Shown here one piece after another: positions 1-64,000 of a stretch of 64,000 nucleotides of DNA. The position numbers and the translations under genes were made by a program. The notes beneath the pieces are model-generated. The model ran no database searches. It had not been told where the DNA came from and saw only the letters and a program-made list of their open reading frames with translations. The stretch comes from Diphasiastrum complanatum (lineage: Eukaryota > Streptophyta > Lycopodiopsida > Lycopodiales > Lycopodiaceae): contig CM055112.1 in the NCBI GenBank assembly GCA_029204225.1, positions 30,592,203-30,656,202 of the forward strand. Reading direction: 5' to 3'. Numbering within the stretch: the first letter of the stretch is position 1; the number at the start of each line of letters is the position of its first letter.

Positions 1-1440
1 CATGGTGTGGTTGACAACAATATTGGGCAAACATATTGGTTTTAGTTGATTGATTGTTGAAAGTCATGTTTATTTTTTGAGCTTCATTTACTTGCTAGTT
101 CTAATTTCATAATTTGCCTAGTTTATATGGTTAACTCTTGATTGACAATTATCTAGTAGTTTTGAGTTTTGATTAAATATTCAACTAGCATGCATCAATT
201 ATTTCATCTATACTACATGTTTGACTCGTATGAGAAGTGTGCTACGATCAAATAATACTTAAAGGCTTGCAATATTATACAAAGAAAGCCCAATATATGC
301 AATAATGTTAAAAATATAAAAACTATCACCATCACGTGAAACACTTGCACAAAACTTATGATATCAGAGAATACTATTTAATAGCCAATTTCCATGAAGT
401 TACTTGGCCTTCCATCTATTATGTGTAGTACAAATACCCATACAATGCGCACCCAAAATATATTTGACAAATGTGTCAATGGATAAGTGTACACATGGTT
501 ATACTAAAGAACTTAAAGTTATACTCGACGAGCACTAGTTGACAGTCCCTTTTGACCTACACCAATAAGTGGGACACACTAGAAGTTCGTCACGTGGCTT
601 ATCTCTTTTCTTAGTGAGGCCACTTGTAGGAGGCAACATACTTGTAGGAAGTAAGCATGAAATATCTGCTCTAAATTTCTTCGTGTTCAAACAATTAAGG
701 TCAGAGATATAAAAATTCAAACCTTTGGAGGCACATGGCCAACCAGAATTTGCCATGTATATGCCATTCATTGTCCACACTATCTCTTTGGGAGATCAGC
801 CTCTTCCAAGTGCATCTGGTCCTTCTGGACTAGATAATGGTCGTAAGAAGAGAGGACGAGCTACTTTATCCTTACCATGGGCCAACAAACATCCATTATC
901 GTACATCATGTGTTTTAAAAGAAATAAAACATAAATATTTTCAAAATTTTGTTAATGATTTCATTCGTCAAAGCTACATATTTCCAAGATTCCATTGATG
1001 AGCCTATGTATTTTTAAGATTCTATCCATGAAAGTTAAGTATTTTAAGATTCCATTCATGAGAACTTTCTATTTTGAGGGTAAATCAAATTTGTTAAAAA
1101 ACACATTCATATCAAAATTGTAAAAGATAATGAGGTCTTATGCCCTAGGTAGTGGTGGTCCCCAACCTTAATATGAACCATTTGATTCACGTAAGATGTA
1201 TACATACATTATGTCCTACATAATGTTGGGCGTACCTATAGTAGGCTTTAGCCACGGGCTGAGGCCTACTAAATTCAATAGCAAGCTTGCTCTCAACCAA
1301 TATGATATCAGTAAGCTATGTTAGAGAGTGTGTAACATCTATGCTCTCACCCAATAAAAGTGCGACACATCACGTAATATACATCATCTAATATTCTCCC
1401 AATGTCTTGGAGTCTACCTTTGCAGGTGCAAAAAATAGCA

Positions 1441-1443
<3 letters not shown>
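1..1443. other. Gene-free AT-rich DNA upstream of the peroxidase
   Basis: No reading frame here is longer than about 80 codons and none shows a recognisable motif. The only structure I see is the short tandem repeat at 975-1077, listed separately. It is probably old intergenic or repeat-derived sequence. Confidence 0.6.
975..1077. repeat. Three imperfect tandem units of about 33-38 bp
   Basis: The phrase 'AAGATTCCATTCATGAG' recurs three times with changes: AAGATTCCATTGATGAG, AAGATTCTATCCATGAA and AAGATTCCATTCATGAG. Each is preceded by a TATTT-rich spacer. This is a small decayed minisatellite with no coding content. Confidence 0.65.
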
Positions 1444-1484
<41 letters not shown>

Positions 1485-1535
1485 ACTCACTCACTCTCTC
1501 TCTCTCTCTCTCTCACTCACTCACTCACTCACTCA

Positions 1536-1570
<35 letters not shown>

Positions 1571-1572
1571 AC
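1444..1572. repeat. Compound microsatellite (TC)n-(ACTC)n-(TC)n-(ACTC)n-(CA)n
   Basis: A run of about 130 bp made only of TC, ACTC and CA units lies about 860 bp upstream of the peroxidase start codon. A second short TC run follows at about 1833-1864. All open frames across it are Leu-Ser or His-Thr repeats forced by the simple sequence and are not genes. Confidence 0.95.
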
Positions 1573-2431
1573 CACATGGAGGAGGTAGGAAAAAATATTC
1601 TCCTTAAACTCCCTCTTGCCTTTGGAGGTAAGAGATTAAAAAAGTCAACCTATGGAGTCAATAGGCAGCCTCACTCCTACCTCCAAATTTTTCCCTCCAC
1701 TTTTCTCATCTCAAAATATGGAAGGTAAGTGATACCTCCTACATGTGGCTCACCTCCTCAGTCTAGGAGGCTGCCACTGGAGGCAACCTCAGGTGCAGCC
1801 AACATGTCGCCCAGCCCTTTCTCTCTTGCTCTCTCCGAGTCTCTCCCTCTCTCTCTCTCTCTCCCATGGCTCCCATGGCCCCAAGGAAAGAGTGCACACA
1901 CTCCCTAAGTGTACAAGAGACACAAAAGGTGAGAGACAAAGTGCATACACGAGTGTTCCTGAACTCTTAGCAACACTTCAATCTGGGGACAATCCTTCGA
2001 CTTGTTTACCCACTACATTGTCTCTTCCACGCTCAAGCCCTTGCCTTCAGGAGATCATGAATCATGATCCTGGCATCCACGGCCCACCTCCACCACACCA
2101 CACCAAAAACCCTCGACCGTTGACACCACTTGTAACGACGCCACCTGCCAACGTATCTCTCAAAATCGCTGCTACCAAGTACCTTCTGCTCTCAATTAAC
2201 AGACCAACATTAGTTTTACATTCATTTGTGGAGCTGATCCGTGACAAACGCTTACTGTTCCAGCCATCTAACCGATCAGTGCGCGGAACTGATGAGAGTT
2301 TACCTCCTGATGATATTCTGCTGCACTTTGACAGTGATTTCTGATGCCATAGCTTGTAGTAGCTGATACGAACCAAATATATTGAACTGAAAAGTGGGTT
2401 GGTTATCTTGGTTCTGGAGCTGGACAGCAGA
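1573..2431 (+). promoter_or_regulatory. Probable peroxidase promoter and 5' UTR region
   Basis: This is the DNA just upstream of the peroxidase ATG at 2432. It has a weak TATA-like AATATATT at about 2376-2383, which is rather close to the ATG, and a short TC run at 1833-1864. No better core promoter is visible, so the call rests on position. Long open frames cross it on both strands but lack an ATG start or any motif. Confidence 0.35.
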
Positions 2432-2658
2432 ATGGATGCATTACAGGGGAAAATTTCCAAATGGAAGTTCGTGTTACTGTTAGTCATGGTGTCCGCTGAG
2501 AGTGGTACGGGGCAGCTTTCTGTGGATTACTACAAGGCTAGCTGCCCCAATCTGGAGACGATAGTGCAACAGACTATGGTGCAGAAGTTCAACGCAACGC
2601 CTGTTGTTGCAGGTGGCATGCTTCGCCTCGTTTTCCATGATTGCATGGTTCTGGTCCG

Positions 2659-2701
<43 letters not shown>

Positions 2702-5700
2702 GAGTTATAAGTTTAAGAGATTCTGAAGCATTGCCAATAACAGGGATGCGATGCTTCAGTCTTGATTTCCTCTACTCAAAACAATACAGCCGAGAAGGAT
2801 GCAGATGACAATCTATCTTTACCTGGAGACGCATTCGATGGAGTGATGCGAGCTAAGGCAGCAGTCGAAGCACAATGTCCCGGAGTGGTCTCTTGCGCTG
2901 ACCTGCTCGTAATTGCCGCTAGAGACCTCCTTGCCATGGTTAGTAGGGCACATAATTCAATGTCCATCTCATCTTGTCGCTGAATTACCAGCTTCAGAGC
3001 TACTGGGTGAAATAGGAACATCTTTCTGAGACTTACAAAGTACTCATTCAGATATCTGGCTTAACCCCTCAACAGCATACATTCACATGTGAGACATATG
3101 CTTTTCGCGCAGGTTGGAGGCCCGTCTTGGGAGGTTGCCAAAGGACGTCTGGATGGGAAGATTTCCATGGCGTCAGCAGTTCCAGGAAACCTGCCTTCTG
3201 CGACGGACGATTTGGACAAGCTCACAGCGTTGTTCGCATCCAAAGGACTGAATCAATCTGAGATGGTAGCTCTTTCTGGTGAGCAAGCATTCGCCATATC
3301 TCATAATCGACATACTTCACAAGCTTTTTGCATCAGTCATTTCCTGTTTCCCTGTACACAATTGACAGCCACATAGCTGTAAATGAGAACGTCTGTGCAG
3401 TGTTATCTGAACTGTGATTTCTGTGGTTTTGTATACTGAAAACAATAGCTGCAGTTGGCAATATTTTGTTTCTAGCTACGTTGATACCTGTTCATGCTAG
3501 CTGCAGCCTACGATCTGGAACATGTACTTAAGAGTGTCAGATTGGAACCCATATAGCTGTGACAAGCCCATCTTCCAGTCGATAACTTGTAACATGATAA
3601 TTGCAAGCCTTTTCTTTTCTTTCTGAATTGATTTTCTATTGATGTCTCCACTGTCCAGCCTCAACGGTGTAAATGGGCACTAATATTTATGGGGAGCCAG
3701 TGAAGCCTAACATTATTGAAGGGTCCTTGTGGATTGATTGGTCAATAAAAGCTCTTTTCCCAAGATGCTGACTCCTATTTAGCTAATCTTAAGACTGTTT
3801 TTGTTTGCTACCTTTTAAACAATTTCCCAGCTATAATGTCTTTTATGGATTTCCAACAAAGCCCAAATTTGAAGTTTGAGATTCATAATCCTTTACAAGG
3901 ACAAAATAAGGATGATAAGGATGTGTACCTCCCTTTCCCATGAGTGTAAGGATTTGCTTTGAAGATTCTTAAACATGCATCTTAGTTTTAAGGGGGACAC
4001 TTGATCTTGGGATAAAAGAAACTTTGGATGCCAAGATAACCCCAAGAGAGCCAAATCTCATTGGATATGTTCATGAACATAAATAAATCTTGCAAAGGTT
4101 GCCTTTGCTTAGAAAATTTTGTATTGAGGCTATGTTTAGCAAAGTCCTTGAACTCGTAGAAATATTGAACCTCACAGTATGTATAGGGGAGGGCCTCGGG
4201 ACCTTCCCCTGCCGTGAAACCAACAAATGTTTTTGTTTTGGTTCTTTAAAATAAACTTTTTTAATTTTACAAATTTTAAGGTTACTACTTGCTAAAATAT
4301 AGTAATTTCGTATGTTTGCAACTTTTTAAAAATACCAAGTCCCAAATTTGTGTGTATTTAGTTTTTCAAAAATAGCGATAATACATTATGCAATTTTCTA
4401 AAAATAGGAACTATACCTTACAAGATTGTAAAGTGCTTTTGAAAATTTTTAAAAATAGTGAAGGTACCTTACAACTTGTAAGGTATTTATTGCTCTTAGA
4501 ATTTTCAAAAAGTAATTTCAAGTGCAATATTATGCCAAATACACTCTAAAAAAATCTGGAGGTTGTTACGAACTCAAAAGTGACCTTGCCTTCCTTTCTT
4601 TGCATGCTATGGAGTTTGATAACCATCTCATCTGATTTTTTTGCATGTTATTAGATCTAAAGTACATATAATTTTTTTTTTGAGTGAACATTGTGCTCAT
4701 AAAAAGGTCTTTAAAAGATTTGAGAGACACATTATGACTCATGAAGATGCATAAGTGAGACTCATGAAAAAGTTTGGACCATAAAAAGAGGTCTTATGCA
4801 CCATCCTTTATGCTTGGGAAAGATCTTTTTAGTGACTTTTAAAATTGGTTCATTGAGTGTTCAATTAAGGCTCGACCTAACGTCATTGCCATAATTTTAC
4901 GGTCGTTCTACCAAATGCGAAGGTCACAAAAAAGACGCATTCCCTACATAAAGAATGAGGCTTAGTGAGACCTATTTATGGGCCACCCTTTTAGGCTTTT
5001 TATGAATAATCTTTGAAAAACTTTTAATCACCTGAATATTTATAGATTATAATACACTAAGGACATGTAGCTCTCTTTCCCCAACATAAAGAATGATGAA
5101 TTGCACCTCTATTTATCTAGCACAATGCACGCTCAAGCCCTGTTTATGGCCAACACTTTATAACCTTTTTAGGGCCACAATATTCTCTAGAAATTTTTCA
5201 TGGACCTTGGAGATTTTTGCTTATTCCAAAGTTCAGAATTTCATGGGGCCCACTTTTAGACCATTTAGGCCATTGTGTCTTTCAAAAACTCTTTCATGTA
5301 CCCTTGAAAGCCTTTAATTGATGTCCCATTGTAGTTGAGTTGGATAAGAGTGTTTCTTATGGTAGCTGCGACCTAGGCTCAATTCTTAGTCTACATGATG
5401 TACTTAGTGTTCTTTAAAAAAAAATTCAATGGCCCAAATTTGTCTTTTATTTTTTATAGGCTATTATATCTACCTCCAATTAGACTTTTTATAAGCCATA
5501 ATGTGCTTTCGAAAGTTTATGGACTTCAAAATTCATACTTTGCCAACATGTTGCTTTCATGTGGTTTAAATTTATTTGATGGTTTTAGGAAAACCAGGGA
5601 ATCCACCAATCTAATGGCAACCAAGGAATTTAGTTTAGTGCAGGTTTTAGACCTATGCTAGATTGACCATCAGCCACCCAGATATAATCCTTTAATTAGC

Positions 5701-8075
5701 AATTATGCAACTTGTGAAGGCCACTTGTAGAGGTTCAAAATTAGTATCTATTATCCACCAAAGTCAAATTTGTGACATAAGCTTCACACAACTTCCAAGA
5801 AAGACATGACTCAAGAGGGATTCTATGATTAATGTATTTTTGAATGAGACTAAGTTTCTACTAATCCAACTTTTCATTAAATAAGTTCCACCACCCTCAT
5901 AGGTTGACATGAATTTAAAACTCTTTTCCAACAATCTCCTTGGGTTTAACCGTTGGAAACTAAGTTCATATAGTGATGGGTTGAAGTATTATCGTCTATG
6001 TTTGAATATGATTTGAACATGACATAATTCGTAAAGGAAATGGCCCACATGACATTAATTGAGAACTTCAAACAAAATTTAGTAGTCCTTAAACATTTAC
6101 TTTCTCTTTTATAATCATATATGTTCCATTCCACCTTCCCAGCAATGGATTGACAAATGTCAGTTGCCATAGATGCAAAAATGACACATGTGGAGCAATG
6201 TCCATGGGCTTTATGCCCATTCGGTCCTCTATCCCAAAAAGTCAATGGGCCATAGTTTTGTCAAAATGTCCATAGGCTTATTGAAAAGCCCTAAGTGCTT
6301 ATTAGCATAATGCCATTTCAAATGGTAACTTCAAAGACCAATATAAAAAGTAGAACAATTATGGGATGAAGCTTATTAAAATAAATTGCAAAATACCAAT
6401 AAGTATTTTAGTATAGGGGAAGGTCTACCAGGCCATTATGTTGCCCTCAATTAAGGCCCTTTTGACAATGAAACGACCGAGGAAGGCTCAGTGCTAAAAA
6501 AAATCGGCATAATCTAGAGGTACCGCAAATTTTTTCGAAAATCGACTTTAGAGATATAATGCAGGATGTTGACTTCTTAAAAACCGATAAAATTTTGATT
6601 TTGTAAGAAATGGTATGTTTATTCAAATATATGTATGATCCTAAACGGTTGGCTTATGAATATATATGATGCATGTTGATCATTATATACTTCAGGAACG
6701 GTTGGGAAGTTATATCTTGCAGGTGCTCGACCTTTTGCACAACTTTTTATAGAAGTTATATTTGTATACCTATTGATACGTGGCTAGTTTCTAGCCTTAT
6801 GATAATACATTGTACCATGAAACTTATTGTTGGAGCGAGCTAGGTTGATGCCCAAGAAAAATAGTTGGATGCCAACGATTTTTAAAATTCTTTTGTATGA
6901 TGTAATTTAGCAAAAAAAATTAAGTTCATTTAATGCACTATTATTTAACAAGGTTAGCTATTATAACCGGCAATCTTTGATAGTTGTATGATTTTAGAAT
7001 GCAACATTTTTGAGTTGAAGATTTTAGAGGGCATGATTTTTCAAAAGCCGACATCCATTGAAAGATGTAGGATATCAAAGGGAAACTTGAGGGAAGTTTC
7101 TCAAGCACTCGAGGAAGCATATCTTCCCCTACTTGAAAACAATTTTTTTTTTATTCTTTTTTTAACTTGCACTGGCAAGCAGTGCTCGTAAAAAAGTTTC
7201 AAACTAACCTTATAAAAAACTTTCAAAACTATTATGAGATCCATAAAAGGTTAAATAAAACCATAAAACCTAAGATTTATAACTAAAACCAGCTGATTTT
7301 CAGCCATATAAAAAGTCTATAGATCTAAAATGAAGTTGAGAAAAATAAATTTTAACAATTGGGCTGTTTTGTACTTGTGTTTTTGGTGAGCACTGCCAGT
7401 GATGAGTATATCTGACATAGTGCAAAAAAACAATGATAATACAGTGAGTATGATTGTAAAACTCAGATGATGCTTGATAGTGATGGATAGAACCTAATTA
7501 CAGCATTTTCCAAAGAGCTAGCTGCTATAATACGACTGCTAATTACTCAAATTTCAATGGAGGTTTCAATTTGCGTCTTGTTTTTTGCTCTTTTTGTTGT
7601 TGGCTTTGATTGATCACCATATGCTTGATTGAACACGGTGGGTTGTGTCTTTGCAGGTGCGCACTCAGTGGGTTTTGCTCACTGCAATCAGTTCATGCGC
7701 CGGGTCTACAACTTCAATGCCACCTACAAGATCGACCCCACAATTAATCCTCTCTATGCAGCCCAGCTCCGAGAGAGCTGCCCGCAGGTGAACCTTGACC
7801 CCACTGTCGTGGTCTTCCTCGATGACACAACCCCTCGCATATTTGACAACGTCTACTACCAAAACGCACAGAAAGGCCTCGCATTGCTCAGTTCAGATCA
7901 AGTGCTCTTCACCGATGAGAGGACGAGACCTATAGTCAACAGCTTTGCTGCCGACAACAGCACATTCTTGAACAGCTTTGTAAGCGCAATGCAGAAGCTC
8001 ACCAGCGTCGGTGTGAAGACGAGGGGCTCGGCAGATGGAGAGATCCGCCAAAATTGCGGCGCTGTCAACACCTAG
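2432..8075 (+). CDS. Class III secretory peroxidase, four exons
   Basis: Exons 2432-2653, 2744-2938, 3113-3278 and 7657-8075 join to 333 codons, the usual family size, with GT-AG introns at the three classic plant peroxidase positions. The family uses H2O2 to oxidise phenolics in the apoplast or vacuole (lignin and wall cross-linking, defence). Visible features: a signal peptide of about residues 1-27, with the mature protein probably starting at Gln28; distal Arg65 and His69 in LRLVFHDC; GCDASVL after intron 1; VGGPSW; proximal haem His197 in GAHSVGFAHC. All eight structural cysteines are present (ASCP, HDC, GCDA, QCPG, SCAD, AHC, ESCP, QNC). The usual FFHDCFV is VFHDCMV here. I chose ATG2432 because it gives a clean hydrophobic signal; no in-frame ATG lies just upstream. 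Intron 3 is 4.4 kb. It is the only intact gene in the window. Family confidence is high; substrate unknown. Confidence 0.95.
2654..2743 (+). repeat. Peroxidase intron 1, half filled by (TC)n
   Basis: Intron 1 is only 90 bp, and its 5' half (about 2658-2701) is a TC microsatellite starting right after the GTCCGT donor. The acceptor is AACAG before GGATGCGATGC. The non-canonical +3 to +6 donor bases and the adjacent slippery repeat could affect splicing efficiency. Confidence 0.85.
3279..7656 (+). other. Peroxidase intron 3 (4.4 kb), repeat-filled
   Basis: The donor is GTGAGC after CTTTCTG and the acceptor is TTTGCAG before GTGCGCAC. The interior is AT-rich and has no coding motif. It contains one member of the composite repeat at about 4185-4505 and a possible second scrap near 6412-6470 ('TATAGGGGAAGGTC'). 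The large size probably reflects old insertions. A short frame at 6988-7191 has no motif. Confidence 0.8.
4185..4505 (-). repeat. Composite repeat: GC-rich palindromic head plus AT-rich body with CCTTACA/TGTAAGG palindromes
   Basis: The head (about 4188-4213) reads GGGAGGGCCTCGGGACCTTCCCC, a near inverted repeat. The body follows with CTAAAAATAG-type phrases and ACCTTACAACTTGTAAGGT at about 4467. The same order (GGGGAAGGCCC head, T-rich stretch, CCTTACA...TGTAAGG body) occurs at 57620-57870. GC-rich heads alone occur at 23808-23915, 58025-58110 and 58930-59055. This looks like a dispersed non-coding element of unknown class; orientation is nominal. Confidence 0.6.
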
Positions 8076-8130
8076 CAGCATCCCAATCCTGATTTCTCGA
8101 ACCGTCATAGCTATGACCTCTTAAGTAATG

Positions 8131-8157
8131 TGAGAGAGAGAGAGAGAGAGAGAGAGA
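8131..8157. repeat. (GA)n microsatellite in the peroxidase 3' region
   Basis: A GA run begins 56 bp after the stop codon and probably lies in the 3' UTR. A second GA run follows at 8428-8458. No canonical AATAAA is seen between the stop and 8300. Confidence 0.9.
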
Positions 8158-8425
8158 AAAGAATGTGTGCTCAGTTACAGAAAATGTGTTTTGGACATTC
8201 TCATTGTACACGTTTGCCTAAAATGTTTTTGAAGGGCAGTTGCAAAGCAGTTAAAGTGAGAAAATTAGGAAAGAGAAACTTCTAGAAACTAGAAAGAGAA
8301 AAGAGTATAAAATGGCCCGATGGCAAGAGACAAAGAGAGGAGCGCCAGACAAAGGGTGCGTGTTTTTATGTTTAAGTATTTTTTAGGGGTTTTTAGGGAT
8401 AATGTGAGAAACAGTGATAATGTGA

Positions 8426-8427
<2 letters not shown>

Positions 8428-8458
<31 letters not shown>
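8428..8458. repeat. (GA)n microsatellite
   Basis: This is a pure GA run downstream of the peroxidase. With 8131-8157 it mirrors the TC runs upstream of and inside the gene. Confidence 0.9.
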
Positions 8459-8460
<2 letters not shown>

Positions 8461-8542
8461 CTATTCTAAGTGACATCTATATTTGTCTATTTATTTATTT
8501 ATAAATAAGCATCACTAATCTATGGACATTTTTTTTTATTTT

Positions 8543-8666
8543 TAGCTTTGTCGTGATAGTGGTAAGCGATTGTGCCAATTTGTTGGCTTTGTCCTGACAA
8601 TGGTAAGTGATTATGACAATTTGTTAGCTTCGTTGTGATAGCGGTAAGCTATTGTGACAATTTGTT
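8543..8666. repeat. Three-unit 41-bp tandem repeat
   Basis: Three units start at 8543, 8585 and 8626. Each has the form GCTTTGTCGTGATAGTGG followed by TAAGCGATTGTG and CAATTTGTT, with substitutions but almost no length change. The function is unknown. Confidence 0.85.
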
Positions 8667-10639
8667 AAAAGCTTAAGTGACTCTTTAAGTGAGTTTGAGT
8701 GATAAAAATGAGTTCTTTTTGTTTTAATTTTTTTGAATGCAAATTCTTTTTAAAGCGTTTTAAATATTCCACACAAAAAGATTAGTGAATTGCATTAATG
8801 AGCATTGATCAATGAGCCTGTGAAGTCGATATTTCATATATTTATCAGGAAGCATTCCTAATCTAAGGAAAAGTTTTATTCTATTACATAGTTGTATGTC
8901 ACCAAAAAATAGCGAATTGCATTTAATGAGCATTGACACTAGGATTTCGCATGTGGGATTAACTTTAAAGCATTGAATATCCTCCTTGATGATTTTAGAA
9001 GCATTGAATGTCCTCCTTGATTACATCTTTTAGAAGGGTAATTTTAGAAATTCTTGCCTTATAAATGTGTAACTGAAAAGTCCTCCAATGAATGATGAGC
9101 TCAAGAAAAAATCCTTTCTTTTTCTTGAGGTAGAGTGAGGTTGAGGGACTCTGGAGTACTCCAAATTAGGACATACAAGACTCAAAAACAAATGTGCCAC
9201 TAGATCCTAGTTAAAATCTATTAATATGAAAATTTGATATCGTTTTTTATGTGAGTAACAAATGAATAATTGTGGCAGGCCGCTTCACCCTCTTTTATAA
9301 TGACATTCTCCTTCAAACACTAGCTAAATTTATTTTTCATGTATAATAAATGGATGTCATTATTGGAATATTTTACTAAGGATGATTGAGAAAACAAAAA
9401 ACAATAATATGGTGTAGTTTTATTAATATCTCAAATTGTACTTCTCATTCGCTATCAACGACATATCTTATAATGTAATGAAATATATCATAGCAACTGA
9501 CAAAAGATGACAAAGAAACATTTCTAGTTTGTAGAAGGAAATCTCAAAGCAAAGAAACCATGTTTACTCTTAAAAACATAAAAAGAATCGATTTCAAGCT
9601 CGTAGGACTTTCAAAGATGCAGGTTGCACCAAAAAACAATGACAACTCCTTGTGTCTTCCCCCCCTTGTATTAGAATGTTCTTGCTCATTATGCCCAAAA
9701 AAGCTTCGAACTACTCGTGGAAGCATGAAAATATAACAATGAACTATTGTAAAAAACAAGGTAAATAAGGGTCGATATTATCTTCCACAAGTTTGGCTTT
9801 TTGACAAAATTAAACAAATTAATAGGATAATGTAATTTAAGTAATTGAGTTGTGGCTCCTTTGGGAACATGGTCACGATAGTCTACTTGTGAGCAATGAT
9901 TTATCATAGAAAAAAATAATCATTAGCAGATTGTGTTTGAATTGAGTTCACACACAATGGAGTTCAATGTAAGAAGAGTGATCTTTGTCATGCTGCTTCT
10001 CAGATCCACATACATTGGTTGAAGCTGAAAACTCAATCGAGAAGCAAGAAGGTTGCATTGACATCGAATTGCCTAAGGCCAAATGTCTATGATGTAAGAG
10101 ACTTCAAAATAAAATATTTTAAAAAAACTCACAACAATTCTTACAATTTTTCTCAAAAGAAGAAAGTGTGCTTTAAGTTCATAAAACCTAAGATTGTATG
10201 TTCAGAAACAGAAAAGATTCTGAGTTAAGAAACAAAATTGGAACAATTTATCAATTTGAAAAATGAGGAACCACCATTAAATTTCAAGTAAGCATTAATG
10301 TCATGCAAGTCATGTAAAAATAAATTTGGAAATTAAAGGCATCTCACTTTTACTCAAAATTAGTACTGTGTAGCAAGAACCACAAAATTGACAAAACAAA
10401 AATATTAGACATGAAATGAGTCTTTTTGAATGTTAGAGCAATCGGTCAATCAAGCTAGAAGCAACAAACTAACCAGTAAAAGAATCATGTTTGCAAGTTG
10501 TAGGTATGGTGAAGTAAATCACACTTTTCATGCTTCTGTCTATTTGTGCATCTTGCTCTCATTATATAAACAGTACCCTAATTACTTTTGGACAATCCCA
10601 TTTTGTTTTGGACTATCTTTGGGTGTCTTCACTATCATA
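8667..10639. other. Gene-free AT-rich stretch
   Basis: I see only short frames (under 75 codons) without motifs, and no clear repeat terminus. A frame at 10019-10228 is Lys/Asn-rich because of base composition. Confidence 0.55.
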
Positions 10640-10775
10640 TATTTTGAAATGCTCTAAAATTTCTTTCACATACTTTGTCTGAATTAGTGCAATACTATCA
10701 TGCCTTCACCAAATTTTCACTCCCAAACAATAGTGCATCAAACCAAGACCATGATGGAGTTTAATCTTCACTCCT
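10640..10775 (-). pseudogene. Copia reverse transcriptase fragment
   Basis: On the minus strand this translates to GLMHYCLGVKIW, a stop, then SIALIQTKYVKEIL. That matches the RT block LGLMHYCLGVEVW...QTKYVNEVL seen in the copia RT at 18909-20272. Only this block survives. It is a scrap of the same copia clade. Confidence 0.75.
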
Positions 10776-10780
10776 ATTCA

Positions 10781-10905
10781 CTTCATCGACTTTGAAGCAG
10801 AGCGAGATCAAATCGACGTACTCGACTTTGACTCCATCGACAACGACATCAACTCAAGGGCGAATAGTCGACTCAACTCATTCGACATCTTCGACGGTTC
10901 ATCAA
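10781..10905. repeat. TCGAC-rich cluster
   Basis: Seven TCGAC words occur in about 110 bp, with irregular spacers such as TTTGACTCCA and AACGACATC. The surrounding DNA is AT-rich, so the cluster stands out. It may be part of a decayed LTR; no coding frame crosses it. Confidence 0.6.
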
Positions 10906-11612
10906 ATATCACTAGTCAAAATGGAGCTCTTCTTCCGACATAGACTACGTCACAGTTCAATATAGTACTATGCAGTAACTATGCGGTAACTACACTACTT
11001 CATGACCGTTATTCACACAATTGTTGCAATTGATGGTTGTATATATATACACAATAAATTAAAGGGAGATGAATAATCAAAGAGTGAGTAATCAGAGAGT
11101 ACATGAGTAATCATAGTCTCTCAATTACCAGAAACGTGAAATAGAGTTCCTCCTTGAACTCCATTGTATCAAACTATTTGATCTAGAATTAGAGAACATT
11201 AGAGAGAGTGAAAGTAATTCAAGAAGTAGAGGTATTATTCAATCACAACACATAGTGCATTACTACTATGAACCATTCTCGAGCACAGGATCGTGATCTG
11301 ATAGTTGTATTTACAATAGCTATTACATAGATTCTCTATTTTCTTTACATGTGTTTGCACTGACAAATGCTTTCTGATAATTTCTTTCTCTGCTACTGAT
11401 ACTCGTTCCCATGACTCATTCGGAATATCTAACTCGAAGGAAGCATGGCTATCATAGACGCCTAACTGTATCGATGCCTTCATGGCTGTCTTCAACACCT
11501 AAAAAGATATTCCTCTGGTCAATCTAATTAATAGCCAGAATCTACAGTTTGTAACGATCATGTTATAATTTAATACTGTGTTTCTCTTGTCTAATTTCAT
11601 ATTAAGCAAGAG
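10906..11612 (+). mobile_element. Probable copia LTR region, start not defined
   Basis: The segment contains TATATATATACACAATAAA near 11040 and ends just before a tRNA-Met type primer site. It therefore probably contains a 5' LTR, but I could not find a matching second copy or a clear TG start. Frames at 11235-11498 are not recognisable. Confidence 0.4.
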
Positions 11613-11623
11613 TGGTATCAGAG
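11613..11623 (+). other. Copia primer-binding site (tRNA-iMet)
   Basis: The sequence TGGTATCAGAG is the complement of the 3' end of plant initiator tRNA-Met, used by most plant copia elements. It is followed by a leader and then by a gag N-terminus from 11734. Confidence 0.8.
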
Positions 11624-11733
11624 CTAATAAATAATTCCTTAATGCTTGTACCACCCGAACGAGTGGTATTTAGAGCCCAATTCAAACTTTCATGAGTATT
11701 CATGACTAATTACCATTTCTTAGATTGTTCATC

Positions 11734-11936
11734 ATGCAAGGTACATCTTTGGAGATGCGGTTGATCAATAAGTTCAATGGTGATGATTTCCACATGTAAA
11801 AATTCAAAATGAAAATGATACTCATTGAATAGATAGACCTACTGAACCTGACATACTGACCACTAGGGAAGCTAAGGATGGCAAAGCACTTGCCATTGTA
11901 TCTAAATCTTAAAGATTCACAAATAGCTCATGTAGC
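11734..11936 (+). pseudogene. Copia gag N-terminal fragment
   Basis: From ATG11734 the frame reads LINKFNGDDFHM, a stop where Trp is normal, then KFKMKMILIE, the copia Gag start motif (F-x-G-x-[ND]-[YF]-x-x-W-x-x-K-M). It ends after LNLKDSQIAHVAG, the 'L..I..SQI.H' gag block, with at least two stops and a frame change between. The next recognisable feature, an LTR, starts 178 bp later, so the element is truncated. Confidence 0.7.
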
Positions 11937-12113
11937 AGGTTGTTCCAGTTAGCTTGTTTACAGTACATTGAAGTTGATTATCTGATTTTTTGAGTGTGCA
12001 TTGAAGTTGAGAGAGAAATATTGCTATAAACCAAAGATTAAGGAGTGAGTTTGCAAAGTTGAGACTACAGTCTATATCTCCATCATTCAAGATTTGTTCT
12101 AGAGTGATAGGGT

Positions 12114-12536
12114 TGTTAGAACTCAAACGAGTTAGTAGTAACAAGTTTGTTTCATAGTCCTAATTTATCATATTATGCCATTTTGTATATTATGACTACC
12201 ACCGACGACTTGTGTTGGTGAGTTAAGAGTATGTATAGAGGCCAATGTAGCCCATGTGCACCGAGTACCTAACCATTAAGAAAAGCCATAAGAATTAGAG
12301 TAGTGGTTAGATAGATAAGTTCGAATTTATTACGGTCATGGACCCAAATTTTCCATTGTACTTAATCACCAATTTTGAATGAGAGAGTAGGTTAGTTGTA
12401 ACGGCATACTTTGGTGTTCTTTGCTCCTCCTCCTTCTTGTGAGTGTGTTGTGAGTGTGTTGCTTCCGCTGGTTTGGAATCTGTGTTTGCAGGTGGTGACT
12501 ATCAAGGTGTGGATCGTCCCTCCTGGGGTTCCAACA
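12114..12536 (+). mobile_element. Copia 5' LTR, 423 bp
   Basis: It begins TGTTAGAAC and ends GTTCCAACA, a good terminal inverted repeat with TG...CA ends. Three bases later comes the primer site TGGTATCAGAG (12540-12550). The LTR belongs to the copia whose gag starts at 13407. No matching 3' LTR is found downstream of the RT/RNase H at 20.3 kb. Confidence 0.8.
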
Positions 12537-12539
12537 GAA

Positions 12540-12550
12540 TGGTATCAGAG
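12540..12550 (+). other. Copia primer-binding site
   Basis: TGGTATCAGAG lies immediately after the LTR and is complementary to initiator tRNA-Met. Confidence 0.85.
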
Positions 12551-13406
12551 CTATGTTAGCTCAATGGGAGAGGAAAGTCAATTTTTGGAGAAGCTGGAAT
12601 TTGGTGGTTTGAAGGCTTCCATCAGCTTCAAAGGTGCTGATCCGATTCCATAGACTATCGACACGCCTCAATCGGACACCGTATGCAAAAGTTACAAATT
12701 TTGAGAGCCCATATCTGTGCCTGTTGCTCATTCTTGAGCTTTCTTTGGTGTTTTTTGGTGTAAAACTCACCAAAAGTTTTGGCAAATCTATTTTTTGGCT
12801 GTTTAAGTCAATTCTCAACCAAATCAAGGTGAGACTACTCTTGAAGTTGGGGTTTTGGGCATCAATGAAGCTGTCCATAACTTCATATCAAGCCCACAGG
12901 CTGTCTAGGAGCTCAACAGAATCTGGAAACTCCTTATTTTGGTAGCAAGGCTGTGCTAAAACTAGCTATAATTGTTCCCGCTTAATCTGGCAACATTTTG
13001 GGCCAAGTTTTTTGTTGTAGACTACTTGATGTAGGGCGCCCAAGCCTGTAAGAGGCCATTTCCAGCCGCAGTCATAAATAGGAGAATGATCAGCACATGT
13101 ATCTTGGAGATGGGCGCCCTCCTGCTTGTGGGCTCCTACGCTTTGTTCGGGCAGCTAGTTGAAATTTGAACATAGTGTATGAAGGTGTCTTCTTCCATAC
13201 ACAAGTGGGTTCTGGTTCATAGGCAAAATCTAGGCCATTAGGTCATTGATTAGTTGATCTCAGCCACTCTTTCCACAAGTAATCCAGTCCATCGATTTCC
13301 AAGGGCCCAAATCATGTGGTAAATTGCAGTTTGAAGGGCTTTGAAGAAAGTGTGAACTGTGGGGCACTTCATGTGAAGTATATTTAGTGCACTTCACGTC
13401 TACTCA
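12551..13406 (+). other. Copia leader between primer site and gag
   Basis: This untranslated leader of about 860 bp has no convincing ORF on either strand. Frames at 12561-12945 have no motif. Confidence 0.6.
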
Positions 13407-14400
13407 ATGGTAGACAAAGATTTGGCATTGTTATTGCCATATGCAAGCAAGTTGAATGGAAAGAATTATCCAGTGTGGAAGTTCAAGATGAAAAATCACT
13501 TAATGACGAGGGATTCATGGCAACTAGTGAAAGGTGAAGAAAGTAGGCCAAACATGATTGTCGAACCTTCTGAAGCAGGCAAAAGGAACATTGAAGAGAT
13601 TGAAAGGTTACAATTGAATCATGACAAGCGAGCGACAAGAGCTCTAGGAATGATTAACATGTCAGTTGCAGACCATATCATTCCGCATATTGCATCGGCC
13701 TATACTACACCCATAGAGGCTTGGAATATCTTGAAGACACTCTTTGAGTCAATGAACAATGCAAGAGTCATAATGTTGAAGCAAAATCTCATGACTATCA
13801 GGATGGGTGACCATGAAGGAGAGTTGCAACATTCATTACGAGGATAAAGGAGCTAAAGGAAGAAATAGCTGCTATTGGTGAAACCGTTTCAGAAACTGAT
13901 TTGCTCACCATAGTGATGAGTGCCTTGCCTATATCATATAAGCATTTGGTGACTTCGGTGATGATGAGAGAAAAATCACCTACGTTTGAAGAATTTTGTT
14001 CATACTTGTTGCAGGAAGAGTTATTGCGAAAACCTCATTCCAAGGGGTCTAATGAAGCACTTGTGACTTCATTAATTAGAGGAAGAGGTAGAGGCCAAAA
14101 TCATCAACTTGGTAGAGGCCACAACAACAACAACAACAACAACAATCAATGACAACAAAATCAACCGAGGCAAGAGCAAGCAATGAATACTAGCACTTCT
14201 AAGGGCGGTGACATAAGAAGAAGAATGCCACTTGCTATTATTGTGGAAAATTTGGACACATTTCAAGTGAGTGTCGAATTAAGCAAGCCACTGTTGCTGC
14301 AAGAGGAAGGGGGAGAGGTAGAAGCTTTGGCGGAGGTCGAGATAGGCCAAGGAACAACACTAACTATGTGGAAGAGGAAGAGCCAAAGACTCAAGAAGGT
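13407..14400 (+). pseudogene. Copia gag with CCHC zinc knuckle
   Basis: ATG13407 opens a Gag with YASKLNGKNYPVWKFKMKNH, then the UBN2-type helical domain (LQLNHDKRATRALGMI..., EAWNILKTLFES). A frameshift near 13840 moves to a second frame (DLLTIVMSALPISYKHLV, then LLQEELLR), followed by an Arg/Gly-rich stretch, an (AAC)n Asn run near 14120 and a stop at 14150. In another frame a CX2CX4HX4C knuckle, CYYCGKFGHISSEC, is readable at about 14235-14276. Similarity stops near 14400, where copy A of the HPSS module begins. Protease and integrase are absent here. Confidence 0.88.
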
Positions 14401-14486
14401 ATATTACAAATTTGGTTATTTATTTTCATACTGATTCAAATACATTTTGTTTTAGAGTCTGTTGTTCATCTTCTTTTAGCTTCGCA

Positions 14487-15665
14487 ATGGCTTCCGGAAG
14501 CCGTAGACCACGAAGCAATATTGTCTCAGTTTCTGTTAATGAAAAAGACTCTGATGGCTCTTGGATACCACGTATCTATAGAAAATTTCACTAGGTTCTC
14601 ATGCATCCCTCATCAAGAGGTGTTTTTGGTAAAAAGAGAAAATCAAATATGGATTATAGGAATTTTTGGAAAGGTAGAATTTCAGACTTTAAAGTTTCAC
14701 CCGGTGGTCGATCCATTTCAGAGGTCTTGATTCAACATGTCTACATGCATAAGGAAATTAGAGTGGAAGGCGTAAGTTGTAATGACAGACTCAAATGCAA
14801 TTGTAAGTTTTTAAGAATTGTTTGCTTTGAGCTTAGACGTGTATCTGAGTATTTAAATGACATAGTTTTATGGATTTGTGCAAATTTGTATCCATCAAGC
14901 ATAATCGAATGGCAACCTATACAATCCCTTGTCAGCATCATGGACGTTATTCATTCTGATATTGGTCTTCTGCAATACAAGAACCGCTCCACGAGATCAC
15001 TTTTGAATTCTTGTATTTTCTTCTATGATTCATTTTACACACCATCCAGTTTAGGTGGAAAATTAGAGGCGATATCATTACCCTCTTTCTCAAGCGAAGA
15101 ATGGATTCCTCCAGATTCCACCATAGTAGAGAGCTTCCGATCAAGGTTTTTTTATGGACATTCAAAACTGTATGAAATGTAGCATAGGCTTAAAAAACAA
15201 TAGATTGCACTGGTTTCTGTCTTTTGCAATATTTGTAGATTTTTTTGTTGAATGTAATATTCGTAGAACAGTGACAATGTTTATTTGTAGTGATTTAACA
15301 GACAATATGTTATCAAGCCTCCTTGATGATCATTGGGATAAAAAGAGTAATGGCAATATCGAGTGCATAGTTAATAGATCATTAATGAAATTTAGATATC
15401 TTATAGAAAAACAAGTGCTTTCTTTAACATTTTATTATAGAAGATGGTCCAAAGCTGGCAATGGATAGAAAGCATTGGATCAGGATTTTACAGTGAATCA
15501 TCAAGATCAAATAGAAATCCAGGTGAGGCAAAATAATTCTACTCTTACAACAATTGAGGTGGAAGAAGATTGGACACTCGATCACATTCGATCAGAGCTT
15601 ACATTGCTGCAATATGATATTCCTAAACACTTCTATTTTTGAGTCAACGAGAGATTGGTAGGTGT
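14487..15665 (+). pseudogene. HPSS protein gene, copy A (conserved, unknown function)
   Basis: I do not recognise this family. ATG14487 starts MASGSRRPRSNIVSVSVNEK, and an in-frame TAG at 14592 interrupts it just before the motif MHPSSRGVFGKKRK. The frame continues with GGRSISEVLIQHVYMHKEIR and KCNC up to a splice donor GTAAGT near 14802. Exon 2 starts near 14887 (YPSSIIEWQP, DVIHSDIGLLQY). A +1 slip in a T run near 15147 shifts frame, then FAIFVDFFVECNIRRT, LTFYYRRW and VEVEEDWTLDHIRSELTLLQ follow, ending at FRVNERLV and a second donor near 15660. Copies B (38267-39640) and C (44422-43226) match along the whole length. The C-terminal F-x-F-x-x-N-G/E-x-L-V block occurs in assorted plant proteins but gives no function. 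Confidence 0.75.
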
Positions 15666-15727
15666 ATGTGTATTTATTTCTGTACACATTTGAAATGACT
15701 TTCAATGATTTTATTTAAACATCTTTC

Positions 15728-16890
15728 AGTGTTTTCGGACACCTTCATGCTTGTAGGGCCTTGCGCATGATAGTAAAATTTCCAACATTTCATGCTGATA
15801 CTGATGAATCGTATTTGTTGATACCTCAGGACATTGGAACTATAAGATAAAATATCGAGTGTATGTATGTATTAGCTAATGTTTCAAGAAATATAAATTC
15901 ACAAAATTAACAATATATCATCAGGATACTGGAACTTTGAAGAAAATACCTCACGGATACTAGCATCTGGAGGTTGCACCATATACCAATCCAAGAACAA
16001 TTTAACATTCTAGATTGAATACCATCCGCAGCTGAAAGCATCGTCTTGTTGTGAAGACCGAGAAATCACAGCGAAAATTGTCAAATTATAATTCAATATA
16101 ATTCTAAACTCCATGCCATCATGCAAATAAAATACATAAAAAGATTTTTTTTACCTTTGCATCAACAATCTCTATGTTGGTACTTACAATCAGCCCATCC
16201 GGCCTGGACAATAGCTCCACCATCCTCTTGTACTTAACCATGGAATGGGTGGCATGCAAAGAATTCATTGTCATGCACACAGGTGTGCAGCTTTCAGTCG
16301 AATCCACTATCATGGATATGATGTGGACACTCCAATGTTTGTTGCCAGAAAATGACAAGCAATGAATTACTAGAATCTATAAGAGTTTCCAAAAGACAAA
16401 TCTTATAGAAAAAAAATATTACAAGAAGAAACTATCTTATTTTGAACAATATGGGATGATGAACATTGATGCCTCCTTGCTAGTGTGCCTAAAGAGCCTT
16501 TTGCCTTTCCTCTCTTTATTCAACAGATGCTCAAAAAATGGAGATACAACAAAAATATCCTTCGTGACTGTATATGTATATTTATGTACATAGTATGCAC
16601 AAGCGGATTCAACTATTGTGTCTAAGGTATGTGAGGTCTTCTCTTTTAGCTCCCTACAATGTGGGTCTTTGATATGCATTGCAAAATTAATATCGTCTAT
16701 ACAAAACATAGACTCTCCTCCGAGATCATCTATTTTCTTGGCTATATACAAGTCAAAATCAATGTACCTCTCAGAATAAAAAAATGTGTCTTTAGGTTCA
16801 TTAGGAAGTCTGATGTGCAATTCTTTATCAGTTGCATCAACATAAGAAACAATCATTAGAGGAGTTTTGAGCTCCAAAAAGACCCTTTAA
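15728..16890 (-). pseudogene. Ulp1-type (C48) cysteine protease, copy A
   Basis: Read on the minus strand. The exon at 16890-16437 carries VFLELKTPLMIVSYVDATDK, then SPFFEHLL, KGKRLFRHTSKEASMFIIPY. After an intron comes NKHWSVHIISMI (catalytic His at 16337-16335) and MTMNSLHATH, where Asn takes the acidic position. After a second intron comes QQDDAFSCGWYSI with the catalytic Cys at 16030-16028. A stop follows at once, then NVKLFLDWYMV. The last exon, FQCPEVSTNT...EMLEILLSCARP, ends at TGA near 15728. This His-(Asn)-Gln-Cys order is that of SUMO proteases. The gene runs tail to tail with HPSS and its last exon lies within about 65 bp of the HPSS end. Ulp1 domains are common passengers of plant MULE and CACTA elements. 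A TAG within the protease core makes this copy inactive as read. Confidence 0.82.
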
Positions 16891-16954
16891 GAATTCGTGC
16901 AAGATGTAGTTTATATTATTAAAATATTATAACACTAATGTTATAAGGTTAGGA

Positions 16955-17369
16955 GAGGACTCTCAACGAATGGAATTGCGAACGTACTAGCCAGATCTTT
17001 TCTAATGGGAGGAGGTGAGGATGAAGAGCTGGGAGACCTAGGCTTGGGTTGCGAACGCTTGGGCTATGCTTGCTTTCTCTTTTTTTGGGGTGGGACAGGC
17101 CCCCTTTCAAGAGGAACTTGCCTCTATGTGAAGCCAGACTTAAAAATGTTGTCATAGGTGTTTTGAAGCCTTGTGACAAGAAGCATGTCCTTGGGCATTA
17201 GTGTCACCCTCTTGCCATGAATGGAGCACAACATCGAATCCTCGAACAATTTTGTCTGGAAGTCCTCGTATGCAGTATGGAGTGCCTCCAATGCAATGAT
17301 ATTCCACCTCACTGCATAGGGCAGATGGGTGGTGCAAGTCGTATGGAAGCAATCAAACGTGAAAGCAAA
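16955..17369 (-). pseudogene. Divergent histone H3 fold segment with NLS-like tail, upstream of the Ulp1 exons
   Basis: On the minus strand the frame is open from 17369 to a TAG at 17126-17124. It reads THLPYAVRWNIIALEALHTA, then KLFEDSMLCSIH and GKRVTLMPKDMLLVTRLQ. Aligned by eye to canonical H3 from Arg83 on, about half of 48 residues match without a gap, including LFED, LC-IH-KRVT-MPKD and the final Leu-x-x-Arg. This covers helix 2, loop 2 and helix 3. Helix 1 is not recognisable and the basic H3 tail is absent. Past the TAG the same frame continues PPQKKRKQA, a second TAG, then PKRSQPKPRSPSSSSSPPPI, a likely nuclear localisation tail, up to about 16955. The first exon of the Ulp1 segment follows after about 65 bp. 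No in-frame ATG is present, so the start is missing or lies in an unseen exon. It may be the N-terminal part of the Ulp1 gene. Confidence 0.72.
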
Positions 17370-17402
17370 TTATGCGAAAACCTATACAATCCCCGGGAAT
17401 GG

Positions 17403-17875
17403 ACTTATATAGGGAAAAAAAAGTTGGCACGTGTGAATACTAGCGACACATGGCCCAATCAATAACTGACATGTGGAACCACACGTCTGTATACGCACGT
17501 GTGAAACTGCACGTCTGAATCAGCATGTGTGGGATCCCACATGGGAACACGTGGCCGAATGGATCAACGACATGTGTTCTTGCATGTATAAGCTCACACG
17601 TGTGGTCATGTGGCCCAATCAGTACCTGACGTGTGGGACCACACGTCTGTATCCACACGTGTAATACTTGCCCGTGTGGCCACGTGGTCAAATGGTTTGG
17701 TGACGTGTGTTCTAGCATGTATTAGCTCACACGTGTGGGCACGTGGCCGAATGGTAGATTGACGCGTATTGTAGCACGTGTGCATGTGTGGACATCAATA
17801 TTATATGCCATAGATTTGATCTATTGTTGGATTGACACGTGTACGGCTTGGATTTTATTGGTTTTTGCTATATAA
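17403..17875. promoter_or_regulatory. Divergent promoter with ten G-boxes, copy A
   Basis: Two opposed TATA boxes flank this region: CTATATAAG on the minus strand (about 17405-17413), driving the H3-like/Ulp1 gene, and CTATATAAAT on the plus strand (about 17868-17877). Between them are ten perfect CACGTG words, at 17428, 17496, 17548, 17597, 17656, 17681, 17730, 17740, 17775 and 17836. Many near variants such as ACACGTCTG and CATGTGTGG also occur, often in phrases like CACGTGGCCGAATGG. G-boxes bind plant bZIP and bHLH factors. Copy C has the same layout at 42674-42951. Confidence 0.72.
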
Positions 17876-17959
17876 ATGTTGTTTGATCAGTTAAAACCTT
17901 TCGCTAAGTTTTGGATTTTCACTCCCTATAGCTCTTGGTGTGTCAACACTACTATTTCT

Positions 17960-18275
17960 TTGTAGTATCTGAAGAAACAAAATGTTTCCAACTACAACGC
18001 CTTGCTAGCTTTCAGCCCTCAGCCTGACGAAGACATTCGCGGACTCGAAGATTGGAGACATGAAGCACGAAAGGTTTCGTGAACATGAAAGACAAAGGAG
18101 ACGAAGAAGAACGATTTGCGAACAGAAAAGATCCACGAACGAGATTCATTTGCAGTCTAGTACGAGAGAAAGGCATACGAGCAAAACGAAATCCGTTTTG
18201 CCCTCACGCTCCAAAGTGTACCAGCTAAGATCATGCAAGTACCCAGAAGTACATATATCTGATCTAATGGTATGA
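17960..18275 (+). pseudogene. Basic Arg-rich ORF downstream of the copy A promoter
   Basis: Two overlapping frames follow the plus-strand TATA. The first reads YNALLAFSPQPDEDIRGLED and stops near 18090. The second runs 18060-18275 and is very basic (HERQRRRRRTICEQKRS). A single frameshift could join them. There is no recognisable family. It sits where copy C has a Ser/Thr-rich ORF, but I see no sequence match between the two products. Confidence 0.35.
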
Positions 18276-18890
18276 CGTCAGCAAATACACTTTAGATCAT
18301 GGCTAATCTACCACTCTTGTAACTCCCTGACTAGTTGCTTAACCACTCTAATCTTAGATTTACATAGAGCGACCATACTTATTGGATGATACTTAATATA
18401 TAGATAAATACAATACACATACAGTGTAATGTAATAGTCTGATACTAGTAAGCAATCAAGACAATATACACAATACATGTCTGCCTGCACGTGAAGACAA
18501 TTATGTCTAGGATCAGAAGATCCAACTGTCCGCTAGTAAAGTGAGACAATTACTCGTGAGAGAACTGTGTTTCTCTCACGCCAATGCACTGCGTGGGTAT
18601 GCACGTAGTTCTCAAAGAATCAGAGAAAAGAAATCAATAGATGATATTGTAGCCTTCGCGCGCACATCAATTCGTGTTGTGTCTGATTTCGAATGAAATG
18701 TTTCTGCTGTCACAGTCTTCGGAAACTAATCCATCCACTACTTCGACGACCATTGTTGCTGGTCATGATCTACATTTTGTTGCACTTATTGAAGCTGATA
18801 AGCGTGATTTGCTAGGTAAATCTGGTTTTATCTGAATGAGATTTTTATTCAGGTATAGTTATTTTGTTTTTCAAGACATGTAACCTTTGC
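18276..18890. other. Unassigned sequence at the right side of copy A
   Basis: No motif-bearing frame is visible. A small frame near 18720-18830 (ETNPSTTSTTIVAGHDLH) is suggestive of coding but is not recognised. The right boundary of the module probably lies here. Confidence 0.4.
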
Positions 18891-18908
18891 TCGTATTTTA
18901 CAGGCTAC

Positions 18909-20272
18909 TGTGGGGGTGGATGCCTTTGCAACAAGGTAGGGACAAAGCAAGGCTTGTAGTGAAGGGTTATGCACAAAGCAACGGTATTGACTACGAAGAC
19001 ACCTTTGCTCTTGTGGCTAAGTGGAATACACTTCGCATGGTGGTTGCTTTGGCGGCACTATTTGGATGGAATCTACACCAGATGGACGTAAAGTCCGCAT
19101 TTCTGAATGGTAAGCTTGAAGAAGAAGTGTACATGGAACAACCTAGTGGCTTTGTGATACATGGCATGGAAGACAAAGCATGCAAGTTAAAGAAAGCCTT
19201 ATATGGATTGAAGCAAGCACCACGTGCCTGGTATAGCCACTTTGATGAGCATCTCCTATCCAGAGGTTTGACATGCACTTCTTCAGATTTCAATCTTTAT
19301 TACTTTGCTCATGACTCTAGTATCACACTGATTTTGTTGTACGTAGACGACCTCATAATCATAGGAAATGATGATGGTCTGATTGGTGCAATCAAGAAGG
19401 CCTTATCTTCTAGTTTTGATATGACTGATCTTGGCTTGATGCACTACTGTTTGGGAGTGGAAGTATGGCAAGGTTGCAATAGCATCACACTAACACAAAC
19501 AAAGTACGTGAATGAAGTTTTGAAGCATTCAAAATGTGCGATAGCAAGCCCATATCTACACCTATGGAGTTTGGTAAGAAACTATCTGACCAGGATGAGA
19601 GTGCACTAGTTGATGCTGTATTTCGTCAATTAGTTGGTTCACTGATTTATCTCACAACTACTGGTCCTGACATAAGTTATGTTGTAAGCATTGTAAGTCT
19701 ATTCATGGCTACTCCTAGAGAGATTCACTGGAAAGCAGCGAAGATAATTCTTTGTTATGGAAAAGGCATATTAACCCATGGATTGTTATATGAGAGACAA
19801 CATACTTTACCAGTTTTATAGAGCTTTGTTGATTTAGATTGGGCAGGCTGTATTGATGACAAGAGATCTACCACAGGTTACGTATTTCATGTTGGTAATG
19901 GTGTATGCTCTTGGTCAAGCAAGAAACAAGACACAGTTGCTCTTTCTACTACAGAAGCAAAATACAAAGCATTATGTTCAACTATGCAAGAAGCAGTTTA
20001 GCTAAGAAGAATGTTAGAAGACATTGGAATTTTGCAGAATAAGCCTACAATAATCACATGTGATAGCCAGAGCGCTATACAGCTAGCTAAAAATCCTGTA
20101 TTTCATGCACACACGAAGCATGTAGAGACTAGAGAAATTGTTATCTAATGAAATAGATGTAGTGCATTGTAAGACAGAGAATCAGTTAGCTTATATACTC
20201 ACTAAAGCTTTAAGTGCTGATAAATTTGAGTTTTTTAGAGAAAAGCTCTTTGTAAGAAAGATAAACTAGGGC
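18909..20272 (+). pseudogene. Copia reverse transcriptase and RNase H
   Basis: RT begins at DKARLVVKGYAQSNGIDYED, followed by HQMDVKSAFLNGKLEEEVYM, KALYGLKQAPRAWY and the catalytic LLYVDDLIIIGND. LGLMHYCLGVEVW and QTKYVNEVL follow. A frameshift near 19535 leads to GSLIYLTTTGPDISYVVSIV, then RNase H with SFVDLDWAGCIDDKRSTTGY, STTEAKYKAL and a TAG near 20000, ITCDSQSAIQLAKNP, HTKHVETR. It ends at KLFVRKIN* with a polypurine AAGGGAGA at about 20275. Protease and integrase are missing upstream, where copy A sits. It is probably, not certainly, the other half of the element whose gag is at 13407. Confidence 0.9.
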
Positions 20273-20282
20273 TTAAGGGAGA

Positions 20283-20960
20283 TTCAACAACTGAAGAATT
20301 TCATTGGCCTCATAAATTAGGAACATCAGCTATAATTGTCGAACCTTCAGATCTTCCTCGAGATAATGATTTCTTGCAGCTTGTGCAAAGTGAGGAACGT
20401 GAAATTTATGTGGGCTCAAGGAAGAATAGGCAAAGTGTAAAAGCTGCAAAATGAATTCCAAATTGGAAGCCTTGTTGCACTTCTAGCTTCAGAAAACAAT
20501 GAAGAACATTGGTTGCGCACAACTTCAACGAATGCTTTTTGGGAAGGTGCGAACTCAAAATGTTGCAAGTAGATCCAAAGGGCAAGAGAAAGAGATTGCC
20601 AAAAAATCAACCAAGAGTTGACGATTTAAATCTACAAGATGTAGATGTTTTGGCATTTAATTTTGAATTAACAATGACCAATCGTCTACAAAGTCAACAA
20701 TATCTATATTGAATGAACGACTTGGATTACTGAAAAAACCATCATCCTCCCTCGTCATCAACAGAGAAAAGCTGCTTTTTTTGTCAACATTAGACGCAAA
20801 TTTTGAGGAAGATATGCCAGTTGACTCTGATGAAGAAACAGGTCTTCCACTTCATCAACTGAAAACGAGAGTGTTGAGAATATGTCAAGTTCTGAATTGA
20901 GAGGCATCAATGAAAATTCCTTCGAAAATGTACTTTGAAAAAAAGAATGTGCAAATATAA
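20283..20960 (+). pseudogene. Unrecognised coding relic beside the CACTA fragment
   Basis: Consecutive plus-strand frames read VEPSDLPRDNDFLQLVQSEE, then, after a stop, ELKMLQVDPKGKRKRLPKNQ and DVDVLAFNFELTMTNRLQ. The last frame (20709-20900) reads NREKLLFLSTLDANFEEDMP. The acidic/basic mix and low stop density suggest old coding sequence, perhaps the second gene of the adjacent CACTA element, but I recognise no domain. Confidence 0.35.
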
Positions 20961-21189
20961 CTTTAAGTTGTTTTGTATTTCAATGGGATTTCAAGTTTCA
21001 AAAATCATTTGTTCTCTTGAATTATTATTTCATTTGTAATTATGATGGTTTTATGAAGTTTGCAACAAAAAACTTGTGGTTTTTTTATTTAAAATATGTA
21101 TTTTTTGGTTTTTTTTTTAAAAAAATACATGATTTTGGCCTAAAACTAGGACCATTAAAAAACACCAAAAAAAATTACTCTTTTTTAGG
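20961..21189. other. AT-rich spacer
   Basis: T-rich and A-rich runs lie between the coding relic and the minus-strand transposase. No structure is recognised. Confidence 0.5.
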
Positions 21190-22052
21190 TCAAAGTCCCA
21201 AAACAAATGTCATCGTGTTCAAATGCACTAAAAGATGAACTTGTATATCCAAAAAGGAAGTTGGAAAATCTCTTTCCAACAAACATACCATTTCGATCAT
21301 TTGGACTTTCATGGAATCCAATTCATTATTTTTTATTTCTTTTGAGAAAATCCACCTACCAGAATATTGATATAACACTAGGTTGTTTAGCACATAAAAA
21401 TATTGAAATAGCACATATTTATACAAGTGTTTAAAACGATATACAAACGTAATCATCGATGATAAATTGTAAAGCGTATTTTGTATGTCATCGTTGAAGA
21501 GACCTCGAATCGAAAGTGGAAGTATGAAGTGCAACGTCTTGTGCCAATCATGCGATTTCAATCCACTTAATTTACCATCTTTGGTAACTGATTTGCATAA
21601 AGAATGTGCATAGCCTGGTGGAATTCTCATTTGTTTTATGACATGTTTTACATGTGAGAGTTGCTCTTTTGTAAGAATCCATGGCACGCTAGGTAGAATT
21701 CATCTCCACCTTCAGTGTATTGAATCTAATAGGGTCTTTTCACGTCGGCTGCTTGTAAATCTTTAGGAGCTGCGGAGTTGTCTTTTATGCCAATGATGTG
21801 GTTCCATATTGATTCACCAACATTTTTGAATATGTGCAGAGGATCCAATAAATTATTTATCAATAAATTCCTCCAATATGGTAATTTATGAAAAATAGAC
21901 AACCGTTTTCTACTATCAATGGATTCATTCCATGAAAAATTAACATCATGATATTTAAGCCATTCACCATGCCATTTCACTACTCCCATGCGTGAGGGTG
22001 GTGGTGTAGTTAAAGGATTATTTCCTTGCCCCCCAAAAAATTGCTTATTCAA
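21190..22052 (-). pseudogene. CACTA (En/Spm) TNP2-type transposase fragment
   Basis: The minus strand reads DSRKRLSIFHKLPYWRNLL, then LLDPLHIFKNVGESIWNHII, the junction of the Transposase_21 (TNP2) region with DUF4218. After a gap it continues IPPGYAHSLCKSVTKDGKLS, GLKSHDWHKTLHFILPLSIR and LERDFPTSFLDIQVHLLVHL. The plus-strand relic at 47560-50245 has the same blocks in the same order. N- and C-terminal parts are missing and one intron-like gap (about 21370-21460) interrupts DUF4218. It is a truncated transposase gene. Confidence 0.85.
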
Positions 22053-22796
22053 ACTTCAAAAAGGATGTGATCAAGCGACAAGTATTTGCGATGATTTTCG
22101 TAGACCAGTTTTTTCAACATATTTGTACTATGACAACCCTCCAAAAGTGGTCCACAAATGTAACATGCGTTGTAACCCGATGTGGTTAAACCTGCATAGT
22201 TCATAAACCAAATGTGAGATAAGCTTAGTCAATGCACTCAAACACAAGCCCTCAAGGCTTGCCAACAGTTCATGGAGAAGAAGGCACAACCCACCCCCGT
22301 GGTGATTCCACCGCCACCTGTTTTTGACGCTGCACAGGCCAGTACAAGCCAGGACCAAAGCCAGCAAGCAGCAGGGGGGTTCAGTCAAGATCAAGGGTCC
22401 GAAGGCCAAGACCAAAGACCAACAGCAACGGGTGCTGAGATGCGAGATCAAGGCCAAGGCGCAAGTACCAGCCAAAGCCAAGAGGTTCGCGCACCATATC
22501 TGCCAGCCGGGCCTTCCGAAGACCAAAGTCCGGTGCATTATTATTTCAGCCGTCAATCCATTTCTGATGTGTCTTGATGTCTCTTATGTGAATCTTATTA
22601 CTGTGCTTGCAATAAAGGCTACATGAGTGTGCATAGATAACATACTCTGTATGTGTTGTTGTGAATCACAGTGCGTTCAGTATGACCGACGCAGGAGTAT
22701 TCGGAATTTAGCGAAACGGGAAAGGGCGGGCAGATTGCTTTGATGTCATTCGCTCAAAAAATGGCATCCAAAACTTGAGATGAATCTGGGGATTTT
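22053..22796 (+). other. Unassigned region with a Gln/Ser-rich frame
   Basis: A frame at 22272-22577 is rich in Gln, Ser and Asp (AQASTSQDQSQQAAGG) and low in complexity. A second frame over the same bases is Lys-rich. Neither has a known motif. It could be a transposon linker or chance. Confidence 0.3.
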
Positions 22797-23277
22797 TGTA
22801 GGATCATATTGAAAACATCGTCCACAGGTTCACTCTCAGATACAAAAAGCCATCTGCATTAGAGGAAAATCTTAATCGAGCTCCTTCAGAAAATAAAAAC
22901 GCAGCTGTTTCTGAGCAGGATAGCGCTCACCCGTTAGTGACATATGAGCAGACTCTTGATAAGCTTTCTGATTTGTCAGAATCTCAAGATTATTACAATG
23001 ATTATCCTTTAGAGAGAGCAATAAAGATGACGTGTTGGAGCCTGACTTTTCTGTCTACCACTTTTGGGCTGTAGATGAAGCTGAATTGGCCTCTGTAGTC
23101 GGGACTAACTTTCCAATCAGTGATACCGAAATTTTGACTAACTATTTTCCGCAATCCGACTTAGCTCTTATGGAAACTTCCGGTTTAGAAATGCCAAATA
23201 CATTTGCCAAAATTTTATCTCAATCTGATGAAACTCCAACAGCTGCGGGCGTTCTAAAGGGATTCTGCGCTAGTACG
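22797..23277 (+). pseudogene. Unrecognised coding relic
   Basis: An open frame reads DHIENIVHRFTLRYKKPSAL, then TYEQTLDKLSDLSESQDYYN. One frameshift near 23030 moves to DVLEPDFSVYHFWAVDEAEL and LALMETSGLEMPNTFAKILS. There are about 160 codons with one frame break and no internal stop, so it was probably protein-coding. No domain is recognised. It ends at the poly-T tract near 23290. Confidence 0.4.
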
Positions 23278-23354
23278 CGTGGACCAGTTTTTTTTTTTTC
23301 CATTTTTCGTCGTTTTTTTTCGCAAATTTTTTTTTTTTTACGTTTGTGGTGGAA

Positions 23355-23570
23355 TTTGGATGTGGACAGCCAATGACGGGCTGCCACATAGCACATGCAC
23401 ATTCCACCGGAGAGAGGAGAGAAAACATGCATTCCACCGGAGAGAGAACGTGCATTCCACCAAAGAGAGGAGAGAGAACGTGAATTCCACCGGAGAGAGG
23501 AGAGAGAGTGAATTCCACTGGAGAGAGGAGAGAGAATGACAGATTCCTAGGAGAGAGAAAATTGGATGGA
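23355..23570. repeat. Inverted-repeat unit plus 28-30 bp minisatellite
   Basis: The left part contains ATGTGGACAGCCAATGACGG followed by GCTGCCACAT and ends GCACATTCCACC, an imperfect hairpin. Then come five or six units of GGAGAGAGGAGAGAGAACGT plus GAATTCCACC. The hairpin unit recurs at 58755-58822 without the minisatellite, so the units may have expanded from its ATTCCACCGG end. Confidence 0.7.
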
Positions 23571-23589
23571 CATTATGCTCCTGGAGGTG

Positions 23590-23785
23590 GTCCCAAAATG
23601 CACCTGAGCACAAGGCACTACGTAATTAAAACTTTCTCGATTGAAGAGCAAAATACAAAGGACACCTGAGCACAAGGCATTACGTAATTAAAACTTTCTC
23701 GATTGAAGAGGTGATCGTCCATCGCACATAAAACTTTCTCGATTGAAGAGTTGATCGTCCATCTTGTGCGATTGAAGACATAGCC
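23590..23785. repeat. Tandem repeats around AACTTTCTCGATTGAAGAG
   Basis: The phrase ACCTGAGCACAAGGCA/TACGTAATTAAAACTTTCTCGATTGAAGAG occurs twice (from about 23602 and 23663). Two shorter copies of AAAACTTTCTCGATTGAAGAG follow, each tied to GTGATCGTCCATC or TTGATCGTCCATC. The core CGTAATGCC...GTGCTCAGG...CCTTTGTATTTTG recurs in the opposite orientation at 58612-58655. Confidence 0.7.
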
Positions 23786-23807
23786 ATGCCAATCACTTTC
23801 AAAATCA

Positions 23808-24050
23808 TGTGGGGGGAAGGCCCTGCCCCGAGGGCCTTTCGTGCTGGGAGGGCCCTTGCCAGAGGGCGAGAGCCCGAGGCCAGGGTCAGACCTGCACGGA
23901 AGGCCGTAATGACCTATCTGAAATTTTTTTCTTCTTACATTCTGCACATAATCAGTGATGCATGTACTCAAGAATTCGAATTTTGAAAATATCAGCAAAT
24001 TTCACATGATGCAATCAAATTCCACCTGCATCAAAAACACAAGGAAAAAT
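23808..24050 (+). pseudogene. Duplicate fragment of the ankyrin gene exon with GC-rich intron element
   Basis: A very GC-rich block (GGGGGGAAGGCCCTGCCCCG...) leads into GACCTATCTG, then GCACATAATCAGTGATGCAT and AAATTTCACATGATGCAATC. The same order, spacing and sequence occur at 58025-58265, where the downstream part encodes the start of an ankyrin-repeat protein (ISKFHMMQS...). This copy lacks the ankyrin repeats and diverges after GGAAAAATTGA. Confidence 0.6.
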
Positions 24051-24767
24051 TGAAGACTTGGCATTGCGATCTGAAAAGCTCCTAGCCTCCTTGTGTCAAC
24101 CTACACAGCTCTCAACACCCAGCAAATGGCAACAAAGCAAACCAAGTATTGTAGGATCTCTGGAATGAAAGCGCGATTGCTCAGTGGAGAGGAAGCGCTA
24201 TGGAAGCCAGGAAAATAATGCTTTCAGACACCTTTCTGCCACCTTCCTGAAGACTGAAGTGATTGTTTTAGTTAGAAGCCATATTGGTTGAAGCGACTTT
24301 AGACACCCTTCTTTTGACAGAATGGTGTTTGCAGTTGCGCGAAATTAGTAATGCTTGAATACAATGTCTATGAAATACATGACAAACCAAGAGAGTGATA
24401 AATCCTCCTACAATGATCTTATACAGGTATTAGTCGTTAAGAAGCAGTGGCTATTGTGAAGAAATCTGTGAAGCGATTGAAGTGATTGAAGAGTTGCTCA
24501 TCTATCAACAGACACAGCCACGTCGTTAATTCCATTTCAGAGCCTGATCCAACTGATTTAATTGGAATCATGCTCTGAAAAGCTCCTTGTGACACAGAGA
24601 AGAAGGCCTCCGCGGCTCTCAACACCCAATTAATGATGACAAAGCAAATCGAATATTGCAGCATTTCTGGAATGAAAGCGCAACTGCTCAATGGAGAGGA
24701 AGCACGTGAATGCTCTTTGGAGATCTAGAGGAAGCGCGTGAATGCTCCGTGGAGAGGAAGTGCTATG
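24051..24767. repeat. Two diverged copies of a roughly 150-bp sequence
   Basis: The block 'AGCTCTCAACACCCAGCAAA' through 'GGAATGAAAGCGC' and 'CAGTGGAGAGGAAGCGC' (about 24110-24200) recurs at about 24615-24710, and its GAGAGGAAGCGC-like end recurs again up to 24770. No coding function is seen. The phrase TTTAGACACCC near 24300 also recurs near 25063. Confidence 0.55.
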
Positions 24768-24905
24768 GACTAGGTAGCGGCCGTGAGCAGGCTCGCTACC
24801 GAGTGTAGCATGCAGCCTTCATGCACCGAGCCGCCCTGCGGCGAGGTGCATTGAAGGCTGTCTACTACTAGGTAGCAGGTCTGCTCAAGCCTGCTAACGG
24901 GCATA
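24768..24905. repeat. Nested inverted repeat able to form a long hairpin
   Basis: Reading inward, AGCAGGCT near 24788 pairs with AGCCTGCT near 24887. CAGCCTTCATGCACC near 24811 pairs with GGTGCATTGAAGGCTG near 24845. The loop contains a third stem, CCGCcctGCGG. The word GGTAGC or GCTACC appears three times. The structure is GC-rich in an AT-rich setting. Candidates are a MITE-like foldback element or a structured transcript. Confidence 0.65.
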
Positions 24906-26086
24906 ATTGAAGTTTGGGTCCAAACTAATATGAGTTTAAACATTTGTGGTCAGATCCAATTAAAATCTGCCATCTGTTCACTATAAGCCCAAACATCAAT
25001 TATGGAAGCAAGTAGAATGGTGCTTTTGTCCTCTAGAAAAACATGTTGGTTTATGTGACTGTAGACACCCTTTTGTTGACATAATAGGAGGGTGTCTGCA
25101 CTAGGTGGAAGGTGATAATTGCTTAGAAATCTATCACATATTTATTATCACAATTTATCTTATTAGGTGTCTTTTACTGATTGCTCTTAGTTATTTGTTG
25201 CACATCATTGTCAAGAGTGTGAAAAAACAAAGCAGGGGCAAAGTAAGTCCTCCTTGAATTCTGAGACCATTCTGTTGACGAAATGGTCCCTGAAGTAATT
25301 TTTGCCCTTGCTTTTCTTTTTCACACTATGATGTGATACTGATAAGTTGACTCTTAGCAAAGGCCTTTCACGGCTGCTGCATTGACTTCTATAAAATCCA
25401 TGTTTTTCATCATATACTTTCTCATGTTTCTGACAAACGACATTTGAATTGCATCTAGATTGTGTAGCTACAATCTAGAGTCTACACTATACATAGTACA
25501 ACTTTATTTTCTAGTCTCGATTATGTCCCATTAATAACAAATTTTGGTTTTCGCATCAGTGTCATCACTGCATTGCCACACATTGTAATTACAGTCACAA
25601 CAGCATCTGGGTCTCTGCTAAGTTCTAAGTGTGTGTTGTCAAATTTGTTCTTGGGCCTTATGATTTGGCTGCCATGCAAAAAGAAGTCACAACAACATCT
25701 GAGTCTCTTCTAAGTTCTAAGTGTGTGTGTTGTCAAATTTACTCTTGGGCCTTATAATTTGGCTGTCATGTAAAAAGAATTCCATTTATATTGTTGGTCT
25801 CGACTTTGATCCATGTTTGTAATGTAGTAGAGTATGAACATAGATCATTTTATGAGTGATAACTACTTTTGTACAGTTGCATTGAAGAGTGAAAATCAGG
25901 GATAATCCATGTAGAGATCCTTTGGATAATCCCACATGAATGGAAATGTAAAATCAAATCTCCCATGGTCCATGTAGGTAAACAGAAAATGGTACGTTCA
26001 AGAAAAGTTGAACCTAGTGGGAAATAAAAAAGGGAGGATTGGGCAGAGGATTGAGAGGCAGGAAAAAACAAAGAGAGTCTACACTG
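24906..26086. other. Non-coding stretch with a 100-bp duplication
   Basis: No motif-bearing frame is visible. A tandem duplication at 25594-25790 is listed separately. Confidence 0.5.
25594..25790. repeat. Two-copy tandem duplication of about 95 bp
   Basis: ACAACAGCATCTGGGTCTCT through GCCATGCAAAAAGAAGTC is followed directly by ACAACAACATCTGAGTCTCT through GTCATGTAAAAAGAATTC. The shared core is CTAAGTTCTAAGTGTGTG and TTGGGCCTTATRATTTGGCT. It is a simple local duplication. Confidence 0.85.
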
Positions 26087-28546
26087 CAAGAAGTTACCGA
26101 TCAGGAACCATTAAGACTTGAAGATGCTATCGAGATAGACGAAGAGGTTGTTTCCAAGCTTGCAGAAGAGCCAAATGTGAATGTTTAGGGGGGAGAGTCA
26201 AACACAAAAAATCTAGATCATATGGATGATGGGTTGGACCGATAGTTGCCTATTGCAATTATAGATAGTCATGTTGAGGACCTCTTGGGGAGTTTAGCAT
26301 TATTTCAAGGTAAGCCTCTATTGTCCATCCCTTTGTGTTGATGTGAACTGAACACAAGAGTTCGGTCACTATGGCATTTTTCTTGGAACTACTTTGTTCC
26401 CGCGGAGGTTTGTCTTTGAGCTGTGTTGTGGCACATCACCGATTTCTCATGCATGCATTGCTTCTTGGCATACTTGATTATATATTGATAGTGATGAGGA
26501 TGTGATAAGTAAGTGTGTGCTTCCATCCTTATCTTCTATTTTCAAAAAATGACAAAACAAACTTTCAGCTGTTGTTGATACGTTCGATGATGTGGTGGTG
26601 AACACTTTTCGCACCATGATAGATTGGTGAGATTTTGAATTATGCATTTTAATTGTTTGTAATTACATCCTCGAAGAGACATTCTCATTTCATGACTAGG
26701 TCATTTCTTGTGCTTAGAACAAGAAATTCAAAATATTATAAATTGTCAACTTCTGATATGATCAATTACAGAGAGTTTATGGTCATCAGGAGCAATCTTG
26801 TTGATCCAAATTCATTGCAACATCCTAATTTTGATTCGGTGACTCCATTGATGATATATATGTGTCATGAAAAAAATGGTCTTTTAGATTACTGTGAAAA
26901 TTTGGAAGCTTATGGTAATGCACACTCATTGTGTAAAATATATTTTTTAGAAGACAAATTTAAGGAAAATATCAAGAGTGTCAATAAAAATCTATAAAGT
27001 TGAAAATATGTTTAGAGAAAATATCCCCAAGAAAGAGAATCAATTGTTATAGTCTTCTTTATGTGATTTTACAATTAGTAATGATAAGATGAAGATTTCA
27101 TTTCAATCCATGTGTACCTCTTATTTATCTTTGGTTAAAAACATGGATTTGTTGAACATAAAGGCAAAAACTAACATGAGAAAGAGATTTGTAACAAAGG
27201 ATATTTGTGATCTTTCATCCAATGGAGGTTACCAGAACAGAAGAATCAAGTAAGTTCTAGCTTATTTGTATTGATATTGTTTGAACTTTTTGATTTGTGT
27301 CCAATTTGATTAGTACAATGTGTGTCCATAATATTTGCTATGTAGATCAACATTGATTGTTGAAGAACATTTGGCCGATGGGATTTCCATTGGAAAATCA
27401 TTAGGTTCCATTTTGACTACCAAGTCTTTGAAGTCAATGTTAGACAAAAATAGAATTAAAATGACTTAGGCTTCAATTACTGATAGCATTATGAATGAAG
27501 TTGAGAAAATATTGGACATTACATTAGTTCAAGAGGCATGTGATTTTTTTAGCATCGGTAGAAAAGCATATGCCACAATGTTCAAGATGATAAAGGAAGC
27601 ATTTGCAAAAGTGAGTGTAAGAAAGTTTCTGATCCCACGACCATTTCATATTAAAAAAAAGACAGACATGTTAAACCAAGACATGCCAAAAATAGTGGGT
27701 AATCCATTTCATATCAATGAATTGTATTGCTCAAAAGGAGAATGTCTAGCTTATGACAATTCCAACAATCTGTTTATTAAAATTAATCAGTTGCTAGCAT
27801 TCATAGTAGGCTTTTATGGTATTACAAATGAGAATGTCAATAGCAAGTTGATAGTTGTTCTTAAGTTAGATGAGTCTGAAATTATAAAGGGGCAGAAAAT
27901 GGAGAGTTAGTCTTACAATCATGAATGGAACACTTTCGAATTCAGAACACTCACAAGGACTCAACTTCAATGTTCAATCAGAGAATGATATTTGGTGGTT
28001 GGTAGTTTTTTAGGTATAGTTGCTCTTTTACAGATTCTATTTGGATAATCTTCTCTATGTTAACTTTATGCTAAATCAATTTTTTGTTTCTCTTATAGGT
28101 GTTGAGATAAAACCATGCCATTCTCTCATGGTCATCAGAAATCATTCCTCTCAGTGTTCTAGGAATTGGCAATTTCAACATAGAATGACATTTAGCAAGA
28201 GATTTAAAGACATTAAAATGTATGTTCAATGTTTCCCATGGAGCTAACTCCAAGCACTCTTGTATGTACCGCATGAAGACAACAAAAACATGACAAGGAG
28301 TATAAGAATATCAAGAGATTGAGATGATCCTAATTGAAAATCTGTACTACTCATGATGTTCATATTTGTACATTGCATGAAGAGGTACGTATAATAGAGA
28401 AAATAATATATCTTCACATCTTCTTTGCATGGAATACTAAGCCAGAGTCATCTTCGAAGCAAGCCATATCTAGATTAGAGGATGTATTGTCTAAAGCAAA
28501 CTTACATAAAATCCATGTTAAAATTAAAAGAATGACAAGCTTTTAG
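26087..28546 (+). pseudogene. Relic of an unknown multi-exon gene
   Basis: Several plus-strand blocks look like exons. 26087-26309 is acidic (EPLRLEDAIEIDEEVVSKLA) and ends at AAG/GTAAGC. 26653-26996 contains LQHPNFDSVTPLMIYMCHEK. 27008-27249 contains SFQSMCTSYLSLVKNMDLLN and ends at CAA/GTAAGT. About 27347-27910 starts after TATGTAG and contains EACDFFSIGRKAYATMFKMI and PKIVGNPFHINELYCSKGEC. 28098-28245 follows TCTTATAG. In-frame stops include TAG or TGA in several blocks, so it is dead. I do not recognise the family. Preserved donors and acceptors argue for a host or transposon gene with introns and against retrogene origin. Confidence 0.45.
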
Positions 28547-29230
28547 GTAAATCAAAAAATATTCCATGCGAACCAAGCATTGCAGGATTCAAAGCTTGTA
28601 GATTTTTATCCTGTTATTCTGGAAAAGAATTCATAATTCAATACTCAGTTTGGAAAGAGATCATAATATCCAAAACTCAAAATTTTGAGAAACGAGGTTC
28701 TACTCAGCTACTCAAAGCAGAAGTTTGGAAAAAGCTAGACAACATGGGGAAATATTTAAGAAAAGATAAATTTTCAGACATTGATATCCAAATGATATAG
28801 AAAAAAATCAGTGAATTTATGGATGCAATTCAAAGTGCTGGGGAACAGATCACATAACACATTACATGGTAAAACGGTGTTGTAGGCAACTAGATTAGAT
28901 ACTTTTGGTAATGATTTATGTATTGCTTTAGGAATAGAAAAATATCATTGGCAAGCAAGAGCGGCATTTCATAAGGGTACACAACATGGTGGAACTAGCA
29001 CAAAGAACAACTATATATTGCAATTTTTTCAATGGTTTTATAGACCACAATGGAAACAATGGAAGGTACTGGAATGTAGTAGAGCACACCAAATGCTCCA
29101 AACGCTCCACAATCTACAAAAACAAGTGAGGTAGAATGGGTTGTTGGATCGAGCGAAAATGGTGAAAACAAACAAATGTTGGAATTCGATGCACAAAAAT
29201 GTTAAAATTGTCAAATTCTAGCTATTAGAT
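28547..29230 (+). other. Possible 3' continuation of the unknown gene relic
   Basis: Short plus-strand blocks (AEVWKKLDNMGKYLRKDKFS, then a stop and KISEFMDAIQSAG near 28800) look coding but are broken. No family is recognised. Confidence 0.3.
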
Positions 29231-30788
29231 CTAAGTTTATTTGTATATAACTTGATCCCACCTGTGGAGCCTGTTCCCACGAGTGGATGGTAGTCATAAA
29301 TGCATCAAGTTTTACTTAGATTGACTTTGTCTTGATTGACTCTAGTATGAACTAGTTGGAAGCTAGTCAAGTAGAAAATTGCCATGTGTGGCACCATTTC
29401 ATTGATAGATCTAGCATTCCCATGTGAATGTGTGGTTTCAACGTGTGAGAGGTTGTTTCACGTGTGTATAGATTTGAAAAAAAATCAGTAGAGTTGATCC
29501 TTCAAAGTTCCTATAAGTTAGGTGATTTTCTTCAAATCAAGAAAAATCATGGTGAGACAACGACACCAAGTTAGGAGGTGGGGACTTATCTTGCATTTAT
29601 TGGTTGATCTAGGATGATGTGGCATTCCCCACACATGCCAGACCTATTGAGTTAGCATACCAGGTCGAGATGTACTTGATCTATAAAGATTATCATTGTA
29701 GAGAATCCAACCTTGAGTAGAGACCTTGATTTTGAATCAATTCCTTGTCTTCACACTATTTGTGTTGTGATTTCTTGCATTGAATGCTATCTATGAGTAA
29801 TGTCTGTAATCTCTACTCATTGTCCATACACTAACAATATTTCACACGTGTGAGGCTGCTCTAGAGTCATAATGATCATTGATCTAGTTGTTCTTGCTAA
29901 TTAGATGCATTTTTTTGATCTAGATCTAAATCTACACATTAGAATTGTGATTGATCTATCTAATTGGCATCCAACACCACTTGTGGAATTTTGATCCACA
30001 AATTTCCATCCAATCATCCGATTTCTACTTGGCCCTGCAATACTAGCTTTTTAGATCAAAAACTTGCTATTTTGGGATTGTACACAAGATTAATGATTAA
30101 CTCTTGTACCTCACTCTGATACCATGTGAAAGTACAGTAATTTGAACCTCGAATGAGTGCATTTAATGCCTCACAAGAGTGATTGATTGATTGATCATAA
30201 AAACAATGCAAACTGGACACTAGATTTTGAGATCTAGATCAACAAATTAGCATCTATTAATTAAGAGCAACCTTTAACTATTAATCAAACACAAAGTAAA
30301 GGCCACACACACGTGGAACAGTACATAGTATGGCCTTTAGATTGAAAACAAGGTACAAATGACTTTGATCTTGCTTGGATCCAAAAAAAAAACAAGTACA
30401 TAGAGTAAAAACTCAAATTTTGCCAATGGCTCTCAAAAAAAATCTAAGTGTTCACTATGGAGAGTCTCCTACATACAAAATCTTCTTCCTTTGTAAAGTT
30501 AGGTGAATTTCCAGCATGTAATAAGAAGGTTAACTTGGCTTTCTTGTCCTAATTTTCCAACCTAGCCTCATTCCTAGAGTCATGCCAAGTAGGTGGCTAG
30601 TAGGTCAATTTTCCTCCTTAAATCTAGGTTCTAGGTCCTATAAAGTAGGAATCACTACCAAATTGACTTGACCCACTTTTCAGACTTGATCTAACCTATC
30701 CTTGTGTGTATTCCCACATGGCTCCCTAGCCTCACATGTGTGGGACCCACCTATGTACATTTAACATGGTTTTGATCAAGCTAGGTTT
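29231..30788. mobile_element. LTR-retrotransposon remnants with a minus-strand primer site
   Basis: The reverse complement of 30114-30124 is TGGTATCAGAG, a copia primer site. The adjoining bases on its LTR side (30125 onward) start TGTGAAAGTACAG, as the end of a minus-strand LTR should. The LTR would run rightward to at most about 30788, where a plus-strand integrase begins. The left part (29231-30113) holds CACGTGTG-type words near 29460 but no coding motif. Confidence 0.5.
30114..30124 (-). other. Copia primer-binding site, minus strand
   Basis: CTCTGATACCA is the reverse complement of TGGTATCAGAG. Confidence 0.75.
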
Positions 30789-31942
30789 GTGAATTTCTCA
30801 AATAATGGACTAAATGTACACTTCAAACATGGAGTTTGTTCCATAATGAAGGATGATAAGTGTATTGCTAGTGGCATTAAGCAAGGTAGATTGTTCAAGT
30901 TGGATGCTAATGTTGTCATTGGAAGTGTGAACATGGCAAAGGAGGAGCTATCTCAAGTGGAGTTATGGCACAAGAGGTTAGGTCATCCTAACTTTCAAGC
31001 AATGGAGACCATGATTTCTAAGGAGCTAGCACTCGGGCTTCCCAAATCCATTTCAAAGTGTGGCAAGCTTTGTGAATCTTGTGGTCTTTCCAAGACACAT
31101 AAACAAGCATTCAAGAGATCTTTGACAAGATCTATCTCTCCGCTTGATCTTACACACTCGGATGTGCATTCATTCTCACATGAATCTAATGGTGGTGCTT
31201 TGATGTATGTTACATTCATAGATGATTGTACAAGATACACTTGGATCTATCTATTGCCTAAAAAAAGTTGAGTGTATGATTCCTTTGTAAAGTTTAAATC
31301 TCTTGTTGAGAAGCAACTTAATGCTAGCATCATAGTGTTAAGATGTGATAATAGAGGAGAGTACATCTCCAATAGCATGAGAGATTTTTGTGAATCTAAT
31401 GGCATAAAGAAAGAGTTTACATGTACTTACACCCTCCAAAAAAATGGGGTGGCCGAGAGGAAAAATAGATCTTTATGTGAATGTGCGAAAGCTATTAGAC
31501 TTGATGCCTCTCTACCCATTTCTTTTGGGAAGAAGCTATCACATGTGCAAATTTTTTATGTAATAGTCTTCCTAATAGTGCCATTGGTGGAATCACACCA
31601 TATGAATCTTTGTATGGCAAGAATCCAAATTTAAAACATTTGAAAGTTTTTGGATGTATTTGTTATGTCCATATTCCTTTAGAAGTAAGAAAGAAAGAGG
31701 ATCCTACTTCATTTAAAGGAATTTTTGTTGGCTATAGTGATTGTAGCAAGGGATATAGGGTTTATAATTCTATCTCTAAGAAAGTTAAATTAAGTAGAGA
31801 TGTACTCTTTGATAAATCTCATCATGCTAAGGTGAATGAGAGTTCATCTCAATCACATATTGTCAAAGATCTCGCAATGGCGTTGGAGGAGCTTCAAGGA
31901 GATGAAGACTTTGAGGACCACTTGTTTCTTAATAGTCTATAG
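30789..31942 (+). pseudogene. Copia integrase
   Basis: The frame enters at a GAG-pre-integrase region (SNNGLNVHFKHGVCSIMKDD), then the HHCC zinc site WHKRLGHPNFQAM...CGKLCESC. The core follows: THSDVHSF (first Asp), VTFIDDCTRYTW, a TGA at 31269, VLRCDNRGEY (second Asp; SDNGGEY is usual) and NGVAERKNRSL (catalytic Glu kept). A frameshift near 31525 leads to NPNLKHLKVFGCICYVHIPL, KGIFVGYSDCSKGYRVYN and SRDVLFDKS. It stops at 31940 with no RT downstream, so the element is truncated at both ends. It is the best preserved integrase in the window. Confidence 0.92.
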
Positions 31943-31984
31943 AATTACAAAGAAATCGGTGACAATATAGTCCAACTTGTCTAA

Positions 31985-32092
31985 TATCGACTCGACGTTT
32001 GGGTTTGACATCAAAGTGCCCGGCGTCTAAATCTGACATCGAAGTGTCCGACGTTTGGGTCCACATCGAAGTTACATCTGATGAGTAATGTT
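31985..32092. repeat. Three-unit tandem repeat of about 28-32 bp
   Basis: The unit is CGACGTTTGGGTTTGACATC plus AAAGTGCC, with copies starting CGGCGTCTAAATCTGACATC and CGACGTTTGGGTCCACATCG. It is rich in CpG and in CGAC words, like the cluster at 10781-10905, and may mark a related decayed LTR. Confidence 0.7.
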
Positions 32093-33009
32093 CGACGTTG
32101 ACTATCCAACTTATTCAAAAGTAATGTGATGGCGGCTCAACCGCATTTCACCACGGCCAGACACAATCTCCATATATTGTCCGAAGGCGACTACCAACAG
32201 CACATAGTGCTCTAATCCTAATTGTAAAGATTAACTATTCTTTTTATTAGTTAGCCATGTGTGTATATACAATGACTTATTAGTTGCTTCGGTTAAGCTC
32301 CATCCATAAGCTACATGAAACATTGAATCAGCTCATTTGTCGATCAATTTGATTAAGTCAAACTTCATAGCACAATTGGTTTGATCTTCCTCTCTGTTAT
32401 CACAAAGTATTGTTTCAGGAAGACTTGACTCTGCATGCATTTCAGAATGTATTTTCTTCACGATTGAATAATTTATGTTCCAATAATCTAGGTTGTACAT
32501 GTCGTCTTGAATGCTCATTTTCATTCATGTTCTGGTTATTCGTTGTCAGCAGATGAACTTATTCGTAGATTAAATCGCTTCCGCAAGGCTAAATGGGTAA
32601 TCAAGGTATTTGTGCATGTCTAGGGAATCGACTTAATCGATCCAGCGATTTTGAAGTTGTGATCAAGTAGAACAGACTTTGAGACGTCGAAGTCGTTCTA
32701 AATTGATAGACTTAGTTTCATGCATTGAGTGTTCCCTATTGCTGCTCTTTTGCCGTGACATGCATTGTTGGTCGATCCACCATCGAATCCCTACAAAGTG
32801 CACATCTGAAAAAAAAAATAGAAAAAAAAAGAAAGAAAAAGGTATCATCATTAGCCTCAACCCAAAACTTTAAACAAAGGACTCTAGAGAGAGCAAACAT
32901 GCAAGCTCTCTGGTTTCTACTACAAGCAATATCCAATGACTCAAAATTTCTATCTATCAAGAGCCCTCATCATACATATAGTGGTAGCTCGAGTAACTAC
33001 ACACCTTGA

Positions 33010-33095
33010 AACATGATTGGGCCCATCATCATGAACCTCTAAATGTGATTGGACCCCTCATTATGAACCTCTAAATGTGATTGGAACCCATAATC
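33010..33095. repeat. Three-unit tandem repeat of about 35 bp
   Basis: ATGATTGGGCCCATCATCAT, then GAACCTCTAAATGTGATTGG followed by ACCCCTCATTAT, then the same unit again and ACCCATAAT. It is a local minisatellite with no coding role. Confidence 0.8.
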
Positions 33096-34325
33096 TAATG
33101 AGATGAGAGTGGGAGATTAAGGAGCACCACTTTCACTTATGCATTTCTACAAAATAGAACATGTGTTGATCTTTGATGCAGCTTGAGGTCATGACCCAAA
33201 CACCTATGCCTAATCATGTATTTGATTTGTACAGCTCATGAGGAGGATGAGGTTCAACCTCATGATGGCACTTTGCATGCCACTATCTAACTAGCTTTTG
33301 TCTTCTTTCACATTACTTCTTGAAACAAGCTATAATTTTATGACATGAATGAACTAATGCAACTAAGCCTACCATTCACATATGGGAACATGCTCCAAAC
33401 ATGTGATATTGACATATGTACATGAAAGTGAGAATTCATCAAGCTATTATCATGCATATTCTTCACATTTTATGATTCTCATGATTGTTAGGAAATCTTG
33501 CTTAAATTTTGTTGTTGTTACTAAATCATTCAAACAAGATTTGTGATCACAATTCCCTTAAATGAATGTAAAGAACACTAGATAAATTAAGACACAATCT
33601 TAATTGATTCTGTAAGTGAATGTAGGTCAAAAGCAACATGTATCATAATCCATATTATGAGGGTACAAGAGAGAACCAAAAACCCCCATTAATGATAGAG
33701 CATCTTGAATGCAACATTGTAAGTGTTAGCTTTTCAAATGGTCTAAGAGAATAAGTTCAAAAAAAAAGTAAATTTAACATAATAAGGTTTTGTATAAAAC
33801 AATTTGATATTTTTTCACAACCTCCTAAAATAGTAGCATCGAAACCCACCATCAGAATGACAATGTTGTAGCCATTCTGCAAGCTCCATAATATGAAATC
33901 CAAAAATCTTAAGTTAGTCCAAGTTGAGCTACACTGATGAAATCATAACTTCTCATTAAATTTGATCATTTGCACGTACCTAAATAAAGGAATTCACTGC
34001 ACAATTTTGAGCCAATGGGAGAATGGACAACAAACTTTAAGCCACAAGCTAATGGCAAGGAGATGCTAGTAGTGGTAGGAATTGAAGGTGGGATGAAGAC
34101 CGGCTTTCTCATGAAGATGACCTGAATATTTCCATACAAACCTCAAAAAAAGAGAATGTTGTTGCTAAAGAAAAACCAATAGAAGATGCAAAAGCAACTA
34201 CACACATTGGTAAAAGTATTGAAGAAATACAGGTGATATGCATGTTCCAAGAGGGATTATCTTTAAACTTTGATCAAATTGAACATGAAATGCTAACACA
34301 ACATGAAGAGAAAGACAATAAATTA

Positions 34326-35637
34326 TCAACTGTAAGGTTGTCTAGAGACAGTGTGACTACTTGGAATTAACTCTAGCTTATGGTCTATCGATCTGGACGA
34401 CGGTATTCCATGAGGTAATTCAACTGGAAATACATCTTTAAATTCGAACGGTAACTTATTCTTCTTGATTTGCTCCTGATCTAAGTCTACCGAGTTTAGA
34501 ATTTTTGACAATTCACAACTACTTAGATGCATTTCAGATAAATCCAAAATTGGCTTAGCAAATAAAGAATAAGCTTCATATTGTGAATAAAAAATTTCTA
34601 TTACATTAGCAAATGAACTCATCCTAGATGGATGTACAAATTGTCTCCAAACAATGTAACTATTTCTTTACCCTCCTAAAAAGAGAGAACATGCTTCTTA
34701 AAATCTATCTTAGGATGCTTATTAAATAACCACTCGTATCCTAGAATTATGTCCGTACATGCCTAATTTAAAACATAGAAATCAATTAATTCTCTATAAT
34801 CTTGGATCCAAACTGAGAGCCTTGGAACTTTAACATCCCATGTCTCCAACTCCGCTCCTAAAGCTAGATATACTCGATATCTATGGTTACTGGCTTCCCT
34901 TTTGAGCTTGAGTTTCTGCACAAGACCAAAGTTAATGAAATAGCCATTGTCCACTAAAATACTAACTTCATGTCCATTCATAGGGCCTTTCAAATGAAAT
35001 AAATCTTTGGCAAGAATGAAGTAGTATTGAAAAAACAATCACACTCACAATTAATTTTACTAACTTCCAGCTTAAGATTCTCTTGACCTGACATCTCAAT
35101 CACTTGAGCTACGTCTTTCTTCCGTTCTGGATAGAATTTCATAACATGTTCAGGCTTACCACAATGGAAATACGCATTGGTCCTTCTTGTCTTTTTTCGG
35201 GACAATTTTTTTTTTTGTCTAAACTCAGATGCAGCTTGATCTAGTTTGTCGAAATACTTAGATTTCTTGCTACCACGAACTCTTTTCTTCTCCTTTTTTT
35301 GGCTTGGTCCTGATGATCCTGATGGATTAGCCTATAACTGCTTCATGGATGCCACCATAGTAGAATCATGCACTTTCGCGACTCGTATGACATCATCGAA
35401 AGTTTGAAGCATGTTATGCTTACACTCATTCTGATAATCTACAGGCAGACCTAGGATAAACTGCCATAGTGCCAGTTTTGCATTGAATGAGAGAACTTTA
35501 TTCCATAAATCCATAAAATCTTGTAGGTACGAGTCCAAACTCCGAGTACCCATTTTGCAATTCACAAATCTTTGGTAGAAATCTGAGTCATCCACAACTA
35601 CAAATGACTTTTTGAACACCTTCTTTACAAGGCCAGG
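34326..35637 (-). pseudogene. Ty3/gypsy gag-protease-RT start, truncated
   Basis: Read on the minus strand: a Gag block (MGTRSLDSYLQDFMDLWNKV, LGLPVDYQNECKHNML), a degenerate zinc knuckle (YFHCGKPEHVMKFY, with the first and last Cys changed), then protease with LFHLKGPMNGHEVSILVDNG, where the DSGA triad has become DNG. It ends at the entry to RT, KDVFPVELPHGIPSSRSIDH, and stops near 34326 before the catalytic palm. This motif order is diagnostic of Ty3/gypsy. There are at least two stops and frame changes. No LTR is found. Confidence 0.88.
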
Positions 35638-35639
35638 CT

Positions 35640-37000
35640 AGTTGCCAAAGGCTTTTCCCAGATTCTAGATCTAGATTATTCAGAAACCTTCAGCCCAGTT
35701 GTCAAACATGCTTTAATCCACCTAATCCTCTCCTTTGCAGCCACAGCAGATCTCGAAGTTCATCAGATGGATGTCTAGACCACTTCCTCAATGGAGCCAT
35801 CGAAGAGAAAATCTATATGATGCAGCCAGAGGGATACGAACTCAACGGCAAGCAACATCACCTTGTATGTAAAATCCACAAGGCTCTCTACGGGCTGAAA
35901 CATTCACCCATAGCCTGGTTTCAAAAGATCAACATATTTCTAATAGAGAATGGTTTCATTCCAAACTCAGCACACTCGAATGTTTACTTCAAGTCTATAT
36001 CAGAATACTTCATCATCATCACTCTTTACATAGATGATACACTCTTATTCAACAATAATCTGAAACTGATGAAGGATACAAAATGCATGTTGGCCCATGA
36101 ATACAAGATGACTCCAGCCTACTATTGTCTTGGAATCCAAATTCAATGAGATCAACCCAGCAAACTGATCTTTATCAGTCAACAATGATATCTCAACAAC
36201 ATGCTGGAAAAGTATGGAATGGCCAACTGCAGTCTCTTTCCAGACGACCCTGGACTAAAGCTATCAAAGGAACAGTTTCCTCAAACTGAGGTAGAAAAGG
36301 AGGAAACGAAGCGCTACCTGTTTCAATCCATCATTGGCTCACTGATGTACGCAATGATCTGCATGTGACCAGACCTTGCATATTCGATCAGTACACTCAG
36401 CCAGTTCTTGTCAAATCCAGACGTAGTTCATTGGAAAGTGCTAACAAAGGTCATGAAGTACATCCAAACAATAAAAACTCTCAACATCTGCTATGGAGGC
36501 ATCCAAATTACCAACATCCTTGAAGCCTACACAGATGCGGATTGGGCAGGAAATATTGACACCAGAAAATCAACTTTTGGATTTGTATTTTTATACAACC
36601 AAGGCCCAATCTCATGGAACAGCCGGAAGCAGACCTCCATTGCATTATCATCAACGGAATCCGAATACATAGCAGCCACAAATGCAACCAAAGAGGCAGT
36701 CTGGCTAAGGCAACTTCTTGCAGACCCCAATCTTACACAAACATTTCCTACAACAATCTATTGTGACAATCAAAGCAGAATAGCACTTTCTCTCAATCCG
36801 AGATTTCACTCCCGAAGCAAACATATAGAAATCAGGTATCATTACCTTAGAGAGAAAGTGCACAGCAAGGAAGTAGAATTAATTTTCTACAGAACAAACT
36901 ACATGGCAGCTGATTACTTCACAAAGGCTCTATCAAAGGAGCAACATCTCATATTACTTCACAAAAGCTCTATCAAAAGAACAACATCTCAGATTTAACA
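35640..37000 (+). pseudogene. Copia reverse transcriptase and RNase H
   Basis: RT enters at [19 protein letters not shown] and HQMDV, then IEEKIYMMQPEGYELNGKQH, HKALYGLKHSPIAWFQ and the active site TLYIDDTLLFNNN (YIDD variant). Stops fall at about 36148 and 36366. RNase H follows with EAYTDADWAGNIDTRKSTFG, ISWNSRKQTSIALSSTESEY, IYCDNQSRIALSLNPRFHSR and ADYFTKALSKEQH. A short duplication of 'CTTCACAAA.GCTCTATCAAA' occurs near 36917 and 36957. A polypurine tract and 3' LTR follow. The 5' half is missing; a gypsy relic in the opposite orientation abuts. Confidence 0.92.
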
Positions 37001-37043
37001 ATATGTTAAATCTGAAGATCAAAGTTTTTCAAAATCCTCATTA

Positions 37044-37051
37044 TGGGGGAG
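37044..37051 (+). other. Copia polypurine tract
   Basis: TGGGGGAG lies immediately before the LTR start TGTTAGATTTC at 37052, the plus-strand primer for the element at 35640-37000. Confidence 0.75.
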
Positions 37052-37812
37052 TGTTAGATTTCTTATGCTGAGGTTTAAAAATCATTAAGTAATGAGCATC
37101 TTGAAAACAGAAGGCCAATAACATGATTTCGGACCTTCACATTTTTCTCTTTAAGTTTTTTCCATTTATTTTTTTGCCTTAAAACGATTTAAGGCATCTT
37201 TGTTTTTTCGTCTTCTTTGCTCTTTTTTGTGCCTTCACAAAAAATGTGGCATAATGGCCAAAATGACTTAGAAACGATTTCTAGACCACCTTCGTCTTTT
37301 TTGCCTCTTTGCAAAAAATGCGACAAAAATCCCAGAATGCCCTAAAACCATTTTAAGGCACCTTCGTCTTTTTCGTTGCCTTAAAACTAAGGCACCTTTG
37401 CCTTTTTCGCTGTCTTAAAACTAAGGCACCTTCGCCTTCTTTGATGTCTTAAAACTAAGGGCGTCTTCAGAATTTACACACCTTCAATCTAAAGGCACCT
37501 TCGGGTTCTTCAAATTTTTTGCTTTATCTGCATTGGCAAACTGACGTCACCAAACGTATCAGCAGACCCTAAAAATAGCTGGACAACCAAATATCTAAAA
37601 GGCGGTGAGGCGGTTACCAACTTTGTACATATGCAAAGACTAGTGTAAATAGCCTTAAAGGCTTGTAAGATATTTTTTCTCAACACTTTTAAATATATAT
37701 ACTAGCTAAATCAAACTATGTAAGGGTTAATTGAATTTCTCTTTCAATCAAAGTTATCTATAGCCAGTGTTATCACGCTCAACAAGCTGAAGTTATTACT
37801 TCAAGCCATTGT
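37052..37812 (+). mobile_element. Copia 3' LTR, cut off at its right end by copy B
   Basis: The LTR starts TGTTAGATTTCTTATG and runs through AGCTGGACAACCAAATATC, GGCGGTTACCAACTT and TCAAGCCATTGTACTC at 37812, where similarity to its relatives stops. Reverse-complement relatives lie at 41238-41650 and 63086-63560. Both continue past GTACTC by about 150-300 bp to the LTR end, so the last part is lost here. Confidence 0.82.
37180..37510 (+). repeat. Minisatellite inside the copia LTR
   Basis: Units of about 35-70 bp centre on GCCTTAAAACTAAGGCACCT and CTTCGTCTTTTTCG (for example at about 37378, 37413 and 37446). Each has the palindrome CCTTAAAAC...TAAGGC. Other LTR relatives in the window do not include this part, so I cannot tell whether it is a family trait. 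Confidence 0.7.
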
Positions 37813-38266
37813 ACTCCATTAGAGGAGTTCTCAATATCAAAAAGACCCTTTGTAAAGATACTTTTATTTTTTTCTTTAGTTTCGACCATCACCAGGCCCT
37901 ATCAAAATGCACAGATCTACGTAACGTAGTTCAAATTAACTGAGAAATAAAAATGCAATATAGAAAACTTTGAAATTTGTGTGCGGGCAGCATGGACGTA
38001 TCCCATTGGTTTCTTCTTCCTGCCCGACACGTGCTAATCTGCCCAACGTCAATACCTCAAGTTAAATTTACTTGACTATGCTGGTTAGTATAATGAAATT
38101 TTCTACCTATACTAGTTACAATTATAGAAATACAGTATGTACAGTTACATAAAATATGGTATACGCAATAACTGTGACTATGTTGGCATTCACATTAGAT
38201 TAAATGTGATACAAAAAATTGAAATTAAGTATCATATCAGAGATTTTTGGCGCCCAAGCTTTATAA
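37813..38266 (+). promoter_or_regulatory. Left end and probable promoter region of copy B, shared with copy C
   Basis: It begins CATTAGAGGAGTTCTC and passes CAAAAAGACCCTTTG and a T-rich stretch. Then come the palindrome CTACGTAACGTAG (about 37919) and GCGGGCAGCATG followed by CCATTGGTT (a reverse CCAAT-type ATTGG). Copy C has the same landmarks in the same order on the minus strand between 44905 and 44640. This is the region upstream of both HPSS genes, so it probably contains the HPSS promoter and an element end. Confidence 0.55.
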
Positions 38267-39640
38267 ATAGCAATTGCAAGGAGACCCAGATCTACAATCG
38301 AGTCTGTGATTCTTTATAATGAGAAAGATGAAGCTGATAACTGGAAGCCAATAAAATATACGAGGAATTCATGAGTATTGCTGCATCCATCATCAAAGGG
38401 CAATTTTCGACAAAAGAAAAGAGCAAAAATGACTTACACATCTTATTGGAAAGCAAAAAATTTGGAGTTTAAGACTACTCCGGGTGGTCAATCGATATCA
38501 GAAGTCTTAGTACAACATGTGTATATGCATTCAGAAATCAAAGTACATGATATCAATCCTCATGATCATCAAAAATGTAATTGTAAGAATATCAAAACAT
38601 ATGCACTATACAACAATCATAGGTGATTTTCTTTATTGATGCTCTTCAGATTATGATTTAAATGCTTCAACATTGTTTTTTTTCTTTCAAATTTATATCC
38701 ATCATGCATAAGTGAATGGGAGCCCTTACAATCACTTGCAGGAATATTAGACGTGATTCACTCTGATGTTGGAAAGCTGCAATACAAAGGAAGAAGTCCA
38801 AAGGAACTTGCAAATTGTGGTATCTATTTTTATGAGTCTTTATATATGTCACAAACAGAGGGAGGTTTTGGCAAGCTCTAATAAATTCCATTGCCTAGTT
38901 TTCAAAGTGATGAGTGGCCTACTCCTAATAGCATTGTTTTTTAATCCTTGAGATGCAAGCTACTCATTGATATTAGAAATGCTATGATGATAAGCACAGG
39001 CTCGAAAATCGTTCACCTAAGTTGGTTTATCTCATTACATATATTTGTTGATTTTTTCTCAAGTGCTAATGTTCGTAGGACACCAACTTTATTTGTTTGC
39101 AAGGATTTATCAGATGAGACTTTGTCAGATCTCATGGATCAAGGCTGGGATAGTAAAACAAATAATGACATAGAATGTAGAATTGAAAAGTCCTCTATGA
39201 TCTTTCATTATCATATCGAAAAACAAATGCTCAATCTCACATTTAGCTACCATAGATACAAGGAAATTGAAGGTACATGGCTACCACTGAATCAAGACTT
39301 TGAACTAAATGGTCACACAGACCGAATGGAGATAAGCATTATCTACAATGAGAAATATTTGACTATGTTGAGGTGGAGGAGCATTGGAAGCTTGATTTTA
39401 TCAAAACAGAGCTCATGCTATTACAAACCAATCTACCAACATATTTCAGGTTTATCATCAATGGAAGACTCGTAAGTGCTTTATGTTAATTTCCATTTCA
39501 AAATAGAACAAAATAATAAAAAATGTCATCATTTACAGTTACACATTCACTAATATTTGTCATGCCACAAATGCGAAAAAAACAGGAGCTGATAACGTGC
39601 TGCAAAGATCTACCTATAACAATCACCATTGTGGGAGAAC
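38267..39640 (+). pseudogene. HPSS protein gene, copy B
   Basis: This is the best preserved copy. The expected start codon is ATA (38267-38269) where copy A has ATG; then RRPRSTIESVILYNEKDE. A TGA at 38372 sits at the codon that is TAG in copy A and TGG in copy C. LLHPSSKGNFRQKKRAK, GGQSISEVLVQHVYMHSEIK and KCNC follow, up to donor GTAAGA near 38583. Exon 2 (about 38696 on) has YPSCISEWEPLQSLAGILDV, then IFVDFFSSANVRRTPTLFVC, DLSDETLSDLMDQGWDSK, IEKQMLNLTFSYH, LPLNQDFELNGH and a frame change into VEVEEHWKLDFIKTELMLLQ and FRFIINGRLV, at donor GTAAGT (39472). A final exon near 39571-39640 reads PQMRKKQELITCCKDLPITI and stops. The function is unknown. Confidence 0.75.
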
Positions 39641-39841
39641 AATAGTTTCAAATAAACTTTAGTAAAATTCTGTGTATAAACTCTTTCATTCAATAAATGA
39701 AAGCCCAAGTTGGGCATCAGTACATGTATTTTGTACTCCCAAATTCATAAAATGGAGCATCATTTGATATATCAATGTATATTTACTTATGAATTCTATA
39801 CATGTATTTTTGTTCTATGCTATATGTATTTGTTCAGATCT

Positions 39842-41165
39842 TAATTTAGTATAACTACATCATCCTTTGCACCATCATCAATAACAGGAGGCTGAAGCCT
39901 TGCCCTAGCCAATATACTCAAGATCATTTCTTGTCTAAATCTATACACCTGGCTTGATGTATACTCAGGAAGTGTAAACTACAAGATAGAACATTCATGT
40001 ATTAGTAATGGCTAAAAACATCAACAAAATAGAAAACTAATTATGATTCCAAAAATAAGAATAAACAGAATTTATTATCTTAGAAATATCAACATCTTCT
40101 TGAAGGTTGAACCACTCAAAAAATAACTTGGCATTGTATAATGTGTACCACCCACAGCTGAATGAATCATTTTGCTGGGGTGACTACAAAAAAATTCAGC
40201 ACACAAGAAATCAATTATGAAACAGAATGAATTAGAATGAAACAAATACATTAGAATACTGATTTCAAAATGCTATTAAGAAAAAAAGAATTTACCTCCA
40301 AACTGACAATCTGCCAGTCCACTGAATGAGAAACATCTGTAGGAATATACTTACTTAAATATGGAAGGTAAATATCTACATCCTTATGCATATTGCTCGT
40401 CGAATTCATCTTGACACAAAAACCTTTAATACTATTATCTACAAATCTCTTAATAGAGATCACGTTTAAACTCCAATGGTCACTGCAAAATAAGATTGAA
40501 ATTTCTTTAGCTACAATTCTGAAAACTATTTCCATTGACAATGTCAATGTTAATGCATAAAACAGCAAGAAGCATTTAATATATCTTACTTGGTATGATA
40601 AAGGATGAGCAGATATTTTGTTGCTGGTGTGAACCATAAATCCTTTAAATTGCACCCTGTCCAACCCATGTATCCTCATCACTTCATTCAACATCTCCCA
40701 AAATTTGGTTTGGGCCATTGCATCTTCAAGTTTCATCTCACACACAACTATTGTTTGCAAGCTCTGCACACTGACAAAAGAATTTTCCATCAAGACACTG
40801 AGAACACAATGGAAATCTGACAGATAAGCAACATCATAGACAAATTACCTTGGATTGTAAATATGGGCAGCCATTGTACTCCATTCTTGCACCTTGTGCA
40901 CATGATCAAAACATATCCAAGAGTGCTCCAAGTCACTTTCCGTTTGCATATGCCTGACCAGATCCAGACTAGATGCAGGACCAATTGTGAATATCTTTAA
41001 TATGAAACATCTATCACTTGATCCATCCACAGCTTGTCCAAGAAATAGGGATCCATGGAAATAATTGTAATTAAAATTTTTCTTTCAAACCAAGACTGGA
41101 ATTGATAGAATCTCCTTTTGGATGATTATCGATCTTGTATTCGACTATCCATTTTTTGAGTCTAC
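39842..41165 (-). pseudogene. RNase H-like transposase segment joined to Ulp1-type protease, copy B
   Basis: From 41165 on the minus strand: KWIVEYKIDNHPKGDSI, then FHGSLFLGQ, DLEHSWICFDHVHKVQEWST, an intron (GTAATT...TGTCAG), QSLQTIVVCEMKLEDAMAQT and DRVQFKGFMVHTS. The FDHVH, CEM and FKGFM spacing looks like an RNase H-fold transposase of the MULE type. The FKGFM block is normally followed by Asp-Ser; here it is His-Thr. After an intron-like gap comes SDHWSLNVISIKRF (His at 40477-40475), YLPYLSKYIP, another intron, QQNDSFSCGWYTLYNAKLFF (Cys at 40156-40154), and the last exon LPEYTSSQVYRFRQEMILSI ending at TAA 39842. Copy A has the same protease exons and C-terminus. The transposase assignment is inference; the Ulp1 assignment is firm. 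Confidence 0.75.
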
Positions 41166-41237
41166 AGCAAAACAAGATATCAAAAGACTATGATGTATTG
41201 ATAAAACCATCATAAAACATGGTAATGACCGACAGCA

Positions 41238-41650
41238 AAAGCTCAACGCTTTGAGCGTAGGCATGTAGGAATGGAAACGCAACAGTTAGCAGCAGAAATA
41301 TTCAAGAAGAATAATTCATACAAATTGCGCAAATGAACAATACAGTAGTGAGACAAAAATTGCACTCTGATTAATATTGACAGTGAGTACAATGGCTTGA
41401 AGTAATATCTTCAGCTTGCTGAACGTAATAACGTTGGCTACAGATAACTCTGATTGAGAGACAACTCACTTACATAGCTTGATTCATCTAGTATACATAT
41501 TTACAAGTGTCGAGAGACAAATACCTTATAAGCCTTAAATGCCATTTACTCTAGTTTTGTATATGTACAGAAGTTGGTAACCGCCCTTGGGATATTTGGT
41601 TGTCCAGCTGTTTTTCGGGTTGATGATAAGTTGGCAATGTCGGTCTACCA
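41238..41650 (-). mobile_element. Copia LTR fragment, inverted relative to 37052-37812
   Basis: The reverse complement reads AACAGCTGGACAACCAAATA, GGCGGTTACCAACTTCTGTA and TACTTCAAGCCATTGTACTC, matching 37580-37812. It then continues ACTGTCAATATTAATCAGAG and GTTGCGTTTCCATTCC, matching 63110-63240. No primer site or gag is visible next to it, so it is a solo or broken LTR. Confidence 0.85.
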
Positions 41651-42660
41651 ATGTAACAAAAATCCGAAAAGCAGAGTCTCAGCTTCAGTGAAGTCAAAAA
41701 GATCCGATATATCCGATATTGTCAAAAAGGAATTATTATCTATATTATAAGTAGGCAAAGTGATCAAAGATTTATTTGAAGGAGAAAGGGTAGTGGGTGT
41801 TCTAGGGCCTATAGAAGTAGCCCTATTTCGAGCATGATCAAAATCAGAACAATCATCTAAATTAACACGCGTATCAATAAAAAAAGTATCTATATCTACA
41901 GTCTTTGACTTTTCAGACTTTGTACCACTAGAAGAAGCTGCTTCAGAAGTGGAGGGCACAGCCTCCGAATTGTCAAAAATATTTAACAAAACGAAAAAAA
42001 TAAAAACAGACTGAAAATCAACAAATCTACATTTTTTATTATGAATTGAGCACTCATCTACAGATTTGAAATCATTATGTAACTTGGTAAACATTCTGTC
42101 AAGCTTAGCTTTATAGATATGCTTGTCGACTGCCACCAGGTCCTGATAATGAACTATGTCCTTATTCTAAGATCTGAATAGAGGAGTACTGAGCAAGGAC
42201 TTAAATCTGAGATATATCGTAGAAAATGCCTCCACACCTGAGCCCTCAGTTATAGAAGGTAGAATAAAAGAAAAAGAAGAAAAAAGAGATTTGAAATAGT
42301 CCAACCTATCAGTAATACCAAATTCTTAAAAAAAATAAAAACAAACTGGACTCAAAATTAAACATTTTAAACAAAAATAATAGAACTAAAGTTCCAAATA
42401 TCACTCTCAGGTGCAAACTGCAGGTCAGACAAGCACTTCAAGGCAACATGCGCTCGAGAGAGATATTTGAAGTTGGAGTATCGGATCCGAGCGCAAGAAC
42501 ACCGAGCAAAAAAGGAAAGAGGTCCAAAGCGCGCTTGAATGCGATACCAGACAATGCAGTATCGGATCCAGACGCATAATAGTCAACGAAAGGTAATGAG
42601 AGCAAGCAGCGCGCTTGAAATCGATATCCAGAAAAGCAATCGTAAATTTGCGTGAAAATC
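41645..42660 (-). pseudogene. Ser/Thr-rich unknown protein gene, copy C
   Basis: Downstream of the minus-strand TATA at about 42680. The clearest frame (42136-41645) reads DRMFTKLHNDFKSVDECSIH, then a Ser-rich stretch (STSEAASSSGTKSEKSK), RATSIGPRTPTTLSPSNKSL and ISDISDLFDFTEAETLLFGF. Upstream in the same direction, about 42310-42150 reads ITDRLDYFKSLFSSFSFILP with a stop. The first 200 bases after the TATA repeat ATCG..TTCAAGCGCGCT and GGATCCGATACT. No family is recognised. It may be spliced. It ends where the copia LTR begins, so the 3' end may be lost. Confidence 0.4.
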
Positions 42661-42673
42661 CGAGCCGAAAAAG

Positions 42674-42951
42674 ACCTATTTATAAAAAGAAATTCGCACG
42701 TGTGGAGTGAAGAAGGAACACGTGTTGAATTGTGATTGGTTAAAATAAATGCGTCGTACCTAGAATGATTGATCTGACATCTGTCATGTGCGAGAATGAC
42801 ACGAGTTGATATCGGATTCGCGCACGTGTCTTAGCCCACATGGCCTCATAATTGGGTCATCACTGTCAATATGGACATTCCATGTGGATTAATAATCTAA
42901 CGACACGTGTCTTCGCCATCTTTTCACACGTGCAAAAATTTTGTATATATA
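42674..42951. promoter_or_regulatory. Divergent promoter with five G-boxes, copy C
   Basis: The opposed TATA boxes are TTTATAAATAG on the minus strand (about 42675-42685) and TATATATAA on the plus strand (about 42944-42952). CACGTG occurs at 42697, 42719, 42823, 42904 and 42927. The plus-strand TATA continues TATATAAGTCC, the same bases as the minus-strand TATA of copy A, and the minus-strand leader has GGATTTTCAC like the plus-strand leader of copy A. The two promoters are therefore homologous and inverted. Both leaders here carry ATCG..YTCAAGCGCGCT. Confidence 0.7.
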
Positions 42952-43225
42952 AGTCCTCAGAATTTTTATTTTTTTTCACAAGATTTTTGTTTTTAGCTCT
43001 CGATATCGCTCTCAAGCGCGCTCTTTCACCGATGATTGGCACATATTTGTTGATAGTAAATCTCAATGTTCTTCCATAAGTTGAATTGTTTCGTCAATAT
43101 CTCTGCATTTGATCTCGAGCTCATGTCTTTTACGTACCTGCATAAAACTAATACAAAGTTAGTTAGAATTAGTACAGAGTTTGTATTAGAAAGTTTTAAT
43201 TGAAACTATTAATAAAAGATCGAGT

Positions 43226-44422
43226 GTTTATAGTTACTTACGAGTTTACCATTGAAAATGAATCTGAAGTCTGAAAGTACATCATCTGTAGGAGCAATAG
43301 TTCCCATCGGATGTAGTTTAGACTCCAATCTTCTTCCACCTCAACACATGTCAAAACGGCATCATTGTATATAATTTCAATATTTTTTCGTTTTGAATGT
43401 CCACTAGCTTCCAAGTCTTGATCGAGTGGCACCCATTTACATTTATTTTTTTTCCATCTTTGATAATGGAAGCATAAGCTCAACATTTTTTTTTCAATTT
43501 GATAACGGAAGCACATGGAAGACATTTTAATTCTGCATTATATTTCTCCATCTGATCTTTTGTCCCAGCCTTTATCCATAAGTTCAGATGATAAACTATC
43601 TGATAAATTTTTGCATACAAACATCGTTGGGGTTTTGTGTACATTGACACTTGAAAAGAAATCCCCAAATATATTCAAGGAAATAAATCAACTCAATCTG
43701 ATTGTTTTGTATCCCGTGCTCATTTTTAATGAATTTTTTACATCATTATACATCTTGCAATGAAATGATTCTTAAACTGTAGCATCTGGTGCAATCCATT
43801 CATCACTTTCAAAACTAGGTAATGGAATTGGTACTATTTGTCCAAAATTTTCTTTTGTATCAAGAATGTACATTGATTCATAAAAAAAAATCCCTATCAA
43901 CTACATCTTCTCTAGTTCTACCTCAATATTGCAGTTGTCCAATATCAGTGTGAATAACATCTAACACACCACCTAAAGGTCCACTAGGCTCTCATTCATT
44001 TATGTTGGATGGATATAAATCTGCAAGAGAAAAATGATCAGATTGGCAAGTTTACTATTAGATATTTATGAATGACAAAAATCAAAGTATCAAAAATATC
44101 AATACTCACAGTTGCTTTTTTTGTGATCCTGACGGTTGAATCCTTGCACATTTATCTCTGAATGCCTATATACATGTTGGACTAGAATTTTAGAAATAGA
44201 TTTTCCTCCTGATGATGAAGCATCCAAAATTCTGGCCTTCCAATAAGATCAAAATGATAGTTTTGACCTTTTCCTTTTTCGAAATGCTCCTCTTGATGAT
44301 GGATGCATCAAAATCCAAGAGTTTTTTGAATATTTTTTTGGCACCCATAATCCATTATCATCAGTCTCGTTGAATAGAAGCACAGAGTTTATTGAGGAGC
44401 ACGGCTTCCTTGATGGCACCAT
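43226..44422 (-). pseudogene. HPSS protein gene, copy C
   Basis: ATG at 44422-44420 starts MVPSRKPCSSINSVLLFNET and runs without a stop through WILMHPSSRGAFRKRKRSK, keeping the Trp codon TGG (44317-44315) that is a stop in A and B. A TGA follows shortly after (SKLSF*SYWKAR), then GGKSISKILVQHVYRHSEIN and donor GTGAGT near 44112. Exon 2 (about 44020 down) has stops and a frame change but keeps GPLGGVLDVIHTDIGQLQY. Then YQIEKKMLSLCFHYQRW, VEVEEDWSLNYIRWELLLLQ and DFRFIFNGKLV end at donor GTAAGTA (43228). It confirms that HPSS is a real gene family with fixed introns. Confidence 0.75.
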
Positions 44423-44949
44423 TCGTAATTTGCATGCAAAAATCTGAAACAATGAACTATGAATCTGAAAATTTGCGTAGACAAAAAGCAATGAATCTGA
44501 GAAAAAGTGTTGGCAAAAATTTGAAACACTAATCTATTTGGCACCACAAATTAGCTCTGGTTAACCCTATTAACCATGGATTGACAATGCATATACATTA
44601 ATGGTACATCGATTTTCTCATCTCAACCATCTGTCATATTCATTTTCAATATTTTTGGGTCTCTTCAGGCAGTGATGAGCTGGAAGGGCAGGCCTCATCA
44701 ACCAATAGCATTTGCACATGCTGCCCGACGAAACAACAATATATTTAAAAAGTTTTTATTTTATTTATATTTGGAAAATTCTACGTTACGTAGAACCCCA
44801 AAGCTAAGGTTTCAATTGGTCCACATGGCAACAAAAATAAGAAAAAATAAATAAATAAACATCTTTTTCAAAGGCCCTCGTTGGGCTCTAAGTCTCTCCA
44901 ATGAAATTCTGTTTCAACATTTGATGAATACAACTGGAATTTAAATGGC

Positions 44950-45593
44950 CTAATCTGAAATGCCAAAGCATCTCAATGATTTAAAAGTTGAAGTAAAAAG
45001 AGTTTGACTACTTGTAGAATAGGAGCAATTGTTTTTGTACAAATTGCCACACCTTCTACTGAAAAGAATAACTTTCCTAGATTCATCAAAAATAGTGCAG
45101 CCTTGTCTATTGAATTCGACCCTCTGATCCAAATCTGTGATTCTGCTAACCGAGAGCAGGTTTTTGGTTAGATTTGGAATGTGAAGAACATTGGATAAAA
45201 ACATTACATCACCTTTCTGGAATTTGACTTGGACTGATCCTACAACCTCAATAGTATGACTCAAGTTGTCTCCAAGTTACACAACTGTAAGATGGGTGTA
45301 TGACTTGTAGTCATGGAACCAGTGTCGATGGTGACTCATGTGTTGTGATGCACTTGAGTCCAAATACCACGAATCGATATCTTGCTGTTCTTCAACTTTG
45401 GTCAAGAAGGCAGTTTCATCTTCCTCTTGTTGCTGGATCGAGTGACTGGTAGAAGCAACATTTGCTTGTTGTTTCCTTTCGTTGTTGTATTGCAGCGTTC
45501 TGCAATCCTTGATAAGGTGACCAGTCCTCTTACAATACTTGCAGAATAGATTCTATCTTGGCTGAAATGATGAAGACTCTGAAGTTGATACAA
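44950..45593 (-). pseudogene. Copia gag zinc knuckle and protease region
   Basis: Minus strand: FCKYCKRTGHLIKDC is a CX2CX4HX4C knuckle. After DSWYLDSSASQHMSHHRHWF (protease, DSGAS changed to DSSAS) comes VGSVQVKFQKGDVMFLSNVL and HIPNLTKNLLSVSRITDLDQ, the end of protease, then GCTIFDESRKVILFSRRCGN, the start of the GAG-pre-integrase region. It is cut on its gag side exactly where the LTR at 45594 begins, so that element inserted here. Confidence 0.9.
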
Positions 45594-45863
45594 TTAGAAT
45601 TAAAGTAGAATCATTGTGCTACTGTACTGTTGGTCCTATAAGTTGATAAGGATCAGTTGGCCTCACCACGAGGCAAGTCGACGGGACACGCATCTCGCCA
45701 ACAGCAACCTGGGTCATGCATGGGTTGCCTGAGTGAACAACTATATGTACAGTGTAATTTCATTTTGAGAAATACAGTTGCTATGTGAGCTTGTTGTGGA
45801 GAGCGTTTTCTGTCTGCGTTACTGTATAGCATGATCCATGTTCCTGTTTGAAGCAAATTCTAA
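45594..45863 (+). mobile_element. Copia LTR, 270 bp, with TTAGAATT...AATTCTAA ends
   Basis: It starts TTAGAATTAAAGTAGAATC and ends AAGCAAATTCTAA, then two bases later the primer site. A minus-strand relative lies at 51901-52174 with the same ends (TTAGGAATT...AATTCTAA). The usual TG...CA is absent; the ends form an 8-bp inverted repeat instead. The interior contains GGTTGCCTGAGTGAACAACT and CAGTTGCTATGTGAGC. Confidence 0.82.
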
Positions 45864-45865
45864 GT

Positions 45866-45876
45866 TGGTATCAGAG
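45866..45876 (+). other. Copia primer-binding site
   Basis: TGGTATCAGAG follows the 45594-45863 LTR, complementary to initiator tRNA-Met. Confidence 0.85.
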
Positions 45877-46650
45877 TCGTACAAGGAGTGTACATAGTAC
45901 AACATCGCCGTTGAAGAGAGCTTTGGGAGAACTGTCTTCTAAGAGTTCGGGGTTTACGGCAAGTTGAAGACGGAAGGAGAAGCACTGGTGCAGAGAGTTT
46001 GGCACACAGAAGCTTGGTGAGCTAGAGACTGTGTGAGAATTCAGAGACAAGGATTGTCAGCTAAATCAGAACCTTAGCAAACGGTTTGAAATTATGTGCA
46101 TTCAGTCGGACACCATTTGACAAATGGATTGAAGCATCGGAGTTTTAGTAGTAGGGCGACCTCAGAGCAAGAGTATAGGCCTGTCAAAACATTGTGAATT
46201 GGAAACCAAGAAGAGATTTGTGTGAAAAACCCTGGTCTGGGGTTTGGGAGCACAAAATCAAAGATTTCTCTCTATTCTAATCCGTTTTGCAAGCTGTAAA
46301 AACCTAGAGGAGGGCACCCTAGTAGTGCAAATCAGGTTTGAAGTGGTCGTGGACAGTCGCACTTTAGTTGTGAAGCAATCAAGAAAACCTTGAGGGCAGC
46401 CATAGTTGGTAAGAGTGAGAGAAGGAGGCCGCGAGGAGGGAGGTCGCGAACAACTCGCGTGCGACTAACGGAGCCAGCAATGTAGTGTAAGAAACAACAT
46501 AGCGGTTGCTTGAGGTAGCTTCAGCACGCAGAAGGAAGAAAAATCGTCCGTGAGGATACATCTCAAGATACTACTACTCAACCTCAAGAGACAGGTTGAC
46601 TTTCTAAGATCATCTAGCCAGGGAGAGCTACGAAGATGAACAAGAGAGAA
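45877..46650 (+). other. Copia leader; gag, protease and integrase deleted
   Basis: This leader follows the primer site and has no coding motif. The next recognisable sequence is the RT entry at 46660, so the internal domains have been lost. Confidence 0.55.
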
Positions 46651-46659
46651 GACACAACC

Positions 46660-46897
46660 TAAAAGGTATGAAGCAAATTATGCTCTCTTATCTAGCATTA
46701 TTCAAAGCAAAGAACCTTCGACTTATGGTGAAGCGAAGGATGATGACATTTGGGTCAAGGCCATGGGATTGGAGATGGAGTCAATTGCTAAGCATAACAC
46801 ATGGGACTTAGTAGAACCATCAGTTGGCAAGAAACCCATCGGTTGCAAATGGGTATACAGGACTAAGTACCATGCAGATGGAAGTATAGCAAAGCAG
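46660..46897 (+). pseudogene. Copia RT N-terminal fragment
   Basis: It reads YGEAKDDDIWVKAMGLEMES, then NTWDLVEPSVGKKPIGCKWV and YRTKYHADGSIAKQ, the standard start of copia RT. It breaks off at 46897 and is followed directly by a SET-domain fragment in another frame. Confidence 0.85.
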
Positions 46898-46917
46898 GCA
46901 ACATCTCAAGGGCAAAT

Positions 46918-47181
46918 CGTACATACATTGATAGACGTCCAGATATGCATGGAAACATTGCTGCATATATAAATAGTTCCATTGGCCACCCTCTACTGAC
47001 GGATTGTGATTTTGAAGAAAACACCAATGGAAAAGAAGAATATTTTACTAGGAATGTAAAGGGCACTTATGTAATGGTCTGTGCCACTAGATCTGTCAGG
47101 TTTGGGGAGGAATTGTTCATCAAGTATAGTTTCAACCGTCCTCTACCCAAATGTTTGCAAAAGACAATAAGTCAAATGTGA
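46918..47181 (+). pseudogene. SET-domain C-terminal fragment
   Basis: The frame TYIDRRPDMHGNIAAYINSS is followed by FEENTNG, then VMVCATRSVRFGEELFIKYS and a stop after SQM. The pair GNI-A-x-[FY]-I-N-[HS]-S and A-T-R-x-[IV]-x-x-G-E-E-L-x-x-x-Y is the SET domain core; the first motif has Ser where the catalytic-core His (NHS) is usual. SET proteins methylate lysines, mainly of histones. Only the C-terminal half is present, with no pre-SET or first SET half. It lies between a copia RT and a CACTA element, so it is probably a captured gene piece. Confidence 0.7.
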
Positions 47182-47559
47182 AGATTTAAATTTTGTGATA
47201 TGTAGAGATGTATAATCCATGCATCTTGATTGTATTTGGTTTGTGTCATTAAATATGTCAAATGTTAGGATCATTATTCGTCATTTGCCTAGATTAAATG
47301 TTAGGAGCATTATTCATCTTTGAATTCATTGAATATTAACAAGTTGAAAAGACAAATCTATCTAATAGATACATTGGTATGTTCATACTTTTTAAAATAA
47401 GAGGTAATTTATATTCATATGCAACATTTAGATCAATCAAGTATTGGGAGAAAATGTTTATCAAGCATTGTTTCAACCTACTTCTTGGTATTTTGATATA
47501 TAGGATTCTTCATCCTCATTTAGTGTTGGAGACAATAATCCTCGTAATGGTCGATGTAG
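47182..47559. other. AT-rich spacer before the CACTA transposase
   Basis: A phrase resembling the SET fragment end (TATTGGGAGAAAATGTTTAT, CAAGCATTGTTTCAACCTAC near 47440) partly repeats 47102-47140, so this may be a second, more decayed copy of the SET tail. Nothing else is recognised. Confidence 0.4.
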
Positions 47560-50245
47560 ACGACAGGTGCAATACAATGGTCCACATATAAAGCAATTAC
47601 CTCGTCGTCTACATCAAGGCTTAAAAGAGATGATGGAAATTGATGAGCGCATTAATCAAGAGACTAATGCATCTGAATCTAGCTCATCTAGATCTACTTC
47701 TTCGCAAACAAGTTCCAACGATGAAAATGAGCTTCCAATGAATGATGAATTTGAAGTCATGGGAGACATGTTGGATGATATGTACGAGAACAATATTGCA
47801 GCTAGACACAATGAACAAGATGAGGAGACACTTTTGTCTAAAGAAGAAAGAAAATTGCGAGAAGAATCAAAGACCGCATTGTATCCTGGAGCAAAGACAT
47901 CTTATTTGGCGACTTCTCTACTTCTATTAAATCTTCAAGCCAAATATAGATGGCCACATCATTATTTGAGTAAATTGTTTTTCATCTACTTGTCATTTTT
48001 TCTTTGAAACTAAATTTACAATTTGGACATCGAGTGATATTTTTTTTACAATGACTTCTTTTGTCATGTACAGACTATTGAAAAACAAAATTCTCCCAAA
48101 AGGGAATGTCATGCTTGAGACAAGAGATGAGGCACGAAAGATGTTGACTAACATCGGGATGGACTACAAGCAATATCATGCATGTCCAAAAGATTGTATT
48201 TTATATCGAGGAAGGTATGAATCACTCAAGAAATGTCCCATTTGTGATACTCCTCGATATAGAGATGATTTGCAAGGGGCAACCATTCCGTGCAGAGTTT
48301 TACGACATTTTTCAGTAATTCCACGATTGCAACATTTATTTCGTTTGTAAATCTCTTGCACAACTAATGGACTAGCATGCACACCATACCTCTACGGATG
48401 GGATGATGAGGGTATCTTCAGATTCACATGCATGGAAACACATCAACGAAGAGTATCCAAGCTTTGCCAATGAGTCAAGAAATGTGAGATTTGGTCTTGC
48501 AACAAATGGTGTGAACCCCTTTGGTGTACGAGCAACTACGTGGTCCATTTGGCCTGTTTGCTTGGTAAATTATAATACTCCTCCTTGGTTGAGTACAAAA
48601 AAGAGACACATTAAATTGGCACTTTTAATTCCTGGCCAACGCAAGGTTAAGAACATGGATGTGTATCTTGAGCCGCTTATTGACGAGTTGGAAGATTTTG
48701 TGGAAGTGGATAAAAGCATATGACATTTCGCGCCCCTTACATGAGAGGGAGTTTACACTACATGCCATTTTAATGTGGACAATGCATGACTATCCAGGAT
48801 TAGGTAAATGCTCAGGTAATAATTCAAACAATGTCTATCTTGTGTACATAGGAGTTTGTTTACAGTTACATACAGCTAGTAATTCTTTGACATTTACATG
48901 ATATACTACAATGGCTATAATTATTCTTTGACATATATTTTTTTTAATAGTGATAAATAGTATCCATTTGTTGGGCAGGCTTTCAAATGGCTAGAAAAAA
49001 TGCTTGTTTTTTGTGCAGGCCAAATCTTGTGGGAAGATACTCTTTAAGTCTCAAAAAAGTGGTTTATGAAAATCATCATAAATACTTGCATGAAGGCCAT
49101 CCATTCAGAGACACTCATAGAAGAGGTTTTGGAGGAAGAGTTGAGAGAGAGATGCCTCCAAAGAGGATGTCCGTGAAAGATTGGCGAATACTATGGGAGG
49201 CATCTCAAGCAAAGCCCATCGATGGTATGAAAAGATTATCTATATTTCATCGTTTGGAATATTGGAATAACCTTTTGATTAATCACCTACTTGATCCCAT
49301 GCACATATTTAAAAATGTGGGTGAATCTATTTGGAAACACTTGATTGGTGAAAAGATACCATTGCTGCACGATCTAAAAGAATCAAACACCAAAAAAGAA
49401 TATTGAATAAAGGATGGTGAAGATCATGTTCCAAAATTACTTGGGCATTCACTAAGGAGGAGCTTAAGCATGTGCGCTCCATTATTCATGACATTAGAAT
49501 ACCAACTGGTTTTGCCCATTCTCTACGGTCATCATTCACAGTGGATGGAAAGTTGTAAGGTCTCAAATCTCATGATTGGCTAAAGATGATTCAATTCATC
49601 TATCCATTGTCAATTTGTGGGTGCTTGTCAAAAGATATTTGTGAGACCATATACAAACTATCAATCATTGTCAGGTATTTACATGTACTTGGTGCATTTT
49701 TCTAGTATTTATTGATTGGAAATTCAAATAGACATAAAATGGATTGAATATGTTGCAATGGATGTTTTCAAAAGAAATCCGTGAGCTGGATCTTCGGAAG
49801 AGACATGAGGATATGGTGGAGATTGTGTGCAAGATATTTTTCGACTTCCATCATGGACTCACAAGTGCATTTATTGGTGCACTTGGTTGAAGAAATTTCT
49901 ATTGCTGGTCCAATGCACACTAGGTATAAGTGCATAAATTATCTTTTGCATGTGTATTTAAACTAAATCAATTAATACATGAACTCATTAAATAGAACAC
50001 TTATTTTTAACCATTTGTGACTTTTTAGGTGGATGTTCTTTATGGAAAGGTACATGAAAGTCTTAAAAGATTTTGTGCATCAAAAGGCAAGGCCTGAAGG
50101 TAGCATGTCAGAGGGATGGTTAGTACATGAATCTCTCTTTTATGTTACTGAAATTTTGCACCAACTACATCCATCTGCTCCACTATTGTGGCGTGATGAG
50201 GAAGTTGAGGTTATGAACCTCATTTGGATACTAAAACCTTGAAAA
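47560..50245 (+). pseudogene. CACTA (En/Spm) TNP2-type transposase
   Basis: A long multi-frame relic in correct order. An acidic N-terminus (SRSTSSQTSSNDENELPMND) leads to TALYPGAKTSYLATSLLLLN. An intron-like gap precedes KNKILPKGNVMLETRDEARK, YHACPKDCILYRGRYESLK, KCPICDTPRY. Then come DSHAWKHINEEYPSFA, RATTWSIWPVCLVNYNTPPW and LLIPGQRKVKNMDVYLEPLI (Transposase_21). RPLHEREFTLHAILMWTMHD, KNACFLCRPNLVGRYS, LLDPMHIFKNVGESIWKHLI and DUF4218 blocks (SIMDSQVHLLVHLVEEISIA, WMFFMERYMKVLKDFVHQKA) follow. CACTA transposase binds subterminal repeats and excises the element. At least four frame breaks and a stop at 49406 inactivate it. The second CACTA ORF and clear CACTA termini are not seen. Confidence 0.92.
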
Positions 50246-51540
50246 AGCATCAAAGGTTTCACTTATATCTAATAGATAGAAAACTAGTACACAATTCAAC
50301 CTATTTTGCTAATTGGCAAAGGCTTTTGAACACCACAATAAAACTAGAAATAATTTGATCTTCACATCCTGTCACACACGTGGAAAGTATAATACTTTGT
50401 GCAGATTCAGATCTATTCATTTGACACAAAAAATATCACATTCATCATTCATTGATTTCTCATTAAAGAGCAAACTTGCCAAAATCACCATCTCTGATAA
50501 TCTCTCGAAGTAAGTACAAAATGAGCTCTCAATCCATATCAAATGATCTCGGATATGAGATTAGGTAGAGTGCCATTAGGGTAGACCCTAAACACCATGA
50601 TATAATTCATTTTAGAAAAATATTTATTTAACTAATTTCATCTCATTATGAACATGCAAAAGAAAAAAAAACCTCATCATAATATAATTCACTTTAGAAA
50701 TATATTTATTTAACTAATTTCATGTCATTATCAACATGCAAAAAAAAAAAAAACAAAATGCCTAGATAATCCGGTGAACAAATTGAAATTTGCGTGGCTC
50801 ATCCCACGCGTGGATTATCCACGCCAAAACTGCTTTCCCGGCGCCGCCAACCTTCCCTCCCAAACGGTTGTCGGAATTTTCAAAATTCAGTTTTGCGTGC
50901 GTGGATAATCCACGCGCAATAAATTTTTCGGCGCCGTGTCAAAACACCGGAACCAATATCATATATAAAAATCTAAATGAAATTTATGATGTACGCAAAG
51001 CAATGCAATAAAGTATTGTCATTCATAATGGACATAAAGTAATACAATAAAAATATAAAATGAAAAGTAGTTTATGAATGAAAAGTACCTCATGCTTAGT
51101 TTGTTATTTGATCCAAAATGTTGAATTCAACTCAAAAATATTGTTTTAAAAACAATTCACGAACATCGCTTCTTCTCCAAGAAACTCTACTCCAAGAACA
51201 TCCCGATAAAAATACAGCGCGCCGACCTAAGTGTCGGGTCTCGCGTGGATACTCTGTGTGGGATAAACACAAGAGTTTTCGAGTTGTGAACCATCAAAGA
51301 CTTTGTTATTTTACACTTTGCATTTATATTCCTGTTGTTCATCATGATACACTCAGTGGATTTGCCTTTTCAATATTGAGCCCAACGACATTCCTAGTGA
51401 AGCATTGTCCTTAAAATTTCGAGGAGCTACTAATGCAAATCTGCAAGAAAAAAGATAGTTAGCAGAATATCACCATATCTGAAATAAATCCAAATGTCAT
51501 TGATCAAGTGACAAGAGATGTGCTTCCAAACTATACTTGA
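50246..51540. other. Downstream flank of the CACTA gene, with palindromic repeats
   Basis: AT-rich, with a duplicated block (CATCATAATATAATTCACTTTAGAAATATATTTATTTAACTAATTTC-like) near 50590-50650 and 50670-50735. A GC-rich palindrome cluster at 50789-50940 is listed separately and may be CACTA subterminal sequence. Short frames at 51118-51414 are not recognised. Confidence 0.5.
50789..50940. repeat. Perfect 17-bp palindromes in a 91-bp direct repeat
   Basis: GCGTGGATTATCCACGC (50808-50824) and GCGTGGATAATCCACGC (50899-50915) are palindromic apart from the central base. Each is followed 14-17 bp later by GGCGCCG (about 50838 and 50930). A partial third palindrome, GCGTGGctcatCCCACGC, lies just left. 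Such repeated palindromes are typical of transposase-binding subterminal repeats, here just beyond the CACTA transposase end. Confidence 0.7.
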
Positions 51541-51900
51541 GGAAGAAAGTCTTCACCCTGAGGATGTTTGATGCAAAAAGTGTTTTGAGTCATCTCAGAC
51601 CCTTCAAGAATCTTATGGAACAGATGACTGCATTGCTGGCTTAGTCATAGAAGATTTCGATGCACTCATGACTCTATTATCGAGTCTACCTAAAGCCTAC
51701 AAAAATTGGGGTAATGGCAATTTCCACCCAAGAGCACCTCACTCTATCAAGAGTAATTGTTGCTGCTCCTCAGGCTCGGGATAAGATCCTCATGCTCTAT
51801 ATTCAAGAAATCAGCAAGGTACAGATCCAAGAGATCTACACAGTCAGATATCCTGACAAGAAGAGCAACTTGCAGTAGCCTGTACCAAATGAAGTATCAC
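51541..51900 (+). pseudogene. Copia gag fragment
   Basis: It reads SYGTDDCIAGLVIEDFDALM and TLLSSLPKAYKN, the copia Gag block 'D.D....L..SLP.SY', with frame changes, then RVIVAAPQARD. It abuts the LTR at 51901 whose element runs in the opposite direction. Confidence 0.65.
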
Positions 51901-52174
51901 TTAGAATTTGCTTTGCACAGGAACCCCATATCATGGTACACAGTAACCACAGACAAAAAACACTCTCCACTGCAAGCTCACATAGCAGCTGTATTTCTCA
52001 AAATGAAATTACACTGTACATATAGTTGTTCCACACAGGCAACCCATGCATGACCCAGGTTGCCGTTGGCGGGACGCGTGTCCCGTCGATCTTGCCTCGT
52101 GGCGAGGCCAACTGATCCTTATCAACTGATAGGACCCACAATATAGTAACACAATGATTCTACTTAATTCCTAA
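51901..52174 (-). mobile_element. Copia LTR, relative of 45594-45863
   Basis: The minus strand starts TTAGGAATTAAGTAGAATC right after a polypurine AGGGAGAGAG and ends AAGCAAATTCTAA. Long identities to 45594-45863 are visible, for example GGATCAGTTGGCCTCGCCAC and CTATGTGAGCTTG. It is the 3' LTR of the RT/RNase H relic at 52185-53640. Confidence 0.85.
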
Positions 52175-52184
52175 CTCTCTCCCT

Positions 52185-53640
52185 GAAAAGTACAGTCTAC
52201 TTTTAATACAGTCAATATACATAGCTTTAAGTCAACAAACTTTAAGTACATAAAACTTTGATCTAAACTTATCAAACTTTTTCCCAGCAAGTGGCTTAGT
52301 GAAAATATCAGCTAGTTGTTCCTTCTCGGCTGCAATGAACAACATGAATTTCACGACTCAACAGCCTTCCACCGTATAAAGTGATACTGAATCTCAATGT
52401 GTTAGTTCTCGCATGGAACACTGATTCTCTTGCTAGCTAAATGCCACTCTGACTGTTGCTATGTAATGTCGTGGGATTTTTCTGCTTCATCGCCAACTTC
52501 TTCCAAGATCTGTCTCAACCATATAGCTTCCTGTGCTACACTACACATTGCCTTACACTCCTGCTTCTGTGGTGGATAGAGCAATTGTACTTTGCATCTT
52601 ACTAGACAAGGAAAAGCAACTACCCACAAAATTGGAATACATACCCTGTGGTGGATCTACAATCATCATAGTCACCTCCCCCAATCCGCATCCACATAGC
52701 CACACAACTCAAGTAAAACCATTATGCTTCTTGTAAATCAAGCCATCACATAACACAAAATGCGTTTAGCTGTCGTCAATGTGTTTCCGAGGAGGTGCTG
52801 CCATAAACTGACTTACAATGCCAACAACATAGCATATATCTGGTCTAGTCATGTAAGGTAAATCAAGCTCCCTACTAACTGCCTATATAGCGTAGCATCA
52901 AATGACTGTGACTCATCAAGCTTAGAAAGCTTTTTACCTGGTTCAATAGGAGTATTCCACTGGTTTGCAAACCTACAACCTAAACCAATGCAACAACTCT
53001 TTGACATACTTCACCTGTGTTAAAACCGACTTTGTGTCATTTTTGCCACACCTCTACTCCCAAGCAATAATGCATTCAGGTTTGAAATCTATCATCTCAA
53101 ATTGTTCCATGAGGTCTTTCTTGATCATATCTATCATCTCTTGATTATTTTCTCGTAATAATCAAGTCATCAACATAAAGAGCAATCAAAGCAACCATAC
53201 CATCAAAGCATAAGACATATAGATTTGGATCAGAATGTGTTCTCACCATCCCCTTTGAACAAAAGTAGGCATCAATCCTGCTATACCACGCACGTGGTGT
53301 CTGTGTAAGACCATAAGGCACTTCTTCAAGCGACATTACTTTATTTTCTTGTCCCTTCACTACAATGCCTTCAGTTTGATCATGAACACCTCTTCTTCTA
53401 ACTCACCATTTCGAAAAGCAATTTCACATCCATCCTGATGCAAAGGCCAAACGAAAATGTGAAGCTAAAGCAACAAGTAGGGTATGCGTAGTATTCCACT
53501 TACATACTGGCGCAAAGGTCTCCTCATAGTCGATGCCTTTACTTTGTGCATACCCTTTGATCACATCTTGCTCTAAAGAACAAGCATTTGGAATTCAAGC
53601 CATATACTTGCATCCTCCATTGGTGACGACACAAAGCATG
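52185..53640 (-). pseudogene. Copia RT and RNase H, heavily decayed
   Basis: Minus strand: KGYAQSKGIDYEETFAPVCK, a gap, EVPYGLTQTPRAWYSRIDAY, the active site LIALYVDDLIITRK (near 53160), MHYCLGVEVWQK, GSLIYLT and PDICYVVGIVSQFMAAPPRK, then RNase H scraps (ALSTTEA, LGRSWR) up to the polypurine tract. There are many stops and frameshifts. It is the same clade as the RT at 18909-20272 and the scrap at 10640-10775. Confidence 0.85.
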
Positions 53641-54503
53641 CCAATCACCCCAATTGTATTGAGGTCCTGCATATGGCATCAATGTCACAACACTATTTAA
53701 AGGGACCTCAATACCTACTCAATACAAAAAGCCCCAAACACAGCCTCAAGAAAGTGTTCACTAGGCATGATCATGTACATTCGACCCCAATACGTAAATG
53801 GTGTCCCATTTAATGGTAATGGCGATTGGAGTGGCCAACAGATCTTAAACGAAGAATAAATGAACTGTGTCAGATTAAGTATAGCAAGTATACAGATCAA
53901 TAATGCGATAGAGCACAAGACAGTAGCGGACGAAACCACGTGCCCTACAAAGCTTAGTTCTGTCTAAATGAGGAATATACCTCCTTTGCTTATTCTAGAC
54001 TTATCTTGCTCTTCTAGCATACAATGCTTCATCGTTCATCTCTTAATACATAGATGGTATCTACTATATACAAGATATTACAGGTGTGCAGATATGAAAG
54101 AACAGAGTGGATGTGCTGTCTGTAGGAGATTGTGGGTGCTGCAATCGTTGATCAATCTGTTAGCGTAGCTGCCAAGGATGAGAGTGGAAAAGGGTGTGAT
54201 GTCAGGTGAACATTCGTAATGATGCAAGAGTGCGTCACTCTTACGAAAGGCCTAGGATAAGATTCTATAAGGTGCCTTAGCTTTTAGGGCAATTTATCTT
54301 TCTGTGAGGTAGTGGCCTCATTTTGCCCTGTCACCATGACTTGTGTAAGAACACAGTGTCGCGATTTCATTCGCCTTTCTACTCGTCTGTGCAAATTTGC
54401 ATGTAAAAAATACAGACTAGCGTGACAACGAGATGAAAATATACAACATGAATGGAGGCATATTAAAATTGGGATTTAGGAGAGTGGAAGGACTAAATCA
54501 ACA
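53641..54503 (-). mobile_element. Probable copia 3' LTR region
   Basis: It lies downstream (minus strand) of the RNase H and polypurine tract TTAAGGGAAGGG at 54504-54515, and starts TGTTGATTTAGTCCTTCC. The far end is not resolved and no second copy is seen in the window. Confidence 0.55.
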
Positions 54504-54515
54504 CCCTTCCCTTAA

Positions 54516-56250
54516 TCTGGATCTGTAAATGCCTTAATTTCAGACTGAGCAATGCACAAAATTTGTTGTGTGCATTAACATTGAGTGCTTTCATGAAAAT
54601 ATCTACAACCATGTCCTGCGTTTTGTAGTACGTTATGCTCACCTCATTGGTCGAGAACCTTGCCCCTGATGTAGTGATATCTTATCTCAATGTGCTTACT
54701 CCTACAATGAGATCTAGGGTTGGCTGATAGAGCAATAGCACTTTGATTATCACAAAACAAGATTGTAGGGCTGTGCTCGATACAGATTGATGTCTCTGAC
54801 AGCAAATTTTCTCAACCAAAAACGTTTCCCTTAATAGATTGAGAAGCAGCAATGTATTCTGCTTCAGTAGAAAAAAGTGCGATAGAGGTTTGCTTACGAC
54901 TGTTCCATGAAATAGGACCGCCATTGAAGAAGAATGTAAATCCAGATGTGGATTTACGATGGTCTACATCTCCTCCCCTATCTTGCATCAGAATATCCAC
55001 TGAGCTGAATGAAGATTGTCATTGCTGACATCTCCATAGCGATGCATTGGTTCCCTGGTAGCCTTCGAATGTATCTCATGACTCAAATAAGAGCCTTCCA
55101 ATGGGTATTCCAAGATTAGCCATGTATTGGCTAAATGAGCTGACAGCAACAGAGATGTTTGGTCTTGTACAGACCATTGTGTACATGAGAGATCCGAGTA
55201 TCGATTGATACGGGTATTCTCTCATCTGCTCCTCTTCCTGTTGGTCTAGGACATTGGTCCTTTGACAAATGAAGGCCTGGATCCATTGGTGAGTGAGCTG
55301 ATTTACAATTCATCAAATTGTATCTGTTAAGAACATTATGAAGATACCTTTGTTGAGTGATGTAAATTAGTCAATTTGCTCTATCTCTGTGGATTTGAAT
55401 TTCAAGAAAGAAGTGAGCTTCACCCAGATCAGTCATGTCAAATTCTGAGAACAGCATCTGTTTTGAATCCTTGACCATATTGGCATTGTTACTAAAGAGC
55501 AACGTATCATCAACATACAAGGTGATGATAATGATTGTTGTACTGACTTCAAATAAATGTTGCAATCAGCGGTGCTTGGTTTAAATCCTTGTTCAATGAG
55601 GAATGTCTTGATCCTCTAAAAACCAAGCTTTGGCAGACTGTTTCAAGCTGTATAGTGCTTTATGGAGTTTACACACATGATTCTTCATGCCTTCCAGAAT
55701 ATATCCTTCGGACTAGATCATGAAGATGTCTTCTTGTATAACTCCATTCAGATATAGTTGTTTGTACATCGAGCTGATGTACTTCGAGGTCGGCAGCTGC
55801 AGCATAAGATAGGAGCATTCAGATCGACAAATGTTTGACGACTGGACTGAAAGTCTCACTGTAGTCGACATTCGAGATCTGGGTGAATCCTCGTGCTACC
55901 AATCTTGTCTTCCTTCGATCAATTGCTCCGTTGGCATTGTATTTGATCTTAAAGATCCATTTGCAATCAATAATATTGCAGCCAATAGGAGCTTCAACTA
56001 ATGACCATGTCTGATTCTTGATCAGAGAGGAATACTCTCTATCCATAGCTTCTGTCAAGAGATCAGAGTCTGGTTGGCTAAGTGCCTCTTTGATTGTCGT
56101 CGATTCCTGCATTAAAAGATAGACAGACTCATGAGTATACCTTGTGGGCCGTGTGCGCACTCAGCTTGATCTTCTGGGAAGATTCGACTAATGAACCACT
56201 CCTGGGACTTGTTGTTGGATAACAACATCTTCATCTGATTCCATGTTGTA
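54516..56250 (-). pseudogene. Copia RT and RNase H
   Basis: Minus strand: a linker, then STTIKEALSQPDSDLLTEAM and NQTWSLVEAPIGCNIIDCKW, RKTRLVARGFTQISNVDYSE and TFSPVVKH. A frame change leads to TLYVDDTLLFSNN and DLGEAHFFLEIQIHRD, then RNase H HRKSTSGFTFFFNGGPISWN and SRKQTSIALFSTEAEYIAAS, ending at the polypurine tract. The RNase H N-terminus near 55000 and the FST (for SST) variant are normal drift. The clade is that of 35640-37000. Its own upstream integrase is absent; an integrase in the opposite orientation abuts at about 56249. Confidence 0.9.
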
Positions 56251-56960
56251 CATTCAGATATCTGTGGCCCAATGAAAAATCATCGTTTGAAGGATGCCAA
56301 GTATTTTATAACCTTTATTGATAAATTTTCAAGAAGAATGATGGTGTATTTCATAAAGAGGAAATCAGAAGCCTTCAACTGCTTCAGAATCTTCAAGGAG
56401 CGTGCAGAAAAGGAGACTGGAAGGACTATTAAGGCCTTGAGGTCAGACAACGGTGGAGAATATATCTCTATCGAGTTCAAGGAGTACTGCCAAAGACAAG
56501 GCATTGAGCAGCAGTTAATCACTCCTTACATTCCTCAGTCTAATGGCTTAGCTAAGAGGAAGAACTGAACTCTAGTCGAATCTGCTAAGTGTATGCTAGC
56601 GCATGCATCGTTGCCCAACAAGTCCTGGGCTGAAGTTGTTCCACTGCAGCTTATATCCAAAATAGATGTTCGACCAAAGCTCTCTCAGACAAGACACCCC
56701 ACAAGGTGTGGACAGGCTTTAAGCCTTCTTTGAAGAACCTAAAAGTGTTTGGGTGCATTGCCTATGCACAGATCCCAAAAGACACAAGTAAAATATTGGA
56801 CTTCCAAGGTTCAAGACCGTCCTGATTGGATATACCTTGTCTGATAACATCTACAAGCTGCACGATCCTGATACCCAGCAAATTTTGTATAGCCGGGATA
56901 CAGTCTTTATCAAGGATCAGTTCATCGACCTCAAAGACAAGGAAGTTACTCAAGAATTCA
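56249..56960 (+). pseudogene. Copia integrase core, inverted against the neighbouring RT
   Basis: It begins VHSDICGPM (first catalytic Asp), KYFITFIDKFSRRMMVYFIK, IKALRSDNGGEYISIEFKEY (second Asp) and PYIPQSNGLAKRKN, where the usual catalytic Glu of NGVAERKN is Lys. A stop at 56566 follows, then CMLAHASLPNKSWAEVV. Frame changes lead to LKNLKVFGCIAYAQIPKDTS and HDPDTQQILYSRDTVFIKDQ. The orientation is opposite to the RT at 54516-56250, so an inversion or nested insertion has occurred. Confidence 0.9.
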
Positions 56961-57619
56961 TAGCTCTTTTGTTTTCTTGTAGTTATTTTCTTTATCCTGG
57001 AGCAAATATAGTAGCTCTTTTGGAGAGACTAGTTGCATTATCTGTGCGTGAAAGAGTTCTGATTAAGTTCTTCTTGTCGAGATAGCTATAGCTAGCTGCT
57101 CGCTCTTTTGAAGCAACCTTCTAAACGAAGATACTATTATTGTGTGTCGAGAGTCCACAATCGTTCATTGAAGACAGAAATGAGCAATCTGAAGCAAGCA
57201 AGGAGTGATTTGTAGATCATCTGTCTCTGTTACATCTAAATTTTGCTCCGGTCATAGACTACTTTTCCAAGGATCTCTATGCTGAAGCGAGATCGAAATG
57301 GTATCAGGCTATGGAAAGGCAATTGTGCTGAGGTGATGCAACTTTAAGGGACGAAGCTCAGTTGTTACAAAATATTGGCTACCGAGTTCGCACTGCACTG
57401 CTCGCAGCAATAATAGGAGGCTGGGAGAAGCAATAGTGGAGGAAGTACTAGGAATGTGTAAATCTGGCCAGGGAAGGGCATCCTCCTCCCAGCAGAGCTC
57501 TTGAAGTATCACTGTGAGCAAGTTACGGAGTACCGCAATGAACTGGAAGAGTACGTGCTGCATTTGATATGTTACACCATTTATTCATTAAAACAGTACA
57601 TTTGGATGACTTATGTAAG
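56961..57619 (+). other. Possible copia RT linker, otherwise unassigned
   Basis: After the integrase the plus strand has DYFSKDLYAEARSKWYQAME near 57260, which could be the linker before RT in a copia element. Nothing recognisable follows. Confidence 0.35.
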
Positions 57620-57900
57620 GAGGAAGGCCCCAGGGCGGGGGCCCTGCCCGTGGGCCTTCCCCTGCGTAAATAACTGCAGGTTTTTTTTTTTTAACTTTAT
57701 TTTATTTTTTATTTTTAGAAAGTCGTCTTTTCGAAAATAGTAATTTTGGATCTGTTTCACTTTCTAAAACTAGCAACTACACTTTACATTTTGTAAGGTG
57801 ATTATTATAAATTTCTAAAAATAGTAAAAGTACCTTACACATTTGTAAGGTACTTATTGCCAAAAGTACAAAATTATGTTATTTAAGGAAAGTTTTAATG
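57620..57900 (+). repeat. Composite repeat: GC-rich palindromic head plus CCTTACA/TGTAAGG body
   Basis: The head AAGGCCCCAGGGCGGGGGCC runs into GTGGGCCTTCCCC at 57623-57663. A poly-T stretch follows, then CTAAAACTAG and ACCTTACACATTTGTAAGGT near 57832. The layout matches 4185-4505. The edge TACGCAGGGGAAGGCCC (reverse complement) also starts the GC block at 58930. Confidence 0.65.
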
Positions 57901-58024
57901 CACTGCAAAAAAAACTAGAGGTATTTTTGTTGATGATAGCGAACCAGAAGCAAAAATTCTGATGAGTATAGTTAAGACAATGAATTGAAGAGATTGCGGT
58001 GGATTTACTCACCTGATTATAAAG

Positions 58025-58110
58025 TTTGAGGTGGGGGGGGAGGGCCTGCCCCGAGCGCCTTCCGTGCTGGGAGGGCCCTCCCACCCGAGGGCACGGCCGT
58101 GCCTTCCCTT
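58025..58110 (+). repeat. GC-rich block upstream of the ankyrin exon
   Basis: GGGGGGGGAGGGCCTGCCCC, then CCGTGCTGGGAGGGCCCTCC and GTGCCTTCCCTTGCATGACC. The block at 23808-23915 is very similar and sits at the same distance from the same exon sequence, so the pair was duplicated together. Confidence 0.7.
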
Positions 58111-58754
58111 GCATGACCTGTCTGAAAAAATTTTCTCTCCTAGATTTTGCACAGAATCGGTGATGCGTTACTCAAGAATCAGAATTCTGAAAATATTAGC
58201 AAATTTCACATGATGCAATCAATTTCCACCTCTGAAGGTGCATCAAAAACACAAAGGAAAATTGACATATCTATTATTGAGAAGGCAAGGACCAATGACC
58301 CTTCTCTTGTGAAGTTTCTTTTCAACTTGCAAGTTAACTGGGGCATGACTCCGTTGCACGCAGCAGTGAGCTCAGCCAAATCTTCTTATTCCAACAGTAA
58401 TTAGATTGTGTCTAGAGTTTTGGAGTCAATTCCAGACGAGTGTTTGGTGCCGGGCGAACACCCTTGCATCGAGCTGTTGCACAGATCGTATAATAGAAAG
58501 GAAACGCTTGAGATACTCCTCAAGGATGACCGGACACAGGTGAACGGGCTCTTCCGATCACTCCAATCTTTTTATGGACTCCAATATCCTCATGACATCA
58601 TTACTGCACTCGTAATGCCAAGTGCTCAGGTTTCCTTTGTATTTTGGAGGCACCTCCCCCAACACAATGTTCATGTGAATTTTAGAACCAAAATTTAGGT
58701 GATCATTCTTCCATAATCAACCAATCAAATGTTGACACATAGCACATGAGCATT

Positions 58755-58822
58755 CCAGTGGAATGTGCATGTGGACAGCCAATGAGGGGCTGCCACATGT
58801 CCACATGCACATTCCACCGGAA
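58755..58822 (+). repeat. Hairpin unit shared with 23355-23412
   Basis: GTGGAATGTGCATGTGGACA and GCC, a short loop, then GGCTGCCACATG, TCCACATGCACATTCCACCGG: two arms that are nearly reverse complements. The 23.4 kb copy has the same arms. It may be a small foldback (MITE-like) element inserted in the ankyrin gene. Confidence 0.65.
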
Positions 58823-58929
58823 AAAAATTTGCAATATAAAAGCAAAAAAAACACAGCATCCACGTGCGGTTGTACGTCCTTACCGTACGGCCCGAAAAGA
58901 AAACAGAAAAGAAAACTTACCTTCGCACA

Positions 58930-59055
58930 TTGGCATTACGCAGGGGAAGGCCCGAAGCCCTCGGGCCTTCCTTGCTGGTCGGGCCTGCCCTCGGGCTCGC
59001 GCAAGGGCCCTCCCAGGATGGAAGCCCCTCAGACGGGGCCTTCCCCCCCACGAAA
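58930..59055 (+). repeat. GC-rich palindromic block between ankyrin exons
   Basis: GCAGGGGAAGGCCCGAAGCC, CTCGGGCCTTCCTTGCTGG, and at the end GACGGGGCCTTCCCCCCC. Both ends carry the GGGGAAGGCCC/GGGCCTTCCCC motif in inverted orientation. It is very GC-rich against an AT-rich background. Open frames across it come from base composition. Confidence 0.7.
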
Positions 59056-59700
59056 AATTGTTGAGACCAAAGGAAGGAGGCCCATACTATGTACTAGAAT
59101 TAACGGCCCTACATTTGGCTATCTTGCACTCCTACTCTGATGGTGTGAGGCTGCTTCTTAATCATCAACATGTGGATCATGGAAAGTATTGTGTGACTCG
59201 AGGTGAGGCTCTGAGAGTGATGGGCCTCGCTCAAGTTGGTGGACAATGATGTATGTAGAATTTGGTCTGACACCTCTCAATCTGGCTATAGTCATGGGAC
59301 ATGAGGCTACAATGCACGTGCGCAAGGTACCTCTAATTCATTTTCCTACTCAAAGTCATGACTTATGATAGCCCTTATGTTCTTCTTTATGAAAATTTGA
59401 CCTTTTAGGTTTTATGTTTTTTTAAAAGGATAATTTTTAAGTTCATCAACTTTCAATACCGTGCTAATTTTCTTCTTTTTTGAAAGCTAAGTTGGCCAAA
59501 TGCAAGTTTGCCTAGAATACTTGTAAATATTCATAATGTGAAAAAATGATTTGAAAAAACGTTTTTGTTAGGATGAAAAAGTGTATGACAATGGAAGAAT
59601 TCACAATAAGTCTGAGCCATCTCATTATGGATGTGTCTCGGCATTGCATATTGCCACCTGCTGTGGATATGCATAACCTTTGGAAGTTTTTTACTTATGC

Positions 59701-61998
59701 ATAACTGTGATAGCTCAAGTGGTAACCAATGTGAATTCTTAAGGAATCCTTGTTGTCTGAGGATTAGTACAAACCGGAAAGTGGTTGTAAATCTGTTAGA
59801 CACATAGTTGCTGTTCTAGAATCACTACGGAGGTCATGATGATGAGATATTTGAATACCTACCAGTTGAAGATGCTCCACCATAATCTACTGAACCGATA
59901 TAACTGAAAGCTGGGTTGGAATGGACCCTTTGTCAAATATTTACGTTTTTTAATCTCCGGAACGGGCAACTAAGGAAGGGTTATACATTTTTCGGTATGA
60001 AAAGTGAATTCAAAATTGTTTTTGTGCAATTTTTGATTAGTGAAAATACAGAGTTGAGATTTGGTAAGCTTCTAACTAGGTCTGGAATATAAAGGTAGGA
60101 TACACCATGATATGAAACACTTGAATTTTTTAATAAGCTCACTTATTGTTCAGCTCTACAATATTTGATCAAAGTTTGTGAACTTGAGCAACATGCACTG
60201 TAGAATATGTTTTTGCATACACATTCATTTGCTATCTTACTATGATTTTGATTTTTTGACTTAATTGTTCAGATTCTATTATATTAGTGAATTTGATGAC
60301 GCTTGCATTGGCACCCTAAATTCAATTTTGATACGTTCTTGTTTTAGCTTGAATGAATGTAACAGTGAGCATGCATATGTTATACATTCCATAGTCTACA
60401 TTGATGCATTTCTTTCTCAAATTCTCAGCTTTGGTTATTAGCTTTCATGGCAAAATGTCAAATATCTCTGTTGTAATGCTTGCATTTTTTTTGTGCCCAA
60501 TGGTTGTACATTTCTTTCCAGAAAATTTTTGTAGGTTGTCAAAGCAGTTAAATGTTCGTTCGTCCAGATCAACCAGAAAATTTTCTTGAATAATAAATTC
60601 AATGAAAATATAGTTTTTATCTATGTTATATGTATAAATAGGCTCAAGGTGAATAATACATGCGATTTGTAAAAATCTGAAATTGAAGCACCACCGATTC
60701 GAAGTTTTGTTTATTACAGTATTTTATTAGTCGCGCCTTAGAAATCCGTTCTGGAACGTATTGTTCGTTCTGTAAGTACGTTCCGGAACCTACTGGGTCC
60801 CAACGTTTTTTTTTTAAAATTAAAAGAAAACATGACACTTGCTGGCCGCGATCTATGTGAGAGGAGGGTTTGTGAGCAGAATCGCTGTGGTACAACTTGG
60901 ATCCCATTCCCTTCTATAAAATTGGATTTAGGCACTCCCATATATATTACCTCTTCAAGAACTTTAAAGAAATAAGCTACTGTCTGGAATCACAACTCAT
61001 AAAGCTACTTCAAAGTCCACTTTCAAATTGTTTGGCATACCAAGTATTACAAAACAATAAGTCCTACAATAGAGCTTAGAATCATGTGTATAGTCCACCA
61101 TCACTAACCAACCAAGTAGAAGAGGAGGTTTCCATTTTACTTCACACATATATGCAACTCTGTGTAATCCTTCGTTGTCGGCGCTCTTGCCTTCCATCAA
61201 GTAAATTGGAATATACACATTTTAGATTTGAGAAAAACGACAATTCAAGAGGTGAATCAATGAGAAAATTCAACATGCAAAAACAAAACAACCAGTTACC
61301 TTGTTAGATAGATCATAGGATCTAAATTAATCACTACAAACAAAACTATTACATGAAATTCACACAAACAATAGAATGACTTGGTGAATTGAGGATATTA
61401 GAAATCTATGAACATGTTTAAAGAAGCTAGTTTGTTTCCCATCATTTTCTTCAAGTTACATTTTTATGGAGCACATAAATTTATAGACAGCCAAGTCTAC
61501 AAATTATAAGATAAAAATCCACTTAACTATCTTTGAAAAAGAAAACTAAGATAAAAGATATTTCACAAGGCATATTGTCATAGAATCCGAATACAACAAA
61601 TAACTACAGAATAAATTTCTAAGCATCAGCCATTAAGTAGTATTCATGCTTCTTATCTATTCAATAAAGCACAAACACATTCACCAAATAATTTTAGCCA
61701 CCCAAACAACAATCACAAAATGCCTAGGCCCGAGCAATGGCGATGCAAACGTTGTAGGAAAGTAGAAACACTCACAAGCTATCATTCTATTCACACGCTC
61801 ACAACTCTCACTATGTCAACTCATTCTCACATCCTCACACCCCTTCCAAGCAACATACTCACCCCACCTTGAACTAACACACTCAAATATTTTATGTACT
61901 GTGATCTGTAGTTGCGTGTCTAGGATCCTGTAGAATTCCGCATAAGAAAATTCAAAAGAAACAAAATTGTTCATGATACGAGAACACACCCGTTCGTG
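59701..61998. other. Gene-free stretch
   Basis: AT-rich sequence with only short frames and no motif. The right end, up to CGTTCGTGACA at 61991-62001, probably belongs to an LTR because a primer-site-like sequence follows. Confidence 0.5.
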
Positions 61999-62001
61999 AC
62001 A

Positions 62002-62012
62002 TGGTATTAGAG
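62002..62012 (+). other. Degenerate retrotransposon primer-binding site
   Basis: TGGTATTAGAG, one base off TGGTATCAGAG, follows a GACA end that could be an LTR terminus. No gag is seen downstream. Confidence 0.45.
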
Positions 62013-62529
62013 CCTACATGTAAATCACCTTATGAAGATCTGACTAGATCCTATTACAAAACAACCAAAAGGACACCTGTGGAGCAAAACCTCCCATCCA
62101 AACCTAGATTCCTCTTGGAGTTTTCTCTTGGATCTAGCCCCCAAGCCATAGTGAAAAAACAAAGAGAGGGGAGGAGAAACTGGCTCAAGAAACTGAATTT
62201 CCAATAGGAGGATGGGTGAGTTTCTAATGGACATATTCTTCTCAACAGAGAGAATATTCCTCCTAGGATCCTCATGCAACCTATATTGAGCTATTGACCT
62301 CTTATTCTTACATTAAAGCAGTCATTCACTATGCATGTGCTCCTATGTCCAATTATAGGTCAAGGCCCCATATGATTATTAATTATTTAATACGACCACG
62401 TCCGAAATGACGTAGCATAATCAATAACCACATACAACTAGAGTGAGTGGCTATCCACACCAGGAACTATTCCGATTCCCTTGTACAGGACATGGACGTA
62501 ATATTCTTCCCCCCTTAAACCAGTTATAT

Positions 62530-63080
62530 CCTCAGAACGAGTAACTAGGGAATTTATCCTCAATTTGACCAACCAACCTAAGCAAGCACACAGAGATAAA
62601 CAATTTCTCAATTGTTTTATCTCTCAAGTACTCATTCAGGGTCCAAAGGTACATTGAGCAATAAATCTTCCAAATGGGCAAAATCCCATGCATCCTTAGT
62701 TGTCTGAGTAGCACGCATATGGCTGATCTGAGTGTCCTTGATGTTGAGGGTGATCATGGCAAATGCTTTGCCATCTCTCAGTCTCCACTTGGTGATGACG
62801 GTTGCATCACCTTCTGGTTTGAGCTCTGCCATCAACGATGTCCCACAGTTCTTGGCTAGAAGTATAACCTTCATCTTGAATTTCTAGAGATGGTAGTTAT
62901 CTCCATCAAGTTTGTCAATGAGAAACTAGATGTTGGATCCATTCTGGTTGAACGAGATCGTTGGTAAAAACAATGACTGTCGGAATACTGTTGGCTGCGC
63001 ATTTGCTTGAAAGACGTCTTGATAGAAACAAGACTGATAATCCATAGTAGAAATACAGATTACTGAAATGCCTACTCTGA
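62530..63080 (-). pseudogene. Copia gag N-terminal half
   Basis: Minus strand: FLIDKLDGDNYHL, then a stop where Trp is usual, and KFKMKVILLAKNCGTSLM. The frame 62874-62632 continues ITKWRLRDGKAFAMITLNIK, then DTQISHMRATQTTKDAWD and LEDLLLNVPLDPE. This is the copia Gag start with its [LF]-D-G-x-N-Y-x-x-W motif. It follows the primer site and LTR on its right, so it is in the right order for a minus-strand element. The rest of the element lies outside or is lost. Confidence 0.85.
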
Positions 63081-63085
63081 TAACA
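63075..63085 (-). other. Degenerate copia primer-binding site, minus strand
   Basis: The reverse complement reads TGTTATCAGAGTAGG, close to TGGTATCAGAG, right after the LTR end TTTTGACA. Confidence 0.6.
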
Positions 63086-63560
63086 TGTCAAAAAAACGGC
63101 GTGTGGGTGAGCGCAGAGGAAGCTCAAGGATTGAGCGGCTTGTAGGAACGGAAATGCAACAGTTAGCAACAGAAATATTCAAGTAGAAGAATTCATACAT
63201 AATGCTCAAATGAACGACACAATACTGAGACAAAAATTGTACTCTGATTAATATAAACTGTGAGTACAATAGCTTAAAGTAATAACTTCAGCTTGTTGAG
63301 CGTGATAACACTGGCTACATATAGCTCTGATTGAAAGAGAGTTTCTTTATTAACTCAAATTAACACTTACATAGCTTGAATCAGCTAATATATAGATTTA
63401 CAAGTGTCAAAGAAAAATATCTTACAAGCCTTTAATGTTATTTACGCCAATCTTTGCATATGTACAAAGTTGGTAACCGCCAACCGCCTTTGGGATATTT
63501 GTTTGTCCAGCTGTTTTAGGGTTACTTATAAGTTGGCGACGTCGGTCATACGATACATCA
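63086..63560 (-). mobile_element. Copia 5' LTR, 3' two-thirds recognisable
   Basis: The reverse complement matches the LTRs at 37052-37812 and 41238-41650: AACAGCTGGACAAACAAATA, GGCGGTTACCAACTTTGTAC and TGAAGTTATTACTTTAAGC. It then continues to TTTTGACA at the primer site. Similarity is lost past about 63560. Confidence 0.82.
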
Positions 63561-64000
63561 AACTGTCATCATCATATAAACTAAATTTACATGATACACT
63601 GGATGATGAGCAGTCGATCAAACCTGAAGATTAAGTTTAAAAGCTAACAAATCAATCATTAACTTTCACAATTACCTTGAAAATTGATTCTTTAGTCTGA
63701 CTTCAATATCAAATAAGTATTTAGAGATGGAATGATTCTCAAACTAGCTGTCTCTACACTGAAGTACTATATCGACCTTTAAAAGTACACTAAATGATAA
63801 ATTTTCCTATTGGGTTTGATTCTCTCCAATCTAATAACATCACCTTCATGTACCTTAATTTACATGAATCACTGGGTGTCCTCACTTTACATTGGAAATC
63901 AATATTCAAAAGTTAAAGATCCAAAACAATTATAGTCCAAGACTATCCACAATTACTTGTAGACCTGTCATAAATACTTCTTGGTACAAAACTCATCCAA
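63561..64000. other. Unassigned end of window
   Basis: Probably the start of the same LTR or its flank. No coding motif is seen. Confidence 0.4.

Follow-up and report, generated by a model that had tools for sequence, protein, structure and literature searches.

Three diverged and broken copies of a gene designated HPSS occur in the window (the whole 64-kb stretch of DNA analysed), and in two of them a gene for a Ulp1/C48-type protease lies on the opposite strand, facing HPSS tail to tail. A conserved block of HPSS resembles the nucleosome-binding motif of CENP-C. It is possible that these HPSS-Ulp1 modules represent a DNA transposon. The interpretation favoured here, tentatively and at less than an even chance, is that they are relics of a gene pair carried inside plant DNA transposons, most likely Ulp1-carrying Mutator-like elements, and that the pair would have combined a nucleosome-tethering HPSS protein with a SUMO protease.

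Structure and divergence of the HPSS copies

Self-BLAST of the window places copy A at about 14475-15700 (plus strand), copy B at about 38282-39645 (plus strand) and copy C at about 44407-43063 (minus strand). Frames match between the copies in all three pairs (A/B, A/C and B/C), and a DNA profile made from the three recovers these same copies and no fourth one in the 64 kb, which bears out the conserved three-copy gene proposed in the initial annotation. All of them are broken: A has an in-frame stop in the codon before VLMHPSS and a frame change near 15150, B is interrupted by multiple stops and shifts frame near 39350, and C is likewise disrupted. One intron is common to the copies, which identifies them as DNA copies and rules out that Copia captured HPSS in the form of a retrocopy. 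Purifying selection acted on HPSS in the past: the dN/dS values of the copy pairs are 0.21, 0.14 and 0.15 (0.98-1.64 in shifted frames) and silent sites are near saturation, therefore the copies were functional genes while they diverged, and their decay came afterwards.

The C-terminal half of HPSS has no match in PDB, and the ubiquitin-like look that its C-terminus may have is the authors' own reading, unsupported by the PDB or Pfam searches. Relatives of HPSS were not confirmed among 71 viral-contig and 200 prokaryote-contig stretches matching two short peptide patterns. No Rfam family reached its gathering score. Across the sequences searched, matches to Ribosomal_L20, DUF6572, TraI_middle, DUF4292, Adeno_E3 and NorA, all below the cut-off or with E above 0.003, were set aside as chance.

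The protease gene and the surroundings of the modules

The Ulp1/C48 gene occupies 15759-16560 in copy A and 39890-40634 in copy B, on the minus strand in both. Its two versions score 707 in local alignment, where the best of 300 dinucleotide shuffles reached 505, and after the exons were joined by hand Pfam Peptidase_C48 scored 21.9 bits in A and 27.4 bits in B (cut-off 20.7); without joining, B was matched below the cut-off by the Cys exon alone and A was not matched. The convergent protease gene described earlier was confirmed by this alignment and these domain scores, as was the restriction of the A/B likeness to the core and C-terminus, the regions 5' of the core being unlike (z -0.2 and 1.6). 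Of the expected His-Asp-Cys triad with its Gln, both copies retain His (codon at about 16337 in A and 40478 in B), Gln and Cys (about 16030 and 40156). The presumed acid position (about 16265 and 40406), itself located by inference, reads Asn in both, so that protease activity is uncertain. No Ulp1 remnant was found in C, whose right side (41650-43060) is unlike the Ulp1 sides of A and B whichever strand is compared (z -0.3 to 0.5); the gene is missing from C as had been claimed, and the proposal that C keeps the promoter of the lost gene was not confirmed by the same comparison.

Additional blocks differ among the copies. Upstream of HPSS, B and C share a block (37838-38276, plus strand, in B, where it contains CTACGTAACGTAG and CGGGCAGCATG; 44883-44450, that is, 44450-44883 on the minus strand, in C; z 16) that is absent from A. 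On the minus strand of B, 40570-41084 comprises open, spliced-looking frames which may resemble Mutator-type plant proteins. The initial annotation had called this block transposase-like: the open stretch exists, but it matched no transposase, with no Pfam match at or near the cut-off and none in PDB. The block was not found in A, and no relative of its first exon was confirmed among 270 viral-contig and 47 prokaryote-contig stretches picked by short peptide patterns. In copy A, upstream of Ulp1, 17166-17309 (minus strand) encodes an H3/CENH3-like histone-fold fragment recognized by Pfam Histone, with cnp1 (1.4e-10) and H3.3 (2.4e-10) as best PDB matches.

The HPSS copies lie in different orientations, with unlike flanks and amid retrotransposon debris in every case. 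Internal Copia sequence lies immediately next to A and to C, and B adjoins Copia by self-similarity, in agreement with the multi-copy, mixed-orientation arrangement beside retrotransposons reported before. Copia gag precedes A and reverse transcriptase follows it on the same strand; insertion of A within a single Copia element was not supported, as no LTR pair joins the two sides (z 0.6 and -0.3). Inspection of the copy breaks, where inverted repeats and target-site duplications of 8-11 bp had been anticipated, gave a direct repeat at B only and no terminal inverted repeats, though the true ends of the modules may be lost. Two segments detected by self-BLAST, 37538-37816 (plus strand) to the left of B and 41219-41647 (minus strand) between B and C, were considered as long terminal inverted repeats of B and rejected, because a third copy (63552-63093) precedes a primer-binding-like site and Copia gag on the minus strand; they are Copia-type LTR pieces, the former truncated and the latter probably a solo LTR. 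The direct repeat of 9 bp (37834-37842 and 41177-41185) is a weak candidate target-site duplication located where the B/C likeness begins; it was chosen post hoc, with a chance probability of 0.03 or 0.013 depending on the interval used, and a second, low-complexity 9-mer is also shared. No candidate duplication of at least 9 bp was found at A or C.

Likeness of HPSS to the CENP-C motif

The CENP-C motif grips the acidic patch of the nucleosome and the CENP-A tail. The conserved HPSS block (14598-14735 in A and 38378-38515 in B, plus strand; 44174-44311 in C, minus strand) resembles the motif, and the CENPC-k motif of KNL2, in a run of basic residues and a Tyr-Trp or Phe-Trp pair. When a profile of the three copies was compared with PDB (177,635 sequences), CENP-C was the sole match, with an E value of 0.0028 (domain 0.0085) that is modest given eight PDB searches and a stretch of about 45 residues. 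Conversely, the human motif, which was used rather than a plant CENP-C, places the three HPSS copies at the top three positions of the window if stop codons are read through, and of 5000 shuffled motifs 0, 0 and 1 score as high as the copies. B is picked out by the profile match, the ranking and the shuffle test, and C by a Smith-Waterman score of 61 (0/5000). A, the weakest, scores 47 (1/5000) against 42 at the next place in the window, and phmmer with the human motif gives it an E value of only 0.91.

The likeness in sequence is present, although short and weak in A, and it could be coincidental, arising where aromatic residues happen to follow a basic run, an explanation we regard as somewhat improbable and still worth serious weight. 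The modest E value, the poor standing of A and the brevity of the stretch are all in its favour, as is the second of the paired arginines of the CENP-C motif, which is kept in none of the copies. In addition, Pfam found in the pieces of these broken genes no domain at all, including cupin, SANTA or any other CENP-C or KNL2 domain; HPSS differs from CENP-C and KNL2 in this respect and in being a small broken gene amid transposon debris. Chance accounts less readily for CENP-C being the only structure-database match, for the ranking of all three copies above the rest of the window, for the rarity of equally good shuffled motifs, and for a likeness that continues beyond the motif into GG-x-x-IS-x-(V/I)L.

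Transposon relics or host genes

If the modules are transposon relics, the HPSS-Ulp1 pair would have moved within plant DNA transposons and since died. The HPSS protein, via its CENP-C-like motif, might have tethered the element machinery to nucleosomes, possibly those of the centromere or pericentromere, where the opposite-strand protease may have stripped SUMO-like tags; removal of SUMO could in turn have helped the element to insert into that chromatin or to escape silencing in it. We know of no reason why Ulp1 proteases recur in plant transposons. Should the partner of the protease be a nucleosome-binding protein with a CENP-C motif, a reason would be that transposons act on how SUMO controls centromeric chromatin, which would also bear on why they fill plant centromeres. 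The tail-to-tail order kept in A and B despite near-saturated divergence argues for a transposon origin, as do the direct contact of A and C with Copia and the 9-bp repeat at B. The DNA transposon family suggested by the initial annotation is likewise favoured by unlike flanks, mixed orientation, copies first constrained and then broken, and a Ulp1 type of cargo; the missing terminal inverted repeats, the confinement of the only candidate duplication to B and the lack of an identified transposase speak against it.

A close rival is an ancient pair of host genes, for a Ulp1-type protease and a protein with a CENP-C-like motif, that duplicated locally, diverged for long as working genes and decayed amid Copia and other invaders without ever being mobile by itself. 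Such a cluster is compatible with this window taken alone and is judged a substantial possibility, though below even. The spacing of the three copies, all within 30 kb, is consistent with such a local cluster, and the prolonged purifying selection, the intron and the absence of terminal inverted repeats and firm duplications also speak for it. On the other hand, the copies were not found in a colinear host context lacking boundaries: flanks and orientations differ, all three copies are broken, two directly abut internal Copia, and Ulp1 is often carried by plant transposons. A host cluster would be of lesser interest, as a family of CENP-C-motif-like genes not recognised before. Host gene fragments might instead have been captured and shuffled by Pack-MULE or Helitron type elements, HPSS and Ulp1 having no role in movement; the protease gene of B joined to an unrelated-looking block and the histone fragment of A are suggestive of this. 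That two copies with saturated silent sites keep the same two genes in one order, with constraint on HPSS, is more than would be expected of random capture, and this explanation is considered the least probable.

A more specific version of the transposon reading, unlikely but slightly less so than random capture, is that the element encoded a chromatin-homing kit, in which a nucleosome-gripping CENP-C-motif protein with centromeric preference and a SUMO protease would imitate the host alphaKNL2-ULP1d pair and steer insertion or escape from silencing, the CENH3-like fragment of A being a further captured part. In the host, the CENPC-k protein alphaKNL2 is reported to need ULP1d for its centromere localisation (PMC12903445), a parallel that also counts for the broader transposon reading.

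Ulp1 genes are described as often carried by MULE and CACTA elements in plants, facing the transposase gene in KI-MULEs (PMC2528002). KI-MULE (Kaonashi) and other Ulp1-carrying plant Mutator-like elements resemble the modules in a Ulp1/C48 gene that faces another element gene, often without terminal inverted repeats (PMC2528002; PMC13317346); the facing gene is the mudrA transposase there, whereas the modules have in its place HPSS, a gene without any Pfam match. The Ulp1/C48 feature of this type was found in A and B (hand-joined exons) and is absent from C. Neither DUF1985 nor the mudrA/MULE transposase domain was matched by Pfam in six frames of A or in the block of B, a search that decayed or unmodelled relatives could escape. 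In Ginger1 and animal Mutator elements Ulp1 is tied to the transposition protein, as it possibly is here with the block of B; it forms the C-terminus of the transposase there (PMC2836005), whereas the modules have it as a gene of its own, convergent with HPSS and preceded by a transposase-like block in B only. CACTA elements carry C48 as an accessory gene in ORF2 (PMC8978399), and an accessory-type C48 is also seen here; no Transposase_21 or DUF4218 was matched by Pfam in the module pieces searched. Elsewhere in the window, 21190-21699 and 48957-49406 are CACTA pieces, at least 4 kb from the modules.

Layout of the HPSS and Ulp1 genes

Self-comparison of the window identified the unclassified gene HPSS in three copies, A (about 14475-15700, plus strand), B (about 38282-39645, plus) and C (about 44407-43063, minus), with 65.7% identity between B and C across 1219 bp. 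The reading frames agree in A/B, A/C and B/C, and a DNA profile built from the three copies recovers all of them and no fourth in the window; the initial annotation of three copies, with C inverted, is thus borne out. In A and B a C48-type protease gene (Ulp1; 15759-16560 and 39890-40634, both minus) is encoded on the other strand and faces HPSS tail to tail, as first proposed: its two copies score 707 in likeness, where the highest of 300 shuffles scores 505, and hand-joined exon translations exceed the Pfam Peptidase_C48 cut-off of 20.7 bits (A 21.9, B 27.4), the unjoined exons giving this family solely in the Cys exon of B, under cut-off, and nothing in A. The His, Gln-Gln and Cys are all present in both proteases, and the position taken as the usual aspartate holds Asn in both, so that activity is uncertain.

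A minus-strand open stretch annotated as transposase-like (41084-40570) is indeed present in B, and is confined to it; the A/B protease likeness ends roughly at its start. Its identity as a transposase found no support in any database searched, and a resemblance to Mutator-type plant proteins is our assumption. The promoter of a lost Ulp1 gene, which C had been said to keep, is unsupported, since the right side of C resembles the Ulp1 side of neither A nor B, whichever strand is compared (z -0.3 to 0.5). B and C have in common a block 5' of HPSS (37838-38276 and 44883-44450; z 16 in the shuffle comparison) that contains two exact motifs and is absent in A. The near-palindrome CTACGTAACGTAG, exact in both blocks (37917-37929 and 44781-44793), is a possible promoter or binding site. 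Between B and C, an open frame of 173 residues (41648-42166, minus) has no Pfam match.

Divergence, constraint and decay

The intron occupies the identical place in all HPSS copies, which are therefore DNA copies. Codon alignments of 350 (A/B), 342 (A/C) and 349 (B/C) codons gave pS of 0.70, 0.74 and 0.70, pN of 0.33, 0.35 and 0.25, and dN/dS of 0.21, 0.14 and 0.15, ratios that are rough because silent sites are near saturation; frames offset by one or two bases gave 0.98-1.64. Codon third positions are the most divergent in each of the three pairs, and this pattern together with dN/dS points to an ancient split and long evolution as working proteins, followed by decay. The decay consists of stops and frame changes, and one codon, TGG in C, TAG in A and TGA in B, shows that the copies decayed separately. 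Constraint on the protease pair is weaker than on HPSS (pN 0.42 vs pS 0.63 over 130 codons).

CENP-C likeness of HPSS

Against Pfam, HPSS gave nothing near cut-off. Among PDB sequences, B alone matched two CENP-C entries only (E 0.033 and 0.86) and the three-copy profile matched solely human CENP-C, at its nucleosome-binding motif (sequence E 0.0028, stretch E 0.0085), values to be read against the eight PDB searches made. Pairwise scores with this motif are 73 in B (38378-38515, plus), 61 in C (44174-44311, minus) and 47 in A (14598-14735, plus), reached by 0, 0 and 1 of 5000 shuffled motifs, respectively. In a six-frame scan that covers the whole window and reads through stops, B, C and A rank first to third, the next-best place scoring 42, near A; with pieces cut at stops, B ranks first, A second and C, split by its own stop, sixth. 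With phmmer the human motif gave E 6e-5 for B and an insignificant 0.91 for A. It counts against the likeness that it spans only about 45 residues, is weak in A and refers to human CENP-C, not to a plant one.

In CENP-C the basic part of the motif is described as binding the H2A-H2B acidic patch and the aromatic pair the CENP-A tail (PMC5371998). HPSS has Tyr-Trp in B and C and Phe-Trp in A as the aromatic pair, and retains most of the basic run with the second of the paired arginines gone; A has neither arginine. Neither a cupin nor a SANTA domain was reported in HPSS, which is therefore not classed as CENP-C or KNL2.

Upstream of Ulp1 in A lies a histone-fold fragment, H3 or CENH3-like (17166-17309, minus), in which CENH3 and H3 cannot be told apart by PDB score; its residues RW, MLC and VTLM we take to be CENH3-type. 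The fragment may be chance or shuffled cargo. Diverged internal repeats (17443-17870, from self-matches) adjoin it.

Boundaries and origin of the modules

Both the HPSS-Ulp1 pairing and the long constraint on it are real; as to its origin, a transposon is a slightly better reading than an ancient host gene cluster, which follows close behind. Ulp1 genes in plant transposons are already known: in the accounts available, Ulp1 faces the transposase gene in KI-MULEs, has both orientations among the MULEs of grapevine, melon and rice, and is also found in CACTA elements (jointly, PMC2528002, PMC13317346, PMC8978399), as well as in Ginger and animal Mutator elements (PMC2836005). Among the top matches listed in open-licence literature, no pairing of a CENP-C-like gene with Ulp1 in a transposon was found, which does not prove its absence. 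Such facing genes have a functional parallel in the host, in Arabidopsis alphaKNL2, whose C-terminal half, with the CENPC-k motif, is described as requiring the Ulp1-type protease ULP1d for reaching centromeres (PMC12903445).

Boundary comparisons found no terminal inverted repeats of the modules. Of twenty strand comparisons of arms and sides, each against 60 shuffles, one besides that of the shared B/C block rose slightly above its shuffles; it pairs the left arm of B with the right side of C on the minus strand (z 2.1), in an orientation other than that of a terminal repeat. Exact 9-mer inverted matches number none at A, none at B and five, mostly AT-rich, at C. B carries a 9-bp direct repeat, ATATCAAAA, at 37834 and 41177, immediately after which the B/C likeness begins; its chance is 0.03 or 0.013 depending on the interval, a post hoc value after trials of several junctions and lengths. 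Another 9-mer, of low complexity, is also common to both B junctions, and A and C have none common across theirs. A adjoins Copia gag and C Copia Pol sequence, both Copia-internal, and this points to an insertion or a deletion. An LTR pair enclosing A within one Copia element was not found.

The window reads as plant DNA crowded with decayed retrotransposons, the domains recognised being Copia gag, Pol beta-barrel, pre-integrase and reverse transcriptase, CACTA tnp2, DUF4218 and peroxidase. CACTA-type pieces (DUF4218; Transposase_21) lie at 21190-21699 (minus) and 48957-49406 (plus), and part of a plant-type peroxidase gene at 7629-8075 (plus; Pfam peroxidase, 94.7 bits). Inverted repeats around B, considered as terminal repeats, were rejected as Copia LTR pieces; an LTR of the same family at 63552-63093 (minus) precedes a primer-binding-like site at 63082 and, beyond it, a gag domain at 62883-62635. 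A tandem repeat (37354-37460, period 34, about 3 copies) lies immediately left of the LTR piece preceding B, and an inverted repeat pair (45597-45865 and 51899-52170), spaced by about 6 kb, has 89% identity over about 275 bp.
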